From assembly GCA_918797485.1 (NCBI GenBank), contig CAKKNE010000005.1, forward strand, positions 3,906,001-3,970,000: a stretch of DNA of 64,000 bases. Direction: 5' to 3'. Numbering within the stretch: position 1 is the stretch's first letter; each line of letters begins with the position of its first letter. This DNA comes from Pelagomonas calceolata. Taxonomy: Eukaryota; Sar; Pelagophyceae; Pelagomonadales; Pelagomonadaceae. Shown here piece after piece: positions 1 through 64,000 of the stretch. The notes under the pieces were generated by a model. It did no database searches and was not told where the DNA came from. It was given only the letters and a program-made list of their open reading frames with translations. The position numbers and the translations under genes were made by a program.

Positions 1-852
1 ACGCGCTTCGTCGTCTGGGCTGCCGGGGAGTTTCAGTATCCCTCGACCGGCGACATGCCCGGGGCGGAATTCTGCGTGCACAACTCGAAAGTGGAGTCCT
101 GGGCCGGCCTCCCGGGCGACGAGCGCGTGGTCATCGGCGGCTACGAGTCGGGGGTAGATGCGACCGTCAACCTGGCCCGGGCGGGCAAGAAGGTCACGGT
201 CCTCGCCTCAACCCCGACATGGAACGTCCAGACTCCTGACCCCTCCACGGAACTCGCGCCCTACACCGCGGAACGGCTTCGCGAGGTTACCGCTGAAGGT
301 TTTACTGGACCGACTCCGGAGCTCCTGGCGCCGCTGCGCGTGCTTCGCGTCGAGGAAGCGTCAGAAGGAGGTTACAACGTCGTCGCCGCGTGGAAGAAGC
401 AAGAGGCGCAGTTGCGACCGGAAGGATCGCTGCGGAGGCCGTTCGAAGGGGCCGCGCCGCCGGGCGCCGAGGGGAGCGAATTAGTCGTGCATACGGCCCA
501 GCCGCCCGTGCTCTGCACGGGGTTCGAGGGGAGCGTCGCCGCCATTGGGCGCGACCTGTTCGATCTGGCGGACGACTCGGGAAACGGCTGCCTCGCGGGC
601 GCGCCCCTGCTGACTGCGGAAGATGAGTCCACGAAAACTCCTGGGGTCTTCCTTGTCGGACCCACCGTCGTCCAGGGCGAGCTCAGCTTCTGCTTCGTCT
701 ACAAGTTCCGCCAGCGCTTCGGCATCGTCGCCGACGCAATTTCCAGGGGCCTGGGGCGCGACACGAAGGCCGCCGTCCAGGGCCTGCGCCAGGCGAACAT
801 GTACATGAACGACCTGTCGTGCTGCGAGAACACGTGCGGGGAGGTATGTTAA
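1..852 (+). CDS. flavin-dependent monooxygenase-like protein, 5' partial
   Basis: The reading frame is open from the first base, so the gene starts outside the window; about 283 residues are visible. A Rossmann nucleotide-binding stretch (VVIGGYESGVDATVNLARAG) is followed by the layout of FMO/CzcO-type flavoproteins: an upstream FQYPSTG-like segment, and late in the protein a TPGVFLVGP segment typical of the second FAD contact. Such enzymes use NAD(P)H and O2 to oxygenate N, S or ketone substrates; the substrate cannot be read here. The C-terminus is Cys-rich (CCENTC). It converges on the next gene, whose stop lies about 95 bases away. A non-oxygenating pyridine-nucleotide oxidoreductase is possible. 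Confidence 0.7.
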   Translation, partial: TRFVVWAAGEFQYPSTGDMPGAEFCVHNSKVESWAGLPGDERVVIGGYESGVDATVNLARAGKKVTVLASTPTWNVQTPDPSTELAPYTAERLREVTAEGFTGPTPELLAPLRVLRVEEASEGGYNVVAAWKKQEAQLRPEGSLRRPFEGAAPPGAEGSELVVHTAQPPVLCTGFEGSVAAIGRDLFDLADDSGNGCLAGAPLLTAEDESTKTPGVFLVGPTVVQGELSFCFVYKFRQRFGIVADAISRGLGRDTKAAVQGLRQANMYMNDLSCCENTCGEVC

Positions 853-946
853 CTTGCTTTATATGTTGTACACCAATGAATATCACTCTACAATCTTATC
901 ACATTGGGGCTTCACGCACTTTCTCTCTTTCTTTCTTTCTTTTTCT

Positions 947-2210
947 TCATTGGATTGACGTGCCCTCGAGGAACCCATCCTTCGCGGACTGATCCCGGAT
1001 AGTGTCCGCCTCGCCCTCGCCGCACGCGACGGCGGCCAGGAACGCCTCGAGCGTTGGAGGGACGGCCTCGTCCGGCCTCGGCTCTAGATTCCACTCTGGT
1101 CTTCTTGCCACGAGCTTCCCGAGCTCCTCCGCCCGGGCCGCGTCCTCCTCTGGCGCTAGCTTGTAGAGGGCCTTCAGCGCGGGCGTCGAGTTCCGCGCGT
1201 GGGCGCACGTGTCGCCCGCGACGTACGTCACGCCGCACGACGGCCCCCCGTAGTACTCCCGCAGCCACCTACAAATAAATTTGCCCCCATCGTGGTGCGA
1301 GATGCCGTAGGGCCCGCGGTAGATGAAGAAGCCGTCCCGGGTCGGAAAAGGGTTCTTCGCCAGGCCCCACCATTTATTGTTCCGCTTCAGCTCGTCTTCG
1401 AGTATCATGGGGTGCCAAAACCTTCCATCCTTGTCGGTCCACCACTCGTCGCGCGCCATGTCCGGCGAGTGGAGCGCGTGCGAGAAGTAGCATCCTAATA
1501 ACCAGCCGGGGATCGACGCGATCATGTTCATGACGAAGGAGGGGCGTTTCGCGGACCACAACGCGTTAGTGCGCCGCGTCCGTGGGATACCCCGTCTTAT
1601 CTAGATCCGCTCGGTCGGCGGGGCCCAGGCGATCCGTGAAGGCGACGTCGAAGCGGTTGATGAGCACAGCTCTATAGGGAGACGCGTGCGACTCGGAGCC
1701 CCCGAAGTAGTTCTGCGACGCGAGTTTGATACTGTGCTTTTCAAGCAGCCGGAACGTCTCGACCATGGCCGTGCCCTGGCCGAGGTCGCGGCCGCCGCCG
1801 TGGCCCAATCCATGTAATTGCTTCGTGGCGACGACGCGGCCGCCGAAGGCCCTGATCAACAAATCCCAGAGCTCGGCGGATTTTGTCGCGTTGTGCGGTG
1901 ACGGGTCGTGCGCGACCAGGAACACGTCGACATCAAAACCGAGGTGCTCGAGGGGCAGAACCACGTTCCCCAGAACGCTATTTATCAGCGCGAGCTGCAT
2001 GTCCACGGCTCGTTGTGTTCCGACGTACGAATCCTTGTTCCTATAGTCAATACCGCTGAAGCCGCGGTAGCAGTGGCGGTTCAGCACGACGGCGTAGCGC
2101 TTCGCTTCGACCGGTTTTGCCTCCGTGACTTCTAGAAAGCTCCGGTTGCAGTACGCCGGCGCCGTGAACCCGCTTGTGGAAGTGATGAGGTATGCTACGA
2201 GCCACCGCAT
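947..2210 (-). CDS. secreted or Golgi glycosyltransferase-like protein with a frame break
   Basis: The start at 2210 (MRWLVAYLITSTSGFTAP) gives an N-terminal hydrophobic signal. The first part contains YAVVLNRHCYRG and VLINRFDVAF, and the second contains WWTDKDGRFWHPM and a Trp/Tyr-rich region. An RFDV-type motif following a secretory signal is common in algal sugar transferases, but no family was firmly identified. The two halves lie in different frames that meet near 1,562-1,570: the first runs to a stop just after YPTDAAH and the second continues at once with WSAKRPSFVMNM. No GT-AG pair fits between them, so this is a real frameshift, an assembly error or two genes. Frame content on both sides looks like one protein. 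Confidence 0.5.
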
Positions 2211-2549
2211 GGCTGCCCTCCGGTTCAGTGCGCAGCCGTCATGCGGGGCTGCCGGCGACTGTTTGCAGCTCGCAACCGCTGCACCATAAGTGCACGTGTA
2301 TCTGCTAAATGAGACGATGGCAATGGCATGAAAAAAATAAAATGAGAGCTTGGTGCGGGTGCCCGAGACGCCGTCGACGCGGCACGGAGGCCGTGCCCGG
2401 GGGGCGTCGCGGGACAGCTCGTCGTCGAGCAACACTCCCCTGACAATCACGCAGCGCTCGGACGGGACGCGCCCCCGGCACGCCGACGCAACAATGGGAA
2501 CCCCCGTCTTAATGGGGGAGGGGAGGGGGGGCGCGGCACCAGACGCCAA
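2211..2549. other. gene-free gap, 5' flank of the 947-2210 gene
   Basis: The reading frame upstream of 2210 stays open to about 2549 but its composition (Arg-rich, no domain) looks non-coding. Neither the dyad element nor an RNA gene was seen here. It also forms the 3' flank of the Myb-like gene. Confidence 0.4.
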
Positions 2550-3761
2550 CTAGTCGGCGCCGCCGTCGACCTCGGCCTGGAGCTCCGACGTGACGGCATC
2601 CAAGGCCTCCTGGAAGTCCGCGTCGTCGCCGCCACCATGCGCCTTCTTCAGCCGCTTCCACGTGCTCAGGGCGCAGGCCGTCGCCGCGCCGGGCACGTCC
2701 CATCCTAAAGAAGTCCACGTGACATCAGACTCATCAGTAGCGCCCGACGCCTTCAACGCTTCACACAGGCTCAGCTTCTCCGACGCGGAATCGAGCTTCT
2801 TGGAAGGCGGCGCCGCGGGGCCCCGCAATTCCGCCCAGCGGCGGCGGCACTGGAGGCGCGACCGCGTCTTCACGGCCCGCGCCACATCAGAAAAGCTAAT
2901 GGTCTCGGGATCGACCTCCTTGCACACGGGCCGCCCGTTCTTCGACTTGCAGTTCCGCAATCTATTGTCCTCGTCGGCGCCCCAGTTGCCGGACTTGACC
3001 TCCTTCGCCTCCGAATGCGGTGTCCCTTTCGCGGGGACCTCTCCAAATAACGTGCGGTAGCGGTCGCGGCACGCGCCGGGCGTCCTATCAAACCCCTGGG
3101 CGATCTGCGTCCAGTCCGACGGGTTCTTGTCGAAGGCCTCCTTCAGCGCTTGCGACTCGCCCACCGTCCATCTCACGCCTTTTTGTTTGGCGCCCGAGTG
3201 GCCGTTGCGCTTGACGTGTCCTAGAATACTACGAGCGGATCGCTGCGGGAACTTCTCGGCGATGGACCGCCACGGGTTCTTGTCGCCGCGGCCCCAGTCG
3301 CTCTTCTCGACCATCTGCGACACCGTGACGCCCCGCGACTTCGCTTCATCTTCAGCAGCTTGCATGACTTCCGCGGACTCCGCCTTGGAGAACTTGCCGG
3401 TCCGTTCCGCCTGGCCGTCTTTCGAGACGGGCTTGACTTTCGGTTTCTTGGGCACGTACTCGGCCGGCGCGTCGTCGTCGTCATCTGCAGCGCCCTCCGC
3501 GCCGAGCGTCGCCTTCTTGCGCTTCTGCTTCTTGGGCGGCTTCTGCTGCTCGAGGCGGTTCATCTCCTCCTGGCAGACCTCCTTGATGGCCGCCTTCTTG
3601 GCGTCGAGCGAGCCCTCGGGCGCGCCTAGTATGGACTCGGCCGACTTGCGGACGGCCTTCTGCGAGGACTTGCCGTCGAGCTCGGCGATGGCCCGGAGGA
3701 CCGCGGCGCGCTCCGCCGTCGTGAGCTCGAGGTCGCTCTTCTTCTTGAGGCCCTTGGCCAT
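2550..3761 (-). CDS. Myb/SANT-type DNA-binding protein (TTF-I/Reb1/DMTF1-like layout)
   Basis: The start at 3761 (MAKGLKKKSDLELT) is chosen because the frame upstream is Pro/Arg-rich and unlike protein; about 403 residues. After a Lys-rich acidic N-terminal region come at least three Myb-like repeats: WRSIAEKFPQRSARSILGHVKR, then RWTVGESQALKEAF...WTQIAQGF with RDRYRTLF, then NWGADEDNRL with a basic WAEL segment. The spacing recalls Reb1/TTF-I and DMTF1 factors, which bind defined DNA sites and act in rDNA termination or chromatin boundaries. The exact class is inference. It is divergent from the rhomboid gene across about 820 bases. Confidence 0.7.
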   Translation of the reverse strand: MAKGLKKKSDLELTTAERAAVLRAIAELDGKSSQKAVRKSAESILGAPEGSLDAKKAAIKEVCQEEMNRLEQQKPPKKQKRKKATLGAEGAADDDDDAPAEYVPKKPKVKPVSKDGQAERTGKFSKAESAEVMQAAEDEAKSRGVTVSQMVEKSDWGRGDKNPWRSIAEKFPQRSARSILGHVKRNGHSGAKQKGVRWTVGESQALKEAFDKNPSDWTQIAQGFDRTPGACRDRYRTLFGEVPAKGTPHSEAKEVKSGNWGADEDNRLRNCKSKNGRPVCKEVDPETISFSDVARAVKTRSRLQCRRRWAELRGPAAPPSKKLDSASEKLSLCEALKASGATDESDVTWTSLGWDVPGAATACALSTWKRLKKAHGGGDDADFQEALDAVTSELQAEVDGGAD

Positions 3762-4578
3762 CTTGGTTCTGCGCGGATTTCGTCGGGGTCGGTCGCGCGC
3801 GGCGCGGATGGGCGGAATTTTTTGGGTTTCGGGCGGGGCGGGGTCCTTAGGGCTGGGGCGCCAGCCTGCACTACTCAAAGGCTGGCAGGGCGGGCGTGCG
3901 GGGTGGCTCCCCGCCGCTCTCCCACGGGAACAGTGTTTTGTCAGCGAGAGCGCGTTCTCCGGCGCTGCTTTTTGCGCAGCCGCCGGGGCGCGGCCTTGAG
4001 GGGCCGTCGCAGCGCGCGAAGGCCGGGGGAGGCAGGGGCGGGTGACTTACGCTATTGAGAAGCGACAGACCCGCAATTTAGGCGTGCGGGGCGAAACCCC
4101 GACCATGTTTCTAGTGGGGCTAGTTAGCGTGAGCCGAACATCCCCACAACAAGGACCCGGGCCGCGGCTCAGGGCACCGGAAGGCCTGCCTGGACGGCCC
4201 CAGAGAACCCCAAGAGCCCTACTTGGGCTAGGCTGCCCTGGGTGGGCTTATGGCCGCCGCACTCCTGGGGAGCCAGCACCCCGGAGAATCCAGTCTCGGC
4301 ACGCCTCTTGACCCCTCGGAGAGCGGTGCCGCGCGAATATAGCGGGCCCTCTCCCACAGGCAGTGAGAGCGCGCATAGTCGCAAAGCGCCTCCAAACGCC
4401 GCGATTACAATGCGACTGCGCACACGACTTCGCCGCGGCGCGCCTCATTGCTGCGGCGCTCGCGGTCAGCGCTTTGATCCCACAAATGCTTGCTCCCCCA
4501 GCGCCAAAACAAGCCGCAGTCAAAGAAGGCTGGACAAGAATCGGCGCGCAACCGCAAAAATCTCACGCCGCCGCGCTC
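3762..4578. other. long divergent intergenic region
   Basis: An 817-base GC-rich gap between the Myb-like and rhomboid genes. It has short local hairpins, for example GGGGCGAAACCCC around 4,089, and a degenerate CTAGTGGGGCTAGTTAGCG near 4,111 that only partly resembles the dyad element. Open frames across it have no recognisable protein. A structured RNA is possible but none was identified. Confidence 0.35.
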
Positions 4579-5797
4579 ATGTCCGACACGCCAGCCACGT
4601 TTGCACTCCTCCTTGGCCTTTTCGCCTTCTTCGCCGTCATACGAGTGAAGCGCTGGACGGGCGACACCGTCGGCGCGTCCGCCGAGTCCATCGAAGGCCG
4701 CCAGTACTGGCGGCTCCTCACGTCGAACCTCGCGCACGTCGACGCGACGCATTTTGTGTTTAATCTATCTACGGCATACTCGTTGGGGGGCGCCTTGGAA
4801 CGAAGGCACGGCTCCGCGGCGCTTTTATGGAGCACTGCAGCACTCGTCGTGTTCGTCGGACTCGTGGCCGCCAGCCTGACGCGGCACGCCGGCGGCGCGG
4901 TAGGGGCCTGGCACCTGGGCTTCTCGGGAGTGCTGTTCGCGTGGATCGTCGATGCTGCGCTAGCTGCACCACAATTCTGCCCCGTCGCGGACTGGTGCTT
5001 CTCGACGGTACGCTGGGGACCTCTCGCATTTAACGCCGGTCCACTTGTATACGCCCTCGGCCTCCAGCTCGTCGCGTCGGTGCTGTCTATCCCCCTCTCG
5101 CTGGCAGGCCACGTCGCCGGCGTCGTCTGCGGCGCGCCCTTCGCCGCGGGACTGCTCGACGGCGTCGCGGCGCCGGCCCTCGCGTTGGGAGTGCTTGCCT
5201 GCGTCGACTCCGCGCGCCATTGCCGACGCCCAGGTCCCCGCATCGCCTTGGTCGTCGCGGCGCTCGCGACTTTTCTACACGTGGAATCTTACCTCGCCGT
5301 CGCCGCGGCCGCGGCAAGCGTTGCGGCGTCACTGTCGCGCGAATGGTGTGCCCTCGGCCTCGCCTGTGGCGCGGCCTGCGTGGTGCTGACCTGTGCATAA
5401 ATCAACCAGTGAGTTCGAAGGCGCCGATGTTTTGATTTATGCACAGGTGCCGACGCTCGGACCCATCCAGGCCGGTGCCGGCCTCGTCGCCGCGCTCGCC
5501 GCCGACTGCGCCACCGATCCGATCTCGTTCCTTCTCGCCGGCGCCGCCGCGGCCCTCACGGCCATGACCTGGGCCACTCGGCTCGGATCGCTCGCCGGCG
5601 CCGCGTTGCTCGCCGGGGTGTCGTGCTCCGCCACTGCCGCGTGCGTCGCGGCCTGGCTCGCCGAGGACCTCCGCGCCGCCGCGGACGCGTCGACGCCCGG
5701 CTGGGCCGCGGTGAAGCGGTTCCTCGGGCCCCCCGACGGAGAAGTCGTGCTCCGCGACGGGCGCATCGTGAAGCGCGCCGCTGTTGTTGATGTGTAA
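4579..5797 (+). CDS. rhomboid-family intramembrane serine protease
   Basis: Exons 4579-5394 and 5447-5797 give about 388 residues. The start at 4579 (MSDTPATFALLLG) opens on the first membrane segment. Catalytic features are present: HFVFN with Asn62, LGFSG with Ser116, and LAGHVAG with His178 as the second member of the dyad. YWRLLTSNLAHVDATH is the usual L1-loop region of rhomboids. Exon 2 adds two Ala-rich hydrophobic segments and a cytosolic tail. Rhomboids cleave membrane proteins inside the bilayer; the layout is nearest the RHBDL4/RHBDD1 or organellar types, which cannot be separated here. The break between exons is a short element with inverted ends, described separately. Confidence 0.8.
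5391..5446 (+). mobile_element. short introner element forming the rhomboid intron
   Basis: A 56-base insert with 15-base perfect terminal inverted repeats, CTGTGCATAAATCAA and TTGATTTATGCACAG, flanked by the near-identical octamers GTGCTGAC (5383-5390) and GTGCCGAC (5447-5454), read as an 8-base target duplication. Splicing after CTGT gives a GC-AG intron at 5395-5446 (52 bases). The duplication plus CTGT then adds 12 bases, four codons, so the frame is kept. Introners with inverted repeats and 8-base duplications are reported from Aureococcus; membership in that family is inference. Confidence 0.75.
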
Positions 5798-5882
5798 GTC
5801 TCTGCTGTAGTGTTCGTGACCGTCGGGACGGTGGACCAAGTGGTGGACCCACCCCCCTGAAATACGAATACAACACAGCTAA

Positions 5883-6671
5883 TTACGTATCCTCCTCCTC
5901 TTCATCGTCGAAGTCGAGGTCGTCGAGGTCGTCGTCGTCATCAAACAACTCCTCGTCGACGCCACCCTCTTCTTCCGGTTCCTCGATCGCAGGAGCCTTC
6001 CCCTTCAAAAACTGCTGCTTGCCCGTGAGCTTGACCTGGCCCTTCACATCCAAGTACACTGTTTCCACCACTCCTTCTTTGGGCTCCTTCAACACCTCAA
6101 CCCGAAAAGGCTCCCACCACGCCGCGAACGACTCCGGCGTCACCGCCGTGCCCAAGCGCAGCCGCTCCAGCCGTCGAGCTTCGGCCTCCTCCTCCAACCT
6201 TTGTTTCCGGGCCTCGTCGCTCTCCGGTCTATTGGAATCGGTCTCGTAGACCACAGCCTTCTTCTCCTTGCCCCCTTTCTCCCTTCGCATCATCGCGGCG
6301 TACGCCGACTCGTCATTCAAACCGGGCTCGTTGTGCTCGCCCAGCCAGTCTTTTACGGCGGATGCCACCTCAAACACGCAGACGCAGCCCGGCTCGAAAA
6401 GTTGAGAAGCTTCATCCAGAGCTGCCTCGAGTTCCTTCCTCATGGGACCACCCAACCCGCGCACCTCGGCTATCGAGAAGGACGGTGGCGTTGATGAGGG
6501 GTAGTCTTCCGGGCATGAACATTCTAACACACAGGCGACGTGCGCCTCGTCGGCCTCGGGTTCCAGCTCCAGGCGGTACGTCGCGCCGTCCATAGAATAG
6601 GACTCCATGAAGATCGCTTCCAATGCTTCGGCCTCCATGGCGCGCTCTTCCGCGTCGAGCTGGGCGCTCAT
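5883..6671 (-). CDS. RWD domain protein, RWDD1/Gir2-like
   Basis: 262 residues. The N-terminal RWD domain (about 8-115) has EALEAIF and a YPSSTPPSFSI segment, the Tyr-Pro pair typical of the fold. The middle is charged coiled coil, and GTAVTPESFAAWWEPF matches the conserved C-terminal block of RWDD1/Gir2 (DFRP2). The tail is a long Asp/Glu run. These proteins partner DRG2/Rbg2 GTPases and bind Gcn1 on ribosomes. The 16-base intronic motif lies about 20 bases before the start at 6692-6707, so a short leader intron is possible. The dyad element at 6887 points toward this gene. Confidence 0.8.
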   Translation of the reverse strand: MSAQLDAEERAMEAEALEAIFMESYSMDGATYRLELEPEADEAHVACVLECSCPEDYPSSTPPSFSIAEVRGLGGPMRKELEAALDEASQLFEPGCVCVFEVASAVKDWLGEHNEPGLNDESAYAAMMRREKGGKEKKAVVYETDSNRPESDEARKQRLEEEAEARRLERLRLGTAVTPESFAAWWEPFRVEVLKEPKEGVVETVYLDVKGQVKLTGKQQFLKGKAPAIEEPEEEGGVDEELFDDDDDLDDLDFDDEEEEDT

Positions 6672-6886
6672 GATGGTATTTTTTCAAGCGTGTCGCGTCG
6701 ATGGCGTGAGCTGTGTTGCCTCGCCTGCTCTCACAGCTGTAGTTGTGGGTTGCACGGCGGAACCAGCCAGCCTCGTTGCAGCGGCGTGGGTAGAGGTTGC
6801 TGTGCTGCAACCGAAAAACCCCGTAATGCGCCGGCAAAGCGTCCAACAGGCTTTTGTCGTTTCGAGGCAATGTCGAGGCGAGCCCA

Positions 6887-6909
6887 GCTAGCGGCCGTAA
6901 GACACTAGC
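6887..6909 (-). promoter_or_regulatory. dyad promoter element, copy 1
   Basis: Read on the minus strand: GCTAGTGTCTTAC, then GGC, then CGCTAGC. It faces the RWDD1-like gene, about 215 bases before its start. Confidence 0.6.
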
Positions 6910-8362
6910 CTCAACTCGGCACAGCATGCAGCCGTTTGAGCATCCTTCAGTTCGCTAATGGTCCAAAGAGATCAATGGGACACTTACTGGGGGCCGAGAA
7001 AATAATTTTTTTAATTCACGATATTGACGGTCCCGCCATGACGGCCGTGCCGGTGGAAACCTGTCAATCCGTGGTCCTGAGGACTCCCTGGGGTCGTCCA
7101 GGGTCGGTACTATACACGTGCAATCGCCTACGCCGCATGTGCGGGCGCTTCCATCGTAGATACATATCAGTACAGGTCCTCAGCCAATTTTCGGGCCAGA
7201 GCCCAAGTCCCCCAGGTTTTCGACCCAGAGCTCTCTGGAGAGCCCCAAGCACCGGTGCATGCGGCGTCGGCGACTACCCGACCTTAGACCTATCCCGGAG
7301 GCCTCCAGGAGCCGATCTGCCCCCGAAAAAAGTGTGCAATTTGGACCCGATGGCGCCCCGTTCCCGTCAAAAACGTCAATTACCCGACGGCCTCCAGTAG
7401 TCGCCGTAGCGGTCTCGTTGGACCCCATACTACCCCAGCGATAGTCAACTACAAGTATATGACATCTACATTATAAGAAGGGTACTTTTGGCTGCCCACG
7501 CTCGGGACGTGAACATCTTGATCTGGAGCTCGCGTAAGTCAATCGATCATGAAACAAATGATCGCGTTATGGTCCATGGTAATGATAGACGGGCTGATGG
7601 TCGCAGGTCCGGGTCTGGAGCCAAATCTAGCCAGATCGTGGGCTCGCGAGACCGAGGACCCGCGCCGAGCATCTTGGGGTCGCGGAGCAATGTAGTACAC
7701 GCTCAGGCCGTTTAGCTGGCCCGTCCCACTACTAAAGCGCCTGAAATGCAAATTTATTATACAAAGTACCGGTCTGGATCCTTTCCAGTGCCCCGCGTAC
7801 GCACCGTCGCCCGCGGAGAACGGGCAAGTCGGTCGATCGTGAATAGAACAACGGCGTTATGATCCATGTATATAGTGACGTCGCTGATACTCGCGGGTTC
7901 AGCATCTGGTCTCGTTTTTGTAGAAACGCTGGGTCACGAAGTCTCCGTTTCGGGCGGCCCTAACGGGTCACTTGATATAACTCAGTCACGCCGAGGCGAT
8001 TAAGCTGGACTCTACCACTAACAAACGGAAGGAAACGAACATAAACTCGGGAGTTGTCTCGTAGAATTCTTTTCCCGCCCTCCGAGCGCGGGCCGTCGGC
8101 TCCGGTTCCGTCGAATGTGTATGAAAACTGGGCTGGAGTTGATATAATGTACCATTTGGACGGTAAAAGGCGGCGTCAATCGCTGGTGTACTTTGGCATG
8201 TCTTAAGACTCATCCGCGAATGTCGCGGGCGGTGCCTTCCGGGAGGCGCGAGGGTATGTTCCCAGGCCGCTACTCTGAAATATTTGGCCTCGGCGAACGA
8301 CCGAGATGTATTTTGAATTTGAATCATTCTTTTGACGCTATCGAGGCGTATCTTTTGAATTT
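6910..8362. other. gene-free stretch, lower GC
   Basis: About 1.45 kb without a convincing gene. Open frames are short and composition is more even than in the flanks. It contains the diverged direct repeat described separately. No transposase, tRNA or rRNA segment was recognised. Confidence 0.5.
7530..8030. repeat. diverged direct repeat, about 200 bases, period about 290
   Basis: Copy A (about 7530-7740) and copy B (about 7820-8030) share ordered blocks at a constant offset of 289-290 bases: TCAATCGATCATGAA against TCGGTCGATCGTGAA, GCGTTATGGTCCATG against GCGTTATGATCCATG, and TTAGCTGGCCCGTCCCACTA against TAAGCTGGACTCTACCACTA. The copies are well diverged and noncoding. They may be remnants of a satellite or of a dispersed repeat inserted twice. 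Confidence 0.6.
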
Positions 8363-8385
8363 CCTAGTATGTCGATTACGCTAGC
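8363..8385 (+). promoter_or_regulatory. dyad promoter element, copy 2
   Basis: CCTAGTATGTCGATTA then CGCTAGC. A weaker match with outer arms intact. It faces the PPOX-like gene, about 178 bases before its start. Confidence 0.5.
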
Positions 8386-8562
8386 CCCGCTCACCAGCTC
8401 CGGGAGAGGCTTGACTGGTTGCATTTGACTGCTAGTAGGTGCGGTTTTATATCGTATCGCTACGGCATCGCTCGTAAATTGAGCTATGCGGAACCAAGCG
8501 ACCGCACCATAGCAATTTTAGAGCTTTGCGCAAAGCAATCTGCAGGCTGACAGCTAGCACTA

Positions 8563-9234
8563 ATGTACGCCGCCCGCGCGCGCGTCGGTGCGGCTGCCAT
8601 GGCGACCGTCGCAACGCCCGCGGCGGCGTCCTGCTTCTTCGGCAGGGCGCAGCCGAAGCCGCACGAGGGCCCTGTCACGACCGCGTCGGCGCTCGTGAGC
8701 GCGCGCTCCATCCTGGACGCCGCAGGCATCGGGTTCGTCTGCACCAGATCGTCAGACGGCGCCCCTTGCTGCCGCGTAATGGACGTCAGGCGGCTCGACG
8801 ACACACGGCTGTCCTTTTCGCTCGTGACGCGGACCTGCACGAGAAAGGCGGCGCAGTTCGCCGCCGATTCGCGCGTCACTCTAGCTTTTCACGACCCGCG
8901 GGCGGCCGGCGAGAACGGCTACGTGGCACTCTCGGGGCGCGTCCGCGAGGTCGTTGAAAAGGACGCGCGGCGGGCTGTCTGGAAGGACTCGTGGACGCTG
9001 TTCCACACGGCGCCCGAGGTCCTGCCGCCGGACAGCGACGTCCTCGTCTACGTCTTCGAGCCCGACCGCCTGGAGCTGGTCGACAACGAGCGGTGGCTCC
9101 GCGGCGACTGGCGGCCCGTGACGCTCGTCCGGACCCGCGACGACTGGGAGCCGGCGCCGGCACCGCCACGGGCGGCGCGGGTCGCGGCGACCGCCGCGGC
9201 GCGCCGATCCGCGGCGCCCCCGCCAAGTATGTAA
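8563..9234 (+). CDS. pyridoxamine-phosphate-oxidase-like (FMN split-barrel) protein
   Basis: 223 residues, or 211 if the second Met (8599) is used. The centre carries the split-barrel pattern of stress-protein-26-type PPOX proteins: CCRVMDVRRLDDTRLSFSL, then TRKAAQFAADSRVTLAFHD, then GYVALSGRVREVVEKDARR and a late WRPVTLVR. These small proteins bind FMN or related flavins and may act as oxidoreductases; a role in vitamin B6 synthesis is not implied. The C-terminal 35 residues are Ala/Arg/Pro-rich and probably disordered. The Ala-rich N-terminus could be an organelle presequence. Confidence 0.75.
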   Translation: MYAARARVGAAAMATVATPAAASCFFGRAQPKPHEGPVTTASALVSARSILDAAGIGFVCTRSSDGAPCCRVMDVRRLDDTRLSFSLVTRTCTRKAAQFAADSRVTLAFHDPRAAGENGYVALSGRVREVVEKDARRAVWKDSWTLFHTAPEVLPPDSDVLVYVFEPDRLELVDNERWLRGDWRPVTLVRTRDDWEPAPAPPRAARVAATAAARRSAAPPPSM

Positions 9235-9326
9235 TAAATTGTCAAGTCCCGCCCAGGAAATTTACCCGGAGCCTGTATATTTCGATAGTCGAAAGAAAGG
9301 ACCTCTTAAGGAAGGGGGAGAACGCA

Positions 9327-12300
9327 CTAGCGCCCGCGCCGCCGCCGCGGCGCCGCCGAGTCGCACCAACAAATCAAGATGTAGCCGATGACGTCCGCGA
9401 GGAAGTCCGCCCGGTCGCCCTCCTCGACGATCATCTTGAGCACCCAGACGGCCATGGAGTTCATCATCTTCTCCCACTTCGTGAGGCCCTGGCGCCAGCC
9501 CTCGAGCAAGTCCACGCGCCGCGCGTGCGTCGAGTAGTAGCGCGCGAGCTGCCCCAGCGTGTGCACGCAGCTCGCCAGCGGCGTCGGGTCGTACTTCGCC
9601 AGCAACGCCTCCCAGGCGGCCTTGGTCCTTCTACCAGAACCGTCGTCGGGCCGCGCGCGCAGCGCGGGGTCGAGCTTGTCCCGCGCGGCCTCGCAGATGA
9701 GCGCCACGCACTTGTCGCGCTCGCAGGCGAACTGGCGCTCGCGCGGCGGTTGTGGAGCGCGCGGCGCGCGCGGGACGCGCGGCGCCGCGGGCCGCTTCTG
9801 TGGTGGAGCGCTTCCGGGCGGCCGGGTCCCGTTTTGGCAGGACTTGCCGTGCTGCACGGCCGCGGGCGCGTGGGCGAAGGTCCGTGGACAGCCGGCCGGG
9901 CACGGGAAGCAGCCCCGCGCGTCGCGCGGGCCGAGCGACGGGCCCACGATGCTGCGGTCGCGTTGCTTGGGCGCGCGCGGCTGGTAGTAGACCGGCGCGT
10001 AGACGGGGCGGCGCTTCGGCTTGGGCGGCGCCGGCTTGGGCGCCGGCGCGGGCGCGGGCGGCGGCGGCGCCGCGGCCATGTCCCCGATCGTCGCGGCGTT
10101 CGCCGTCGCGCCGCCGAGCTTGAGCGTCAGCGTCGCCGTCTGGGGCGCCGGGGCCGGGGCCGGCGGCGGCGCGGGCGCGGGCGCCGCCGGCGCGGGCGGC
10201 GGCGCGGGCGGGAGCAGCGATGTCATGGAAGGCGGCGCGGCGGGCGCCGGCGCCGGCGCGGCCGGCGCGGGGGCCGCCGGCTCCGCCGGGGCCGGCGCGG
10301 CCGCCGGCGCCGCGGCCGCCGGTTCCGGAGCGGCCGGCGCGGCCGCGGGCGGCGGGAAGGGCGCGCAGGCCGCGGGCGCCGGCGCGCACGCCTGCGCAGT
10401 TACTGGAGCGGGCTTGGCCCCCGGCGGGCAGCAGGCGCATCCTAATAAGTGGCCCGCCTTCAGGAACGCGAAGGGCTTGTCTTGGCCCGGCGGCTTGGGC
10501 GGCGGCTCCTTGAAGCCCTCGCGCCGCTTCGCTCTTACGTCGTCCGTGACGCCGCGCTTGTAGGACCGGACTTGCGCTCGGAGAGCCATGGGCAGGACGG
10601 CGTCGCCCGCCCGCACGTCGTCGGGCGGCGGCGCGACGTGGAAATATCTAAAAACACTTCGGGGACCGGTCGCGGCCTGGTCGTACGTGCCGACAATTAA
10701 CCCCACAAAGGGCGCCGGGCCGTCCTTCGCGTCGTCCTCGAAGAGCGTCTGGTACTGCCTTTGGTTCTCGATGTCCGTTACTGAAGGCTCGGCCATGAAT
10801 CTAGGATGGCTGTGGTACCATCCCACAACATCGAGGTCCCTTCCTCGGATCACTTCTCGGACTTGCAATTCTGAGACCGGATCCATCTCGACATCGGTCG
10901 CACCGTCATCATCGCGCGGCACGGCCCTACAAGGGAACGGCGCCTGCACGTGCATCTCCCGCGTTTCCGGGTCCCAGCGCCCCCCAAGCAACCCAATAAT
11001 CTCCGCATCGCACAGATGCGCGTGCAAGTCGCACAAGAATGCCACGTCGGGGTGCACTCGTAACGACAAGGGCTGCTTTTCCTCTTCTTCCACCGCTTCT
11101 GCCCCTTCAACTTTCTCCCCATAAGCTTCACAAGCAACTAACGCGTGGGGGTCGAACTGGTGCGCGTTCAACCCCTCCATGAGCTGGGCCACTCTCAATG
11201 ACGCGTCTCTCCTATTGGAAGGTCGTCGGCGCGACCGCGGCGCGGCGTCCTGCACATCTAATCCTGAGGCCGTGAGCTCATCAGTAAACGGCCCGTCCCA
11301 GTAGCCCGCGTCCGTGAAGTAGCCCTCGTCCCACACTCTTTTGGGTTCGCCCCGCGCGGCCGTCGGCGCCGGCGCCGGCGCGTCGCCCGCTGGCGCGGGC
11401 GCCGCCGTCGGGTCCTCCTCGGTGTTCTCGAGCCAGTAGTCCGCAAGAGGGGTGCTTTCGTCCACTACTGGTGATGCAGGCGGCGGTAATGGTTGCTGTA
11501 CTTTGGGCGTGGGCTTGCGCCTCCTAGGTCTAGGCGCCTCGTCGGTCGCCGGTCTTTTCCGCTGCCGCACGGACCGGTCGGCCATCAGGTCGTCGCGCGT
11601 CCACCAGCTGTTGCCGCAGTAGGTATATCCCGAGTAGTTCGCCGTCATCTTGCCTCGGACCCTAGGCGGTCTTCCTGAAACGGACTGTGGGGGCCGCTTG
11701 CGCTTCGAGGGCTCATTTAGCAAAGCGTGCAATCTCTTGCCCGTCCGCGCGTGGACCACACAGGCCCAGGCCTTCTGGGGGTCCGGTCTTCTCTCTCGTC
11801 TCGCTCCCCTATCTTGTCGCGCTTTGTCGACGAAGCCCTCGACGGTGCGGAAAGCGCTACCGCCATACACCACTCTCCCTTCCCGATCGATCTCGCCGCG
11901 CACGCTCTCCACGCCGCCGATCTCCAAGACTACGACGTCGCCCGCATCCACTAATCGCTCGGCGAGCAGACCCGATAGTTGCGGGGCATTCGGTTGGGGC
12001 TCGTCTGCGAACGGCGCTCCCAAAGCATCTTGCAGGATGCCCAGGGCTCTTAATCGAGCAATATTGTGATCCTCGGCACCTACGCACTGGCGCAGGCCGT
12101 CTACTACTTCCACGGGTGCTTTCGCCTCGAGAGCCAACCGTAAAGCCCTTGCTAAAGTCGCGCGGACGTCTTTTGGTCGTTCTAAATCTCGCACCGCAAA
12201 CAAGCAGGCGTCCCAGGTCTCCGTCGTGGCGCCGCTGCGCGGCAGCCGTAGCGGCGCTTTATCACTGGAATGCGGTCTATGAGAGTGTAATCGCCGCGCG

Positions 12301-12635
12301 TTCAGCGCCCGAGCCTCGCCAATAGCAGCTAGTAACTGCTTCTGGACGGCTTCATCACACGCACCTAGCGAAGGCACGTCCTCCCAGGGCCGCGCGTCGT
12401 CCGCCGAGAAGACGGCGAGCTCATAGTGCTTGAGGAAACAGGCCACGAAGTCTCCAGCGGCGAGACTAGGCCGGTCTTCAGAAGACACAGGCAGCTCCCA
12501 CTGCTCCACGTCGTCCCAGGACGCGAAGGCGACGCAGGGCCACCATGGCCGCCCGGCGACGCGGCACCAGACGACGTCGCCCGTCTCGATGGTTTGCGGC
12601 GTCGTCGCTTGCGGTGGTGGTTGCTCCTCGCCCAT
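9327..12635 (-). CDS. PWWP and JAMM (MYSM1-like) domain protein
   Basis: A 1,102-residue single-exon frame. Residues about 17-90 form a PWWP domain with VVWCRVAGRPWWPCVAF, a reader of methylated histone H3 on DNA. The middle has a conserved SGYTYCGNSWW segment and disordered linkers. About 535-690 is a JAMM/MPN+ metalloprotease domain: EIIGLLGG supplies the Glu and GWYHSHP...PSVTD the His-x-His and Asp zinc ligands (about 608-621), so it should be active. EMDPVSELQ followed by VVGWYHSHP matches MYSM1, the histone H2A deubiquitinase. A long Ala/Pro region follows, then a Cys/His patch (CFPCPAGCPRTF) and a hydrophobic C-terminus. The usual SANT and SWIRM domains of MYSM1 were not seen; PWWP takes their place. 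Confidence 0.85.
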   Translation of the reverse strand: MGEEQPPPQATTPQTIETGDVVWCRVAGRPWWPCVAFASWDDVEQWELPVSSEDRPSLAAGDFVACFLKHYELAVFSADDARPWEDVPSLGACDEAVQKQLLAAIGEARALNARRLHSHRPHSSDKAPLRLPRSGATTETWDACLFAVRDLERPKDVRATLARALRLALEAKAPVEVVDGLRQCVGAEDHNIARLRALGILQDALGAPFADEPQPNAPQLSGLLAERLVDAGDVVVLEIGGVESVRGEIDREGRVVYGGSAFRTVEGFVDKARQDRGARRERRPDPQKAWACVVHARTGKRLHALLNEPSKRKRPPQSVSGRPPRVRGKMTANYSGYTYCGNSWWTRDDLMADRSVRQRKRPATDEAPRPRRRKPTPKVQQPLPPPASPVVDESTPLADYWLENTEEDPTAAPAPAGDAPAPAPTAARGEPKRVWDEGYFTDAGYWDGPFTDELTASGLDVQDAAPRSRRRPSNRRDASLRVAQLMEGLNAHQFDPHALVACEAYGEKVEGAEAVEEEEKQPLSLRVHPDVAFLCDLHAHLCDAEIIGLLGGRWDPETREMHVQAPFPCRAVPRDDDGATDVEMDPVSELQVREVIRGRDLDVVGWYHSHPRFMAEPSVTDIENQRQYQTLFEDDAKDGPAPFVGLIVGTYDQAATGPRSVFRYFHVAPPPDDVRAGDAVLPMALRAQVRSYKRGVTDDVRAKRREGFKEPPPKPPGQDKPFAFLKAGHLLGCACCPPGAKPAPVTAQACAPAPAACAPFPPPAAAPAAPEPAAAAPAAAPAPAEPAAPAPAAPAPAPAAPPSMTSLLPPAPPPAPAAPAPAPPPAPAPAPQTATLTLKLGGATANAATIGDMAAAPPPPAPAPAPKPAPPKPKRRPVYAPVYYQPRAPKQRDRSIVGPSLGPRDARGCFPCPAGCPRTFAHAPAAVQHGKSCQNGTRPPGSAPPQKRPAAPRVPRAPRAPQPPRERQFACERDKCVALICEAARDKLDPALRARPDDGSGRRTKAAWEALLAKYDPTPLASCVHTLGQLARYYSTHARRVDLLEGWRQGLTKWEKMMNSMAVWVLKMIVEEGDRADFLADVIGYILICWCDSAAPRRRRGR

Positions 12636-12945
12636 CGCGTCGCGTTCTTGGCGCGCGGGCGGCTGGTTCGCGCGGAGTTTCGGCCTTCAGGTTCGGGCGG
12701 CGCTGCGGGCGCACGCGGGCGCGGCGCTGCGGGCGCGCGTGCGCTGCGCGGTTGTATTGGTGGTGTGGTGCTGCGCGCGGGCAGTGCGGCGGGCTGGGGC
12801 AGCGTCTTGCGAGGCGAGCTTGGCTTGTTTGTGAGACGCTCTAGTGCGGGAAGCTAGCGTTCGGGGTATGTCGTCTTCGAGCCTTGCCGACGTTTCGCTT
12901 CGTCTAAGGACACTTGAGCAGTCGCGCCTCAGTTTTTGGCTGCTT

Positions 12946-12969
12946 GCTAGTGTCTTACTGGCCGCTAGC
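12946..12969 (+). promoter_or_regulatory. dyad promoter element, copy 3
   Basis: GCTAGTGTCTTAC, TGGC, CGCTAGC. It lies in the 497-base divergent gap and faces the gene starting at 13133, 163 bases on. No other feature was seen in this gap. Confidence 0.65.
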
Positions 12970-13132
12970 ACGATTCTATTAAATTTTTGGCTGCTTGTTT
13001 GCGCGCGTTGGTTCATAGCGCTCGCGTACTATCGCAGCGCTCGCTAATCGCAGCGCTCGCGCGCGACCCGCCAACTTGCCGTTTGCTGCGTGCCCAGAAT
13101 TGCTGCACGGCCAACTGTGCGCCCCTAGCGCC

Positions 13133-14176
13133 ATGTCGACCGCGCTACTGCTCGCAGCGGATAGCTCGGACAGCAGTGAGGACGGCAGCTACGTCGCGCA
13201 CGAGGAGTCGGAGTCCGACGATGAGATCGAGGAGCCGGCGGCGCCCGAGCGCCCGCGATCCGCGGCGGAGCTCATCGCGGCGCTGGAGGATGCTCCGGAC
13301 GAGGAGATTCGGGCCATGATGCGCGAGGCGCGACCGCTGCGATCGCCTCCCGCCCTGCCCCAAGACCTGCTGGCAGCCTTCAAGAGGCGCACATCAGATC
13401 TACGCGTGCTCAGAGTCGGAGCGGCTTTAAACGTGTGGATTTTGTGCGACGCGATAGTTACGGCCCGCGCGCTGGAGGTTACGGTCTTCGATCTCTTCGT
13501 CCTCGACGAGCACGTCGTCCTGCTGTCCGTGCGCGCCGCCACGGTGACGCTGTACGCCTACGACCGTCATGTGCTAGAATCAGCGATGGAGCAGCACGGG
13601 CGACTCACTCTCGGGACCGCGGAACGGGTCGAGCTGAACCCTGCTATCGTGCCCGTCGCCGAAGAAACGCTCTTCACGAGTACGCAGGACTTTTTCATAG
13701 AAGAGAAAATCTTGTCGTACGTGCGGTACTTCGAGTCAGATGAGGACGGCTGCTGGCAGGTTCCATGGTTGCCCCTCGCGGACGGCAGCTACCGCTACGA
13801 TCGCGCCGAGCAAATAGTCTCGACGCCCGGTCGGAATGTGATACGCGACGAAGGAGAGGAGGCGGAGCAGTTTCTAGCGATGGCAAATGTCTTTTCTGGC
13901 GACCTGAGCGTGTTGTATCGGCTGAAAGCGCTGGAGGAGCTCTACACCTACCCCGTACCAGGAACACCTCCCTCGTTCCGCCTTCACACGAACGCCGTCT
14001 CGCCGCCCGGCGCGCTCCGGCGCGGACGGAATTGGGCGCGCCGCAAGCAGCTCGTGCTTCTTCGCGCGCTCGAGGCCCGCGGCCCGCGCCGCGCGACGAC
14101 GAAGACTCCCCTGGCGCGCTTCCTCTGCCGGATCTGCCCCGAGCCCCAGTTCCGCGACATCATCGGGCGCCTGTGA
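13133..14176 (+). CDS. hypothetical protein with acidic N-terminus
   Basis: 347 residues from the Met at 13133 (MSTALLLAADSSDSSEDGS). The N-terminal 60 residues are Ser/Asp/Glu-rich and disordered. The rest looks globular, with alternating hydrophobic strands such as LEVTVFDLFVLDEHVVLLSV and a basic C-terminal segment ending in FLCRICPEPQFRDIIGRL. No family was recognised. Just after the stop, a weak match to the intronic motif (14223-14238) precedes a CACAG at about 14,270, so the last codons may be spliced differently and the true end may be slightly further on. Confidence 0.6.
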   Translation: MSTALLLAADSSDSSEDGSYVAHEESESDDEIEEPAAPERPRSAAELIAALEDAPDEEIRAMMREARPLRSPPALPQDLLAAFKRRTSDLRVLRVGAALNVWILCDAIVTARALEVTVFDLFVLDEHVVLLSVRAATVTLYAYDRHVLESAMEQHGRLTLGTAERVELNPAIVPVAEETLFTSTQDFFIEEKILSYVRYFESDEDGCWQVPWLPLADGSYRYDRAEQIVSTPGRNVIRDEGEEAEQFLAMANVFSGDLSVLYRLKALEELYTYPVPGTPPSFRLHTNAVSPPGALRRGRNWARRKQLVLLRALEARGPRRATTKTPLARFLCRICPEPQFRDIIGRL

Positions 14177-14303
14177 TAAGTGAAATTCAAGTCCTTGCGA
14201 GCGCACGCCCGGCCGCCCCCATACGCCATCGCCCCGAGTGTTAGCTCGGAGGCGACCGACGGCGCGGGCACAGGTTCGTTTAGTGAATTCACAAGTTACA
14301 CAG

Positions 14304-16544
14304 TCAGTCCTCGGCGAAGCCCACGCGCTTCGCCCCCGCCTTCGGCGTCGACACCGCGCGCGCGCCCTCCGACAGGGCCCCGGGCGTCTTCAGGCCCGCG
14401 ATCTCCTCCTTCTTCCTTCTACGAGCCTCCATCATCGCCTCCAGGCGCTCCTTCTCCTTGGCTTTCGCGACGGCCCGCCGGTCCATCTCCGCCTGGCGCG
14501 CCGCCGCGTACTTGGCCCTTTCCTGCTCCTCGCGCAGTTTCTTCGCAGCTAATTTCTTCTTCTTGCGCTCACCGAGCCAGTGGAACAACCTCCCCCAAGG
14601 TGTGGTCGGCTTCCTACCTTTGACCTGGAAGCCCCCGAACCTCTTCGCGTTTTCCTCGAGCTTCTCCAGCTTTTGCTTCGTAATGAACTCGCGAGCTTGG
14701 ATCTTGGCAGCTTTATCCCGCGTGACTTTGCACTCCGACAAAGCGTCCGCCGTCTCGATGCTGATGTAGACCTTGGCGTTGCCGTTCTTTTCGGGGTCGT
14801 CCAAGTTCTTCATTCTTTGTTTGGGGCAGTCGCTCCACCACGATCCTTCTCTATGCATGTCGACGCCGGCGGCCTTTGCTATTGCCAAGGTTCCTCTTGT
14901 CAAGTGTTGGGCGCCCCGTAGTTTCGCTCTGAGAGCGGCCTTTCTACGAGCTTCTATTTCCTCAGGGGTCAGTTCCTTGGGCTTCTCCTCGTTCATGCCT
15001 GTGTGGAAACCAACCGGTGTGTCGGGTGCACGAAGTCATTTCTCGGTGATGACGTGGCCGCACTGGCTCCGTCGAGCGGTGACGAACCGACATCGCCACG
15101 CCATCGAGCAGGTGTCGCGTCGATGGCGTGGAGGGCGACGAACGCGCCGTAAATTTGATTTCCACACAGGTCCATGCCCACGTCGTCCAACAACTCCTCC
15201 ATATCTAAATCATCGCTCTCATCCCCCGCTTGGTCCACGAGATGCTGGTCCGCCGCCGCCGCCGCCTCGAGCTCGAGCATTTCGGCCTCGGCGACCTCTT
15301 GGTCGGCCCGCGCCATCTGGTCCAGGATATCCTTGTAGACACCTAACGGCTCGCGGCCCTTCGTCTTTTTTAATTTGGTACGGATCTTGCAGCACCGCTT
15401 CCAAAATTTAGTCCCCATGCACTTCATCCGCAACGACCGCCTTATAATAAACGCGGGCTGCATCAATGATGGTATTCGTCTGTGACATCGAGCGAACTCC
15501 ACATAACTGACATCCCCATCCCGATTCGCGTCGATGACGTTCAGCAGCTTCTGGCATTTTAACTGAGCCTCGGCCTCCGTTTTGGACATCAACAATATCA
15601 AGTCATAAACCTCCTCCCGCGACAGATAGCCCGAGCGGTCCTCATCTATCAAATCAAAGGTGAACCGCACCAGGTGCTCGTCGTTCATCGTACAAAAATC
15701 AAAGAGCCCGACGAAGAACGGCGCGTAGTCGAGCTCGATCTGCGAGGCCTCCAATTTCCCTCCCCTTACGGCTCGCTTCGCCGTCTTACCTCTACTTAAC
15801 CTCGCTTCCTCCGCCGCCTGGAACTTGCGCGGGTCGAAGCGCCCGTCCTCGTCCATGAATTCATGTTGGACATTCATCGTACTAAAGGTCTTCCGCGCGT
15901 AGCCCGCGACGTCCATCTTCAGGTAGCCGAATAATTCTTCAATATCAATGGTGCCCGAATGGTCCCAGTCGATCTTCTCGAAGAGCTTGAGGAACTTGGC
16001 ACCTGCGCGGAGCATCTCTCGTGAATACGGTCCGAACGGCCTCTTCAGCAAAAAAGAAACCAGCCACGACATCGTCTGATGGACACGAGTCGCGTCGATG
16101 GCGTAAAGGCACCGCAACACCTCAAAACGCGGAGATCGCACTGTCGCGTTTCGTCATCTCGAACGCCTGCATCGTGCGCATCAAGGGCGTCTTGCCTTCG
16201 ACCAATTCTTTGCCGAGCAACCAGTTCTTCAGACAAGGACAACAAACAGCGAAGCGGCGCATGCATTTATGTTGTTGATGACGTTCTTCGGTCTTGTTGA
16301 AGACGTTGCGCTCGGCGCGGCGTTTCGCTTCCTGGGCTAACCTCGCGGCTTTGACGTGGGCCGCCTCCTCATTACTTTCGACGGCCTGCCCCAATATGTT
16401 CGTTTCTCTCTTATTGACGTCTAACTGCGTCCGGTCGATGGTCACCTCCGCTTCGTTGCCTGCACTCGCGTTGACGCCGGCGACGACGGCCTCGTTGCCG
16501 ACATCCCGGTTCTCGTCCTTGTAGTAGGCTTGCGTGACGGCCAT
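14304..16544 (-). CDS. EF-hand protein with Lys/Arg-rich C-terminus, three exons
   Basis: Exons 16544-16140, 16075-15166 and 14998-14304. Exon 1 is charged, with a Cys patch (RRFAVCCPCLKNWLLGKEL). Exon 2 holds three good EF-hands: DWDHSGTIDIEE, DEDRSGYLSREE and DANRDGDVSYVE, each with the expected calcium ligands. Exon 3 is a long Lys/Glu/Arg helix or coiled coil. Intron 2 is an introner (see 14999-15169). Intron 1 keeps the frame only with a GC donor at 16139 and a CAG acceptor at 16076, and is less certain. The order of parts matches the gene at 41274-43247, including MRMK(F/C)-x-G-x-x-FW after the EF-hands, so the two are paralogues. Calcium sensing in signalling or the cytoskeleton is inference. 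Confidence 0.7.
14999..15169 (-). mobile_element. introner element in the EF-hand gene
   Basis: A 171-base insert with 15-base terminal inverted repeats, CTGTGTGGAAAYCAA, one mismatch. Its flanks are GTTCATGC (14991-14998) and GTCCATGC (15170-15177), an 8-base target duplication with one mismatch. On the gene's strand, splicing after CTGT gives a GT-AG intron at 14999-15165 (167 bases) and adds 12 bases to the message, joining two long frames exactly. Inside lies a hairpin with 12-base arms, CCACGCCATCGA (15096-15107) and TCGATGGCGTGG (15120-15131), which contains the 16-base intronic motif. Confidence 0.8.
16076..16139 (-). other. inferred 64-base GC-AG intron
   Basis: It separates exons 1 and 2 of the EF-hand gene. 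The motif at 16089-16104 ends 12 bases before the acceptor CAG. GT donors nearby break the frame or leave a stop in the exon; only a GC donor keeps it open. Confidence 0.45.
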
Positions 16545-17010
16545 GGTGTCTAAGCTGCGTCACGGCTGCTCGGCGGCGGCGTGCTGCCTGGCGCTAGGCG
16601 AGGGTGGTGCGCTTGGAGCGGGCAGCTCCGGGCAAAGTGCGCGCTGCTGCGGCTTCTAGCGGTCGACGCGGTGCGTCCGGGCGTCCTGCTCCATCACTGG
16701 TGGTGCTCGGGCTGCCCGAAGCGGCGCTCCTGCCTTGCCAAGCTCGTTGGCCTCTGCGCTGAGCTCGCGCTGCGGCGGGTCCGCACGCCTCGTAGACCGC
16801 TCGGCGACGGGGCTCCTGCGTCTCCGATACCTCGAAGGCTACCTTGGAGGTGTGCCCGCTTATTCGCAATCAAAACGGGTTCAGATCGAGGCGCCGGCCG
16901 CCGGAGATTGGAGGCTGCCCGAGGCTGCCCCAAGCCGCTAAAAAATAGTTGCACGAAACCTCCAACCAGCGCATCGATCGGCGCGACAGCTGCGCTGCAG
17001 TAATCTAAGC
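16545..17010. other. divergent intergenic region without the dyad element
   Basis: 466 bases between two divergent genes. It contains GGCTGCCC-type repeats (about 16,698 and 16,916) but no copy of the dyad and no recognisable RNA gene. Confidence 0.35.
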
Positions 17011-17898
17011 ATGAATCCCTCGGGCTTGGCTCGCATGCGCGTCGTCGGCAAAGCGCTGGCAGGCCTGGACCCCAAGACGCACAATGCGATGGTGGCGGCG
17101 CTGTCGAAGCGCGCCGCGCCCTACGAGCGCTGGGGCCCGAACCTGAGTCCGTATCCCGACGTCGTGCGCGCGCGCATCGACGCGCTCCAGACCGGGGACC
17201 TGGTCCTATGTTCGAGCGGCGCGGGCAAGTGGGTGGGCAACGCTATTCAAGTACTCACCGATAGCACGTGGAACCACGTGGCCATGGTCGTCCGCGGCCA
17301 CATGACCTTCGACGAGGAAATTGATCAAGCGCCCCACGGCGATGACATCGCGCGCCATTCCGACGTCAAGAGGTTCGCCAAGCATAGAAACAGGTCGCCG
17401 TACCACTTCCACGTCGAAGTAGACGAGGGCACGTGCGGCACGCCGCACTTGCTGGAGGCGTCGGGCGAAGGGGTGCATATTTATCCGAACATCCACGACC
17501 GGCTGCTCTCATCGCAGGCGTACGAGGAGTACACGACGGTGGCGGTACGCGCGCTGACCGGAATTGACGAGTGGAAGACACCGGAGCACGCGACGCGACT
17601 CGAAGAGTGGATCGCAAAAGTACGCGGTACGGAGTTCGAGCAGGAGGCGCCATTGCATGCGCTGTTTACGGCTGACGCGGGCGACCTCGACTCGATGCAC
17701 TGCGCCGAGATGACGACGGCCACGTTACAGCACATGGGGCTACTATCTTCGAGGTTAGTAGCAGGCACGGCGCCGCCGTGCGCCTATGCAGACGCGCCCC
17801 ACGGCAGCGTTCGCTTAAAAGAGGGCCAGCTCGGCCCTCTCGAGATCCTCAAAGCTGCGGAACCGCCGCTGGAAGAAGCGATCGCGAAGTACGCGTGA
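17011..17898 (+). CDS. permuted NlpC/P60 (YiiX-like) papain-fold protein
   Basis: 295 residues. TGDLVLCSSGAGKWVGNAIQ followed by STWNHVAMVVRG is the N-terminal signature of permuted papain-fold NlpC/P60 proteins, where the His of NHVAMVV is catalytic. The Cys partner lies late, in SMHCAEMTTATLQHMGLL, as expected for the circularly permuted order. In bacteria relatives cleave peptide or lipid amide bonds; in eukaryotes lecithin-retinol-acyltransferase-like members act on lipids. No signal peptide is visible, so a cytosolic role is likely. Both catalytic residues are kept. Confidence 0.7.
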   Translation: MNPSGLARMRVVGKALAGLDPKTHNAMVAALSKRAAPYERWGPNLSPYPDVVRARIDALQTGDLVLCSSGAGKWVGNAIQVLTDSTWNHVAMVVRGHMTFDEEIDQAPHGDDIARHSDVKRFAKHRNRSPYHFHVEVDEGTCGTPHLLEASGEGVHIYPNIHDRLLSSQAYEEYTTVAVRALTGIDEWKTPEHATRLEEWIAKVRGTEFEQEAPLHALFTADAGDLDSMHCAEMTTATLQHMGLLSSRLVAGTAPPCAYADAPHGSVRLKEGQLGPLEILKAAEPPLEEAIAKYA

Positions 17899-17967
17899 GT
17901 AATTAATTGTGTGTTGAAGCGAAAAGTTATTACTCATCGGAACGGATAAAACAAAAACAAGGCGAGA

Positions 17968-19803
17968 CTAGTCCCGGTCCAGCTCGAACGCGACGCTCCC
18001 AAGCATGTAAACGCCGTACAATGCAAACAAAGCGAAGGCGTGGCGCCGCGGGATCGACGAATCATTACGAGAAGCGACGGCCGCCGTCGCCAGGAGACTC
18101 GTGGAGAGCGCCGCGAAACTCAAAATGGCCTGGCCCGTCAGGTCCACCGCCAGCGGACCCTTGGAATGAGTATACACAGCCACGGGCACGCCGAGGGCCA
18201 TGGCCTGGCTGAAGACCGGACTATTGAAGACCGAGGCCACGGCCATCTGCGGATTGCCTGCTCGTGCCACTACCGTATCGGCCACCAGATCCCCGATGCA
18301 GTTGCCCCAGGCCAGCGCCGTGACGCCCAAGACCGCACTCGATAAACCAACGGCGGCTCCGACTGTCTCCAGCACGGCTACGGTTTCGGACGCCAACAGA
18401 TCCAACCAAGCTACGGTCGAGCAGAACGCGACGCCCACCAACAAATCCCTTATGTGTTGTGACGGGATCGTGTCGTCTGACGTGCGGCAGTACACCAAAA
18501 CACCAATGAAGCATCCCACAATCACCAAAGATTGGCATACTGCGTCAGAAACCATGAGTCGGAGATCACATCCCGCGGCGTCAAAAGCAATTACGGAAGC
18601 TGCACCTAAACACGCTATTCCCGATAACCGCCGCATGTCGCCGTTCCACCTCTCTGTCGTAAAAGTAGCTGGCGGGATGGACGCGTGCCTGAGGACGGCG
18701 AAGGGCCACTCTGCTATTAGTACAACCCGGTCGTAGGGCGTGGACGCGTCGCACGACACGCCTCGCAAACTCAATTGATCTTCTTCAGAAGTGCCTCCGA
18801 GCAGCCCCTGGCGGTCCTCGTCTGCTGTCTCATCCTGATCCCACAGCGAGGCCGCGTCGGAGCCCCGGCGCACGGGCGGGATGCGAGGCACCTCGGAAGG
18901 CGACGCTAATTCCACTTCCGCCGGCCGTCGCCGCGCCCAGTCCAGCGGACTTCGTAAACCGCGCGGCGCGGACGGCGCTTCGGCGAAGAGCGGCGACCCG
19001 CTCTCGTCGCCCGAGTCGTTCTCGTATGAGATCGTGCGAGAACAGACGACCACGCAGACGTAGCCGATATAAAGTAGAATGATGGCCCCGGACTCCACGA
19101 AGTCCACGAGTCCATCTAAACAAAAGCACGCGATCGCGAACGCACTGGCCGACAGCATCGTGACATCTCTAGCGAAGGGCTTCGGCGAGACATTTGTGGA
19201 GGAAGACGACGCCAACAACACGCTACCAAGAACGACCGTCGTGATGAAGATCGACGCGCCGAGTAATTCGGCCAGCACCAATGGTAAGTCAGAAGCTTGA
19301 TGAATGGCGTTCCAGGCCGTGAAGACGTCCGGCGCGCCGTTCCCCAGGGCCATTAACGTGGCCCCCGCGACGTCGTCGGACAGGCCTAATCTACGACTAG
19401 CGTAGTCTAATTGCTCCGTGAAGAAGAACTCAGCAGTAGTACCGAGTAACGAGAGGAGCATGAGGAGCCACAGTACTAGCGAGACCACTACTAGAGGGTT
19501 GGCAGAGGGAGAAGTGTTCACCCCATCACAATACATGAGTCTCAGATAATCAATCGCGTGGGCGACATCTCGGCAGTTCTCTCGCACAAATTTGCAGGGG
19601 TCGCCGCGGCCCTCAATATGTTCGCAGGCCGTATCATCGTGTTTTATTTTCGTTTTTTGCATGATGTCCGGCGTTAATGAGGCGGCCACGAACAGCATCG
19701 AGATGCCCAGCGCGTAGCCGACGCGCCGGATGTGCTTCGCTTCTATATACGAATTGTCGCGTCCCGCGCGGCCGTCGCGTCTTCTGCGGAGGGTGTCGAG
19801 CAT
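17968..19803 (-). CDS. NCLX/CCX-type Na+/Ca2+ exchanger
   Basis: 611 residues with about 12 hydrophobic segments in two blocks joined by a long acidic cytosolic loop (about 255-360). Both alpha repeats of the CaCA superfamily are present: ATLMALGNGAPDVFTAW in the first half and TALAWGNCIGDLVAD in the second, with the Asn/Asp ion ligands. The N-terminal luminal part has Cys residues in the C-x(n)-C pattern of SLC8B1/NCLX (CKFVRENCRD). Members exchange Na+ or Li+ for Ca2+ across mitochondrial or other inner membranes. Plant CCX proteins are the alternative. Length is normal for the family. Confidence 0.85.
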   Translation of the reverse strand: MLDTLRRRRDGRAGRDNSYIEAKHIRRVGYALGISMLFVAASLTPDIMQKTKIKHDDTACEHIEGRGDPCKFVRENCRDVAHAIDYLRLMYCDGVNTSPSANPLVVVSLVLWLLMLLSLLGTTAEFFFTEQLDYASRRLGLSDDVAGATLMALGNGAPDVFTAWNAIHQASDLPLVLAELLGASIFITTVVLGSVLLASSSSTNVSPKPFARDVTMLSASAFAIACFCLDGLVDFVESGAIILLYIGYVCVVVCSRTISYENDSGDESGSPLFAEAPSAPRGLRSPLDWARRRPAEVELASPSEVPRIPPVRRGSDAASLWDQDETADEDRQGLLGGTSEEDQLSLRGVSCDASTPYDRVVLIAEWPFAVLRHASIPPATFTTERWNGDMRRLSGIACLGAASVIAFDAAGCDLRLMVSDAVCQSLVIVGCFIGVLVYCRTSDDTIPSQHIRDLLVGVAFCSTVAWLDLLASETVAVLETVGAAVGLSSAVLGVTALAWGNCIGDLVADTVVARAGNPQMAVASVFNSPVFSQAMALGVPVAVYTHSKGPLAVDLTGQAILSFAALSTSLLATAAVASRNDSSIPRRHAFALFALYGVYMLGSVAFELDRD

Positions 19804-20011
19804 GTTTTTTTGTGGGCTGCTTTCGCGCGCCGCGTCCTTTCAGCCTTTTTCGGCTGCCGCTTAGAGGCTGCTGTTTGGAAAGCTGGGAATTCAAGCTATC
19901 GCGTTCGTATGCGATCCATGGCTATGAGAGCTGTGTCAAGGCACGTTCACACACGAGCAGGAGCCACACAGGCTAGAGTATGGCTCCAAAACAGCCACAC
20001 GGCGCTGAGTG

Positions 20012-20035
20012 GCTAGTGTCTTACTCTCACGCTAG
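20012..20035 (+). promoter_or_regulatory. dyad promoter element, copy 4
   Basis: GCTAGTGTCTTAC, TCA, CGCTAGT. It lies in the 456-base divergent gap and faces TAF7, 225 bases before its start. Nothing else was recognised in this gap. Confidence 0.65.
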
Positions 20036-20259
20036 TTAACTCGCCCGCGGTGTGCTTTGGAGGGCCGCTTGCGCCGCAAGGGCTGCAAAACTCTCCAGCG
20101 GAGCATCGGCAGATTCATTTCTCGACGGGCGACGCGCTTGAGTGTGCGAGAAACGGGAGCAGCTGCGCACCGCTGCAGAGCGAGCGCCTCAGCGCCTCAG
20201 GCCAGCGACTGCGCGACGCCGCCGCAGCGCGCGCACGCCGCCGCCGCCCTGTGCAGAAT

Positions 20260-21534
20260 ATGGCCGCCCGCAGCGACGCCCAAACTCTGGTAGCCCTGCG
20301 CTTCGTGGACTGCCCCCACGCCGCAAATAGATTAGAACAAAAAGTCGCGAAGGACAAAACCGAGGGTGTAGAATTCACGCCGGAAGGCGACACGAGTGTG
20401 AAACAAGACGACTTCCACTCTCTCGATTTCAGATGCAAGATCGATGATTTGGACCTGCCCGCGCGACTCGTCAATTTACCGACCATAGTAGAAACGCACA
20501 AGACATGGGACCGAGAGACATACGTGAAATGTGGTGATGTCGGTCAAATACTACTAGTATTCAAGGATGAGAGCAGTAGAACCCAGGACAAGGCGCGGCA
20601 GGCCGCCCACGCCGGCTCAGCTTGGAGTTTAGTCCATCCCGACGGCCTGACTCCTCCGCTCCAGGATGTCATCCGGAGGCGCTTCTCGAAAGCTAGAAAG
20701 AGATCTCGCAAAGATGTCACGGTCGAGGAAGTGCGCCGGGCCGAAGATCTGCTCGTGGAGCTCCGAAACAACGACAACGAAGTCGCCGAGGAGACGATCT
20801 GCGAGGATATAGTACGGTTCGAAGACTGGATGATCGACGCGAACGGCAAGGGGCGGGAGTTCCGGGAGGACGGGCTGCGGGATTCGGAGCGGGCGTGGAT
20901 GTTTTTATCATCTTCTGATCTTCGCGGTATTCGCACGACCCCGGTCCTCATGCCTGGAAAGCCGGCGGTGCAGGGCCCGGACCTGTCAACGTTAGCTGGC
21001 GTCACGGCGTACCGAACGAAAGTTGCGGAAAGGCACAGCAAGCTCGCGCAGGACGTGGCGACGCTCAAACGTACTGCGGCAGCGGCGGGAGGTCAGGTGC
21101 CTGAGGCCGCGCAGCGCGACTTACTGAAAAAGGAGGAGCAGCGCAAGAAGCTTGGTATTACTATGGCGCGGCTCGACCAAAAAATACTCGAGTTTACTGC
21201 CGCTGCCGCCGGCGAGCAGCTCCCGGCCTCCGCGGCGGCGTCGCCGAAGGCTCCTCCTGGCGCGGGCAAGCGCATCTCGCTGAAGCTGCCCGGGGCGCCC
21301 GCGCCCGCAGCGGGCTCGGGCAAGCGGCTGTCTCTCAAATTACCGACGCGGCCCGCGGAGCCTGTTGTCGAGGCGCCGCCGATGGGGACGGCCGCGCCGA
21401 TGGACGTCGAGCCGCCGGCGGCGCCGCGGACGGGCAAGCGGCTGTCGCTGAAGCTGCCCGCGCGGCTCGCGGACCAGCCCCCACCGCCTCCTTCTCCGCC
21501 GCCGCCGTCCTCGAGTGCGATGTCGGATGATTAG
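20260..21534 (+). CDS. TAF7: transcription initiation factor TFIID subunit 7
   Basis: 424 residues from 20260 (MAARSDAQTLVALRFVDCPH). The TAFII55 N-terminal domain is clear: LPARLVNLPTIVETHKTWD followed by YVKCGDVGQILLV, the strongest block of the family, and then DGLTPPLQDVIRRRF. TAF7 binds TAF1 within TFIID and restrains its acetyltransferase activity. A coiled-coil segment (about 275-325) follows. The C-terminal third is Pro/Ala-rich with three copies of GKR(I/L)SLKLP, each spaced by 15-40 residues, which is unusual for TAF7. The start is fixed by the first Met before the conserved domain. Confidence 0.9.
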   Translation: MAARSDAQTLVALRFVDCPHAANRLEQKVAKDKTEGVEFTPEGDTSVKQDDFHSLDFRCKIDDLDLPARLVNLPTIVETHKTWDRETYVKCGDVGQILLVFKDESSRTQDKARQAAHAGSAWSLVHPDGLTPPLQDVIRRRFSKARKRSRKDVTVEEVRRAEDLLVELRNNDNEVAEETICEDIVRFEDWMIDANGKGREFREDGLRDSERAWMFLSSSDLRGIRTTPVLMPGKPAVQGPDLSTLAGVTAYRTKVAERHSKLAQDVATLKRTAAAAGGQVPEAAQRDLLKKEEQRKKLGITMARLDQKILEFTAAAAGEQLPASAAASPKAPPGAGKRISLKLPGAPAPAAGSGKRLSLKLPTRPAEPVVEAPPMGTAAPMDVEPPAAPRTGKRLSLKLPARLADQPPPPPSPPPPSSSAMSDD

Positions 21535-21733
21535 ATTAACAGCTAGTTATGTGAATTTTTTTCCACGAGAACCTGCACCGAGGAAAACCTGCGCGCCGTC
21601 GTCCGCGACCGTGATAACCTAGGTGTGTTTTGGGTCGCGGCGGCGGCGTGCAACGGACGCCACCGGCTGTGCGCGAGTTTTAAAAACCCGTCTTGTATCG
21701 GCGCCAGCCGTTCCCGAGACGTGTTCCCGCCAG

Positions 21734-21758
21734 GCTAGTGTGTTACAAAAACGCTAGC
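21734..21758 (+). promoter_or_regulatory. dyad promoter element, copy 5
   Basis: GCTAGTGTGTTAC, AAAAA, CGCTAGC. It lies in the 459-base gap after TAF7 and faces the Derlin gene, 235 bases before its start. The rest of the gap shows nothing recognisable. Confidence 0.65.
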
Positions 21759-21993
21759 AAGCGCAGCGCAGCGCAAAAAGACTTTGCAGACGACCCTCAC
21801 CATATAAACGGCCAACGACAGGTGTGAGATCGTACATAAGGATCGCGGAAGCCACCTCAAGCTTCAGCGCGGACGCCGAGGGCCCTGGCCGACAGCCCGG
21901 AAAGACTTGGCCCAGGAACACGCGTAGCGCATAGCCGCCGTAGAGCCGCCGCCGCGCGTCAGCGTCAACGCCGCCGCGCCGCCAGTACGCACC

Positions 21994-22704
21994 ATGGCCA
22001 ACAACCCGAACACGGACCCCTGGAGCTGGTACACCGAAATACCAGTGGTGTCGAGAATGTACCTCACGGCGAGCGTCGCGACGACTGCGGCCTGCGCTTT
22101 AGATCTCGTGTCGCCCTTCTCACTCTACTACAATTATAGTTTAATATACCACGAGGGCCAGGTGTGGCGCTTAGCGACGAATTTCCTATTCTTTGGGATG
22201 TTTTCACTAGATTTTCTATTTCACATGTACTTTTTGTGCCGATACTGTCGACTCCTGGAAGAGGGCGAGTTTCGGGGACGAACAGGCGACTTCATCGTCA
22301 TGCTCGCGTTCGGGGCGAGCTGCATGGTGCTGCTCGCGCCCTGGATCTCGGTGCATTTCCTCGGGTCTTCGCTCGCGTTCATGATGGTTTATGTGTGGGG
22401 GAGAAGGAACGAAGGGGTCCGGATGTCCTTTCTGGGCCTGTTCCCCTTCACGGCGCCGTACCTGGCGTGGGTGCTGTTGGCGTTCTCGATGGTGATGGGC
22501 AACCCGCCCACGACGGACGTCGTCGGCATCTGTGTCGGGCATTCTTATTATTGGCTGGAGTACGTCTACCCGAAGCTGGCGGAGATCCGGGGGTTCCGGT
22601 GGAAGCGGCCGCTGGCCGTGCCGTCTCTGTTCACGCGGCCGTGGTTTAGGAGAAGAGTGGCTGTGCCAGAGAATCTTTCGGAGCTGCACGCGCATCAAGA
22701 CTAA
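21994..22704 (+). CDS. Derlin-family ER membrane protein
   Basis: 236 residues. WYTEIPVVSRMYLTASVATT is the classic Derlin N-terminus. LIYHEGQVWRLATNFLFFG and LDFLFHMYFLCRYCRLLEEGEFRGRTGDF follow, then the WxxLLxxFS-type core (WVLLAFSMVMGN), GHSYYWLEYVYP and a basic tail. Derlins are rhomboid pseudoproteases that form the retrotranslocation channel of ER-associated degradation. There is no presequence, so this is more likely the host ER form than the plastid-surface (SELMA) form. Length matches the family. Confidence 0.92.
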   Translation: MANNPNTDPWSWYTEIPVVSRMYLTASVATTAACALDLVSPFSLYYNYSLIYHEGQVWRLATNFLFFGMFSLDFLFHMYFLCRYCRLLEEGEFRGRTGDFIVMLAFGASCMVLLAPWISVHFLGSSLAFMMVYVWGRRNEGVRMSFLGLFPFTAPYLAWVLLAFSMVMGNPPTTDVVGICVGHSYYWLEYVYPKLAEIRGFRWKRPLAVPSLFTRPWFRRRVAVPENLSELHAHQD

Positions 22705-22717
22705 AATGTACTATGAA

Positions 22718-23965
22718 TTACCACTTCTCCCGGTCGCCCTTCGCCAGGGCCTCCCGCTCGATCTCCTCCGCGAGCTCATCATCTAAAAACATGTCGGGCC
22801 TATCGGCCAGGTCGGGCAGGACCTTGTCGAAGCTCTCCGTGCCCTCGGCTAAAGCTTTCGCTCCAGCTATTCGGAACGTCGCGCCGTCCAAAATGCGCGC
22901 GTCTACCCGGAATTGCTCGTTCGCGCCGGTGTACGTGTCGGCGAGGTCGGAGAGCACCTGCAAAATGGCGAAAAACGACGTCGCCGTCAGCGAGAACAGC
23001 ACGCGCACGACCGTCTCCGACAGGAACTGGCGCGTCGCGGCGAAGGAGCCCATCGCCGCGGCGCGGCACGCGAACGTATATAAAATAGCGACCATCAGGG
23101 CGATGATCGTCGTGAAGACGCCGCGCGGCAGCGAGGCGTTCAGAGCACTTCTATACTCCTGCCTGACCTGATTGAGCTCAAAAACTAAGACTTCGCACTG
23201 GTAGATGGCCGCCGTCGACGATGAGGGCGAGAAGCCGTACTTCGGGCCGGCGATCTGATTATCTAAACATTCCGCGACCACATCGAGAATCGCGAGGGAC
23301 CGCTTCTGCTGGCCGTCCCAGTGCGCGTAGTAGTCGCGGTAGCCGTAGACCGTGGACTTGCGGATCGATTTGCGCTTTTCTTCCACGTAGCGCTCGAGGA
23401 CGCTCGTGACGCGTTTGAGCCGGGCCTTGTCGTACCTGAACAACTTGACGAGCTGCTGCGCTAGCGTGTCCAATAGAGAGGCCTCCCGGAGCATGCAGCA
23501 CCGAATCTTCTCCTGCCGGTCGCGTAGCACAGAGACCGCTGTCGATACTAGCGTGCCGAGCACGATGGACAGCGACGCAAGCACCACGTCCTCGATCGAG
23601 TTGAGCACCTCCCGACTCAGGTCCGTGCCGGTCCCCAGGAAGAACGCCGTGCCGACGAGCGTCGGCGGCGCGAGCCAGGATAAGGCCCCGGCGCCGACGA
23701 GGGCCGGAAAGCTGCGCATGCTGCGCAGGATCTTGTTCGTGAGCTCGAGCGGCGCGTCCTCGGGCACGTTTTTCGGGACTTCCGTCTCTTCTGTCGCGGC
23801 GAGGAGCCTTACTCTAGGTGATGCGCGATGACCCCTCGGCGCCCACGCAGTGCCAATTCGGAGCGGCGCGAGTCGTCGAGGCGGCGCCCAAGCGACGGCG
23901 GTCCATGCGCAGGATGCAAGGAGCAGTGCTCCGCTCGAGCTCAGAGCCATTGCCCTGCCGCACAA
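22718..23965 (-). CDS. DUF4239/bestrophin-like membrane protein, plastid-type presequence
   Basis: 415 residues (410 from the second Met at 23950). The start has a hydrophobic stretch ending in AWAPP and an Arg/Ala-rich region, like a bipartite plastid signal. Two membrane segments (about 85-150) and two more (about 285-340) flank a helical, charged middle (RYDKARLKRVTSVLERYVEEKRK). LQVLSDLADTYTGANEQFRVD matches the conserved C-terminal block of DUF4239 and bestrophin-like proteins, proposed anion channels. Its stop is 13 bases from the Derlin stop. Confidence 0.6.
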   Translation of the reverse strand: MCGRAMALSSSGALLLASCAWTAVAWAPPRRLAPLRIGTAWAPRGHRASPRVRLLAATEETEVPKNVPEDAPLELTNKILRSMRSFPALVGAGALSWLAPPTLVGTAFFLGTGTDLSREVLNSIEDVVLASLSIVLGTLVSTAVSVLRDRQEKIRCCMLREASLLDTLAQQLVKLFRYDKARLKRVTSVLERYVEEKRKSIRKSTVYGYRDYYAHWDGQQKRSLAILDVVAECLDNQIAGPKYGFSPSSSTAAIYQCEVLVFELNQVRQEYRSALNASLPRGVFTTIIALMVAILYTFACRAAAMGSFAATRQFLSETVVRVLFSLTATSFFAILQVLSDLADTYTGANEQFRVDARILDGATFRIAGAKALAEGTESFDKVLPDLADRPDMFLDDELAEEIEREALAKGDREKW

Positions 23966-24161
23966 GCGACGTCTGCGGCGGTCTGCGCGGTGCAGGAGGC
24001 AGTGCTCTCCCAGGAGTGTTGCTCAGAGCCAATCGTTGCCGCAAGCGAGACGGCGCAGCGATGATTATACACAAAAAGCGTCAAGAAACGATCCGGTGCG
24101 CTGGTTTGCGCAACTCCTGAGCAGTTCTGGCTGCCAAAACCTTGCAAGCTTGCCAATAATA

Positions 24162-24185
24162 CCTAGCGTCAACAATCACACTAGC
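24162..24185 (-). promoter_or_regulatory. dyad promoter element, copy 6
   Basis: Minus strand: GCTAGTGTGATTGTTGA, CGCTAGG. It faces the DUF4239-like gene, 197 bases before its start. Confidence 0.6.
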
Positions 24186-24246
24186 GAGCCGCTTACTTGT
24201 CGGCACGATGCGTTTAGATTAATTAATTGCACATGCGGAGCACTCA

Positions 24247-25137
24247 TCAAAGCACCACAACCGGAAACGCCACAGAAATAGCGGCCCCAACATCCTCCGC
24301 CAGTACCTCCACCGACACCACGGTCCCGTCCGGCAGGGCCACGCCGACGACGTCGCCGGCGCGTCGTTCGGGAGGCACGGCGACCTCCACCACCCCGCCC
24401 AGTTCCAACCGCGCCCCCTCACTCACACCCTCTGGCACGAGAACGTGCACGACGCCAAAGTCCGTGTTCACTCTAAGGACGTCGCCCGGCTCGGGCCCCG
24501 CCGGCAGGTCAACGACCGGCGCGCTCGCCGGCAGTAATTGCGGCGCCGGCTTCGTGTCGTCGACCACCTCCACTTTGGGCGTGGCGTCGTCCTTCTTCAC
24601 CACAATAATCGGCGTGCCGTCCTCGACGCGTCTCGTCGCGATGACCTGCCGCCCGTTTTTTTGCGAGGTCTTCACCGTCTCCTCGCCCGCTCGAGCGACC
24701 AAGGACACGTTGCCGTCCGGGAGGAGCTCGACGCCGCAGTCCGCGAGGGCCTCCGCGTCATTCAGCGACTCTCGTCTGACGGTCTCGCCCTTGGCGATGG
24801 CGTCATTCACGACATTCGAGAACCTGGAAGAATTCGTCTGGTCCGTCAGCCCCGCGTTGTCCGCGAGCATGTGCCGCGCGTCGCAGCCCATGCACTTTCC
24901 AATAACAACGCCCTCGTTCCACGCGACGCGACTCACCGAGATGGCGTTCCTCGTCTCGCAGCGGTTGCAGGTGTACACCAACGTGAAGCGCTCGGACAGC
25001 GGCACCTGGACGCGCGCGACTTTGCTGGGGTCGAGCTCGCCGAAGCCCTTGCCCCCCGCGATCAGTGAGGTGGAGCGCGTGAGGTGGAGCGGCGTGAAGG
25101 CCGCCGCGGCGGTCGTGAGGGCGACGAGTGCTCTCAT
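24247..25137 (-). CDS. DNL-type zinc finger protein with C-terminal extension
   Basis: 296 residues. After an organelle presequence (MRALVALTTAAAAFTPLHL), residues about 55-105 form a DNL zinc finger: YTCNRCETRN, AWNEGVVIGKCMGCDARH and LADNAG. This is the Zim17/Tim15/HEP pattern with both CxxC pairs and the conserved HxxADN. Such proteins keep organellar Hsp70 soluble. The remaining 190 residues are unusual: two VP(E/P)-type blocks (VLVPEGVSEGARLELGG and VAVPPERRAGDVVGVALPDG) resemble the short VPxGxxPG repeats of other algal proteins. Whether plastid or mitochondrial is not clear. Confidence 0.8.
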   Translation of the reverse strand: MRALVALTTAAAAFTPLHLTRSTSLIAGGKGFGELDPSKVARVQVPLSERFTLVYTCNRCETRNAISVSRVAWNEGVVIGKCMGCDARHMLADNAGLTDQTNSSRFSNVVNDAIAKGETVRRESLNDAEALADCGVELLPDGNVSLVARAGEETVKTSQKNGRQVIATRRVEDGTPIIVVKKDDATPKVEVVDDTKPAPQLLPASAPVVDLPAGPEPGDVLRVNTDFGVVHVLVPEGVSEGARLELGGVVEVAVPPERRAGDVVGVALPDGTVVSVEVLAEDVGAAISVAFPVVVL

Positions 25138-25289
25138 CGCTGCGATGTGAGAAGCTGCTTTGGAGAGGCGATTTGATCGCTTCTTTCGGTCCTGCCGACT
25201 GCGTAGCAGTGAGAGCTATCACAAAAACGCTTTTGTGAGCACGAATGGCGCTCTCTGTCGCTTGTAAAGGCAGAATGCAAGTTGGCGGT

Positions 25290-25313
25290 ACTAGCGTCAT
25301 GTGAGACACTAGC
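25290..25313 (-). promoter_or_regulatory. dyad promoter element, copy 7
   Basis: Minus strand: GCTAGTGTCTCACATGA, CGCTAGT. It lies in the 328-base divergent gap, 153 bases before the DNL gene; the CHORD gene starts 153 bases on the other side. Confidence 0.65.
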
Positions 25314-25465
25314 CACCAAGCACTCGATCGTCTTCCAAGGCGCATAGAGCAGCGTATAAGGTTCGCCACTCCCGCAGCGCTGGCCAAAGCTTCCAAAAAT
25401 TACTCGAGACTGCGTTCGCCCCAGCTTTTTGCAAGACACGCGCTGCACGCCAACGCTGCGACAGC

Positions 25466-26479
25466 ATGGCGACGAAAAAGCTCATCGTCTACGTGAAGCA
25501 CGAGGAGGGCGACGAGTCGAGGCACCTCAACACGAAGTTCACCGTGCCCAAGAGCTGGCGGCCGGGCCCCGTCGAGAAGTTGTTAGCGTTTGCGGTCGAC
25601 ACCTACAACGGCAAGCACGCGGACACGCCGCTGGCCAAGGACGGCGTGCACTTCGAGCTCGAGGGCGAGACGCTCGGGCTGGAGGACGTCGTCGAGCAGT
25701 GTATACAACCCAAGGCCGAGCTACTGATCGTGAGCGGCCCGTCTCCGGCCATAGGCTCGGCCCGTCAAAAAATCATAGATGAAGAAAAACGGAAGGCCGA
25801 CGAGGCCGAAGCAAAAAGGAAATGGGCCGAAGGCAAAGTAAAATGCCAGAACTTCGGCTGCGCCCAGTTGTTTGATCCGAACGACAACCCCGAAGGTTCG
25901 TGCAAGCACCACGTCGGCCCGCCCTTCTTCCACGACTGCAACAAGGGCTGGACCTGCTGCAAGGGCAAGACGGCCATGGACTGGGACGACTTCCAGAAGC
26001 TGCCGACGTGTGCCGTCGGTAGGCACTCTGCCACACCGCCCAAAGCGCCGGAGAAGCCTAAGCCGACCTGCGTTCCCTGTGCGCCAGTACCTACGAAGTC
26101 CATCGAGAACTACAACCAGAACGAGGGCAAAGAAGCGCCGACGGGCGCGAAATCATTCGCTAGGGCTACTGGAACAAAAGCTAAACCCAAGGTCACGAGG
26201 TATGAGGACGGCACGTACCGGTGCCAGAACAAGGGCTGCCAGGCGCGGTTCCGGCCGGAGGACAACCATGCCAAAGCTTGTACGTATCACAAAGGCACGC
26301 CCGTCTTCCACGAAACATTGAAATGGTGGGGCTGCTGCCCGAACTCCAAAAAGATGGACTTCGACGACTTCCTGGCCGTGCCCGGGTGCGCGTCCGGACC
26401 GCATTGGACGGGCGAGGGCGACCCTCCCCAAATCGAGGAGATCATCTCCATGTCCGAGGAGGGTTTTGATCTGGGCTAG
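25466..26479 (+). CDS. CHORD-containing protein (RAR1/CHORDC1-like)
   Basis: 337 residues. Two CHORD zinc-binding domains: about 124-190 (CQNFGCAQLFD, CKHHVGPPFFHD, WTCCKGKTAMDWDDF, CAVGRH) and about 250-315 (CQNKGCQARFR, CTYHKGTPVFHE, WWGCCPNSKKMDFDDF, CASGPH). Every Cys and His ligand is in place. CHORD proteins bind Hsp90 and SGT1 and act as co-chaperones. No C-terminal CS domain is present, so it is more RAR1-like in parts. The first 95 residues look like a ubiquitin-like or PB1-like fold, not usual in RAR1. Confidence 0.9.
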   Translation: MATKKLIVYVKHEEGDESRHLNTKFTVPKSWRPGPVEKLLAFAVDTYNGKHADTPLAKDGVHFELEGETLGLEDVVEQCIQPKAELLIVSGPSPAIGSARQKIIDEEKRKADEAEAKRKWAEGKVKCQNFGCAQLFDPNDNPEGSCKHHVGPPFFHDCNKGWTCCKGKTAMDWDDFQKLPTCAVGRHSATPPKAPEKPKPTCVPCAPVPTKSIENYNQNEGKEAPTGAKSFARATGTKAKPKVTRYEDGTYRCQNKGCQARFRPEDNHAKACTYHKGTPVFHETLKWWGCCPNSKKMDFDDFLAVPGCASGPHWTGEGDPPQIEEIISMSEEGFDLG

Positions 26480-26491
26480 GTCGCGTTAAAG

Positions 26492-27184
26492 TTACCTATT
26501 CTTAGATATGCTCCGGAGGTCCTCCCGGAAGTCCTCGTAGTCAATATTGCCGCTCTTGAGCGACGCGACGCGCTTCGGGTCCTGCCTTCTTAACTCAAGC
26601 TCGGCGTCGATGGCGTCGGCGATCGTCGGGTTGCGCTGCGACCGCGCGGCGTTGCAGGGCGTACACGACGCCGTGTTCGACGCCTTGCCCCGCAGCTCCA
26701 GATTCGGGCCCTTCGAGAGGATCCAGAGCGCGCAGTGGTACTCGCCGTTGTACGCCGCGGCCCAGATCGGCGTGCAGCCGTCCGCGTCGACGGCGTCCAG
26801 ATTTATGTCAGGCCGCTGCACGAGCCACCGTACCATCGGCAGGTGGCCCTCGGCCGCCGCCCAGTGCAGCGCCGTCCAGCCGTCTCCATCCGCACTGTTG
26901 AGGAGCTTTTCGCGGTCGCCGCCCCGTCCGTCCTGGCCCTTTTCTAGTAATTTCTCGGCCGCCTGGATGTCCGCGTACAGCTTGGCGCCGGCCTTCTGCG
27001 CGCCCTTGACGTAGGCGCCGCACGCGATGCGGAAGTCCTGGTCGCGCTGTTCTCTTTTGGTCAGGTTTCTAGGCTTCGGTTTTCGCGGCGACGGCGGGCC
27101 GCTCGTGAGGTGATCGAACCTCGCTTCCAGGGCTGCGGCCGCCAGCCTTTTGGAAGCTGCGATGGCTCTGAAGGAGTCGGCCAT
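26492..27184 (-). CDS. small ankyrin-repeat protein
   Basis: 230 residues from 27184 (MADSFRAIAASKRLAAAAL). Two or three ankyrin repeats occupy about 105-185 (DGWTALHWAAAEGHLPMVRWLV, DGCTPIWAAAYNGEYHCALWIL). They are followed by NPTIADAIDAELELRR, a C-terminal helix seen after ankyrin repeats in other proteins. The N-terminal 100 residues are helical and basic. Its stop is 13 bases from that of the CHORD gene. Partner unknown. Confidence 0.75.
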   Translation of the reverse strand: MADSFRAIAASKRLAAAALEARFDHLTSGPPSPRKPKPRNLTKREQRDQDFRIACGAYVKGAQKAGAKLYADIQAAEKLLEKGQDGRGGDREKLLNSADGDGWTALHWAAAEGHLPMVRWLVQRPDINLDAVDADGCTPIWAAAYNGEYHCALWILSKGPNLELRGKASNTASCTPCNAARSQRNPTIADAIDAELELRRQDPKRVASLKSGNIDYEDFREDLRSISKNR

Positions 27185-27515
27185 CTTGGAGATGGAGCCG
27201 TATGGTGATCGGTACTGCTGCCTTTGGCTGCCCGCTGCGTTCGGCGTGCCTTGTATGCTTGCTCCCGCGCACTGGTTGGTCGCGGCAGGCCGAGTTAGGG
27301 TTCGCAGAGCGCCCCGGCGCCGGCCGCAGAGCAAAAATGAGTGCGGGTTGCAGACCGGAACTGGCGTCTCCTACTACTCAGCTGACCCGCGAGCAGATCG
27401 CTCTCGACTGTAGCCGGCCGCCTGGGCCGCGTGAGTAGGCGCCCGACGACGACCGCGCGCCCGGCCGCCAGCAAAATGAGTAAAAAGCACAACACAAAGT
27501 TAGCGGCACAAGATC

Positions 27516-27878
27516 TCAAACCTCCGCCTTGCACGGCACGGCGTCATCGCCGTCGACGACGTGCCGAATGTACTCGCGCATGTCCGCGACGACCTCGGGC
27601 AGGTTGCGCGCGTTCGCGAGCACGCGGTTCTCCGACGCGAGCACCGCGTTGTCGTGCTGCAGCGCGGCGATCTCCAGCCGCGCGAAGGCGAGCTCGGCGG
27701 CCACCGTCGTGCAGGCCGAGTAGTCCTCCTCCTCCGCCCGGGGCATTGATGCGGCGCCGCGGAGGCCTGGCGTCGCCTCTTCTCGTCGAGGAACCGCCGG
27801 CGCCGCGGCCGCGTGACCCGCCGCGTCGAGCTGCGCTTTAGCTGCGGCGAATGTCGCGACCGCAACGATGCGGCGCAT
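27516..27878 (-). CDS. small secreted or organelle coiled-coil protein
   Basis: 120 residues. The N-terminus is Ala-rich and hydrophobic after Arg-Arg (MRRIVAVATFAAAKAQL), compatible with a signal or transit peptide. Residues about 60-95 form a heptad-like helix (ELAFARLEIAALQHDNAVLASENRVL). No family was recognised. A dyad element 206 bases upstream points at this start, which supports it as a gene. The reverse frames are Arg-rich and look like shadows. Confidence 0.5.
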   Translation of the reverse strand: MRRIVAVATFAAAKAQLDAAGHAAAAPAVPRREEATPGLRGAASMPRAEEEDYSACTTVAAELAFARLEIAALQHDNAVLASENRVLANARNLPEVVADMREYIRHVVDGDDAVPCKAEV

Positions 27879-28083
27879 GGTATTATACTGCCTTGTTGAT
27901 TGACGGCTGTGGCTCTTGATTGCAGAGGCTGATTGCAGAGGCTGTGGCTCTGGCTCTGCGAGGTCTGTCGCGGCGCGCGGGCGCGCGCAGGTCCTCGTAG
28001 GTGCAGGCGCGAACCAACGCCGCTAGAGGCGCGTCGATGTCGCGCGCTTGCGGCTCATACGCCTGCGCAAGTAATTTTTTGCG

Positions 28084-28108
28084 GCTAGCGTTCGATAGAC
28101 ACACTAGC
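28084..28108 (-). promoter_or_regulatory. dyad promoter element, copy 8
   Basis: Minus strand: GCTAGTGTGTCTATCGAA, CGCTAGC. It lies between the small gene at 27516-27878 and the RING gene, pointing at the former. Confidence 0.6.
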
Positions 28109-28290
28109 ACACATCCGCGCCCAAAACTCAAATCAAAGCGATAGCGTGCGACGCTCATCGTATCGCCCCGGATAGCACCAAGAGCTGCCAGGCTACCAGC
28201 GCTGAGCACTTCACCTCGCGCGGCAGCCGCACTGCCGACGTGGCACAGCCTTGACTCGCAGCCACAGCCACAGCCTCAGCCTCAGCTGCG

Positions 28291-29226
28291 ATGGATCCGC
28301 CGCGGACGCCGCTGCGCGAGCGCCAGCCCTCGCCGACCGGTGCCGCGCGACCAGCCAGCGCGGGCTGCCAGCCACGCACTCCCAAGCCGGCGACGTCGCC
28401 GTGCGCCCGGACGCCGCCGACGCAGCGAGGGACACGCACGCCAGCGACGCCGCCGACGCGCCCGCGCCACAGCAGCTCGCCGCGGTCGACGCCCGTGCGC
28501 GCCCTGGCCGTGTCGCCCAGCGCCAGGACGCCGGCAAGGCAACCGAGCACGCCGCGGTCGACGCCCGCGCGCGCGCGGTCTTTTTCGCCCGTCCTACAAT
28601 CCCCCGGCCTCACGCCCGTCGACCGTAGTGATTCGAGACTCGGCGCGCCCTTCCCGCACTGGGCGCAGACGACGCCCCAATCCTACGCGCGGTCGGCTCG
28701 GGCGTCGCGGAGTTTTGAAGTGGTGACCTGGAACTCGCGGCCCGGGCGCGCATCGCCGACGCTCCGGGAGCGCCTCGCCGCGGCGCGGAAGAGTCCAATG
28801 CCGCTGCGGACGCCGCCGCGCCGGTCTATTGATGATGAGTGCTGCAGCATTTGTCTGGAGCCGCTGAACGACGACAAACAAAAAATACATGTGTTGCAGA
28901 CGTGCTCCCATAGATTTCATCTAGACTGCATTAAACGAGCGAGGGAGCGCATGGCGACGCCGTGCTGCCCGCTGTGTCGGGGCGATCTGGGTGCGGGCCT
29001 GACGCCGCAGCAGGCCCGGGCGCGGACGCCGGCGTTGGATCGGTTTAGATTTAGCGCGCACCGCGGCTACGCGGTGGCCGAGCACACCTCTGCAATCAGA
29101 AGCAATGCCTCGCGTGTTCGGGCGCGCATGATGGCCGCTCCGCTCCGGCCCCTCGGCGAGGACGACGGTTTGTTAGGCGGCGAGCCGCAGCGGTTCACGC
29201 TGACGGACGAGGACCCCGTGTTCTGA
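28291..29226 (+). CDS. RING-H2 finger protein with SP/TP-rich N-terminus
   Basis: 311 residues. The first 175 are Pro/Ser/Arg/Thr-rich with many SP and TP sites such as RSTPARARSFSPVL, the minimal target of proline-directed kinases. A RING-H2 finger lies at about 188-233: CSICLEPL, then LQTCSHRFHLDC, then CCPLCRGDL, with all eight zinc ligands. That implies an E3 ubiquitin ligase. The C-terminal 75 residues have no recognisable domain. No membrane segment is present. Confidence 0.8.
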   Translation: MDPPRTPLRERQPSPTGAARPASAGCQPRTPKPATSPCARTPPTQRGTRTPATPPTRPRHSSSPRSTPVRALAVSPSARTPARQPSTPRSTPARARSFSPVLQSPGLTPVDRSDSRLGAPFPHWAQTTPQSYARSARASRSFEVVTWNSRPGRASPTLRERLAAARKSPMPLRTPPRRSIDDECCSICLEPLNDDKQKIHVLQTCSHRFHLDCIKRARERMATPCCPLCRGDLGAGLTPQQARARTPALDRFRFSAHRGYAVAEHTSAIRSNASRVRARMMAAPLRPLGEDDGLLGGEPQRFTLTDEDPVF

Positions 29227-29389
29227 GCTTCTTCTGCCCTGTCAGGCGTCGTACTGGCCTTCCGAGGGGGCCGTCGCGTCGATAGCGTGGAGGCGCAACG
29301 CGACGGCCACGTCGACGGCGTCGAGGCGACGTGGTCTCATGAAGGCGCCATCGCCCGGAGGAACCCCCATTGTGTGTAACTAACTCAAC

Positions 29390-30712
29390 TTAACCCTCCG
29401 CGGCGGCGGGCGAGAACGACAGCCGGCCGTCCGCACCACTCGTAGGATTCGGCACGGGGATCGGATCCTCTACCGACAAAGGAAAGCCAAACAAGCGCAC
29501 CTGCCAGAGGTAGAGCACCCAGGGCAATAACGCCTCCGCCTTTCCACCTTGGACAATCCCGTCCTCGATCACCTCGACCCGGAATCTCTCAATAACATCG
29601 TGCTTCGCGTGAGTGGCGTCCCACTCGAGCTTGGGCTTCTGCGGCGGCTGGGCCTTGTACTTGTTGTAGTTGTCGAAGACGGGCGCGGCCAGATATAGAC
29701 CTTCGCCCGGCGCGACCTGGAGGTTCACCGCATCATCACTCGTCAGGCCGTCCAACAACGTCGAAGGATCACCTCGGTCAGTCCTTGAAGCCTCGGACGC
29801 GACGGCGACCATCTTCCGGATCATATGTAACAAAAAGGACTGGCCCACGACTTCGAGCCGGAGCCACTCCGTGCTATCAGCTACTATCCTAGGGTCGCCG
29901 GCGTCGAATTCGAGAATAAACCTTTTGGCCTGCTCATCACTACTTTTTAAGTTTTTTGTGAAGTTGTGGTAGCGCCGCGTGCCGACGTAGCACCGCAAGA
30001 ACTGCCGCAATCTTTCAATGGCGTCCGGCGCCGCGCGGCACGCCGCGAACGTCGCCGCCACTTGTCGGGCCGCCTCGTCGGAGATTTGCCAGTCACTCGG
30101 CCGCGCGCCCTCCCGCTTCGCGAGCGCGACCGCGTTTCGGCATGCTTCGATTTTCTCGGGACCATACCCGACACTCGCAAACGCCGCGTCGATCTCGTCG
30201 TTCGACGCCAACAAGCATGAAGGTAATAAGTATGCGTACCGCCTCCGATCGCACGACTGCTTGCAATTAAATGATTTGGTCACTCGAACCGCATCGAAGA
30301 CACGAATATCATGCGGCAGCTCGTCGTTGATCCGAGATACGAGGGCGTCCACATCATCATTTTCCACTTCCAACTTCGCTGCGACGATATTTTGCGCGGC
30401 CGAGACCCGCTTGTCCGTCCGCGCGGATCGAGACCAGCCGATCTTCGAGAGGTCTTCGGCGTTTTCCGGGGACACGGCGCCGGCCTTGGAGAGGGCGACG
30501 CGCATCTCGCCCTCGATCGTCTTGAGGGCTGGATCCGTCTGGCGCTGGAGGCCGTGGTATTGCGTCCCGCGGTAGCTTAATAAAAGCGCGAGCTTGCGCT
30601 TCGGGATTCGAGCTTCGCCCGGCTTCCGCGCGAGCTCTGGTTTACCTACGCCGCGCGGGTCCACGGCCGCGGCTTTGCTAGGACCCTCGGCGGCGGCGGC
30701 GGCGCGCTTCAT
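29390..30712 (-). CDS. PUS1: tRNA pseudouridine synthase 1 (TruA/PUS1 family)
   Basis: 440 residues. LALLLSYRGTQYHGLQRQ opens the catalytic domain, and the catalytic Asp is Asp100 in SARTDKRVSA. RRYAYLLPSCLL and VGTRRYHNFTKN are the conserved sugar and RNA-binding blocks, and LRLEVVGQSFLLHMIRKMV is the C-terminal motif. The enzyme turns uridine to pseudouridine in tRNA and some mRNA. An extra C-terminal tail of about 80 residues follows. The Lys/Arg-rich start may be a nuclear signal. A variant of the intronic motif lies past the stop (29273-29288), so the 3' leader may be spliced. Confidence 0.92.
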   Translation of the reverse strand: MKRAAAAAEGPSKAAAVDPRGVGKPELARKPGEARIPKRKLALLLSYRGTQYHGLQRQTDPALKTIEGEMRVALSKAGAVSPENAEDLSKIGWSRSARTDKRVSAAQNIVAAKLEVENDDVDALVSRINDELPHDIRVFDAVRVTKSFNCKQSCDRRRYAYLLPSCLLASNDEIDAAFASVGYGPEKIEACRNAVALAKREGARPSDWQISDEAARQVAATFAACRAAPDAIERLRQFLRCYVGTRRYHNFTKNLKSSDEQAKRFILEFDAGDPRIVADSTEWLRLEVVGQSFLLHMIRKMVAVASEASRTDRGDPSTLLDGLTSDDAVNLQVAPGEGLYLAAPVFDNYNKYKAQPPQKPKLEWDATHAKHDVIERFRVEVIEDGIVQGGKAEALLPWVLYLWQVRLFGFPLSVEDPIPVPNPTSGADGRLSFSPAAAEG

Positions 30713-30976
30713 CGTGGCGACGCGGCGCAGCGGCGCGCGCAGCGCGACGGCCGCTCGCAGCGTGAGGAACAGCGTGAGACGCGTCTTTTTTTACCCACGC
30801 GCGCGAGCGCTTCGCTGTGCTGCTCTGGCAGCTCCCAGTGTGAATTGCAGCAAGCCTCAACGCTTGCCGAGCGAGTGGTATTTGTCGATAGCGCGTTATG
30901 GGCTGTCCGTTAGGTGCCTTAGCGGTCACAACCTGCCGCTCAGCTCGGAGCAGCGGGCGGCAGAGGCTCTCGGCGA

Positions 30977-30999
30977 GCTAGCGTCGTATGGATGCTAGC
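30977..30999 (-). promoter_or_regulatory. dyad promoter element, copy 9 (variant)
   Basis: Minus strand: GCTAGCATCCATACGA, CGCTAGC. A nearly perfect palindrome at its ends, in the 497-base gap between PUS1 and AspRS; it points at PUS1, 265 bases away. Confidence 0.5.
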
Positions 31000-31209
31000 T
31001 CTCACGACCAACTTCACTTTGCCACACGCGCTGCTTCCCGCATCAAAACGCTCGCAGACAGGTTGCACAGTCACACGTGTGCAAAAGAACAGCACAGCGC
31101 AAGTTCGAAGTCCACCCGTGGCAGTAGCAGGCAACGCAGGCTGACCACTCGCCACCGAGGCTGGCAGTGGTCCGCGGGGCGCTAAAAGACGCGCAGCCGG
31201 CGGAGACCC

Positions 31210-33079
31210 ATGCGCCAAAGCATGGCGCTGCTCATAGCGCTGGCGGCGCGGCCGGCGCGCGCACTCATACCAAGACTACATCACATACCAAGAGCCGCCG
31301 TCGCCCGCCACATGAGTGATGCTCCGGTTAATTTAGTCGTGGACCCCGAGACGGGCGAGGAGATGTCGAAGAGCGCTTTGAAGAAGCTGCAGAAGCAGCG
31401 GAAAATTGATGCTAAAAAAGCTGCTAAGAAGCAAAAAGCGGCCGAGGCGGCACCAGCTGTTGTGGAAGATAAGGGCCCGCCGCTCGTGGCCGCGCAACTG
31501 CCCTTTTCCATCGAGGCTCCTATTGATGATCAACCGAGGTTCGGCGACATGGACGTCTGCCGGTCCCAGGCTTCTTCATCAGACAAGCCGTCAACCATCA
31601 AAGCGCTGCAAGCGGGCGAGGAGGCCTGGGTGCGTTGTCGGGTGGCCAACGTCCGGAGCACGGGCCGGGCCGTGTTTTTGGTGTTGCGAAGTTTGGATGA
31701 TGCGGCCGAAACATTACAAGCTTGCTATTTTAAGGACAAGGCGGATCCGCGGTCCAATGAAGCTCTCAAGTTTCTCGAGAGACTGACCTGCGAGTCCATC
31801 GTCGACTGTCGGGGGAGCGTCGCGGAGGCGACCGTCGAGACCTGCTCTCGAGGGGACGTTGAATTACAATTGAACAGCTGTAAGGTCGTCACGAGGGCAC
31901 CTGCGACGCTACCTTTCTTAGTAGAGGACGCTTCGAGATCAGAAGCCGAGATCGAAGCATCACAAAGTACTGACAGACCATTCGCGTCGGTCTCGCAAGA
32001 GGCCCGCCTGGACCACCGCTGGTTAGAATTACGAACCCCTGCCTCCGCAGCAACTCTGAAACTCCAAGCGGCCGTCTGCCGCCTCTACCGGAACGCCATG
32101 GATAGTCGCGGATTCGTCGAGATCCACTCTCCCAAGTTGATAGCGGGCGAGAGCGAGAGCGGCGCGGGCGTGTTTACGACGGACTATTTCGGCGAGACGG
32201 CGTGCTTAGCGCAATCGCCGCAATTATATAAACAATTAGCTGTTGCTGGGGACTTGGGCGGTGTGTATGAGGTCGGGCCCGTGTTTCGGGCCGAGAACTC
32301 GAATACAAGAAGGCACCTTTGTGAGTTTACGGGGCTGGACTTCGAAGTGCCGATCGTGTCGCATTACTCCGAGGCTATTAGTATTGGCCACGGCGTCTTC
32401 AAAGCTATTTTTGAAGGGTTAGAAGAGGAGTGCTCGGACCTATTAACTTCCGTAAGGGCGCAGTTTCCCTCGTCCAAGCCTGTCATTTCTGACGAGCCCG
32501 TGGTGCTTCACTTCGACGATGCTTTACAGCTGTTGAGGGATAACGGCTGTGCACCGGAGGGCGGCGACGACCTGTCTGGTGCTGATGAATTGAGACTAGG
32601 TGAACTGGTCAAAGAAAAGCACGGCGTCGATTTCTTCGTAGTAGACCGGTACCCGTCGTCGATCCGACCCTTCTACACGATGCTCGACCCTTCAGATAGT
32701 TCAAGGTCGAACTCCTACGACTTCTTCCTGCGGGGCCAGGAGATCTGCTCCGGGGCGCAACGCGTCCACGACCCTTCTTTGTTGAGAGATCAGCTCCGTG
32801 CGCCTGCGGCGTCCTTGTCACTTTCCGACGCCATCGACGCGAGGGTGAGAGTTCGCGCGCCGACTCACGCGTCGCTGCGCAGGCGCGAAGGGTTTGGACC
32901 CCGACGCCGCGGACCTCTCGGCCTCTCTCAAATCATACATGCAGGCCTTCGAGCACGGCGCGCCGCCGCACGCGGGCTGCGGCTTCGGGCTGGAGCGCGT
33001 CGTCTTCCTCTATTTGGGGTTGGACAACATTAGGAGGGCGTCCCTGTTCCCGCGCGACCCAAAGCGGTGCGCGCCCTAG
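31210..33079 (+). CDS. aspartyl-tRNA synthetase, class IIb
   Basis: Exons 31210-32797 and 32883-33079, 594 residues. An OB-fold anticodon domain (about 105-200) is followed by the class II core: motif 1 [12 protein letters not shown], flipping loop [15 protein letters not shown], motif 2 [18 protein letters not shown] and motif 3 [19 protein letters not shown]. It charges tRNA-Asp. It is of the eukaryotic cytosolic type, with a Lys-rich helix (about 52-80). The 34 residues before Met35 (31312) are Ala/Arg-rich and look like an organelle presequence, so two starts may give two locations. The 85-base intron is set exactly by continuity of DQLRAKGLDPD. Confidence 0.92.
32798..32882 (+). other. 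GT-AG intron of AspRS, 85 bases
   Basis: Donor GTGCGCCTG, acceptor GCTGCGCAG. It contains the intronic motif at 32828-32843 (last base differs) and a CTCAC possible branch site at about 32863. The protein match on both sides fixes it. Confidence 0.85.
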
Positions 33080-33092
33080 GCTTCATACAAAC

Positions 33093-34430
33093 TTAGTCTT
33101 CTGCCCGTCGCACGCGCACCTTCCTGCCTTTGACCTCCTCGAGGTCGCAGGCCAGCGCCCGCGTAACATCGTTTTTTGATGGGAGGACCACGGTCGCGCT
33201 GCCCCTTCCTAGGGTAACGACGACGTCGGGGATGTGGCGGAACAGCTTTTTCACGTCGGCCTCGTCGGCTTCATAAGCCAGAGACCGTACCACAATTGTT
33301 CGCTGCTGCTCGTCGTCCGGCGCCGCCGCCATGCGCCCCGCCAGCCGCTCCGCCTTGCGCCGCCGCCTCTCACAGTCCGCGACCAACCTAAATCTTTTGG
33401 AAGACGCCCCGAACTGGACCTCGTCGCGCTTTGACAATCTATAGAACACAAACGGTTCGAGCCTTTTCGGCGAGCGGCCCTTGCGGTGCACGAAGGTCCC
33501 ATGAGACGACCCGAGGTCCACCAGGGCGTATTCTTCCGTGCCAGGACACGCGTTGACAGCACACGCGTGGAAGCGCGAGATGGACGCATGATCCAACGGC
33601 AGCGGCGAGTCCTCGCGGCGGCCCAGGACGAGGGAAAGCGCCTCCTCAACGGCAGGCAGCATCTGGAGCTTCTGGTCGCCCTCTCGCCGCCAGCACGCGT
33701 CGAAGGCGCTGTCTCTCTCATCTATGTTCGAGACTCTATCAGAACACCACGCGAGCCAAAAGTTTTTTTCGTTCTGACACAAATCGCGGCACCGCTCCAA
33801 TGCTTTTCCTAATTCGTTCCTTCCGGAACCGTCGCCCTTGAGGCCCCAGTAGCCGTCGCCGAAGTCGTTGCCGTGGCGGAGCCGCCGCGTCCCCGTGGCG
33901 CACAGAGCGTCGCGGTCGGCCCGCACGAAGCGGTCCCTCACCAACGCATCCATGACGTCGACGGCCTTCTCGCGGAACGCGTCTTGATCACTCCTTTTTT
34001 TGAATGCTTTGGCGCCGACGCGCTTGGCGTCGCGCGCCGTCGCGCACGCTCTCACAGAAACACCGTCGCCGGACCGCACGGCCTGGAACGCGTGCTCTAG
34101 GGAAGGATACGGCTTTGAATCGGGGGGCACGTCGTCGTCGAGCGCGACGGGCCCGAACGCCGACGGCACGGCGACTCGACATTTCGCGTCCGGCGCCAGA
34201 AACGCAAAGTCTCCCTTAAAGGACTTGATGGCGTCCTTGTCGTCGGCGATCGGTCTGGGAGCGGTAGGATCCCGCAGTTCCGCGAAGCCCTTGTCGGGGT
34301 CGAGGTACTGCTCCTCCTCCTTCGTCTTGTACTTCTCGTCGATCTGGTCCATGACGGCCCTCGCTTGGGCCAGGCGGCGCCTCTTCGTTTCCCTACTCCA
34401 GCGCTTGTCGCCCCATGGCTGGCTGGACAT
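33093..34430 (-). CDS. NADAR-FHA-RRM fusion protein
   Basis: 445 residues in one frame. About 70-217 is a NADAR (YbiA-like) domain: FLAPDAKCRVAV, YPSLEHAFQAVRS, AKRVGAKAFKKRSDQDAF and GYWGLKGDGSGRNELGKAL. About 266-350 is an FHA domain: SLVLGRRED, HASISRFHA and LVDLGSSHGTFV, with the Arg, Ser and Asn/His positions for phosphothreonine binding. About 377-445 is an RRM-like fold (RTIVVRSLAYEADEADVKKLF, then GSATVVLPS). NADAR proteins act as N-glycosidases in riboflavin metabolism and on ADP-ribosylated guanine. FHA and RRM would direct it to phosphorylated and nucleic-acid partners. The combination is not one I know. Confidence 0.8.
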   Translation of the reverse strand: MSSQPWGDKRWSRETKRRRLAQARAVMDQIDEKYKTKEEEQYLDPDKGFAELRDPTAPRPIADDKDAIKSFKGDFAFLAPDAKCRVAVPSAFGPVALDDDVPPDSKPYPSLEHAFQAVRSGDGVSVRACATARDAKRVGAKAFKKRSDQDAFREKAVDVMDALVRDRFVRADRDALCATGTRRLRHGNDFGDGYWGLKGDGSGRNELGKALERCRDLCQNEKNFWLAWCSDRVSNIDERDSAFDACWRREGDQKLQMLPAVEEALSLVLGRREDSPLPLDHASISRFHACAVNACPGTEEYALVDLGSSHGTFVHRKGRSPKRLEPFVFYRLSKRDEVQFGASSKRFRLVADCERRRRKAERLAGRMAAAPDDEQQRTIVVRSLAYEADEADVKKLFRHIPDVVVTLGRGSATVVLPSKNDVTRALACDLEEVKGRKVRVRRAED

Positions 34431-34599
34431 TGCGTCGCGTTGCGCAGCGCTGCGAGCAATGTGATATGTGCAGCGCCCGGAAACTAGCGCGCCGGCCGCA
34501 GCGATGGCGTGCCGTAAGGTCCGGTGTTAGGACTCGTCTGCCACGCGTGTGCGTGCTCCGTACGAAGGCTTGGCCCTCCCTTGCTCGACGCGTCGCGAT

Positions 34600-34623
34600 G
34601 CTAGCGGCCTGTAACACACTAGG
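34600..34623 (-). promoter_or_regulatory. dyad promoter element, copy 10
   Basis: Minus strand: CCTAGTGTGTTAC, AGGC, CGCTAGC. It faces the NADAR-FHA-RRM gene, 170 bases before its start. The rest of the gap to 34,912 shows no gene. Confidence 0.65.
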
Positions 34624-34912
34624 AATATCAGGGTATTACGCTGTCGTTTTACATTAATGCGACATCTCCGTCCGCTGCAAGACGTCTCCCGGATCTGTAG
34701 ATTAATGCGGGAAAATACTGGAAGCCCGACTGCTGTCCCACCTCAGCGCCCGTCGGAAGCTCTGACCCGCGCTGTTGTAGTCGAAAACCTCTGAGTTTTC
34801 ATCTATAAGGGCTCAAGTGGTCATGCTACGATACCAAATTGCCCGATTCTAGACGATTTTGCTGTCGGGACAGAGAGCTCATTCAACCAGAGCTCGTGAT
34901 CTGCGAGCGACG

Positions 34913-35275
34913 ATGCGACGCGGGGGATCCACAATCCTAGGAAGGACCGCACGCCGGTGCCGCGGGCGGCTCGCGCTCCTCGCGCTCCTCACAACGACGG
35001 CCGCGACGCCGGTCGACTACGCGGCGGACCACGTCGTGTTCGCGCACCTGAGGACGGGCGAGGGGAACCGCGCCTTCCGCGACGCGTTCCGCGAGACGAC
35101 GGCCGCCGATGCGGTCCCCGGCTTCGGCTACGCGTTTTTCGCGGACCAGACGGGTTGCTGCCAGGCGACGGCGCGCTTCGAGGCCTGGGCTGGAGTCCTA
35201 GGTGGGGGGTATGGTTCGCGGCGCTTCTTCTCGAGTCTGCTCTCCCAGGCGCCTTTGCACTGGTGGAAGCGATGA
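34913..35275 (+). CDS. possible small secreted protein
   Basis: 120 residues from 34913. A basic start and a hydrophobic stretch (GRLALLALLTTTAATP) look like a signal peptide, followed by FAHLRTGEGNRAFRDAF and ADQTGCCQATARFEAW. No family was recognised. The second half overlaps the opposite-strand frame at 35128-35439, so one of the two may be false, or this may be a first exon that splices near 35,200. Confidence 0.35.
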   Translation: MRRGGSTILGRTARRCRGRLALLALLTTTAATPVDYAADHVVFAHLRTGEGNRAFRDAFRETTAADAVPGFGYAFFADQTGCCQATARFEAWAGVLGGGYGSRRFFSSLLSQAPLHWWKR

Positions 35276-35439
35276 TGGAACTTGCCGTCGATGAGGACGT
35301 CGACCCGCATCGCGTCGATGTCGTCGCAGACGTCGAGCGCCGGCGCAAAAGATAGAGACTGAACTTTTTTCAGCTGGGGCTGGGGGCCGACAAGAGCGCC
35401 GACCCCCGCCGCTAAGGCGATGAGGAGATTGAGTTTCAT
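35128..35439 (-). CDS. possible small secreted protein, antisense overlap
   Basis: 103 residues. The N-terminus is a good signal peptide (MKLNLLIALAAGVGALVGPQ), followed by SLSFAPALDVCDDIDAMRV and GKFHHRFHQCKGAWE. Only the first 55 residues look like protein; the tail is Arg/Pro-rich and overlaps the plus-strand frame, so a splice site near residue 55 is likely. Confidence 0.4.
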   Translation of the reverse strand: MKLNLLIALAAGVGALVGPQPQLKKVQSLSFAPALDVCDDIDAMRVDVLIDGKFHHRFHQCKGAWESRLEKKRREPYPPPRTPAQASKRAVAWQQPVWSAKNA

Positions 35440-35502
35440 TGAGTCCCCTGTTGTGGGAACTCGGTCTGTCGAGTCGCTCGACAGGCTCGCAAAAATGTGA
35501 TT

Positions 35503-35526
35503 GCTAGTGTCTTACATACCGCTAGC
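35503..35526 (+). promoter_or_regulatory. dyad promoter element, copy 11
   Basis: GCTAGTGTCTTAC, ATAC, CGCTAGC. It faces the gene at 35548, only 21 bases before its start, the shortest spacing in the window. Confidence 0.65.
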
Positions 35527-35547
35527 TCGACTGGCAAGCGGCACAGC

Positions 35548-36312
35548 ATGATGAGTGCGCCTGCTGGGAAGAAGGAACAGCCGAAGCAGGAAAAGAAATA
35601 CTTGGCTCGAGCTGTTGCAGCGCCGAAGACGCCAACCGGCAGCGGTAAATCTCCGCTCCCGTCTCCGCCCACCTGGGCACTCAGCCCTCAGTCGGCCGCC
35701 AAAGCGATCGGTGCGGATCGTCCCGACGCCGTCAATATAGATTTCGACGACGGCGACGGCCTATCGCAGCGCGGCGAGACCGCGTCGGAGGAGACGTCTG
35801 CCGCGCCGCCCGCGCAGGAGCCGCCGGCCGCGCTGCCTGTGGCTGCGGACCAGGCGCCGTCGACGGCGTCGGAGAAGCGCCCGCGCGCCGACGACGACGA
35901 CGAGGAACGCAAGCGACCCAAACCTCCGCAGACGGAAGCGCCTCAGCCGCCGCCGCTCGGCGCTCCCTCCAAACCACTCGCCGTGGCGACGCAAGCGCCC
36001 GCCACTGCGCCCGTGCCGGCCGACTCGACGGCCGGCGGCGGGCAGACGAAGCGGTCGGCACCAGACCGCGAGATTCCGAAGGGGTCCATCACATTTGAAC
36101 CCATCAATCCCTATCTCGATGAAGACTTCTGGACGGCCTACGAACAGTACAAGGGCAGCAAGACCACTGATGAGTTCCAGGCGAACGGCGGCATGGCCGA
36201 CGACCTCGTGCGCGACTTTCAAAAGGGTTTGATTGGGGCTCCGCAGTACATCATGAGGTGGTTGGAAAAGCTGTCACAGCAGCCAAAGAAGCCCAGAACG
36301 GACTCGCAGTAG
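35548..36312 (+). CDS. disordered protein with C-terminal YKG-type domain
   Basis: 254 residues from the Met pair at 35548. The first 185 residues are Pro/Ala/Ser-rich, acidic and disordered, with a possible nuclear signal (EKRPRADDDDEERKRPK). The C-terminal 70 residues are compact. YEQYKGSKTTDEF, then QANGGMADDLVRDFQKG, then APQYIMRWLEKL align without gaps over 30 positions, 12 identical, to a segment of the protein at 50499-51203. No known family was recognised for this segment. A chromatin or RNA-related role is only suggested by composition. Confidence 0.6.
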   Translation: MMSAPAGKKEQPKQEKKYLARAVAAPKTPTGSGKSPLPSPPTWALSPQSAAKAIGADRPDAVNIDFDDGDGLSQRGETASEETSAAPPAQEPPAALPVAADQAPSTASEKRPRADDDDEERKRPKPPQTEAPQPPPLGAPSKPLAVATQAPATAPVPADSTAGGGQTKRSAPDREIPKGSITFEPINPYLDEDFWTAYEQYKGSKTTDEFQANGGMADDLVRDFQKGLIGAPQYIMRWLEKLSQQPKKPRTDSQ

Positions 36313-36460
36313 ACGCGGGCCGTCGACGACGCGCTTCCGACGCCGCGGGCCGGGCTCCTGCGCGCCGGGCGACGCCTCGTTTGAAGGGCGCGTAGAGGGG
36401 ACGCGCTGGTGCCACAGGCTCTACTGTATGTGTGACACAATATTTAAGTTACTTCTTCTT

Positions 36461-38050
36461 TTACCTAGAGGACGGCGGCCGCGGGCCCGTCTCCCGGAGC
36501 CGCGGAACGTTATCGGTGACGTCCGTGCGATGAGTCTCGTTCCGAGCGAGTCGGAATGGTTCGGTGTTGTTGTAGCGCTCGCCTTTCAATTTCTCATTGA
36601 ACATGTTCTCGCGGTTCGCTTTGAGGGCGGCGGCTTGCCCGATCGTCCAGTCAGCGAGGGCCCCATTTTTGGCGAGGTACTCCGATCTCCAGTCCACGGC
36701 GAATTGCGCGCGCGTCCGTAGCCAGGTCCCCAACGCGTCCGAACCTTTCGGTAAAGCTAAGATTTCTTCGCGTTGCTGACGACACAACGCCTTCGCGATG
36801 CGAGTCCACGCGCGGCGGTGCATGATCGAGGGGGTCGGCGGCGGCTCAGTTTCTTCATCGGGCGCGATAGCGGCGGCGCGAGCGAGGCGGATCATCTCGT
36901 TCCGCGTTTTCTCGTCGTCGTCGAGGTAGTCGCACAGTTTCAAATGCGTGGCGACGTGCTCCCCCAAATCCGCCTTTGTCGTATCGTCGCCGAGTAATCT
37001 TAATACGTAGCCGATCGTTGCGGGCATGCCCGGGACCGCCAGGGACAGCGCCTTGGCCGTACCCGCCTGTAACTTACGATCTACGTTCGGTGCAAGCTTC
37101 CTTAAATCGGCATCCGAATTTTCACGAATCAGCTCGGCGACGTCCCTGAGCTTCCGCTCCTCCAGCGTCAGCGGATCGCCAAGGTGAGCCGAGCCTTGCT
37201 CGTCGGCTCCTACTGCTGGTAAATTGTCCTGGGCCAACTTCTCGCAGCGCGGCGGGTTCTCCCGAGCTTTCCTTACTTCCCGACAAGTTCCTACCGCTGA
37301 AGAGCCAAGTTCGACGCGTTTGCAGGCGGGGCACTCGCAGCCGGGCGGCGGCTGCACCATGCTCAAGCAGGCGTCGCACTCACCGCAGCGCTTCTGCTCC
37401 TCCTTTTGCTGGCCGGCGCCTTCTCGCGATGTGGTGCGCCGCTCAATCTCCAAGCCTTTTGCGCGTTTCCATGCGCTTGTAAAGTCACTACTCCGGAAGT
37501 ATTTGGCGGCCTTACCTTGGAACTGGGAGAAGTCGACCTTGTAGTGGACGCACAACTTGATCTCGGTTTCATATTTCCTTTTGATGGAGGGGGGCAGCGG
37601 CACATCATCTAAAACGACGTTGCTCAGATCCGGTTCCGAGGACGCCGCCGAGTCGTCGTCGCTCGAGGCCTCGTCGGACTCCTCCTGCTCGGCGCGGCGG
37701 TCCTTGTTCCACACTTTGATGGCGTCGTGGCGGAACTTCAGGAGGCGACGCTTTACTGCGGCGCCCGCGGCGTTGCTGTCCAGATACACGGCGAGCCAAT
37801 TTGATTTTTTATAATCGCCGCCTTTAGGGAGCAGGGCGAACGTCGCCTTCTCCAGATTCTGCTTCACCATGGCTTTTAAGATGTCCAAAAGGACCTGCTT
37901 GCCCGTGTTTGTGGCGGTGAACCCGAAGTGCTTCTTGAACGCACCAGAATCGATACAGGTTTCGTCCTCCGATAGTGGCTCCTCCGGCGGCGTCTCCGCC
38001 TCCCTTTCCGCGTCGGCCACTGGCGCGTCGGCCATTGCGAGTCCGGACAC
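36461..38050 (-). CDS. protein with CXXC-like zinc finger
   Basis: 529 residues (524 from the second Met, 38035). The middle has KRCGECDACLSMVQPPPGC, then ECPACKRVELGS, then TCREVRK and PPRC. This CGxCxxC and CxxC spacing with a late C-x(n)-R-x-C resembles the CXXC zinc finger of CFP1, KDM2 and DNMT1 that binds unmethylated CpG, with altered linkers. Around it are an N-terminal globular domain (about 30-115), an acidic linker and a C-terminal helical region with no recognised family. Role in CpG chromatin is inference. Confidence 0.55.
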   Translation of the reverse strand: MSGLAMADAPVADAEREAETPPEEPLSEDETCIDSGAFKKHFGFTATNTGKQVLLDILKAMVKQNLEKATFALLPKGGDYKKSNWLAVYLDSNAAGAAVKRRLLKFRHDAIKVWNKDRRAEQEESDEASSDDDSAASSEPDLSNVVLDDVPLPPSIKRKYETEIKLCVHYKVDFSQFQGKAAKYFRSSDFTSAWKRAKGLEIERRTTSREGAGQQKEEQKRCGECDACLSMVQPPPGCECPACKRVELGSSAVGTCREVRKARENPPRCEKLAQDNLPAVGADEQGSAHLGDPLTLEERKLRDVAELIRENSDADLRKLAPNVDRKLQAGTAKALSLAVPGMPATIGYVLRLLGDDTTKADLGEHVATHLKLCDYLDDDEKTRNEMIRLARAAAIAPDEETEPPPTPSIMHRRAWTRIAKALCRQQREEILALPKGSDALGTWLRTRAQFAVDWRSEYLAKNGALADWTIGQAAALKANRENMFNEKLKGERYNNTEPFRLARNETHRTDVTDNVPRLRETGPRPPSSR

Positions 38051-38195
38051 AGTGGCTTTTTTTAACTCTTGAGTGTACGCGCAGCAGCTCTTCAGCTTAC
38101 GCGCAGCAGCAGTTTACGCGAGCAGCAGCGAGTGTACCAGCGAACGGTTAGCTCGCCCTGATGCTTAGGCCGAGTCAGTCGAGGCGTCGAGCAGA

Positions 38196-38217
38196 GCTAG
38201 TATGTCACAACGCTAGC
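38196..38217 (+). promoter_or_regulatory. dyad promoter element, copy 12
   Basis: GCTAGTATGTCACAA, CGCTAGC. It faces the BASS transporter gene, 87 bases before its start. It is followed by an imperfect GAGGAAAGGAGA tandem run at about 38,225-38,260. Confidence 0.6.
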
Positions 38218-38304
38218 GCCAGCAGAGGAGAAAGGAGAGAGGAAAGGAGAGAGGAAAGGATCGGCTTGCATAGCTGCCGCAATCCACTTTCGGAATCGTC
38301 AAAG

Positions 38305-39396
38305 ATGCGCCTCTCCCTCTGCCTCGCCTGCGCTGCAGCTCTGCGGGCGCCGCTGCGCGCACCGCTCCGCACACCGATGCGCAAACCCCTAATCACGATG
38401 GGCCTCAGCAAATCCATCACGGACAGCTTCCCGGCCCTCGTCGCGGGCGCCGCGGTCGTCGGCGCGACGCCCGTCGGGCCTACTCTCCTAAGATTGGACG
38501 GCCCGAAGGTCACCGCCGCGTTAGCATTAACCATGCTCGCCATGGGCACGACGCTCGAGACGGCCGACTTCCGGCGCATCGCCCAGAGGCCGAAGCCCGT
38601 CGCCGTCGGGTTCCTGTCGCAGTTCTGCGTCATGCCGGCGTCGGCCGTCGTCGCATCAATGATATGGCGCCTGCCGCCGGCCCAGGCGGCGGGCGTGTGC
38701 CTGGTCGGGTGCTGCCCCGGCGGCGTCGCATCAAATGTCGTCTCGTTGTTAGCCCGGGCGGACGTGCCTCTTAGCATAACGATGACGACGTGCTCGACGG
38801 TCGCTGCCTGCTTTTTAACACCAATTCTGGCCGCGCTCTGCGCCGGGGCCAAGGCGGAGCTGAATAGGGCAGCATTAGCGGCCTCGACGGTGCAGGTCGT
38901 GCTGGCCCCGGTCGCGCTCGGGCTCGCCCTCCGCTCGTGTTTCCCGAAGAAGTGCGACCGGGCGCAGCCCTTCCTGGCGCCGACGGCGGCGTTATTGGTC
39001 GCGTGGATCTGCGGGTCGGTGGTTGCGAAGAACTCCGCGGGCGCGGCGGCGGCCGGCGCCGGCCGCGTCCTCGGCGCGCTGCTGTGCCTGCACGGCCTGG
39101 GCTTCGGCCTGGGCTACGCCGCGGCGAAGGCGGCGGGCCTGGACGAGGCCGCGCGGCGGACGGTCTCGATCGAGACGGGGATGCAGAACAGCGCCCTGGC
39201 CGTCGTGCTGGCCGGCGCCGCGGGCCTGCCGCCGGCCGCGAAGCTGCCCGGGGCCATCAGCGCCACGATCCACAGCATCATGGGGTCCGTCCTCGCGCGG
39301 CGGTGGCGGCGACAGATGCCGACGATCCCGCGGCGGCCCGCGCCCGTCTTCGAGCGCGTCGCCTGGAGCGGGACGCCGTACCCCGCGCGGCCGTAA
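38305..39396 (+). CDS. bile acid:sodium symporter family (BASS) transporter, plastid type
   Basis: 363 residues from 38305. The start (MRLSLCLACAAALRAPLRAP) looks like a signal plus transit peptide with alternating Arg and Pro. Then about nine hydrophobic segments with the family's key motifs: VGCCPGGVASNVVSLLARADVPLS, which holds the sodium-site residues, and SIETGMQNSALAVVLA in the second half. Plant relatives of this type carry pyruvate, glucosinolate precursors or related acids into plastids together with Na+. Substrate cannot be read here. Confidence 0.85.
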   Translation: MRLSLCLACAAALRAPLRAPLRTPMRKPLITMGLSKSITDSFPALVAGAAVVGATPVGPTLLRLDGPKVTAALALTMLAMGTTLETADFRRIAQRPKPVAVGFLSQFCVMPASAVVASMIWRLPPAQAAGVCLVGCCPGGVASNVVSLLARADVPLSITMTTCSTVAACFLTPILAALCAGAKAELNRAALAASTVQVVLAPVALGLALRSCFPKKCDRAQPFLAPTAALLVAWICGSVVAKNSAGAAAAGAGRVLGALLCLHGLGFGLGYAAAKAAGLDEAARRTVSIETGMQNSALAVVLAGAAGLPPAAKLPGAISATIHSIMGSVLARRWRRQMPTIPRRPAPVFERVAWSGTPYPARP

Positions 39397-39486
39397 CGCT
39401 CTTCTGAAGTATTTACATGGCCCGGGCGGGTGAACGAGCATCTAACGAGCGCCGTCCACGGCCCGGGACGTTGCTTGCACTACACA

Positions 39487-40935
39487 CTAAGTATTACCAT
39501 AAATAATTGAACGTACGGCCCGCTCGAGGTCCGGCGTCGCCGCCGTGACGCCCGCTTCCTTGAGCCGCTCGCAGAGGGCCGCCGAGTCGTCGACGCGCGC
39601 GAAGGAGGGGAGCTCCGCCGTCAGAGCAGAAGGAGAGTGCAGGAGCCGCGCGGCGCACCGGGAGGCCGCCGCGCGGGGCCCGGCGCGCTGGACCATCTCG
39701 CGCTCGAAGCGCCGCAGCGCCTTGGGCACGTCATTGGCCTCGGCCACGCGCCGCGCTAATAAAACAGCATCCGCCAAGGCCTGGTTCGCGCCCTGGCCCT
39801 TGAAGCACGTCATCGGGTGGCACGCGTCGCCCAGCACCGTGACCCGCGATCGAGAGGAGGACGCCACGACCATCTGATCTCGGTCGCGGAAGGGCGCGGA
39901 CCAGACGTCCTTCGTGTCCCTGATAAGCGAAGCGGCGACGCCCCCTATGTCCTTCCAGGTCGCCACGTAGCGTTCGCACTCGTTCAGGAGGTCCCCGGCC
40001 AGGTCGATCGCCCCCAAAGCAAAGGAGAGCTGCCACATCGTCAGCGTCGCCGAAAAGGGCATCGTGAAGAGCCGCGCGCGGCCGTCCAGCACGTAGAAGC
40101 CCCTCCCTTCAACGAGTTCGTGGCGGAACGTGGACAGCCCAACCACCACTCCGACGCCGACCTCCGCGAGCGGCCTTCTATCTACAATCGGCAACCGGGC
40201 CTCGCGCAGCTCGCGCACGCGGGACCGCACGCCGTCGCAGCCCACGAGCGCGGCGCACCGGCATATGGCGCCGTTCGCGAACGTCGCGACGACCTCATCA
40301 TCGCTCTCGTCCACGCGCGCGAGCTGATGATTCCAGTGGACGGCCGCCGGGGCGACGCGCTCTAACAAAACCTCGCGCAGCTGCTGCCGCTGGACTCTCA
40401 GGCTGCCCGACCGCGCTTCACTACAATGTAGTGAGGCCGCCAGCCCCCGCCCGTAGTAGCCCAGGACGGACCCGTCGCCGGCAAACACCCAGTGCGCCGT
40501 CGACGCGCAGTCGAGCTCGCGACACCTTTCCAAGATCTTCAGGTGGGCGAGGGGGCCCCGCTCATCTGAAGATAGGGTCATGCCGTAGCCCGCTTTCCTG
40601 GCTTCGAGCGACGCGTCCCGCTCGAAGACGAGGCACTCCACCCCAACGTCGGATAATGCAGCGGCCGCCGCGAGACCGCCGACGCCGCCTCCAATGATGC
40701 AGACCGTGGTCTCGTAGGTCGTTACTGGGGCGTCCTCAATTGTCGTTGCTGCCTCGTTGGGCGGCGCGGCCGCCTCGGTTGGCGGTGCTGCCGCATTTGT
40801 CGGTGCCGTAGCCTCGGCCGCGAGGGCTTTCTCGAGCATGGCTTCGAAGTTCGCCGCGTCGCCTTGCCCGGTCATTGGTGCGCCAAGCTTCTCGACGTAG
40901 TCGCCGAAGCCTGACCACGCAGACATTTGCAACAA
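39487..40935 (-). CDS. FAD-dependent monooxygenase (PHBH fold)
   Basis: 482 residues. After an N-terminal extension of about 75 Ala/Thr-rich residues comes CIIGGGVGGLAAAAAL, the FAD-binding GxGxxG, then LVFERD. LRVQRQQLREVLLERV and VGCDGVRSRVR are the usual middle motifs, and VLGDACHPMTCFKGQGANQALADAVLLA is the GD FAD motif with a normal catalytic loop. Related enzymes hydroxylate aromatic acids, kynurenine or, in plastids, epoxidise carotenoids. The late Cys-rich helix is not diagnostic. Substrate unknown. Confidence 0.85.
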   Translation of the reverse strand: MLQMSAWSGFGDYVEKLGAPMTGQGDAANFEAMLEKALAAEATAPTNAAAPPTEAAAPPNEAATTIEDAPVTTYETTVCIIGGGVGGLAAAAALSDVGVECLVFERDASLEARKAGYGMTLSSDERGPLAHLKILERCRELDCASTAHWVFAGDGSVLGYYGRGLAASLHCSEARSGSLRVQRQQLREVLLERVAPAAVHWNHQLARVDESDDEVVATFANGAICRCAALVGCDGVRSRVRELREARLPIVDRRPLAEVGVGVVVGLSTFRHELVEGRGFYVLDGRARLFTMPFSATLTMWQLSFALGAIDLAGDLLNECERYVATWKDIGGVAASLIRDTKDVWSAPFRDRDQMVVASSSRSRVTVLGDACHPMTCFKGQGANQALADAVLLARRVAEANDVPKALRRFEREMVQRAGPRAAASRCAARLLHSPSALTAELPSFARVDDSAALCERLKEAGVTAATPDLERAVRSIIYGNT

Positions 40936-41089
40936 GACTGCTGCACCTTCACTGGGGCAAACAGCTCATGAATGCTGCGCTCACAAGCGGCTCAGAGGTA
41001 TTCGCACAAATGCGATCACGCTGATTTATCGGTATGCGCCAGCAGTGGAGCTGCAAGGGCTGCAAAAGCGCCGCGGCCGAGCTAGCAGA

Positions 41090-41113
41090 GCTAGCGTGCA
41101 CTTACATACTAGC
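41090..41113 (-). promoter_or_regulatory. dyad promoter element, copy 13
   Basis: Minus strand: GCTAGTATGTAAGTG, CACGCTAGC. It lies in the 338-base divergent gap and faces the FAD monooxygenase, 155 bases before its start. Confidence 0.6.
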
Positions 41114-41273
41114 GACAAACTGGCGCTAGCTTTTGCGCAGCGCAGCCGCACAGCGCAGCCCCATGCGGTGCTCCATGCGAGAGCCATCAATATCATTCGC
41201 CTGTCGCCGCGGGCGGGCCCCATGAGGACACCCTAGTCTCGGTCGCGGGCTGCCCCAAGCTGCGAATCCACCG

Positions 41274-43247
41274 GTGGACAGTATGCTCGGCGCCCTCCGA
41301 TTAAAGGCGAAAGCCGCAAAAGTCGGCGTCGAGGACGACTCGGCCACGCTGTCGACCTGGAGTGTAGCGACGGCGTCGACCATTAGTGAAGCGCCGGCGC
41401 CCGCCGCGCCCGAGGCCGAGGCGCCCGCGGCCTACGCTTGTACTCCCGCCCCCGCGCCCGGCCCAGCACCTGCAATAGAACCCTCGTCCCTAGAAAAGCT
41501 GCGCGAGAAGTGGCAGGAACTCTACAACAGGGCCGCGGACAACGCGGTCAATCGCTGGTACAAAAAGTGCAAAAGACACGGCGCGTTCATTTTGCTGAGT
41601 CCGCCGAACCAGGCGAGGTGCGTGCAAGCAAGGACGCTGAAGCTCGCCAAGCCTCGGTGGTCGCCCGCTTCCGAACGCATCTTCAAATATCTACACTTGG
41701 CGCCGTGCGAGGTCGACGTCTTGTATTCCTTATTTCGGACGGCCGACGCCGATAACTCCAACACCTTGGCGGTGGGCGAGTTGATGGAGTTTCTCGACTT
41801 AAAACATTCGGACTTCGCGAACCGGGTCTTCTGCATGCTGGAGTACATGCGCGGCTGGCACGTGTCTGGGAGTTGCGATTTTGAAGCTTATGTCGTTTCT
41901 GTCTGGAACATCTGTACGTTAGATACGGACGAGTTTCGGGATTTCGTCTTTGAGTTGTACGATGCGGATGAAAGCGGTTACCTGGACCGGGAAGAGGCCC
42001 TCGACCTAGTTGTGGACATCACGACGGAGGCGTTCGCGGGTACGGAAAGGAGTGCATTGCTGTTACAAGATCTAGTGACGCTGATCGCCGAAAGCCCACT
42101 GGAGGCCATCTCCAAGGAGGACTTCAAGGAATTTACGGCTTCTAGACCGGCGTTGCTAGGACCGGGCTACCAGCTGAGACAGCGCATGAGAATGAAATTC
42201 GGCGGCGAGGCCTTCTGGGACTGGATAGCAATGCGACGCAAGGTCCAGGGCGGCGTCGCGGCCGTCGACGAGGCGGGGCAAATATCTTCCACATTTGTAC
42301 CCTTGAGGAGGTTACTCCTGGACTACGATGAAAGCAGGAGTGAACCGCCCATGGTCCACGAGCGGAACCACGACCAGGAGAACATCCGGCATCGCATACG
42401 GAAGCGCAAATTACAAATCATCGAGAAGATCATTTCCCAGCGGAGCATGTCGATGTGTACGACCGTCGTAAGACAGAACAAGCAGAACCCCCTCATGGCC
42501 GAGTTCTTGCATGAACGAAGGATAGGGTTGGAGATGTTGGACGAGATGGAGGAGATGCGGAGAGATGTCGAAGAGGGGGCCTTCCAGCTGCCCGCTGCGT
42601 TCCGAGACGACGTGGAGCTGACCTCGAATATGATGCGCCTCAAGTCGATGGAGAGCGAACGGAAATTTAGGGATAAAGAAAGATCGAAGTTAGTGAAGTG
42701 GATCGGCTACTCGGACAACTTCGAGAAGATCTACGACGACCCCGACTTCTCTACGATCAAGGAGAAGGCTCGGGAACGCCAAGCGCTCAAAGACCTCGAG
42801 AACGCGGGCAACCCGGAGATCGCGCGGCAGCTCGAGGCGAAGCGCAAGGCCGAGGAGGAGGCGCTGCATCGCGCGCGGACGTCGTCCGCGGCCTTGGCTC
42901 GTGCTGCGAAAGCTCGGTGGGCCCAGGTTCAAGAAAGGATGGCCGCGACCGCAGACCGGAAGCAGGAGGCGCGGACGGCGCGTTTGGCGCAGATCGCGGA
43001 GCTGGCGCGGCAGAAAGAGCTCGAGGCATCGTCGTCGTCGGAGTATGAGTCCGGGTCCGAGGAGGAAAGCGGCGAGGAGAGCTCCGGCGACGAGGCGACC
43101 GGCGAGGACGGCAGCGCGGCTTCCCCAGAGGAGGAGGCGAGCGCCGAGGACGGCGCCCTGGAAGACATCGAAGAGGGGGAGGAGTCCGAGGACGAGGTCA
43201 GTGACCTGGAGGAGCCTGACGGCGCGCCGCGAATAGTTGATGACTAA
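41274..43247 (+). CDS. EF-hand protein with acidic coiled-coil C-terminus
   Basis: 657 residues in one exon (Met at 41274 or 41283). An Ala/Pro-rich start leads to a helical part, then EF-hand-like loops: DADNSNTLAVGE and DADESGYLDREE, the second with all ligands. RQRMRMKFGGEAFWDWIAMRRK follows. From about residue 355 it is charged coiled coil with many Arg/Glu, ending in a Ser/Glu/Asp run. It shares the order of parts with the gene at 14304-16544 but has no introns and lacks its first and last exons, so the two are old paralogues. Confidence 0.75.
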   Translation: MDSMLGALRLKAKAAKVGVEDDSATLSTWSVATASTISEAPAPAAPEAEAPAAYACTPAPAPGPAPAIEPSSLEKLREKWQELYNRAADNAVNRWYKKCKRHGAFILLSPPNQARCVQARTLKLAKPRWSPASERIFKYLHLAPCEVDVLYSLFRTADADNSNTLAVGELMEFLDLKHSDFANRVFCMLEYMRGWHVSGSCDFEAYVVSVWNICTLDTDEFRDFVFELYDADESGYLDREEALDLVVDITTEAFAGTERSALLLQDLVTLIAESPLEAISKEDFKEFTASRPALLGPGYQLRQRMRMKFGGEAFWDWIAMRRKVQGGVAAVDEAGQISSTFVPLRRLLLDYDESRSEPPMVHERNHDQENIRHRIRKRKLQIIEKIISQRSMSMCTTVVRQNKQNPLMAEFLHERRIGLEMLDEMEEMRRDVEEGAFQLPAAFRDDVELTSNMMRLKSMESERKFRDKERSKLVKWIGYSDNFEKIYDDPDFSTIKEKARERQALKDLENAGNPEIARQLEAKRKAEEEALHRARTSSAALARAAKARWAQVQERMAATADRKQEARTARLAQIAELARQKELEASSSSEYESGSEEESGEESSGDEATGEDGSAASPEEEASAEDGALEDIEEGEESEDEVSDLEEPDGAPRIVDD

Positions 43248-43259
43248 AAACATAACTAA

Positions 43260-44915
43260 TTAAGACTTGCGAGGCGTCGCGTCGACGACGACCTTGCCGC
43301 CCCGCTCATAAATTCTATAAGAAAGGTGCCGCCGCAGCGAGCGCAACAACAACTCCAGGACCGCCTCGAAATTCCCTAAAAGCGGCGCGAGGGCCGCGCC
43401 GCGCCGCGCCATGCGGCACGCCAAATCTTGTGGAATGGCGGACCGCAGCGCCCCCGCGATGTGGGGCGCGTCGCCCTCGAAGGCCCGGAAGGCGGCGCCC
43501 GCCCAGTCGATGATATCATCAAAAGGCAGCCGCCACCCGTCCGAGACGACGACCGGCACCGCGCCATGATCTAAGACTTCCAAGAAGCGGTACGAGAACC
43601 GCGAGTGGCCCCGCGGCACTAATCCAAAGGTCGCGTTCCTCATAAAATCAGCATACGGAAAATCACCGTCCGGGACGCAGCAGGGGACGCCGTCGTCCGC
43701 GTCTTCACAGAGCTTGGGGCGGAACTCTCCTATATCATAAGCGTCGCGACAGATGGTCATAATTGTGTTTCTCGTTTTGACAGATGCGCTCAGGAAGGGC
43801 CTTACAATATGCGTGTCGCGGCCGCGGAACGCTACAATACCACCAGAAGCGCAGGCCGCTTCTACTGGATACCGCGGCCCGGGGAACCGCGGCGTCGGCA
43901 ATGGGACGCCTCTATACCCATCCTCGAGGGCCGCCCCCGCAACAACAACACGCTCGACGGCCGACGGTCGAGGCGAACCGCGCATGTCGAACACCACCAG
44001 CTTCGCGTGGCTTCGTAAACCCTGGGCCCCAAACTTCTCGAGCAGCCACAAGTAGCCGTGGTCCCGCGGCGGCCACTTGTCCGGGAACCAGCCGTAGGTG
44101 TCGTTCGTCGCGCCGGGCAGGCACCCTCTCCACCTACGCATGTTCGCCGTGCCGGCGCCCGCGTGCATGCGCGGCCAGTTCCGCTCCTGCGCCGTCTCGA
44201 CGTCGAGGAACACGACGTCCGCGTCTCTTATATCAAAAACGCGCGCCGGGTGCGTCGCGAGGGCGTCGTACATGGCGTGCGACCATTTCGATTCGCACCC
44301 GCGCCACCGCCGCGACACATGCGGGCTCCGCCAGCTCACGGCGGTCAGGTAGAACCTTGGTGGTGTTTCGCCGAGCGCCTCCACGACTTCCGAAGCTCGA
44401 AACTCGGCCCGGACCTCCCCGTCGGCCCGCTCCGCCCTCTCACCTTCCCACTCGCTCTGCCAGTCGTCGCCGTCGCGCTCGGCCATAATACTGACTGTTT
44501 CGCCGTCGCAGCCCCGCGCGAACGGCGCGCCGAGATTTTGCCGCGCTTCCAACGTCAGGCTCAGGATCGCCTGGCACGTCGCGTTCCGCGCTTGCACGAT
44601 CGTCGCCTCGACGGTCTCCCGTTCCGGCAAATTCAATGCCAGGACGCCCGCCTCGACGGCCCGGCGGACGTCGCCGCCAAAGGCTCCGATCCGCGCGACG
44701 AGCTCGAGCCCGCGGAAGACGCAGCCCGCCTTGAGCTGCGCGTCCTCGCCGTGCCAATCAAAGTCGTCGTCGCCGCCCGGCGGGCACCAGTAGGCCTCGA
44801 GCTGCAGTTTCAGTGTTTGGTCGTCGACCTCGAAGCAGCTGACGTAGGGTAGGCAGACGACGTAGGCCCGCACTTGTGGGAGGCAGAGCAGCGCCGCCGC
44901 GGCCGCCCGCCTCAT
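43260..44915 (-). CDS. exostosin-family glycosyltransferase (GT47-like)
   Basis: 551 residues. A hydrophobic signal (MRRAAAAALLCLPQVRAYVV) opens it. The N-terminal 200 residues have no recognised domain. From about 200 on, FYLTAVSWRSPHVSRRW and RVFDIRDADVVFLDV lead to the GT47 core: FGLVPRGHSRFSYRFLEVL, then GAVPVVVSDGWRLPFDDIIDW, the strongest signature of exostosins. These Golgi enzymes build glycan chains on proteins or cell-wall sugars. Its stop lies 12 bases from that of the EF-hand gene. Confidence 0.85.
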   Translation of the reverse strand: MRRAAAAALLCLPQVRAYVVCLPYVSCFEVDDQTLKLQLEAYWCPPGGDDDFDWHGEDAQLKAGCVFRGLELVARIGAFGGDVRRAVEAGVLALNLPERETVEATIVQARNATCQAILSLTLEARQNLGAPFARGCDGETVSIMAERDGDDWQSEWEGERAERADGEVRAEFRASEVVEALGETPPRFYLTAVSWRSPHVSRRWRGCESKWSHAMYDALATHPARVFDIRDADVVFLDVETAQERNWPRMHAGAGTANMRRWRGCLPGATNDTYGWFPDKWPPRDHGYLWLLEKFGAQGLRSHAKLVVFDMRGSPRPSAVERVVVAGAALEDGYRGVPLPTPRFPGPRYPVEAACASGGIVAFRGRDTHIVRPFLSASVKTRNTIMTICRDAYDIGEFRPKLCEDADDGVPCCVPDGDFPYADFMRNATFGLVPRGHSRFSYRFLEVLDHGAVPVVVSDGWRLPFDDIIDWAGAAFRAFEGDAPHIAGALRSAIPQDLACRMARRGAALAPLLGNFEAVLELLLRSLRRHLSYRIYERGGKVVVDATPRKS

Positions 44916-45059
44916 ACTATGCTCTCAGGGTGATTTGAGCAGCAGCACACGCCGTCGACGCGGCGAACGGCTCGCATGCGTGGGGCGCAGCATCATGCGA
45001 GGTCCTGTGACCACCTGTGGGGCTGCCCGCGAGCACACGCTCCGCATGGCAGCCAAGTT

Positions 45060-45084
45060 GCTAGTGTCTTTACAGACCGCTAGC
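45060..45084 (+). promoter_or_regulatory. dyad promoter element, copy 14
   Basis: GCTAGTGTCTTTAC, AGAC, CGCTAGC reading with one extra T. It lies in the 352-base divergent gap and faces the ankyrin gene, 183 bases before its start. Confidence 0.65.
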
Positions 45085-45267
45085 TGACTGGTTTTTCACG
45101 CCGGCGCCGACAAAATAATTGATTGCGGTAGTTTCATCACGTCGGCACTTTCGCAGAGCCTACCCCGCACACACGGATTTGCCTCAACGCGTAAATATAG
45201 ATATATCTGAAGAGCCAGAGACTTGTTCCTGAGTTTGCCTCAAGGTCCAATTGTGACGGTCGGCCAG

Positions 45268-46309
45268 ATGCCGCCGCCTGTCAATAACCCGCTAGCAGCG
45301 GCGTGTTACTACGATCAGCCAGACATAGTCAAAGCACTTCTCGCGTCCGGAGCGGATCCGCTGGCGGGGGGCGACCGCGGACCGTGATCTGGCCATATTC
45401 AGATCCCTGTTTTGCGCCATACGTCACCCGAATGCCCGGAGCGTGACGTGTATCGAGCTGCTGCTGGCGACCGACAAATTCGAGCTGGTGGCACAGAGGG
45501 GCTCGACGTGCTCGCCGTCTCTCACTCCCCTCGTCGGCTTTTTGTCAGACATGGCCGATGATCCACACTATGATACTCCGTTGGAGCCTACGCCGCCGCC
45601 GGGCTGGCCAGCGGATAAGTGGGCCACCAAGTTGGCCAATAAGGAAAATTATTGGTCTGCCAAATTGGCAATCGTCTGCCTGCTGTTGGACGCGGGGGCG
45701 TCGCTCGAGCCCCTCAAGGAGGCTGCGCGTGGTGAGAGACCAGGGAGGATTCATGACGTGTTCGAGCACGCGCGGGTGATTGGAAATGCAGGCATCATGC
45801 GCGTGCTCGAAGAGGCCGCGCGTCTACGTTACTCACCGAAGACGCATGGCCGCTTTCCACGACCTGCGCGCTATGCCGCCGCGGAGGTTCTCCGACTCGG
45901 CTATCAGATCGGATCCCAGGCCCTGGTCCCAGTCTGGGCCGAACACGTTCTCCCGTTCCTCGTCTCACGGACAAGTCGTGGCTCGACGCCGACCCCGCCG
46001 CGCAGCGTGCTTTTTATCGACGCGCTATCCGACGAACAGGTCGAGGCGATGCTCGAGGGTGCCTACGCCGAGCACGCGACGCGTGAGCTCCAGCGGCGGG
46101 CGGATGGCGGGAATACGGCGGAATCCAACATCAAGGACGCGCTACGGGAGTGGCCTCATGAGCGATCGCTACTGAATTGCCTGGCCCTATGTGGTGACGC
46201 CTGGGAGGCGGGGGCCGATATTCTCCGCGCCCGTGGGCCCTTGGATGACGACCCACCGTCGGTCAGAATTTTCCTAGCCTCGAGCAGCAACGCAAGGATA
46301 GAAGAGTAA
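45268..46309 (+). CDS. ankyrin-repeat protein with a frame break
   Basis: The start at 45268 gives MPPPVNNPLAAACYYDQPD then IVKALLASGADPLAGG, the beginning of an ankyrin repeat. The frame then meets a stop, while a +1 frame continues at once as DRDLAIFRSLFCAIRHPNA. The switch lies at a run of six G (about 45,366-45,371), so a one-base insertion, real or an error, is the simplest reading. The rest (LLLDAGASLEPL, then helical repeats to 46309) is a long open frame of about 310 residues with degenerate repeats. No other domain was seen. Confidence 0.6.
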
Positions 46310-46413
46310 GTACGTACAAAAAAACGGCAATATAGACCAGAGAGATCACGCGTCGTCGGCGCGAGAGCTACTGGCGGGTTCTACGGAGAAAAAGATTAGG
46401 CGCTACACACGCG

Positions 46414-47571
46414 TCAGAACGCCCCCTGACGCCCAAACACCGAGAACTTCATGACGGCGTCGGCGACGGGCACGGGCAGCAGGCCCGCGACGGGCGTCGC
46501 GCGCGAGTCGGGGCCCACCTTGTAGCCGTGGAGCGGTCTTCCGGCAGCGAGCGCGAGCCGAATACGCTTGGCGACCTCGGACACGTGCGTGCCCTTCTCG
46601 TTGAGGGAGTACTCGATGAAGCGATCTAGCAAAGGCCCGTACTCGTCGCGGGCTTGCGACGTGCCGAGGCGCTTCTGGCAGTCCGCCCACATGACCTCGT
46701 TCAGCTTCAAACCGTTCTCCACGAGCATCGTCGGCTTGACGAAGCCCGGCGAGATGATGCAGGCGTCGATCGGTTTCTCCGTAAGCTGCATTTCCACCCT
46801 AAATGAACGGACGAAGGCCTCGACGGCGAATTTTGACGCCATGTACGCCGTTAATAGGGGCGGCACGGGCGTCAGCACGCCGCCGCCGGTGCCCGTGAAG
46901 ACCATCCTACCTCTTCTTTTCGTTACCTTGCAGCCCTGCCGCACGAGGGGCATCAGCGCTTGCGCGACTCTTACGTAGCCAAAAAAATTAACGTCCATCT
47001 GCTTCTTATAGATGTCGATGGGGATGAACTCGCCGGGGCCGTTGTAGCCCATGCCCGCGCACTGGACGACGGCTATGAGGCCCGTACCGCTCTCCCGCAA
47101 ATCCTTTTCTACGTCTTGCGCCGCTTTTGCGACCGAGGCGTCGTCGCAGACGTTTAGTGAGATCGCCTTGAGCTTCTTCCCCTGCGCCGCGTCGAGCTGG
47201 GCCCGGAGCTTCTTTTCCGAAGCCGGCGAAAAGCAGCCCGCGTAGACGCGCTCGTAGCCGGACGTCTTACACAGATGGAGGACCGTCGCCTCGCCCATGC
47301 CGCTGTCGGCGCCCGTCACGAAGACCGCGCCGGTCTCCGGCTGCTTCTTGTAGATCGGTGAGAGCAAGGGCGGCACGAAGTAGGCCACGAGCGCGAACGC
47401 CGCATATTGGAGCGTCGTGGGCTCGCAGACCTTGGACAGCGCGACGCAGCCGGCGCCAATTGTGAAGGCCTTGTGCAGGTAATTGCGGTGCAGCGCCGCG
47501 ACGACGAGCGTCACGACGACCACGTCCATGACCAGGTGGTTGGCATCGAGGAAGTCTTTGATAGCATCCAT
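46414..47571 (-). CDS. short-chain dehydrogenase/reductase, membrane-anchored
   Basis: 385 residues. Two N-terminal membrane segments (about 14-80) anchor it. AVFVTGADSGMGEATVLHL is the TGxxxGxG cofactor site, VVQCAGMGYNGP the NAG-type motif and AYMASKFAVEAFVRS the catalytic YxxxK; a Ser partner lies in the preceding FTGTGGG region as Thr, a small change from the usual Ser. The order recalls retinol dehydrogenase, 11-beta-HSD and sphingosine-reductase types. Substrate unknown. The last 60 residues have a hydrophobic patch. Confidence 0.85.
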   Translation of the reverse strand: MDAIKDFLDANHLVMDVVVVTLVVAALHRNYLHKAFTIGAGCVALSKVCEPTTLQYAAFALVAYFVPPLLSPIYKKQPETGAVFVTGADSGMGEATVLHLCKTSGYERVYAGCFSPASEKKLRAQLDAAQGKKLKAISLNVCDDASVAKAAQDVEKDLRESGTGLIAVVQCAGMGYNGPGEFIPIDIYKKQMDVNFFGYVRVAQALMPLVRQGCKVTKRRGRMVFTGTGGGVLTPVPPLLTAYMASKFAVEAFVRSFRVEMQLTEKPIDACIISPGFVKPTMLVENGLKLNEVMWADCQKRLGTSQARDEYGPLLDRFIEYSLNEKGTHVSEVAKRIRLALAAGRPLHGYKVGPDSRATPVAGLLPVPVADAVMKFSVFGRQGAF

Positions 47572-47725
47572 GGCAGCGATCTAGCCCTTGCGAGCACACA
47601 AATGCACTACTGTCTTCGACCGCTGGATCTGCGCCCGATAAGAAGCAGTCCTGCGTGACACACAGGCAATGGTGCAGCACCTTGGTCCTACAGCTGGTTT
47701 GATACGCGCCCACGAGCCAGCATTT

Positions 47726-47747
47726 CTAGCGTGTCGAGACACACTAG
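47726..47747 (-). promoter_or_regulatory. dyad promoter element, copy 15
   Basis: Minus strand: CTAGTGTGTCTCGACA, CGCTAG; nearly a full palindrome. It lies in the 312-base divergent gap and faces the SDR gene, 155 bases before its start. Confidence 0.65.
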
Positions 47748-47883
47748 CCAAATCGGTATTTATCCGAAGGCCACCCGTCGCTAGGAAGCATCCCTCCGAC
47801 CCCTCCCCGCGCACGGCTCGGAGCTTCGAATACCCGACATCAGCGTTCACGGTTTGCTTTAAGCGGCTGCGAAGCAAGGCAAA

Positions 47884-49860
47884 ATGGGGCGCCGCCGCTG
47901 GGGCCTCCTCCTCGCCGTCGTCGTGGGCGGCGACGACGACCTGCGCTCCCGCCTCGCGAGCCGGGCTGCCGCCATCCGCGCGGCGCGCGGCGAGAAGGGA
48001 GCCCCCGCTCCGCCCGTCGTCCTCCGGCCGCCGGCGCCGCGCGTCGACCACAGCGATGCTGGTGAGGGCGACGCCGTCGCCGGCGCCGCGGGCGTGACGG
48101 TGCCCGTGGCCATCGACGGCGCCGACGCGCGGCTGCGCGCCGAGCCCGGCGAGGCGCTCATTGTCGCCGCGCGGCGCTTCGCCGAGGCGCACCTGAGCCG
48201 CTACGAGGGCGGCGGCTGCGGTTTTGGAGACCGGTCCTGCGTCGTGGATCGATTGTATGAGGCGCTGCGCGAGGAAGATGCCCAGCTGCGGGAAAAGGCG
48301 GCCGAGCGCGATGCCAAGCGGCGGTTCCACATCCTGGCGGCCGTCGGCCTCGTCGTGATGATCGCAGGGATGGCCCTGCACCACCTCAAGCAACGCGCTC
48401 AACATGAAGTGGCGGCGGCGGCGGCGCGCGCCGAGGCACTATTGAAAGCCGAAGCCGCGGCCCTCCGAGCGGCGCACGACGTCGACGTGAAGCGCGCCGA
48501 GGAGCGGTCCCGGGCCGCGGCCGCGGCGCTCCAAGCGGCGCACGAGACGCGCATCAAGGAGATCCGCGCCAAGGCCTCGACGTCGCAAGCGGAGGCCGAC
48601 GAGGTCCAGCGGCTCAAGCGCGCGAACGAGGCGTTAAGGAGGCAGCTGCGGGACAAGGAGCCCGTGTCCGTGTCGCTCGCGTCGGTGCCGGCCGGCGTCC
48701 TTTATTTTACGCGCGGCGATGGCGTCGGCCAGAGCTCATACGCCATCGACGCGACCGACGCGCAGGCCCGTAAGCACCTCCAAAAGGCAGCCGAGCTCCT
48801 CCTGAACGGCGAGGGCAACGCGCACGCGCACGAGAAGGAGATCGAGCGCTGGGACCGCGTCATCCAGAGCCACCCCGAGCAGATCGAGCAGGCCGAGGCG
48901 GCGCGCACGCAGTGGCTCGCGGCGCACGCCGACGATCGAGAACAGGCGCGGCGTTTTATGAGGAGCCTCGTGCCGCCGAGCGTCTGGCGCGGGATGAAGC
49001 TCGCGGACCTCGAGGCCCGCGGCCTGAGCAAGGCCTGCGCGAAGCGTATTTTTCAGACGCCGGCGCTCTGGCTGTGTCGCGCCGAAGCCGAGCGCGTGGC
49101 CAAGTTCCACGTCGCGGACTTGCGGGGCAGGTACGCCTACGACCGGCTGACGTTGCTCGAGCTGCGGGCCGTCTTCGTGTCGCTGCCGGCGTTTTCCGAC
49201 GAAGCGAAGGCGTCGTGGAAGCAGGGCCTCGAGGACAAGCTCCGACAGTTCGAGACGGGCGACCTCCCGCCCGCGAAGGTGAGGCCGCCCTGCTTTAGTG
49301 AAGAGGGGCCCTTCGACCCGGACGCGGACGACGCGGTGATGGCGCCAGCGGCGCGCGAGGTAGGAGTGTTGACTCCGGTGACGGCGGCGGCCCGCGCCGC
49401 TCCCTCCGCGGCCGCTCCCGTCGCCGATCCGTCTGCTGACGCGCCCGTGGCCGCTCCGTCTGCTGCCTTATCCGTGCCCCCTCCCGGCAATCCTAGCAAC
49501 GACCTGATGGCCGCGATCCGGGCGCGCTCCGACCAAGCGAGGCCCGCGCGCCGCCCCGCGCCGGCCGCCGGCGGCGACCTCCTCGCGGCCATCCGCGCGC
49601 GGCGCCGCTCGCGGACGCCGCCGCCGCGCTCGCGTCGCAAGCCCGCGAAGGTCGTCGTGCCGGCGGCGCCGGGCGACGTCCTCGCAGCAATCCGGGCGCA
49701 GAAAACAAAGCTGAAGCCGAAGGTTCAAGACGAGAACGGGGCGCGGACGCCGCCGCGGAAGACGCCGGGCCCGCCGGGCCGGAGCCCGCGCTCTGCGTTC
49801 TGTGCAGTCATCAACACGCGTGCGGCGCGGGACAAGGTGCCGGCGGCGGGCTGCGTTTAG
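47884..49860 (+). CDS. membrane protein with coiled coil and three WH2-like motifs
   Basis: 658 residues as one frame, about 624 if the candidate intron 48664-48765 is removed. A signal peptide, a luminal part and a membrane segment (about 143-165, FHILAAVGLVVMIAGMAL) are followed by an Ala/Glu/Arg coiled coil (about 175-265). From about 530 come three repeats of the pattern D-x-(L/V)-x-A-I-R-A: NDLMAAIRARSDQAR, GDLLAAIRARRRSR and GDVLAAIRAQKTKLKP, the last closest to the WH2 actin-binding consensus. So it may link a membrane to actin. No homologue was recognised. Confidence 0.65.
   Translation: MGRRRWGLLLAVVVGGDDDLRSRLASRAAAIRAARGEKGAPAPPVVLRPPAPRVDHSDAGEGDAVAGAAGVTVPVAIDGADARLRAEPGEALIVAARRFAEAHLSRYEGGGCGFGDRSCVVDRLYEALREEDAQLREKAAERDAKRRFHILAAVGLVVMIAGMALHHLKQRAQHEVAAAAARAEALLKAEAAALRAAHDVDVKRAEERSRAAAAALQAAHETRIKEIRAKASTSQAEADEVQRLKRANEALRRQLRDKEPVSVSLASVPAGVLYFTRGDGVGQSSYAIDATDAQARKHLQKAAELLLNGEGNAHAHEKEIERWDRVIQSHPEQIEQAEAARTQWLAAHADDREQARRFMRSLVPPSVWRGMKLADLEARGLSKACAKRIFQTPALWLCRAEAERVAKFHVADLRGRYAYDRLTLLELRAVFVSLPAFSDEAKASWKQGLEDKLRQFETGDLPPAKVRPPCFSEEGPFDPDADDAVMAPAAREVGVLTPVTAAARAAPSAAAPVADPSADAPVAAPSAALSVPPPGNPSNDLMAAIRARSDQARPARRPAPAAGGDLLAAIRARRRSRTPPPRSRRKPAKVVVPAAPGDVLAAIRAQKTKLKPKVQDENGARTPPRKTPGPPGRSPRSAFCAVINTRAARDKVPAAGCV
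48664..48765 (+). other. candidate in-frame intron, 102 bases
   Basis: It starts GTGTCCGTG, ends GACGCGCAG, has no stop and is a multiple of three, so it hides inside the open frame. The full 16-base motif lies at 48740-48755, 10 bases before the acceptor, with an inverted partner CGATGGCGT at 48718-48726. Removing it joins two parts of a charged helix. Confidence 0.5.
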
Positions 49861-49950
49861 GAGTGTGTGCTTCTTCTCTAAGACTCAAGTTTTACTCGTA
49901 ATGCAGCACATTCCTTCCTTTCGGACGACGTGTACTGATGGTAATCATGA

Positions 49951-50274
49951 TTAGATGCCTAGCTTCCGCTTGAGTTCGGCTTCGCGCATGCGCGTTCGCT
50001 TGGCCGCCGCGATCTCTGACTCCAGTTCTGCCGCCTCTGAGTCGATCCCGTCGTTTCCGCCGCGCATCATTGATATCAGCGACGAGACGAGCATGTCTTC
50101 CAAGCCGCCCTCTTCCCGCTGTGACCCGAGAATGGTCTTGACGGCCCCGTCGGCGATTTCCCGCAGCTTCGATGCGAGCAATGCATCCGATGCGAACTCT
50201 TCGGTCAGCGCGTCGGAATCGGCGTCCGACTCGCGGGACTCGCCGAGCGCATCGAGCTTCTGCGTTTCGCCTTG
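49951..50274 (-). CDS. hypothetical charged protein, 3' exon
   Basis: The last 107 codons of a minus-strand gene. Upstream the frame is closed by a stop at a TTTAG that fits an acceptor (exon from 50274), so a first exon probably lies at higher coordinates, perhaps near 50,330-50,460 where an AA|GTAATA donor follows a short Arg-rich frame. The visible part has DALGESRESDADSDALTEEF and a C-terminal charged helix (EAAELESEIAAAKRTRMREA). No domain was recognised. The opposite frame is a Ser-rich shadow. Confidence 0.45.
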   Translation of the reverse strand, partial: QGETQKLDALGESRESDADSDALTEEFASDALLASKLREIADGAVKTILGSQREEGGLEDMLVSSLISMMRGGNDGIDSEAAELESEIAAAKRTRMREAELKRKLGI

Positions 50275-50498
50275 CTAAACGCGCGAGCCGCGCTCGGTGC
50301 CCGCGGCGGCTCGTTCCAGCGCGCGAGCGAGGAGAAGCTCCGGACGCGCCGTGTCGTCAGCGTGGCCGACCGCTTCCGCCGCCCCGCCGGGGATAAATAA
50401 TAAAAATATTACTTATAGTTAGTCCTCGTTGAGCCGTGCGCCGCCGACGCCGCCCGCGAGACGCCATCAGGGAGTCCTAAGTAAAACAAGTCATAAAC

Positions 50499-51203
50499 TT
50501 AAACCGCCCGCAGCCCCGCCCCGGCCGGCCGCCAGGGCTCCATGACCAGCGGCTCCGTCTCGCGCAGGCGCATGGCCTCCACCTGCGCAGGCGTCGGCGG
50601 CGCGCGCAGGCGGTACGTCGACTCGAGCGGCATCGCGGGCCAGCACAGCTTCTGGCCGCCGTTGCCCGCCTTCGCGATTTTGTCGGCGCCATCGAAGCCG
50701 GGCGTGGACAGCGCGGTCCGGACGAGCGCACGGTGCCGCAGCAGCTCGGCGGGCGGCGGCCGCCGTCGCCGGGTCGAATGGAAGAGCGGCGCCCGCCGGG
50801 GCACGTCGCCGATGGGGTCCATGAAGCTCGGCTTCGGCTGGACGTACTCGCCGCCGGGGTCCACTCCGGTGTCAAAAGCCGCGAGGTCGTTCTGGATCCG
50901 CTTCATCGCGCGCCAGCGGGGCACGAGCGACTTCGGCGCCGTGAGTTTCTTCACGAGCGCCTCCGCCCCGTCCATGTTCGCATCGACCGCGACGTAGCCG
51001 TTCTTTTTGTCCTTGCGCAAGTCCCGGAGCGTGCCGCCGCTCTGCAGGAAGGCCTCGAACGTCTGCGCGCCCTTGTATTTATGGTAGCGCGCGTACGCCG
51101 CGCTGTCCTCCGGCTTCGGGTTGTCTTCTTGGTATGCGAGCGGCGTGCTGGCGGCGAGCGGCTGCATGCTGCTGCAGAGTTTGATGTAGGCTGCCCCCAG
51201 CAA
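50499..51203 (-). CDS. hypothetical protein with YKG-type domain
   Basis: 234 residues, or 222 from the Met at 51167. Near residues 37-66, YHKYKGAQTFEAFLQSGG and TLRDLRKDKKNG align without gaps to the C-terminal segment of the protein at 35548-36312. APKSLVPRWRAMKRIQ matches its continuation, with a longer linker. The C-terminal half has two Arg/Pro-rich stretches and WPAMPLESTYRLR; no domain was recognised there. It is probably soluble. No dyad element was seen upstream. Confidence 0.55.
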   Translation of the reverse strand: MLGAAYIKLCSSMQPLAASTPLAYQEDNPKPEDSAAYARYHKYKGAQTFEAFLQSGGTLRDLRKDKKNGYVAVDANMDGAEALVKKLTAPKSLVPRWRAMKRIQNDLAAFDTGVDPGGEYVQPKPSFMDPIGDVPRRAPLFHSTRRRRPPPAELLRHRALVRTALSTPGFDGADKIAKAGNGGQKLCWPAMPLESTYRLRAPPTPAQVEAMRLRETEPLVMEPWRPAGAGLRAV

Positions 51204-51526
51204 CCAGGGAGCTGCCGCACCTGTCGATCTGCAACGCTGCGCCTCCGAACGAGTCGAGTCGCGTCGACTGGCGTCCGGCGGAGGCCGTCCGCTTGCGCTT
51301 AAATGGGCGGCGCTGCAGATGTGCAGCTCAGGGAGAGGCTTTTTGCCGCGCTAGGGTCTTCCGAACCATTCCGGGCGGAGACTTCAAAACGCGGAAGGAT
51401 GCGGAGACCGAGGTATGACTCCAGTTCGGCCGGATACTAGGCCTCTCGATTCGGGGCAGCCTGTCCAAACCACAGCGCTCTCCCGCGGAGCCGCGCCTGC
51501 CAGCAAACGAGACCACAGACAGGACC
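51204..51526. other. divergent intergenic region without the dyad element
   Basis: 323 bases between divergent starts. A GCGCTAGGGTCTTCCG fragment at about 51,348 recalls half of the dyad, but no second arm is present. Nothing else was recognised. Confidence 0.35.
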
Positions 51527-53140
51527 ATGATCGCGAGCCGCACCGCCGCCCTGACCGGCGCGGCCGCCTGCGGCAACGACTCCGTGGTCCGCGACATCCT
51601 GCGGCCCCAGCGCGAGGGGCAGGTCCGCGAGCGCACCGACGGCGTCGGCGTGGACTCGCGCGAGCCGACGAGCGGCCGCACGGCGCTGCATTTTGCTATT
51701 TTAAACGATCGTTTGACGACGGTGGACCTCTTACTGTCTCTGGGCGCCGACCCGACGATCGCCGACGGTTCCGGAAGGAGGGCCTGCCACATGTGCGTCG
51801 TGCCGAAGCGGCACCAAATCTTAGACCTCATCCTGGCGACGGCCGCGGCGCGGGGCGAGGTCGACGTCGTGCTCGGGGCGCGCGACGCCCTCGCGCGGTG
51901 TCCCCACCACCTGGCGGCCGCCAAGGGCGACAAGGCGGCCGTCGCGACGATCCTCGACGCGAAGCCGGACCTGCTGAACATGGGAGATTGCACGGGCCGC
52001 ACGGCCCTCTGGCTCGCGTGCGCGCGGGCCTGCGAGACGTCGGGCCCGGCGCGCGAGGCCTTCGTGGCGACGATGGATCTGTTGATGCGGCGCGGCGCGG
52101 ACCCGAACGTGCGCGACGCCGAGCGGGGCGAGACGCTGCTGGGCTGGCTCGCGCGGACCGGCGAGGCGGCGACGGTCCGGCGCGTGCTCCGGGACTTCGA
52201 CGGCGCGTGGGGCCCGCGCGTCGAGCTCGACGTCCTCGACACCTACTTGGAACGGTCTCCCTTGGACTGGGTCGCCCTGCGCGCGGAGCCGGCGGCCGGT
52301 GCGTTTTCCGGCGTCTTTGTCTTCGACCCCACCAGAACGCCATCGCCGCGACAACAACAACTCACCGCTCGACAAAACGCAGGCGAGGAGGGCCGGCCGC
52401 CCTACGACCCGGCGTGCTGCCTCGCGTTGGTCGACGGCGGGGCGCGCGTGGGCGAGCGGCACGAGGCCTTGATCGCGCGGGCCCGGACCGAGGACCTGCC
52501 GCCCATCCCGGATTTTGAGAGGGAGAAGAGTCTGCACGTGCTGCACACGCGGCTGCGGCAGGTGGCCCACTCTAGATTGGACGTGCACGACGACGACGAG
52601 AACGAGGACGCTGCCGTCGAGCGCCTCGAGGCGAGCCTGGACGCGTACAACACGGCCGACGGCGAGGACGCGCCGCTGTCGCTCGTCGACTTCCACGCGG
52701 CGCTGCGCGGCGCGTTGCGGGTGAAGCCGTCGCTGGCGAACGACCACGACGTGAGCCAGGTCTGGGCGCGCCTCAACAAGCACGGCCAGACGGCGTCGGC
52801 GCGGACGTTCCTGAAGTGGGTCGGCCTCGCCAAGAAGCACGCGAAGAAAGTGGAGGACTCCAAGAGGGCTTCGAAAATGATGACGATGATTGGTAGCGCC
52901 TCGGCCTTCTCGTCGGGCGCGGGCGGGAAATCGTTGCTCATGAGAATTGCCGAGGCCGAGGGTCGTGAGACCGTCACGCGGGTCCTGAAGACCGACGACT
53001 TTGATGTCCAGGAAACGATCAAGGAGATGGCGTGGACGTCCGGCGCGTGGCGTGAAACCGAGGAGGAGATGTACCACACGTTCCTGGCGACGCGTAACAC
53101 GTCGTCGGCGAAGGGGAAGAGGAAGGGGACGCGGAGGTAG
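51527..53140 (+). CDS. ankyrin-repeat protein
   Basis: 537 residues as one frame, about 509 without the candidate intron 52299-52382. Ankyrin repeats fill about 1-250: SGRTALHFAILNDRLTTVDLL, SLGADPTIADGSGRRACH, HHLAAAKGDKAAVATILDAK, GRTALWLACARAC and MRRGADPNVRDAERGETLLG. The C-terminal half is helical (SLVDFHAALRGALRVKPSL, then KMMTMIGSASAF) with a GGKSLLMRIAEAEGRE segment, of no known family, and a Lys/Arg tail. A scaffold role is likely. There is no signal peptide. Confidence 0.7.
   Translation: MIASRTAALTGAAACGNDSVVRDILRPQREGQVRERTDGVGVDSREPTSGRTALHFAILNDRLTTVDLLLSLGADPTIADGSGRRACHMCVVPKRHQILDLILATAAARGEVDVVLGARDALARCPHHLAAAKGDKAAVATILDAKPDLLNMGDCTGRTALWLACARACETSGPAREAFVATMDLLMRRGADPNVRDAERGETLLGWLARTGEAATVRRVLRDFDGAWGPRVELDVLDTYLERSPLDWVALRAEPAAGAFSGVFVFDPTRTPSPRQQQLTARQNAGEEGRPPYDPACCLALVDGGARVGERHEALIARARTEDLPPIPDFEREKSLHVLHTRLRQVAHSRLDVHDDDENEDAAVERLEASLDAYNTADGEDAPLSLVDFHAALRGALRVKPSLANDHDVSQVWARLNKHGQTASARTFLKWVGLAKKHAKKVEDSKRASKMMTMIGSASAFSSGAGGKSLLMRIAEAEGRETVTRVLKTDDFDVQETIKEMAWTSGAWRETEEEMYHTFLATRNTSSAKGKRKGTRR
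52299..52382 (+). other. candidate in-frame intron, 84 bases
   Basis: It starts GTGCGTTTTC and ends AAAACGCAG, is a multiple of three without a stop, and holds the motif at 52337-52352 followed by a CTCAC at 52371. Its removal joins AEPAA to GEEGRPPYDPACC. The enclosed residues (FDPTRTPSPRQQQLTARQN) do not look like ankyrin sequence. Confidence 0.6.
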
Positions 53141-53210
53141 TCGTCGTTTGGGCGGGTAAGTATCTCACGTTCGCGGCACGCACGCGGCATATAGGCCTGA
53201 GGCCCCGGAT

Positions 53211-53232
53211 CTAGTGTGTCGACGACGCTAGC
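53211..53232 (+). promoter_or_regulatory. dyad promoter element, copy 16
   Basis: CTAGTGTGTCGACGA, CGCTAGC. It lies in the 562-base gap and faces the exon fragment at 53320-53478, 87 bases on. Confidence 0.55.
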
Positions 53233-53319
53233 CTTTATAGCCGAGGCCAAAAAAGGCCAGAGGACGGAAGACGACGCGCGTTACCGGCGTCCGCGCGTAC
53301 GGGACGGCGAGAAGGGTAG

Positions 53320-53478
53320 CTGATTGCGGGCGCGAAATACGGGGCACGCCGGACCGATTTTGACCACCACGTAATGAAGTACGGCGAGTCCGTCGTCGTC
53401 GACGACCCGGACACGGCGCAGCTCACGGGCGAGGAGTGCCAGGCCGGCGACGCGGGCCTGCCGGCCGAGTGCGCTTGA
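53320..53478 (+). CDS. possible exon fragment of a small protein
   Basis: Just after a GGGTAG acceptor-like site an open frame runs 52 codons with natural composition: GAKYGARRTDFDHHVMKYG, then DPDTAQLTGEECQAGDAG. An internal Met at 53374 could also start it. No upstream exon or family was found. It may be the remains of a gene or a small gene of its own, downstream of a dyad element. Confidence 0.3.
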   Translation: MIAGAKYGARRTDFDHHVMKYGESVVVDDPDTAQLTGEECQAGDAGLPAECA

Positions 53479-53702
53479 TCACTGTACGAGCTTGTACAAC
53501 ATTTCCCCGACGCGGACGCATCAAAAGCCTACGCCTAACCCACTCCCCGTTTCCCTCCCCCATTCTACGTTCTTTCCCTTCCCCCTTTGAGGACACAAGT
53601 TCTCGTGTGTCGCCTTATGTCTCTCTATGGGCGGGCACCCGTGTAAGAACTAACCTCACGTCGTTAACTAAACTTCACTTAAGGGACCCGTCGGCCGAGA
53701 GC

Positions 53703-54644
53703 CTACTTCCGCCCGGCGATGAGGATCGACGCGATGACCTCGTTCGTCGCCAGGACCAGCGACGCGAGGGGGCCGAGGTAGAGCAGCCGGGGCACGAGGC
53801 CCGAGAGGAGCACGCCCGGGCCCTCCTCGTCCACCAGATTGCGCAGGCCCTCGACGATGCCGACGCTCGCCGCGTCGCCGGAGCTCGTCATGATGCGCGT
53901 CTTGATCACATCAATCGGATGCGTCGCGCAGGCCGCGAGGCAGCCCGCGACGATGCCCAGCGCATAATTCAGCTGCGCCGACTGCACGGCGAAGGCCTCG
54001 AGGAAGACGCGGAAGAGCGCGAAGCTGAGCGAGTTCCAGGCGACGTCGCGCGAGATCGTGGCCACGGCGCCCTTGTAGAAGCCCGCGACGCCCTTCTCCT
54101 CCGAGATCGTCCGCACCGCATCAATCGCGTTCGGGTACATCTCGGCCATGCAGCCCTGCTTCACGACCTCCTGCGGGATGCGGACCGAGCCCGCGCACGC
54201 CGCGCCGCCCGCCGCGGCGAACAACTGCGTGAAGAAGCGGCCCGCGGCCGTGCTCGTGCACCGGTCGCCGAAGGCCGCCTCGATCTGCGTCCGCCAGTAC
54301 TTGACCATGGCGAACTGGATCGAGCCCGCCGGCACGCTCAGCAGCATCTGCGGCGCGAGGCCGAAGGGCAGGGCCTCGAGGAGCGTCGCCTCGATCGGGT
54401 TCTTCGTCTGCGACCGCGTCCGGATGACGTCGAGCGGGTGGAGAATCGTCTGCGCGACCAGCCTCGCGCAGGCGCCCGCGAGCACCGTCTCGCTGGGCGT
54501 CAGCTGCTCCGAGGCCGGCCGCTTCTTCGTCGCGCCGCCCTTGCTCACCTTGCTGAGAGCGGTGGGCTGGTGCAGCTGTCCTGACGGCGGTGAAAGGCGC
54601 GCGCTCGCGGCGCCGAGGAGCAGGTATAACAGAAGGCCCCGCAT
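53703..54644 (-). CDS. mitochondrial-carrier-family (SLC25) protein with signal-type N-terminus
   Basis: 313 residues from 54644 (MRGLLLYLLLGAASARLSPP), or 322 from 54671. Three carrier repeats have the Px(D/E)xx(K/R) signatures HPLDVIRTR, IPQEVVKQG and HPIDVIKTR, with partner motifs in between. The first 20 residues look like a signal peptide rather than the usual absence of any presequence, followed by a Pro/Ser-rich part; a plastid or ER-derived membrane is therefore likely. The type resembles SAM or folate carriers but the substrate cannot be read. Confidence 0.85.
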   Translation of the reverse strand: MRGLLLYLLLGAASARLSPPSGQLHQPTALSKVSKGGATKKRPASEQLTPSETVLAGACARLVAQTILHPLDVIRTRSQTKNPIEATLLEALPFGLAPQMLLSVPAGSIQFAMVKYWRTQIEAAFGDRCTSTAAGRFFTQLFAAAGGAACAGSVRIPQEVVKQGCMAEMYPNAIDAVRTISEEKGVAGFYKGAVATISRDVAWNSLSFALFRVFLEAFAVQSAQLNYALGIVAGCLAACATHPIDVIKTRIMTSSGDAASVGIVEGLRNLVDEEGPGVLLSGLVPRLLYLGPLASLVLATNEVIASILIAGRK

Positions 54645-55038
54645 CGTTGTTTTTTTGTTCGTTTGTTGCAACTTTACGTCTGCAGCTCTCCAGTTTGCGA
54701 TGCGATGACAAGTGAGAGCGTGCGGTTTTCAACTCACGGAAGCGTCCTCTTGTCTGGCTAGGCACCTCTGCGCAGGGCTCCTTACGACGGATGATCCACG
54801 AAAAATCGAACGGGCCATGGCGCCCCGAACGAGAGAGCATCTCCGGCGCTATGCTTGAACGCCTGCTCTCCGCGAGCAGCTAGAGGCAGCCCAAGCCGTA
54901 CGAAGGCAGGGACAGAGAGCTCACGCGAAAGACTGCCCGCGTCGGCCGCGCCGGCATACTCAAAATAACTAGGCTCTGGAGGTCAGGCCAGAGCCACCCC
55001 AGACTCACTCCCTCCGACACCAGCAAGCCACCAGAAAA
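54645..55038. other. divergent intergenic region without the dyad element
   Basis: About 390 bases between the carrier and the DUF4116 gene. No dyad element, RNA gene or repeat was recognised; the frames here are Arg-rich shadows. Confidence 0.35.
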
Positions 55039-55875
55039 ATGCCCTGGAGCCCCCAGCCCCAGATCATGGCCCGCACCAAAGCGAGTCACATCCGGCTGCC
55101 CGCGGAACCCGCCGAGCACCGCGTCGTCGCGGGCACGCTGACCAACCGGCGGCGCATGGGCCAGGAGGCGCGTCGATTGGAGCGGACGTTCGGCCCCCAA
55201 CGGTTCAACCACTTGCGGCGGCCCGCGACGCCGCCGCCCGAGTGGCACATCGACGGCGAGGGCACGCCGCCGCCGGTGCGCTACGGGCGGCCGCGGCGCG
55301 CGAAACGCGCGCCGGCGCCCGCGCCGGCGGCCGTGCCGACGGGCGACTCGGGCCACCTCGTCCTCCCCGACGACTGCGTCTGGCCGCCCCCGGACTCGTT
55401 CAGAGAGAAGTCGCAGACCGGGGGCCGGCCGAGGCCCCGGGCGGACAAGTTCGTCGCGAAGTCGATCGTCCGCAACAACGGCGGCGCCCTGCGCCACGTC
55501 GAGCCCGAGCTCAAGGGCGACCGCGACGTCGTGCTGGCCGCGGTGCGCAACTCCGGCCGCGCGCTGGAGCACGCGTCGCCCTCCCTTAGAAACGACGCCG
55601 CCGTCGTCAAGGTCGCCGTGACCCAGGACGCCACGGCCCTCCGCTTCGCGTCGCACAAGCTCCAGTGCGACCCCGACGTCTTCGAGACGGCCATGGCGTC
55701 GCAGGGCTCGCGTTATGGCTGGGGCGACTCCCCAAAGCGGTCGCCGACGAAGTCGTCGTCCATGGAATTCCCCGCGCCGCTCTCGCCGAAAGCAAAGGAC
55801 CTCGTGCCGTCGCCGCAAGCGAAGGAGCCGGGCGTCGCGCGGCAGGGATCAGTGGTCTTGGAGGGATCCGGGTAG
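55039..55875 (+). CDS. DUF4116-repeat protein
   Basis: 278 residues. The first 135 are basic and Pro-rich (RRLERTFGPQRFNHLRRPATP). Residues about 148-220 hold two DUF4116 repeats: GDRDVVLAAVRNSGRALEHA and NDAAVVKVAVTQDATALRFA, with a partial one on each side. This repeat is common in algal and giant-virus proteins and its role is not known. The tail is Ser/Pro-rich with SPK-type sites. It is preceded by a dense GC stretch without a dyad. Confidence 0.7.
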   Translation: MPWSPQPQIMARTKASHIRLPAEPAEHRVVAGTLTNRRRMGQEARRLERTFGPQRFNHLRRPATPPPEWHIDGEGTPPPVRYGRPRRAKRAPAPAPAAVPTGDSGHLVLPDDCVWPPPDSFREKSQTGGRPRPRADKFVAKSIVRNNGGALRHVEPELKGDRDVVLAAVRNSGRALEHASPSLRNDAAVVKVAVTQDATALRFASHKLQCDPDVFETAMASQGSRYGWGDSPKRSPTKSSSMEFPAPLSPKAKDLVPSPQAKEPGVARQGSVVLEGSG

Positions 55876-55960
55876 CCTGGCTAAGTTTACAGGGTACTTG
55901 TTTACATTACTTTCACCACAACATTCGCGCCTGGTTGCCTTGAGCCCCGGTTTCGCAGGT

Positions 55961-55983
55961 CTAGTGCCTTACTGGACGCTAGC
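55961..55983 (+). promoter_or_regulatory. dyad promoter element, copy 17
   Basis: CTAGTGCCTTAC, TGGA, CGCTAGC. It faces the UFD1-like gene, 106 bases before its start. Confidence 0.65.
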
Positions 55984-56089
55984 ATTATTGAAGGCACCGC
56001 AGCGCGACTTCAATCCACCTGTGTCCGACCGCTGGCCACCCAACATTCCATAACAGCAGCGCGTGAGACCCGCAATCCACACCAGAACC

Positions 56090-57480
56090 ATGCGCATCCA
56101 CCACGCGCTCCTCTGCCTCGCCGGCGTTGCAGCCATCACGCCGCGCGGCACCAAAGCCCTCCGCCTAAGAGGCGGTACCTTTTGTGAGTTCGAGGCCAAG
56201 CAGACGGGCGAACAATGTGGTATTGAGGAGCCCGAGAAGGAGGTCGTCAAGACTATCAAGGCCTCCGTGCTCTTTCCGTTCAAGGTGCTTGGTATCCGCG
56301 GCGGCTCCGACGAGGCCGATGAGGAAGACGAGGACGACGTCGACGTCGACGAGGAGGAGGCGGCGGATTTCCGCTGAGCGCCGGAGCCGCGCGGTACAAG
56401 TGCCTCCACAGACGAAGACGAATAGCGCGCCCCGCCGTATCTCTCCGCGGCGGCAGCGACATCTACGATGATGCTGACATCGAGGATGATGCTGATAAAG
56501 GCGCGGAAGGAGAGCTCGCCGGCGCCGGCGTGGAATGGGTGACGGCCAAACTCGAGGCAGCGGCCGCGGCGTTGGGCAAATCCACTGGCCTCGAACAAGC
56601 CGCACGACGAGCGAGATTAGAACAGCGCGTCGAGGACTATAATGCCTTGCAAAAGGCCTCGGGCACGTTTCACCGAGCGGTCTTAGTGTTACCGCTCACG
56701 CCCGAGTTCGATCCGCCGCGCGGCCAGCCGGGCCACGGTCGCGTCCAGTTCTCGGACCGCGTCTCCGCGTCGGCGAGCGTGGGCAAGGAGCTCACGAGGC
56801 GCGCGCTGGAGGTGCCGTGGCATTTCAAGCTCGAGCCGCTGGCCCGCAACGACGACGAGGAGCTCGTCGAAGAGCTGGGGTTCGAGGAGGTGCGGCCCAC
56901 GAGGATATTGGGCAAGGACCCTTTGAATAGACCCCTAAAAGCTCGAAATGGCGACGCGTTGGGGTCGGGCATCGGCGTCGTGCCGCCCCTGAAACGCGTG
57001 TTCTGCTCGCCTTTGGACTTCCGCGCGCCGGAGAACTTCCTGTTCGTGCCGCTATGGATGCTACGCGCCTTACGAGCAAAGCCGTACGACGTCGTCTTCA
57101 TGACGTGGGTCAAGCTCAACGACGGCGTCACCATTGAATTGCAGCCGCACCAGGACGCGTTCCTGAAGCTCGCGAACCCGCGTAGCGTCCTCGAGAACGA
57201 GCTCAAGTACTACTCGTCGGCGACGCGCGGGTCGACGATCTCCTTGCTCTACGAGGGCAAGCAGTACGACTTCGACGTGACGGACTGCGTCGGCCGCGAC
57301 GGCACGCAGCTCGACGCGTACAACCCCGAGCGCTGCGAGGGCGTCGCCATCCAGGACGCAGACGTTTCGCTTGATCTCGCGGCGCACGGCCTCGACAAGC
57401 CGCCCCAGAAGCAGCAGAAGGTTGCGGCGGACGGGGACGACGATGACGAGGAGGATGAGGATGAGGAGGAGGAGTCGTAA
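56090..57480 (+). CDS. UFD1-like protein with signal peptide (likely symbiont-type ERAD)
   Basis: Two frames, 56090-56377 and one open from before 56398 to 57480, best read as one gene with an intron between them; the exact splice is not resolved. The first gives a signal peptide (MRIHHALLCLAGVAAIT) and ALRLRGG, then acidic linker. The second holds the UFD1 core: FLFVPLWMLRALRAKPYDVV, VTIELQPHQDAFLKLANPRSV, LENELKYYSSATRGSTI and LLYEGKQYDFDV. UFD1 with NPL4 recruits Cdc48 to ubiquitinated clients. A signal peptide suggests the plastid-surface SELMA machinery. The alternative is two neighbouring genes. Confidence 0.65.
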
Positions 57481-57489
57481 GGATCCTTG

Positions 57490-57512
57490 GCTAGCGGCTG
57501 TAAGATACTAGG
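57490..57512 (-). promoter_or_regulatory. dyad promoter element, copy 18 (opposite orientation)
   Basis: Minus strand: CCTAGTATCTTAC, AGC, CGCTAGC. It is the one copy that clearly does not face the next gene, the plus-strand F-box gene starting 117 bases on. Confidence 0.55.
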
Positions 57513-57628
57513 GATGCCTAGCCAAAGGGGAGCTGCGACGTGATTGGCAGCCGTCTCGAGCGCTGTCGTCTCGAGCGCTGTGGTTCATACACATTGCTCA
57601 GCACGAACGGCATCGCTGCGCTAGTGCG

Positions 57629-58720
57629 ATGCCACGCCAATTGCCGCCGGAGCTGATCCTGCAGGTTGGACAGTATGGGGACTGGCGCGGTGTCGTGAGT
57701 CTGCAGCGCGTTAGCAAAAGCATCCGCGCGTTGCTCGCCAAGGACACGAATCCCGAGCAGAATATCATCTGGCGCCACTGCGTGCAAGACCGCTGGGACT
57801 GGGTGCGTCAGGACGACGCGTGGCTAGCCACGCTCGGCAACTGGCGGCGCGCGTACGCGTACCTGCGGTGCGTCGGATTCGTCGCACGCGCGTCGAAGTA
57901 CGAGAATGACGAAGGTCCTTTCAGTCCTAGGACGCCGTCGCTGCGGGCCTCGAGGCCGCAGCAATATCTCTGTGTCCCGTCTGCTCCAATGTCGCTGGTC
58001 GAGGAATGCGCCGCGTCGGAGGAACCGCTGGCCGAGGAGGAGTGTAGCTGGTGTCGGAAATATCAACCCACACTGCGCAGATTTACTACGGCGTACGTGC
58101 GGCCGGGGTTTCTCCCGTTTTCTACGGCGTACATGTTCGATCATCCGGGGTTTCGCCCGGGAAATTACGTCTGGGAGGCGAAGTTCACGGTGCACGCGCC
58201 CCGCGGCGTGCTTTTGGGCGTCGAAACGGAGTGGGGACGGTGCTTCTACTTTGACATTGGGAACTGCCTCGGCAGGGTGATGGGCAGAGATGATGCAATC
58301 ATAATCGACGAAACTGGACCAATCATGGGTATGGAGGGGCCTTGGTTTCCGTATCTGCCCCCTGCCGACTCGCCGACGAGGGACCCGGCGCGACTGGTCC
58401 TCGTCGTCGACCTGTGGACACGCTCGCTTAGTCTCCACGCCGACCATGGTACGTACCAGGCCCACGTTTCCTCGCTGGGCCCTACACTCTGGGCGCCTCA
58501 CAACCGCGTGCGTCTCTTCGTGGCCTTCCCGCGTGAGCCGCTTCCAGAAAATCCGGCCCCGGGGGAAGCCGGGTATCTGTTTGGGGATCCCATCTGGGAC
58601 GAGCCATTTGGGTCAAGCCCCCGTTTTGGGTCGTCAATGACATGTGGGACGGGCGAGTGGGCCGACGGGGGGCCTCGCGGTCACGCCTTCCTGCACAGCA
58701 TCTGCCCGGTCCCGCGATAA
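57629..58720 (+). CDS. F-box-like protein
   Basis: 363 residues. The N-terminus (LPPELILQVGQYGDWRGVVSLQRVSK then SIRALL) fits an F-box, which would join Skp1 in an SCF ubiquitin ligase. IIWRHCVQDRWDW follows as the usual first partner helix. The rest is a beta-rich region (YVWEAKFTVHAPRGVLLGVE, then FYFDIGNCLGRVMG) that resembles SPRY or lectin-like substrate-binding folds, without a clear family. Cys residues around 145-160 (EEECSWCRKYQP) could bind metal. Start chosen at the first Met before the F-box. Confidence 0.65.
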   Translation: MPRQLPPELILQVGQYGDWRGVVSLQRVSKSIRALLAKDTNPEQNIIWRHCVQDRWDWVRQDDAWLATLGNWRRAYAYLRCVGFVARASKYENDEGPFSPRTPSLRASRPQQYLCVPSAPMSLVEECAASEEPLAEEECSWCRKYQPTLRRFTTAYVRPGFLPFSTAYMFDHPGFRPGNYVWEAKFTVHAPRGVLLGVETEWGRCFYFDIGNCLGRVMGRDDAIIIDETGPIMGMEGPWFPYLPPADSPTRDPARLVLVVDLWTRSLSLHADHGTYQAHVSSLGPTLWAPHNRVRLFVAFPREPLPENPAPGEAGYLFGDPIWDEPFGSSPRFGSSMTCGTGEWADGGPRGHAFLHSICPVPR

Positions 58721-58824
58721 AGAACTAACAGTACTAGTACTTCTTCTTCATAGAAGTTGCCTCCGACCCGGACGGGACGACGAGGAAACGTCGCCGTCAC
58801 GCACTAGGAGTAAGAAACCTCAGA

Positions 58825-59919
58825 TTAGAGCGCAGGGGGCGCGGGGTCAGCCTCCACCGCTCGTCGGCGCCGCGGCGGTTCATCGGTCTGAAGCTCCGCG
58901 CCGAACCCCAGGGAGAAGGACATGTCGAGCGAGTCCAGCGTCGCCGCGACCTCGTCCATGCGCGTCGAGATCGAGCGGCTCGAGTTCGTCCACTCCCAGC
59001 GCTGGACGACCTGCGGCCAGTTCTCACGGGTTGTGGGTATAGGGATAGCATAATCGTGGCGTTTAACGCGGAGCACCGCCAGCTCCACCAAACCAGGGGT
59101 CCCGCGCGCGCCTCGGCACGTACATTCCAACCGCCCGAGCTCCTTCGCATTGAGCCTTGACACGATATCGAGGGCGACCTCGGCCGGCAGGTTCTCGAGG
59201 TCGCCGAACGGCGGGGTTTTTGGCAGCGGGCCGATGGGCGGCTTCGGCGGCGCCGGCACCGCGGCGGCGGCCTCGGCCGCGGCTGCCGCAGCGGCGGCGG
59301 CTGCCGCCTCCGCCGCGACCGCGGCCGCGTCGGCCGCTTGAGCGGCGGGATCCGGCAGCGTCGGAGCGTCTACAGGGGGAGGCGTCGTCGCGCCGGCGCG
59401 GTCGGGGGACGGACTACATAGCCTCTCGCGGCGCCGCTTGACGCGCGACGCGTCCTCGGCGTCGGCGTCGGCGTCGCTTTCGCTCTCGACAGGTTCTCGT
59501 TCCGGATTGCGTTTCGCGCCCCGCGACGTCCAGGCCGCGTCCATGGGTTTGGTGGACAGCCGCAGCGCGCCCAGTGCCAGCGCGGCCTCGCCGCCATCGC
59601 CCAGCTTGCGCCGGCGCGGCCGCGGCGCCGGCGCCGCAAATCGTATGGGCGTGACCGTGCCGTCCGACGGCCGCGCCGGGTCCTCGGTTTCCGTATCAGC
59701 CTCGTCGTCGTCTCCGGCGTCCGCAGCGTCGACGACACGCGGCACGCTGGTCCGCTTGAGCTCCTCGCAGAGGCCCGAGAGGCTCCCTAGCGTCGACGGG
59801 TCGAGGGCTCCAATTTTCACGAGCTCGAGCACGTCTTTCAAGCTCCTCTCAGCCGCGCGAAGAACAAGGGCCTCGGCGCCCGCCGCGGGGCGTCCGCCCG
59901 CCGCGGGGAGTCCAGGCAT
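58825..59919 (-). CDS. F-box protein with long disordered N-terminus
   Basis: 364 residues from 59919 (or 374 from 59949). Residues 1-60 form a helical part (RSLKDVLELVKIGALDPSTL). The middle is acidic, then Ala-rich with a run of about 15 Ala (about 215-230). An F-box lies at about 250-295: LENLPAEVALDIVSRLNAKELGRLECTCRG. The C-terminal 80 residues have no recognised domain. Likely an SCF ligase adaptor. Its dyad element faces this start 247 bases away. Confidence 0.7.
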   Translation of the reverse strand: MPGLPAAGGRPAAGAEALVLRAAERSLKDVLELVKIGALDPSTLGSLSGLCEELKRTSVPRVVDAADAGDDDEADTETEDPARPSDGTVTPIRFAAPAPRPRRRKLGDGGEAALALGALRLSTKPMDAAWTSRGAKRNPEREPVESESDADADAEDASRVKRRRERLCSPSPDRAGATTPPPVDAPTLPDPAAQAADAAAVAAEAAAAAAAAAAAEAAAAVPAPPKPPIGPLPKTPPFGDLENLPAEVALDIVSRLNAKELGRLECTCRGARGTPGLVELAVLRVKRHDYAIPIPTTRENWPQVVQRWEWTNSSRSISTRMDEVAATLDSLDMSFSLGFGAELQTDEPPRRRRAVEADPAPPAL

Positions 59920-60165
59920 GGCTTTTTGCTGGCTTTTTGACGATGTCAAGCCAGGGATCCCCGGCCAACGGCGCGAGGTCGCTATAACGCAACTAGCTAG
60001 GCTTTTTGCTCGGTGACTTGTGCAAGGCCCTGTGCGGCCGCTGCGGCTAGAGGTGGTCTCGGTCGCGAACTATACGGAAGCTAGGAGCTATACGAAGCCT
60101 TCTACTGGCGCCTGGTCCGCTGCCGCGTACGATTAGTGCCAATTCAGCACGGCAAGCCGAGATTA

Positions 60166-60190
60166 CCTAGCATACCACATACATACTAGC
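60166..60190 (-). promoter_or_regulatory. dyad promoter element, copy 19
   Basis: Minus strand: GCTAGTATGTATGTGGT, ATGCTAGG; a weaker match. It lies in the 385-base divergent gap and faces the F-box gene ending at 58825. Confidence 0.5.
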
Positions 60191-60334
60191 AATTTTAAGC
60201 TCGACGCTGTTGTGCCAAGCTCCAGTTGGCTCACGCATCAGTTCGCACATTGAAATTGCAAAAGCTTGCTCTCTGGACGCTGTGCGCACTTTTGGGCAGC
60301 CTACTGTCACCGAACTGAGGGGCAGCCACAAGAG

Positions 60335-61531
60335 ATGGCAGCACTGTGGGACCTGTCGGACGACACGGTGCCGCCCCGCCGGACGCCGCGCCGCCGCCGC
60401 CGCGCTACTATCGACTGCGACGACTGGGCGCCGCCAAGACGCGGCATGGTGAACGCCGGCGCGCTCGCCGGCAAGCAGGGTGCTCTAGCCGACGGTCACT
60501 ACGACGCCCTGCTGACTGTCGGCGTCCGGCGTGACGCGCCCGTGGACGCCATCACGGCGGCGCTGCGGCAGGCGGCGGTGTCTGCGGGCCTCGACACCAT
60601 CGAGAGCGAGAGCGCTGGCTACGTCCGCGCTTCAGGCGTCGTGCTGCGGGCGGGCGACGCGCGGTGCGAGCTGCAGGTCTGCTGCTTCGGGTCGCGGCGC
60701 GTCGCGGCGGTGGCCGTCCGCGTTGCCCGCCGCGGCGCGCGCAACGGCGACGCCTGCGCGCGGCGCGTGGCGACGGCCGTCCGCGCGGTCTTCGCCGACG
60801 CGGACCTGCGGGAGGCGGACGACGCGGCGCCGAGGCGGCGCTACCGCGCGGACGGCGCCGCGTCCGATTCTGACGAGTGTGGCCCGGGGAGCGGAGGCCT
60901 CGACGCCCACTTCCTGGGCCAGCTCGACGCGGCGGCGCGCGACGCGGCCTTCGCGGCCCACGAGCACCGCGCGGCGTGGCTGGGCGCGGCCGCACGCCGC
61001 GCGGAACGCGTCGCGCAGCAGGCCTGCGCCGCCATGGGCTTCGCCGCGCCCGAGGCGGCCTCGCCGCCGCCGCCGCCGCCGCCGAAAGCCGCACAACCCC
61101 CGCCGCCGACGCGGCGCGGCTGCCTCCGGGGCGCCCACGCGGCCGTCGCGGCGCGGGAGCGCGACCTGGCCGCGGCACGAGCGGCCGCCGCCGTGCAAAC
61201 AGCGGACGAGGCGGCCTGGCGCGCGTGCGCCGGACGCGTCGCGGCGGCGAAGGAAGCCGTCCGGGAGTCGGTAGAGAGGCTCCGGCGGAACAGGCGGCCG
61301 GTCCTGCGGCTGGCGCGGGCGCTCGTGGACGAACAGCCAGCGGTTGTAGTCCTCCGTGGCGACGGCGTCGCAGTCGGGCGTCGCGACTACGGGGCTGTGG
61401 CGCGCGTCTGCCGGCTCGGCGACGGCGCGCTCCGCGTCGAATGTCGCGGCGGGTCGTTCGCGCTGCGGCCGGCGTCGTGCTCGACGGACGTCGTGTTGGC
61501 GGTCCTCCGGGCGGTGGTCTCGTGTGTGTAA
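60335..61531 (+). CDS. hypothetical Ala/Arg-rich protein
   Basis: 398 residues from 60335 (MAALWDLSDDTVPPRRTPRR). Residues about 60-150 look globular, with VGVRRDAPVDAITAALRQAA and CELQVCCFGSRRVAAVAVRV. A Pro run (about 240-260) and a long charged helix follow. The last 80 residues form a second globular unit (QPAVVVLRGDGVAVGRRDYG, then LRVECRGGSFALRP). No family was recognised. A copy of the last 40 codons lies about 1.4 kb downstream at 62818. Confidence 0.55.
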   Translation: MAALWDLSDDTVPPRRTPRRRRRATIDCDDWAPPRRGMVNAGALAGKQGALADGHYDALLTVGVRRDAPVDAITAALRQAAVSAGLDTIESESAGYVRASGVVLRAGDARCELQVCCFGSRRVAAVAVRVARRGARNGDACARRVATAVRAVFADADLREADDAAPRRRYRADGAASDSDECGPGSGGLDAHFLGQLDAAARDAAFAAHEHRAAWLGAAARRAERVAQQACAAMGFAAPEAASPPPPPPPKAAQPPPPTRRGCLRGAHAAVAARERDLAAARAAAAVQTADEAAWRACAGRVAAAKEAVRESVERLRRNRRPVLRLARALVDEQPAVVVLRGDGVAVGRRDYGAVARVCRLGDGALRVECRGGSFALRPASCSTDVVLAVLRAVVSCV

Positions 61532-61822
61532 AGTGAACGTATCTCGGACTTGTATGCTTCCTGTTCCGCGGAACAAAACTGAGCAAAATGCAACTGAGCC
61601 GGTGGGTGGTCCGACTCGGCTCTTACGACAGATAGGGACGGGTAGGAGCGGCAATGATCAATCTGGAGAGGTCGCCGGCAACCGGGGCGAGCGGCGCGCG
61701 AAGAAGAAGGGCGGCAAGAAGTCGCGCCGCCGCTGAGGGGCGTAAGGAGTCGGTCTCGAAGTGTTGCTACTTAGGTCCCTCCTCCCGCGCGGCGCCTAGG
61801 ACTTCTTGGCTTCTTCGTGCTT

Positions 61823-61845
61823 GCTAGTGTCTTACCGCCGCTAGC
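61823..61845 (+). promoter_or_regulatory. dyad promoter element, copy 20
   Basis: GCTAGTGTCTTAC, CGC, CGCTAGC; a perfect consensus. It lies in the 473-base gap and faces the gene at 62005, 159 bases on. The first part of the gap has an open frame ending in a Lys/Arg run (about 61,690-61,736) with no support. Confidence 0.7.
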
Positions 61846-62004
61846 TTGATTATTGGCCGCGCCGAGCGTAGTTGCCGCGCGCCCTCGCGGCCGACGGTAC
61901 TCGACGGGCGTCTCAGACCCACCTCGACTGACGCTCAACCGCGGCGACGACCGCGCGCGCCGACGAAAACCGGCGCCTAGAGTCTGGGAAAACTGTCAAA
62001 CAGT

Positions 62005-62569
62005 ATGCCCGCCCCGCGCCAGCGGATCGGGCGCGAGGGCGGCCCCGAAGTGGGCGACGACGTAAAACTCTACGCCATACAGAAGCGGAGCATGCGGGGC
62101 TCGAGAAACCGGGACTACCCCGACTTCGGCGATTTCGTGATGACGGAGTCGATGGGCAAGGTGATGTGGCACTACACGTCCACGGTCCACCAGTGCTTCA
62201 AGGGCGTCGGCGTCTCCGGCGTCGTCAAAGAGATTTACAGCGCCAAAATCTTCTTTGGCGAGCCGTTCCTAGGAGGGACGGTCGACGATCAGGATGGTCG
62301 ATTAGTGGCGGCCGTGCGTCGGGCTCGAGCTCGACGTCGACTACTCGCGCCGCGTCGACGACGACGAGATCGACCGCATGGAGACCTACATCAGGGCATT
62401 CCACGACGCGGCTGACGAGGAGCCCGCGTCGCCGTGGCAGGTCGACCCGCTCCAGACCGACGCCGACCGCGCGCTGCGAGCCGAGCTGGTCGAGGGGTTC
62501 AACCCGCAGTCGCTCCGCGAAGAGTACGTCGCCATGCGGGCGGCGACGAGAGCCATCCTAGAAGTGTAA
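62005..62569 (+). CDS. hypothetical protein, frame switch or small intron
   Basis: The start at 62005 gives MPAPRQRIGREGGPEVGDD then KLYAIQKRSMRG, MTESMGKVMWHYTSTVHQCF and SAKIFFGEPFLGG. Beyond about 62,290 a different frame takes over: LELDVDYSRRVDDDEIDRME, YIRAFHDAADEEPASPW and EEYVAMRAATRAILEV to the stop at 62569. No convincing GT-AG pair links them, so a very short intron or a frameshift lies between about 62,280 and 62,320. No family was recognised. It is probably a soluble protein of about 170 residues. Confidence 0.5.
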
Positions 62570-62589
62570 GTTAGTGCGCGCGCGACCGT

Positions 62590-62695
62590 AGCCCAGTTCG
62601 CCCAGTTCGCCCAGTTTACCCAGTTTCGAGATTCCAGTTTGACGAGTTCTCCGAGTTTCCAGTTTCCAGTTTCCAGTTTTCAGTTTCCAGTTTTG
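62590..62695. repeat. TTTCCAG and CCCAGTT minisatellite
   Basis: Two short arrays in series: CCCAGTT(C/T)G units at about 62,593-62,625, then TTTCCAG units, six or so with small changes, from about 62,650 to 62,692. It directly precedes the duplicated gene fragment. Confidence 0.75.
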
Positions 62696-62817
62696 CGTGT
62701 GGGTTTTGCCGCCCATAACAGTCTAGCGGCGCGAACGGCCAAGCGACGTCTCGCTCGGTGCAAGCCCGACTCTCGTACGTATTACAGAGAATCAGGCCCG
62801 GAAAACGCGCAAGCGAC

Positions 62818-62938
62818 GGCTCGGCGACGGCGCGCTCCGCGTCGAGTGTCGCGGCGGGTCTTTTTTGTTGCGCCCGGCGTCGTGCTCGACGGACGTCGTG
62901 CTGGCGGTGCTCCGGGCGCTCTCGTCTGTGTAATGTGT
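62818..62938 (+). pseudogene. fragment duplicating the 3' end of the gene at 60335-61531
   Basis: From GGCTCGGCGACGGCGCGCTC on, this 121-base stretch matches 61413-61533 with a handful of differences, including the stop region. It lacks the upstream part of the gene, so it is a copy of the last 40 codons only. Confidence 0.8.
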
Positions 62939-63321
62939 TTACCTCCTAGTATCCATACGCGCGATCTACAAACCCAAAGAAGTCACGAAGGCCTCACGTT
63001 GGCTCGGTGGCTAGGCGGTCTAGCTCTCAACAAGGCAAAGAAAGTCCCGCGGGACAGGTAAATGAACTTCGCTCACATTCGGTTTTTTGGAATCCTGGAG
63101 ACGGTTGGAAGACGACCAGGACAGATTCAGATGCGTCCGGCGGCTTGAGCCGCCGCCAGCGAAGCAACTCGGCGCCTCTCCATGGTGTAAATCGGCGGCG
63201 TTTTTGACCGTGGAAATTGCACTTAGCTGTTGCCTTATAGCAGCCATTATCCGCATACTAATCACTGCGCTCGCGCTCTGCGCTGAATCACTGGTGCTCA
63301 AAGGACGCAGCAACAACAGGA
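62939..63321. other. gene-free gap before SHMT
   Basis: An open frame from 63087 runs into the SHMT start and includes a hydrophobic stretch (ALSCCLIAAIIRILITALAL). It could be a leader or N-terminal extension, but the family's normal start lies at 63322. No dyad element was seen. Confidence 0.4.
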
Positions 63322-64000
63322 TGGCTGCTATGATTAAAAGCCACCCTGGCTTAAAGCCCCTCGAGGAGGTCGACAGCGAGATGTCTGAGCTCATCGCCCA
63401 GGAGCAGCGGCGCCAGGCATGCGCACGGCGTCCGAAACCGAAAGAGAGAGGGGGGGAGCGCGCCGAGTCGGGACGCGTCGACGCGCCGTCTTCCCGGTGA
63501 CCACGTCTGCTCGATGGCGCGACGGCGCTCGGTCGGCGGCGCGTCCCAGCTTCCACGCCATCGCCGCGACCGCGTCTCTCAAAACACAGTTCACGTCCAT
63601 CGAGCTCATCGCGTCGGAGAACTTCGCCAGTAGAGCCATCATGGACTGCCTCGGTTCCTGCCTCACGAACAAGTACGCCGAGGGCCTCCCCGGCAAGCGC
63701 TATTATGGAGGCAACGAGGTCATCGACCAGATCGAGAACCTCTGCAAGAGCCGCGCGCTCGAGGCGTACCGATTGTCCCCGGACGAGTGGGGCGTCAACG
63801 TGCAGCCCTACTCCGGCTCGCCGGCGAACTTCGCCGTCTATACCGGATTATTGAGCCCGCACGCGCGCATCATGGGCCTCGACCTGCCGAGCGGCGGTCA
63901 TTTAACCCACGGCTTTTATACCCTCGACAAGAAGACCATGAGCCGCAAGCCCGTCTCTGCGACTTCCGTCTACTTTGAAAGCTTACCGTACCGCGTGCAC
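63322..64000 (+). CDS. serine hydroxymethyltransferase, 3' partial
   Basis: Exon 1 63322-63416 and exon 2 from 63590 to the window end. [20 protein letters not shown] and [12 protein letters not shown] are the usual N-terminal helices. Across the intron the chain continues [19 protein letters not shown], then [38 protein letters not shown] and [14 protein letters not shown]. These are the substrate and PLP-binding blocks before the catalytic Lys, which lies outside. The enzyme converts serine and tetrahydrofolate to glycine and methylene-THF. No presequence is clear; a leader is possible upstream. Confidence 0.92.
63417..63589 (+). other. GC-AG intron of SHMT, 173 bases
   Basis: Exon 1 ends CGCCAG and the intron starts GCATGC; it ends AAAACACAG. 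The protein match (EQRRQ then [12 protein letters not shown]) fixes both ends. The motif variant lies at 63555-63570, 19 bases before the acceptor, with an inverted CGATGGCG at 63512-63519. Confidence 0.75.

Follow-up and report, generated by a model that had tools for sequence, protein, structure and literature searches.

A 24-bp CTAG dyad concentrated in divergent gene gaps of Pelagomonas calceolata, a candidate site for one abundant DNA-binding protein

The yeast general regulatory factors Abf1, Reb1, and Rap1 recognize asymmetric or bipartite sites with AT-rich flanks, and the CGCG element is bound by the protein BANP. The CGCG element, TCTCGCGAGA, is a palindrome of vertebrate bidirectional CpG-island promoters, including those of housekeeping genes; it drives transcription in both directions from starts at no set distance, and in the mouse it is mostly found no more than 50 nt from the main start site (PMC6192621). 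Other papers report that the yeast factors limit divergent non-coding transcription (PMC9481977, PMC6602560), that NF-Y, acting through the CCAAT box, generally serves to maintain an open nucleosome-depleted region (PMC6624317), and that the oomycetes, another stramenopile group, have common promoter motifs (PMC3520976).

The dyad analyzed here was found in a 64-kb stretch of the Pelagomonas calceolata genome (the window). The dyad and the CGCG element are alike in promoter location and bidirectional placement, but the CGCG element is a symmetric sequence of 10 bp, whereas the dyad is 24 bp long, with unlike arms, a variable spacer, and an unrelated sequence. Moreover, the CGCG element was placed by start sites, whereas the dyad was placed by the first in-frame ATG only, at a median of 169 bp on either side in divergent gaps. 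The dyad was rejected as a CGCG element, the sequence TCTCGCGAGA being absent from its consensus, GCTAGTGTSTTAC-N-CGCTAGC. Like the sites of Abf1, Reb1, and Rap1, the dyad is an abundant promoter site at genes of unrelated function, built asymmetrically in two parts and flanked by AT-richer DNA, and we know of no sequence match between them. It differs from the sites of the yeast factors in mostly having genes on both sides. The likeness to NF-Y lies in the proposed open-promoter role, the dyad motif being unrelated to the CCAAT box. In the main text of the oomycete motif paper (PMC3520976), the strings "palindrom", "bidirectional", "divergent", and "CTAG" were all absent, and among the matches listed from the open-licence literature, the dyad appeared in no title or opening part of an abstract.

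The consensus of the element is GCTAGTGTSTTAC-N2-5-CGCTAGC, with a length of about 24 bp, and each dyad was assigned to the strand that reads the TGT arm before the other arm. Each dyad contains two CTAG cores, most often spaced by 18 bp, and spacers of 4, 3, 5, 2, and 6 bp were found in 38, 13, 6, 4, and 1 of the 62 profile sites, respectively. Unlike arms were counted 520 times versus 14 and 2 for the like-arm combinations, the latter counts covering the ...ACGCTAGC form, which is less common than the ...CCGCTAGC form. The unlike arms, the spacer distribution, and the lack of covariation between hairpin pairs support a putative recognition mode of the protein type. DNA up to 80 bp from the dyad had a GC content of 0.57, compared with 0.62–0.67 from there to 600 bp. 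An enriched-word count beside the dyads gave no common flanking sequence except mild T-richness, the most enriched of the many words compared being TTTTG (25 vs. 6.0).

The dyad is a real element and occurs far above chance. Counted genome-wide and independently of the profile, the exact two-arm pattern was present in 1,344 copies (675 + 669), versus 0 + 0 for the reversed-pattern control. Training of the profile and counting of its sites used one and the same 264-kb sample, made up of the window and 200 kb of contig C1. At the cut-off of 19 bits, which excludes weaker sites such as the one at 30977, the profile yielded 62 sites versus 0.14 expected in simulated intergenic DNA. The window contained 21 CTAG pairs at 16–19 bp, versus a mean of 1.46 and a maximum of 5 in 300 simulated windows. 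All simulated controls were scripted first-order Markov sequences. The window, sample, and genome estimates gave a density of roughly one dyad per 3–6 kb. Some 5,000–7,600 copies were extrapolated for the nuclear genome. A scan of IMG/VR with the strict dyad pattern returned 0 matches.

The first-pass annotation had listed 20 copies of a two-arm pattern in the window. All of these carry a CTAG...CTAG pair at 16–19 bp, but the exact pattern GCTAGTGTSTTAC-N3-7-CGCTAGC was present in only five, while the remaining 15 are degenerate. The exact copies lie at 6887..6909 (minus strand, 36.0 bits, with the edge of the RWD-domain coding segment lying 209 bp to its left), 12946..12969 (plus, 37.3 bits, in a divergent gap with the flanking coding segments 262/196 bp off), 21734..21758 (plus, tandem gap), 35503..35526 (plus, called divergent with a weak left segment), and 61823..61845 (plus, tandem gap). 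A degenerate copy with a TAT arm at 8363..8385 (plus, 22.5 bits) shares its predicted gap with the one at 6887. Other divergent gaps contain the dyads at 20012..20036 (plus, 32.4 bits), between an Na/Ca-exchanger gene and a TAFII55_N (TAF7-like) gene; 25290..25313 (minus, 161/143 bp), between zf-DNL and CHORD genes; 34600..34623 (minus, 34.5 bits); 38196..38217 (plus, spacer 2, 97/84 bp); 41090..41113 (minus, 178/133 bp), with a third CTAG 17 bp further; 45060..45084 (plus, spacer 5, profile match); 47725..47748 (minus, 150/147 bp), between a short-chain-dehydrogenase gene and a gene without a Pfam match; and 60166..60190 (minus), a weak copy of 19.0 bits. Tandem gaps hold the dyads at 24162..24185 (minus, 25.4 bits), with a bestrophin-like gene downstream; 53210..53232 (plus, 24.2 bits); 55960..55983 (plus, profile match), with a UFD1-like gene downstream; and 57490..57512 (minus, 32.3 bits), whose core does not face the downstream gene. 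The gap of the dyad at 28084..28108 (minus, 28.3 bits) is of uncertain type, being called tandem from weak segments. Profile scoring placed 19 of the 20 copies at 19 bits or above, the exception being a weak, nearly symmetrical dyad of 17.6 bits without an assigned strand at 30977..30999, in the divergent gap between a pseudouridine synthase gene and a class II tRNA synthetase (AsnRS-like) gene. Among the 19 window sites at or above the cut-off, 12 lie in divergent gaps, or 13 of 20 with this copy.

Gene calls were made as hexamer segments from the DNA sequence alone. As the first-pass annotation had proposed, no copy was found in coding DNA: none of the 62 sites lay inside the predicted coding segments, which cover 75–77% of the bases. 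Of the 61 divergent (head-to-head) gaps in the 264-kb sample, 39 contained a dyad, compared with 19 of the 85 tandem and 2 of the 61 convergent gaps. Far from being equally common there, copies were nearly absent from both coding and convergent DNA, and the dyad has the distribution of a promoter-class element, concentrated in promoters and rare elsewhere. Further loci chosen by the exact pattern were divergent in six of eight cases. The apparent tandem gaps hold 19 of the 62 sites, and missed small genes could be the cause of some of these. When divergent gaps <60 bp were left out (60 of 61 remained), 21 of the 60 had no site at 19 bits, so the dyad is not universal; four of these had a match at 16.7–17.9 bits. 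A search for gap-specific words in 16 dyad-less divergent gaps yielded nothing convincing. In a de novo word search, the clearest other word of divergent gaps was GGCAGCC/GGCTGCC, which had no sharp position relative to the coding starts.

Within the gaps, the dyads were centered between divergent starts, as measured on coding starts and not on transcription starts. In 37 gaps, from which two-site gaps and gaps >1 kb were excluded, the median fractional position by coding edge was 0.52 with an SD of 0.15 (uniform, 0.289; KS p = 0.044). Measured by ATG, the median was 0.50 with an SD of 0.20 (p = 0.0005 for an SD that small).

The abundance and placement read from the sequence make the likeliest reading the one in which an abundant DNA-binding factor, common to genes of unrelated function, recognizes the dyad, which the first-pass annotation had offered as one of its options. 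The dyad is probably the site of a single abundant, sequence-specific protein that holds bidirectional promoters open, with a regulatory output neutral to orientation. One nuclear protein of Pelagomonas, or a fixed heterodimer, would bind the dyad in the role of a general regulatory factor, or of a pioneer factor, and would keep the AT-richer promoter center free of nucleosomes, after which two pre-initiation complexes could assemble, one on each side. Since the arms differ, binding of the factor would be oriented, while its output would carry no orientation. Sequence signs bearing on nucleosome depletion are the GC dip and the T-rich flanks at the dyads. The occurrence of the dyad in about two thirds of the sampled divergent pairs suggests that one DNA-binding protein may help to open many promoters.

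The first-pass annotation had also stated that the one-sided core faces the start of the nearest gene, and a directional core-promoter or start-site element, whose TGTSTTAC side positions transcription of the faced gene, was considered accordingly. Most of the window sites are in divergent gaps, where a core necessarily faces some gene start in either orientation. In the 37 single-site divergent gaps, the pointed-to gene was the nearer one in only 19 by coding-segment edge and 15 by first in-frame ATG, and the distance to the pointed-to ATG was broad (10–90% range, 76–276 bp). Tandem copies of the window and C1 faced the downstream gene in 13 of 19 cases, as such an element should, but those of the other loci did so in just 2 of 8, giving 15 of 27 overall (L035, the orthologue of L030:2198, was excluded). 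In one homologous promoter region, the dyad is present in both Pelagomonas and a related contig but in opposite orientation, with flanks that are not alignable. With dyads at mid-gap, cores that do not clearly favor either the nearer or the downstream gene, and no orientation bias in the 264-kb sample, the directional part of the earlier reading was not supported; the dyad has no fixed strand and distance to a served gene, and a directional element is quite improbable. Placement between units and orientation-neutrality would fit equally well with an architectural, insulator, or replication-origin site, whose factor would keep the two divergent units apart, or load replication proteins at open promoters, instead of activating these promoters, and the density is also compatible with it. 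However, tandem gaps contain dyads as well (19 of 85) and convergent gaps almost none, as for a promoter element, and we consider such a site unlikely.

The arms are complementary across 5–8 bases in one orientation and might form an RNA hairpin in 5′ leaders, with a GCUAG...CUAGC stem and G-U wobble accounting for the TG/CG asymmetry. Yet none of the 10 pairs tested in the 38 gap-4 sites was significantly above shuffled (lowest p = 0.097), the outer pair was paired less often than after shuffling (16 vs. 21.3 sites), and the base opposite G was T in 36 of the 38 gap-4 sites, A in 2, and never C. Both orientations are also free in divergent gaps. As no compensatory stem changes were found in the dyads, a structured RNA element is disfavored, to the point of being extremely improbable. 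Rfam (gathering score) and ARAGORN gave no match in the 64-kb window. An origin as debris or ends of mobile elements, such as introner elements or a miniature transposon, would be in line with a small dyad class in which CTTAC is separated from the right arm by a recurrent CCTG...CAGG-type insert resembling an excision footprint (23 of 37 long-gap matches on a loose reading; CTGWA follows 25 left arms). However, the dyad flanks are common only in mild T-richness, the dyads are centered in divergent promoters with orthologous copies kept, and no 60–350 bp element with CTGTAAG...CTTACAG ends was found in the 264 kb or in L029–L033. Introner or transposon ends were rejected on flank, end-pair, and insert evidence, and a mobile-element origin is very unlikely.

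Returning to the bound-factor reading, we tentatively extend it to the genome, at somewhat less than even chances: through some 5,000–7,600 dyads, a lineage-specific factor may be the main organizer of promoter openness, with the often alternating head-to-head layout built round it, so that each site would serve two genes and its direction would be irrelevant. Present in about two thirds of the sampled divergent gaps, this single 24-bp signal offers a concrete starting point for studying gene expression in the lineage and can be tried directly in expression constructs. It also allows one to ask how a genome becomes dependent on bidirectional promoters.

Several dyad copies were kept in environmental contigs related to the Pelagomonas genome. 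Five such contigs were compared, with the orthologous Pelagomonas state for L030:4290 and L033 taken from match coordinates only. Three of them, L029, L031, and L032, match the genome only in part, and the matching parts are 89–96% identical, so that conservation there has little power. The gap in L029 was called tandem from a weak segment, while its Pelagomonas orthologue L042 was called divergent. In the more diverged L030, one dyad has no counterpart in the Pelagomonas genome, and one Pelagomonas dyad is degenerate.

The dyad is a real and abundant element of the P. calceolata genome. At the 20 places reported by the first-pass annotation, a pair of CTAG cores 16-19 bp apart was present in every case, but the printed pattern was exact in only 5. 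The window contained 21 such CTAG pairs, whereas simulated windows (n = 300) averaged 1.46 and never exceeded 5. A profile consisting of two blocks (13 + 7 columns) with a variable gap, used with a cut-off of 19 bits for all counts, recovered 19 of the 20 places and identified 62 sites in a sample made up of the window and 200 kb of contig C1, whereas 0.14 were expected in simulated intergenic DNA. Across the genome assembly (8 contigs, 32,445,274 bases in total), the exact pattern was found in 675 + 669 = 1,344 copies, and its reversed control in none. Since 16 exact copies, counted from the profile-search sites, fell within this sample, the genome total was roughly estimated at 5,200 dyads by scaling (62/16 x 1,344), or at 7,600 by length. 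No description of the dyad was present among the literature matches listed, which were open-licence papers.

The window (G000:C5:3906001-3970000) has a GC content of 63.9%, and the P. calceolata RCC100 genome is described as having 63% GC, with 6 nuclear and 2 organelle contigs (PMC9481584). Genes in the window appear as long open frames of mixed function, including a Na/Ca exchanger, TAFII55, CHORD, zf-DNL, a class II tRNA synthetase, a pseudouridine synthase, UFD1 and bestrophin, among others. Two ankyrin-repeat genes (51419-53137 and 26495-27370) lie 24 kb apart.

The alignment of 38 sites with a 4-bp gap gave the consensus GCTAGTGTSTTAC-WGGM-CGCTAGC, in which both half-sites could be read as GCTAGYGK, with TG in the left and CG in the right. 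Gap lengths of 4, 3, 5, 2 and 6 were found in 38, 13, 6, 4 and 1 of the 62 sites. The unlike-arm pair GCTAGTGT...ACGCTAGC occurred 520 times genome-wide with spacers of 6-10, compared with 14 places for the like-arm pair GCTAGTGT...ACACTAGC and 2 for GCTAGCGT...ACGCTAGC; these counts refer to the less common dyad form rather than the commoner one ending CCGCTAGC, and each like-arm place was counted once, as symmetric arm patterns match both strands. The dyad thus looks like two different half-sites recognized by a putative protein or heterodimer that tolerates some variation in spacing.

A hexamer model, with this sample as its training set, predicted coding segments covering 75-77% of the bases. 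As the first-pass annotation had proposed, the dyads lay outside coding regions, with 0 of the 62 profile sites inside predicted segments. Neighboring segments in the window and C1:1000001-1200000 formed 61 divergent, 61 convergent and 85 same-strand pairs, the last including exon pairs of single genes, and gene order was often alternating. Dyads occupied 39 of 61 divergent, 19 of 85 tandem (gaps between exons included) and 2 of 61 convergent gaps, and eight further C1 loci cut around exact matches comprised 6 divergent and 2 tandem gaps. In 37 single-site divergent gaps, the median fractional position was 0.52 (SD 0.15; KS versus uniform, p = 0.044), or 0.50 (SD 0.20; p = 0.0005 for an SD so small) when measured by the first in-frame ATG, which lay a median of 169 bp from the dyad on both sides. 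The word GGCAGCC/GGCTGCC was likewise concentrated in the divergent gaps of this sample, at about 7 times its density in coding segments (61 occurrences, 34 gaps), and its position within these gaps was not sharp.

The claim that the one-sided core points toward the nearest gene start did not hold, as the pointed-to gene was the nearer one in 19 of 37 divergent gaps, or in 15 of 37 by the first in-frame ATG. The 18-19 of 20 cases originally noted were largely forced, because 13 of the 20 window dyads stand in divergent gaps, where either orientation faces a gene start. Tandem-gap dyads pointed downstream in 13 of 19 cases in the window and C1 and in 2 of 8 at other loci (15 of 27 combined).

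The strict pattern was also scanned against prokaryote genome contigs, matching five (L029-L033) filed in four marine bacterial MAGs (CAJWEZ01, NZGT01, CAJWOS01 and CAJWHT01; named Spirochaeta, Desulfobacteraceae and proteobacterium); we estimate that a few such matches would also be expected by chance at equal composition. Each contains stretches matching P. calceolata. In L030 and L033 the match extends over most of the contig, mainly as blocks of 80-90% identity, so both appear to have been misfiled and to come from a Pelagomonas relative mostly 10-20% diverged from P. calceolata. The match was confined to the dyad-bearing part in L029 (about 1.6 of 8.0 kb, 90-96%), L031 (about 0.34 of 3.9 kb, 89%) and L032 (about 2.1 of 7.5 kb, 94%), which may likewise be misfiled or be chimaeric joins.

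Orthologous states were compared in a small sample, with L030:4290 and both L033 sites set aside. The dyad was identical to its P. calceolata counterpart at 24/24 positions in L029 and L031 and at 21/22 in L032. The copy at L030:2198 was retained, with some substitutions and a spacer altered by 1 bp, and one of its flanks differs by a long insertion. The intergenic region around L030:5352 holds a strong dyad in both genomes; the two copies face opposite ways, and their flanks are too diverged for alignment. L030:461 had no P. calceolata counterpart of at least 15 bits, and the dyad at L034:1347, the P. calceolata locus compared, was degenerate in L030. Such retention with turnover is consistent with function and an orientation-neutral role. 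A repeat of about 157 bp at L030:299-455 has at least dozens of P. calceolata matches (80-88% identical); a stretch resembling it by eye (about L030:2090-2190) adjoins the L030:2198 dyad and is missing at the aligned P. calceolata site. L033:1424-1545, 2251-2400 and 5889-5998 are short dispersed repeats with many P. calceolata matches, some with intron-like ends by eye; they are possibly introner elements, which have been suggested for this species (PMC9481584).

By analogy, the dyad would work most like the vertebrate CGCG element, from which it differs in sequence, or yeast general regulatory factor sites, anchoring a putative general factor at the center of bidirectional promoters. It may instead be an insulator or replication-origin site. 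An RNA hairpin is disfavored, since 0 of 10 base pairs in the 38 sites significantly exceeded shuffled expectation and the outermost pair fell below it. A transposon origin is also disfavored: the dyads have no flanking sequence in common, which speaks against a mobile repeat, and orthologous dyads are kept in related contigs. GC was 0.57 up to 80 bp from the dyad and 0.62-0.67 at greater distances, up to 600 bp, and TTTTG, read outward, was the top enriched word in the 40 bp flanking the dyad on either side (25 versus 6.0 expected, many words being compared).

Recurrent short inserts were seen inside the dyad. In 25 listed P. calceolata dyads, CTGWA followed the left arm, with inserts mostly of 6, 9 or 10 bp (CTGTAC, CTGAAGTAC or CTGTAAGTAC type). 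By a loose reading, 23 of 37 long-gap (7-30) dyads held a CCTG...CAGG-type insert, perhaps an excision-like footprint of an element targeting the dyad or an alternative class with longer spacing.
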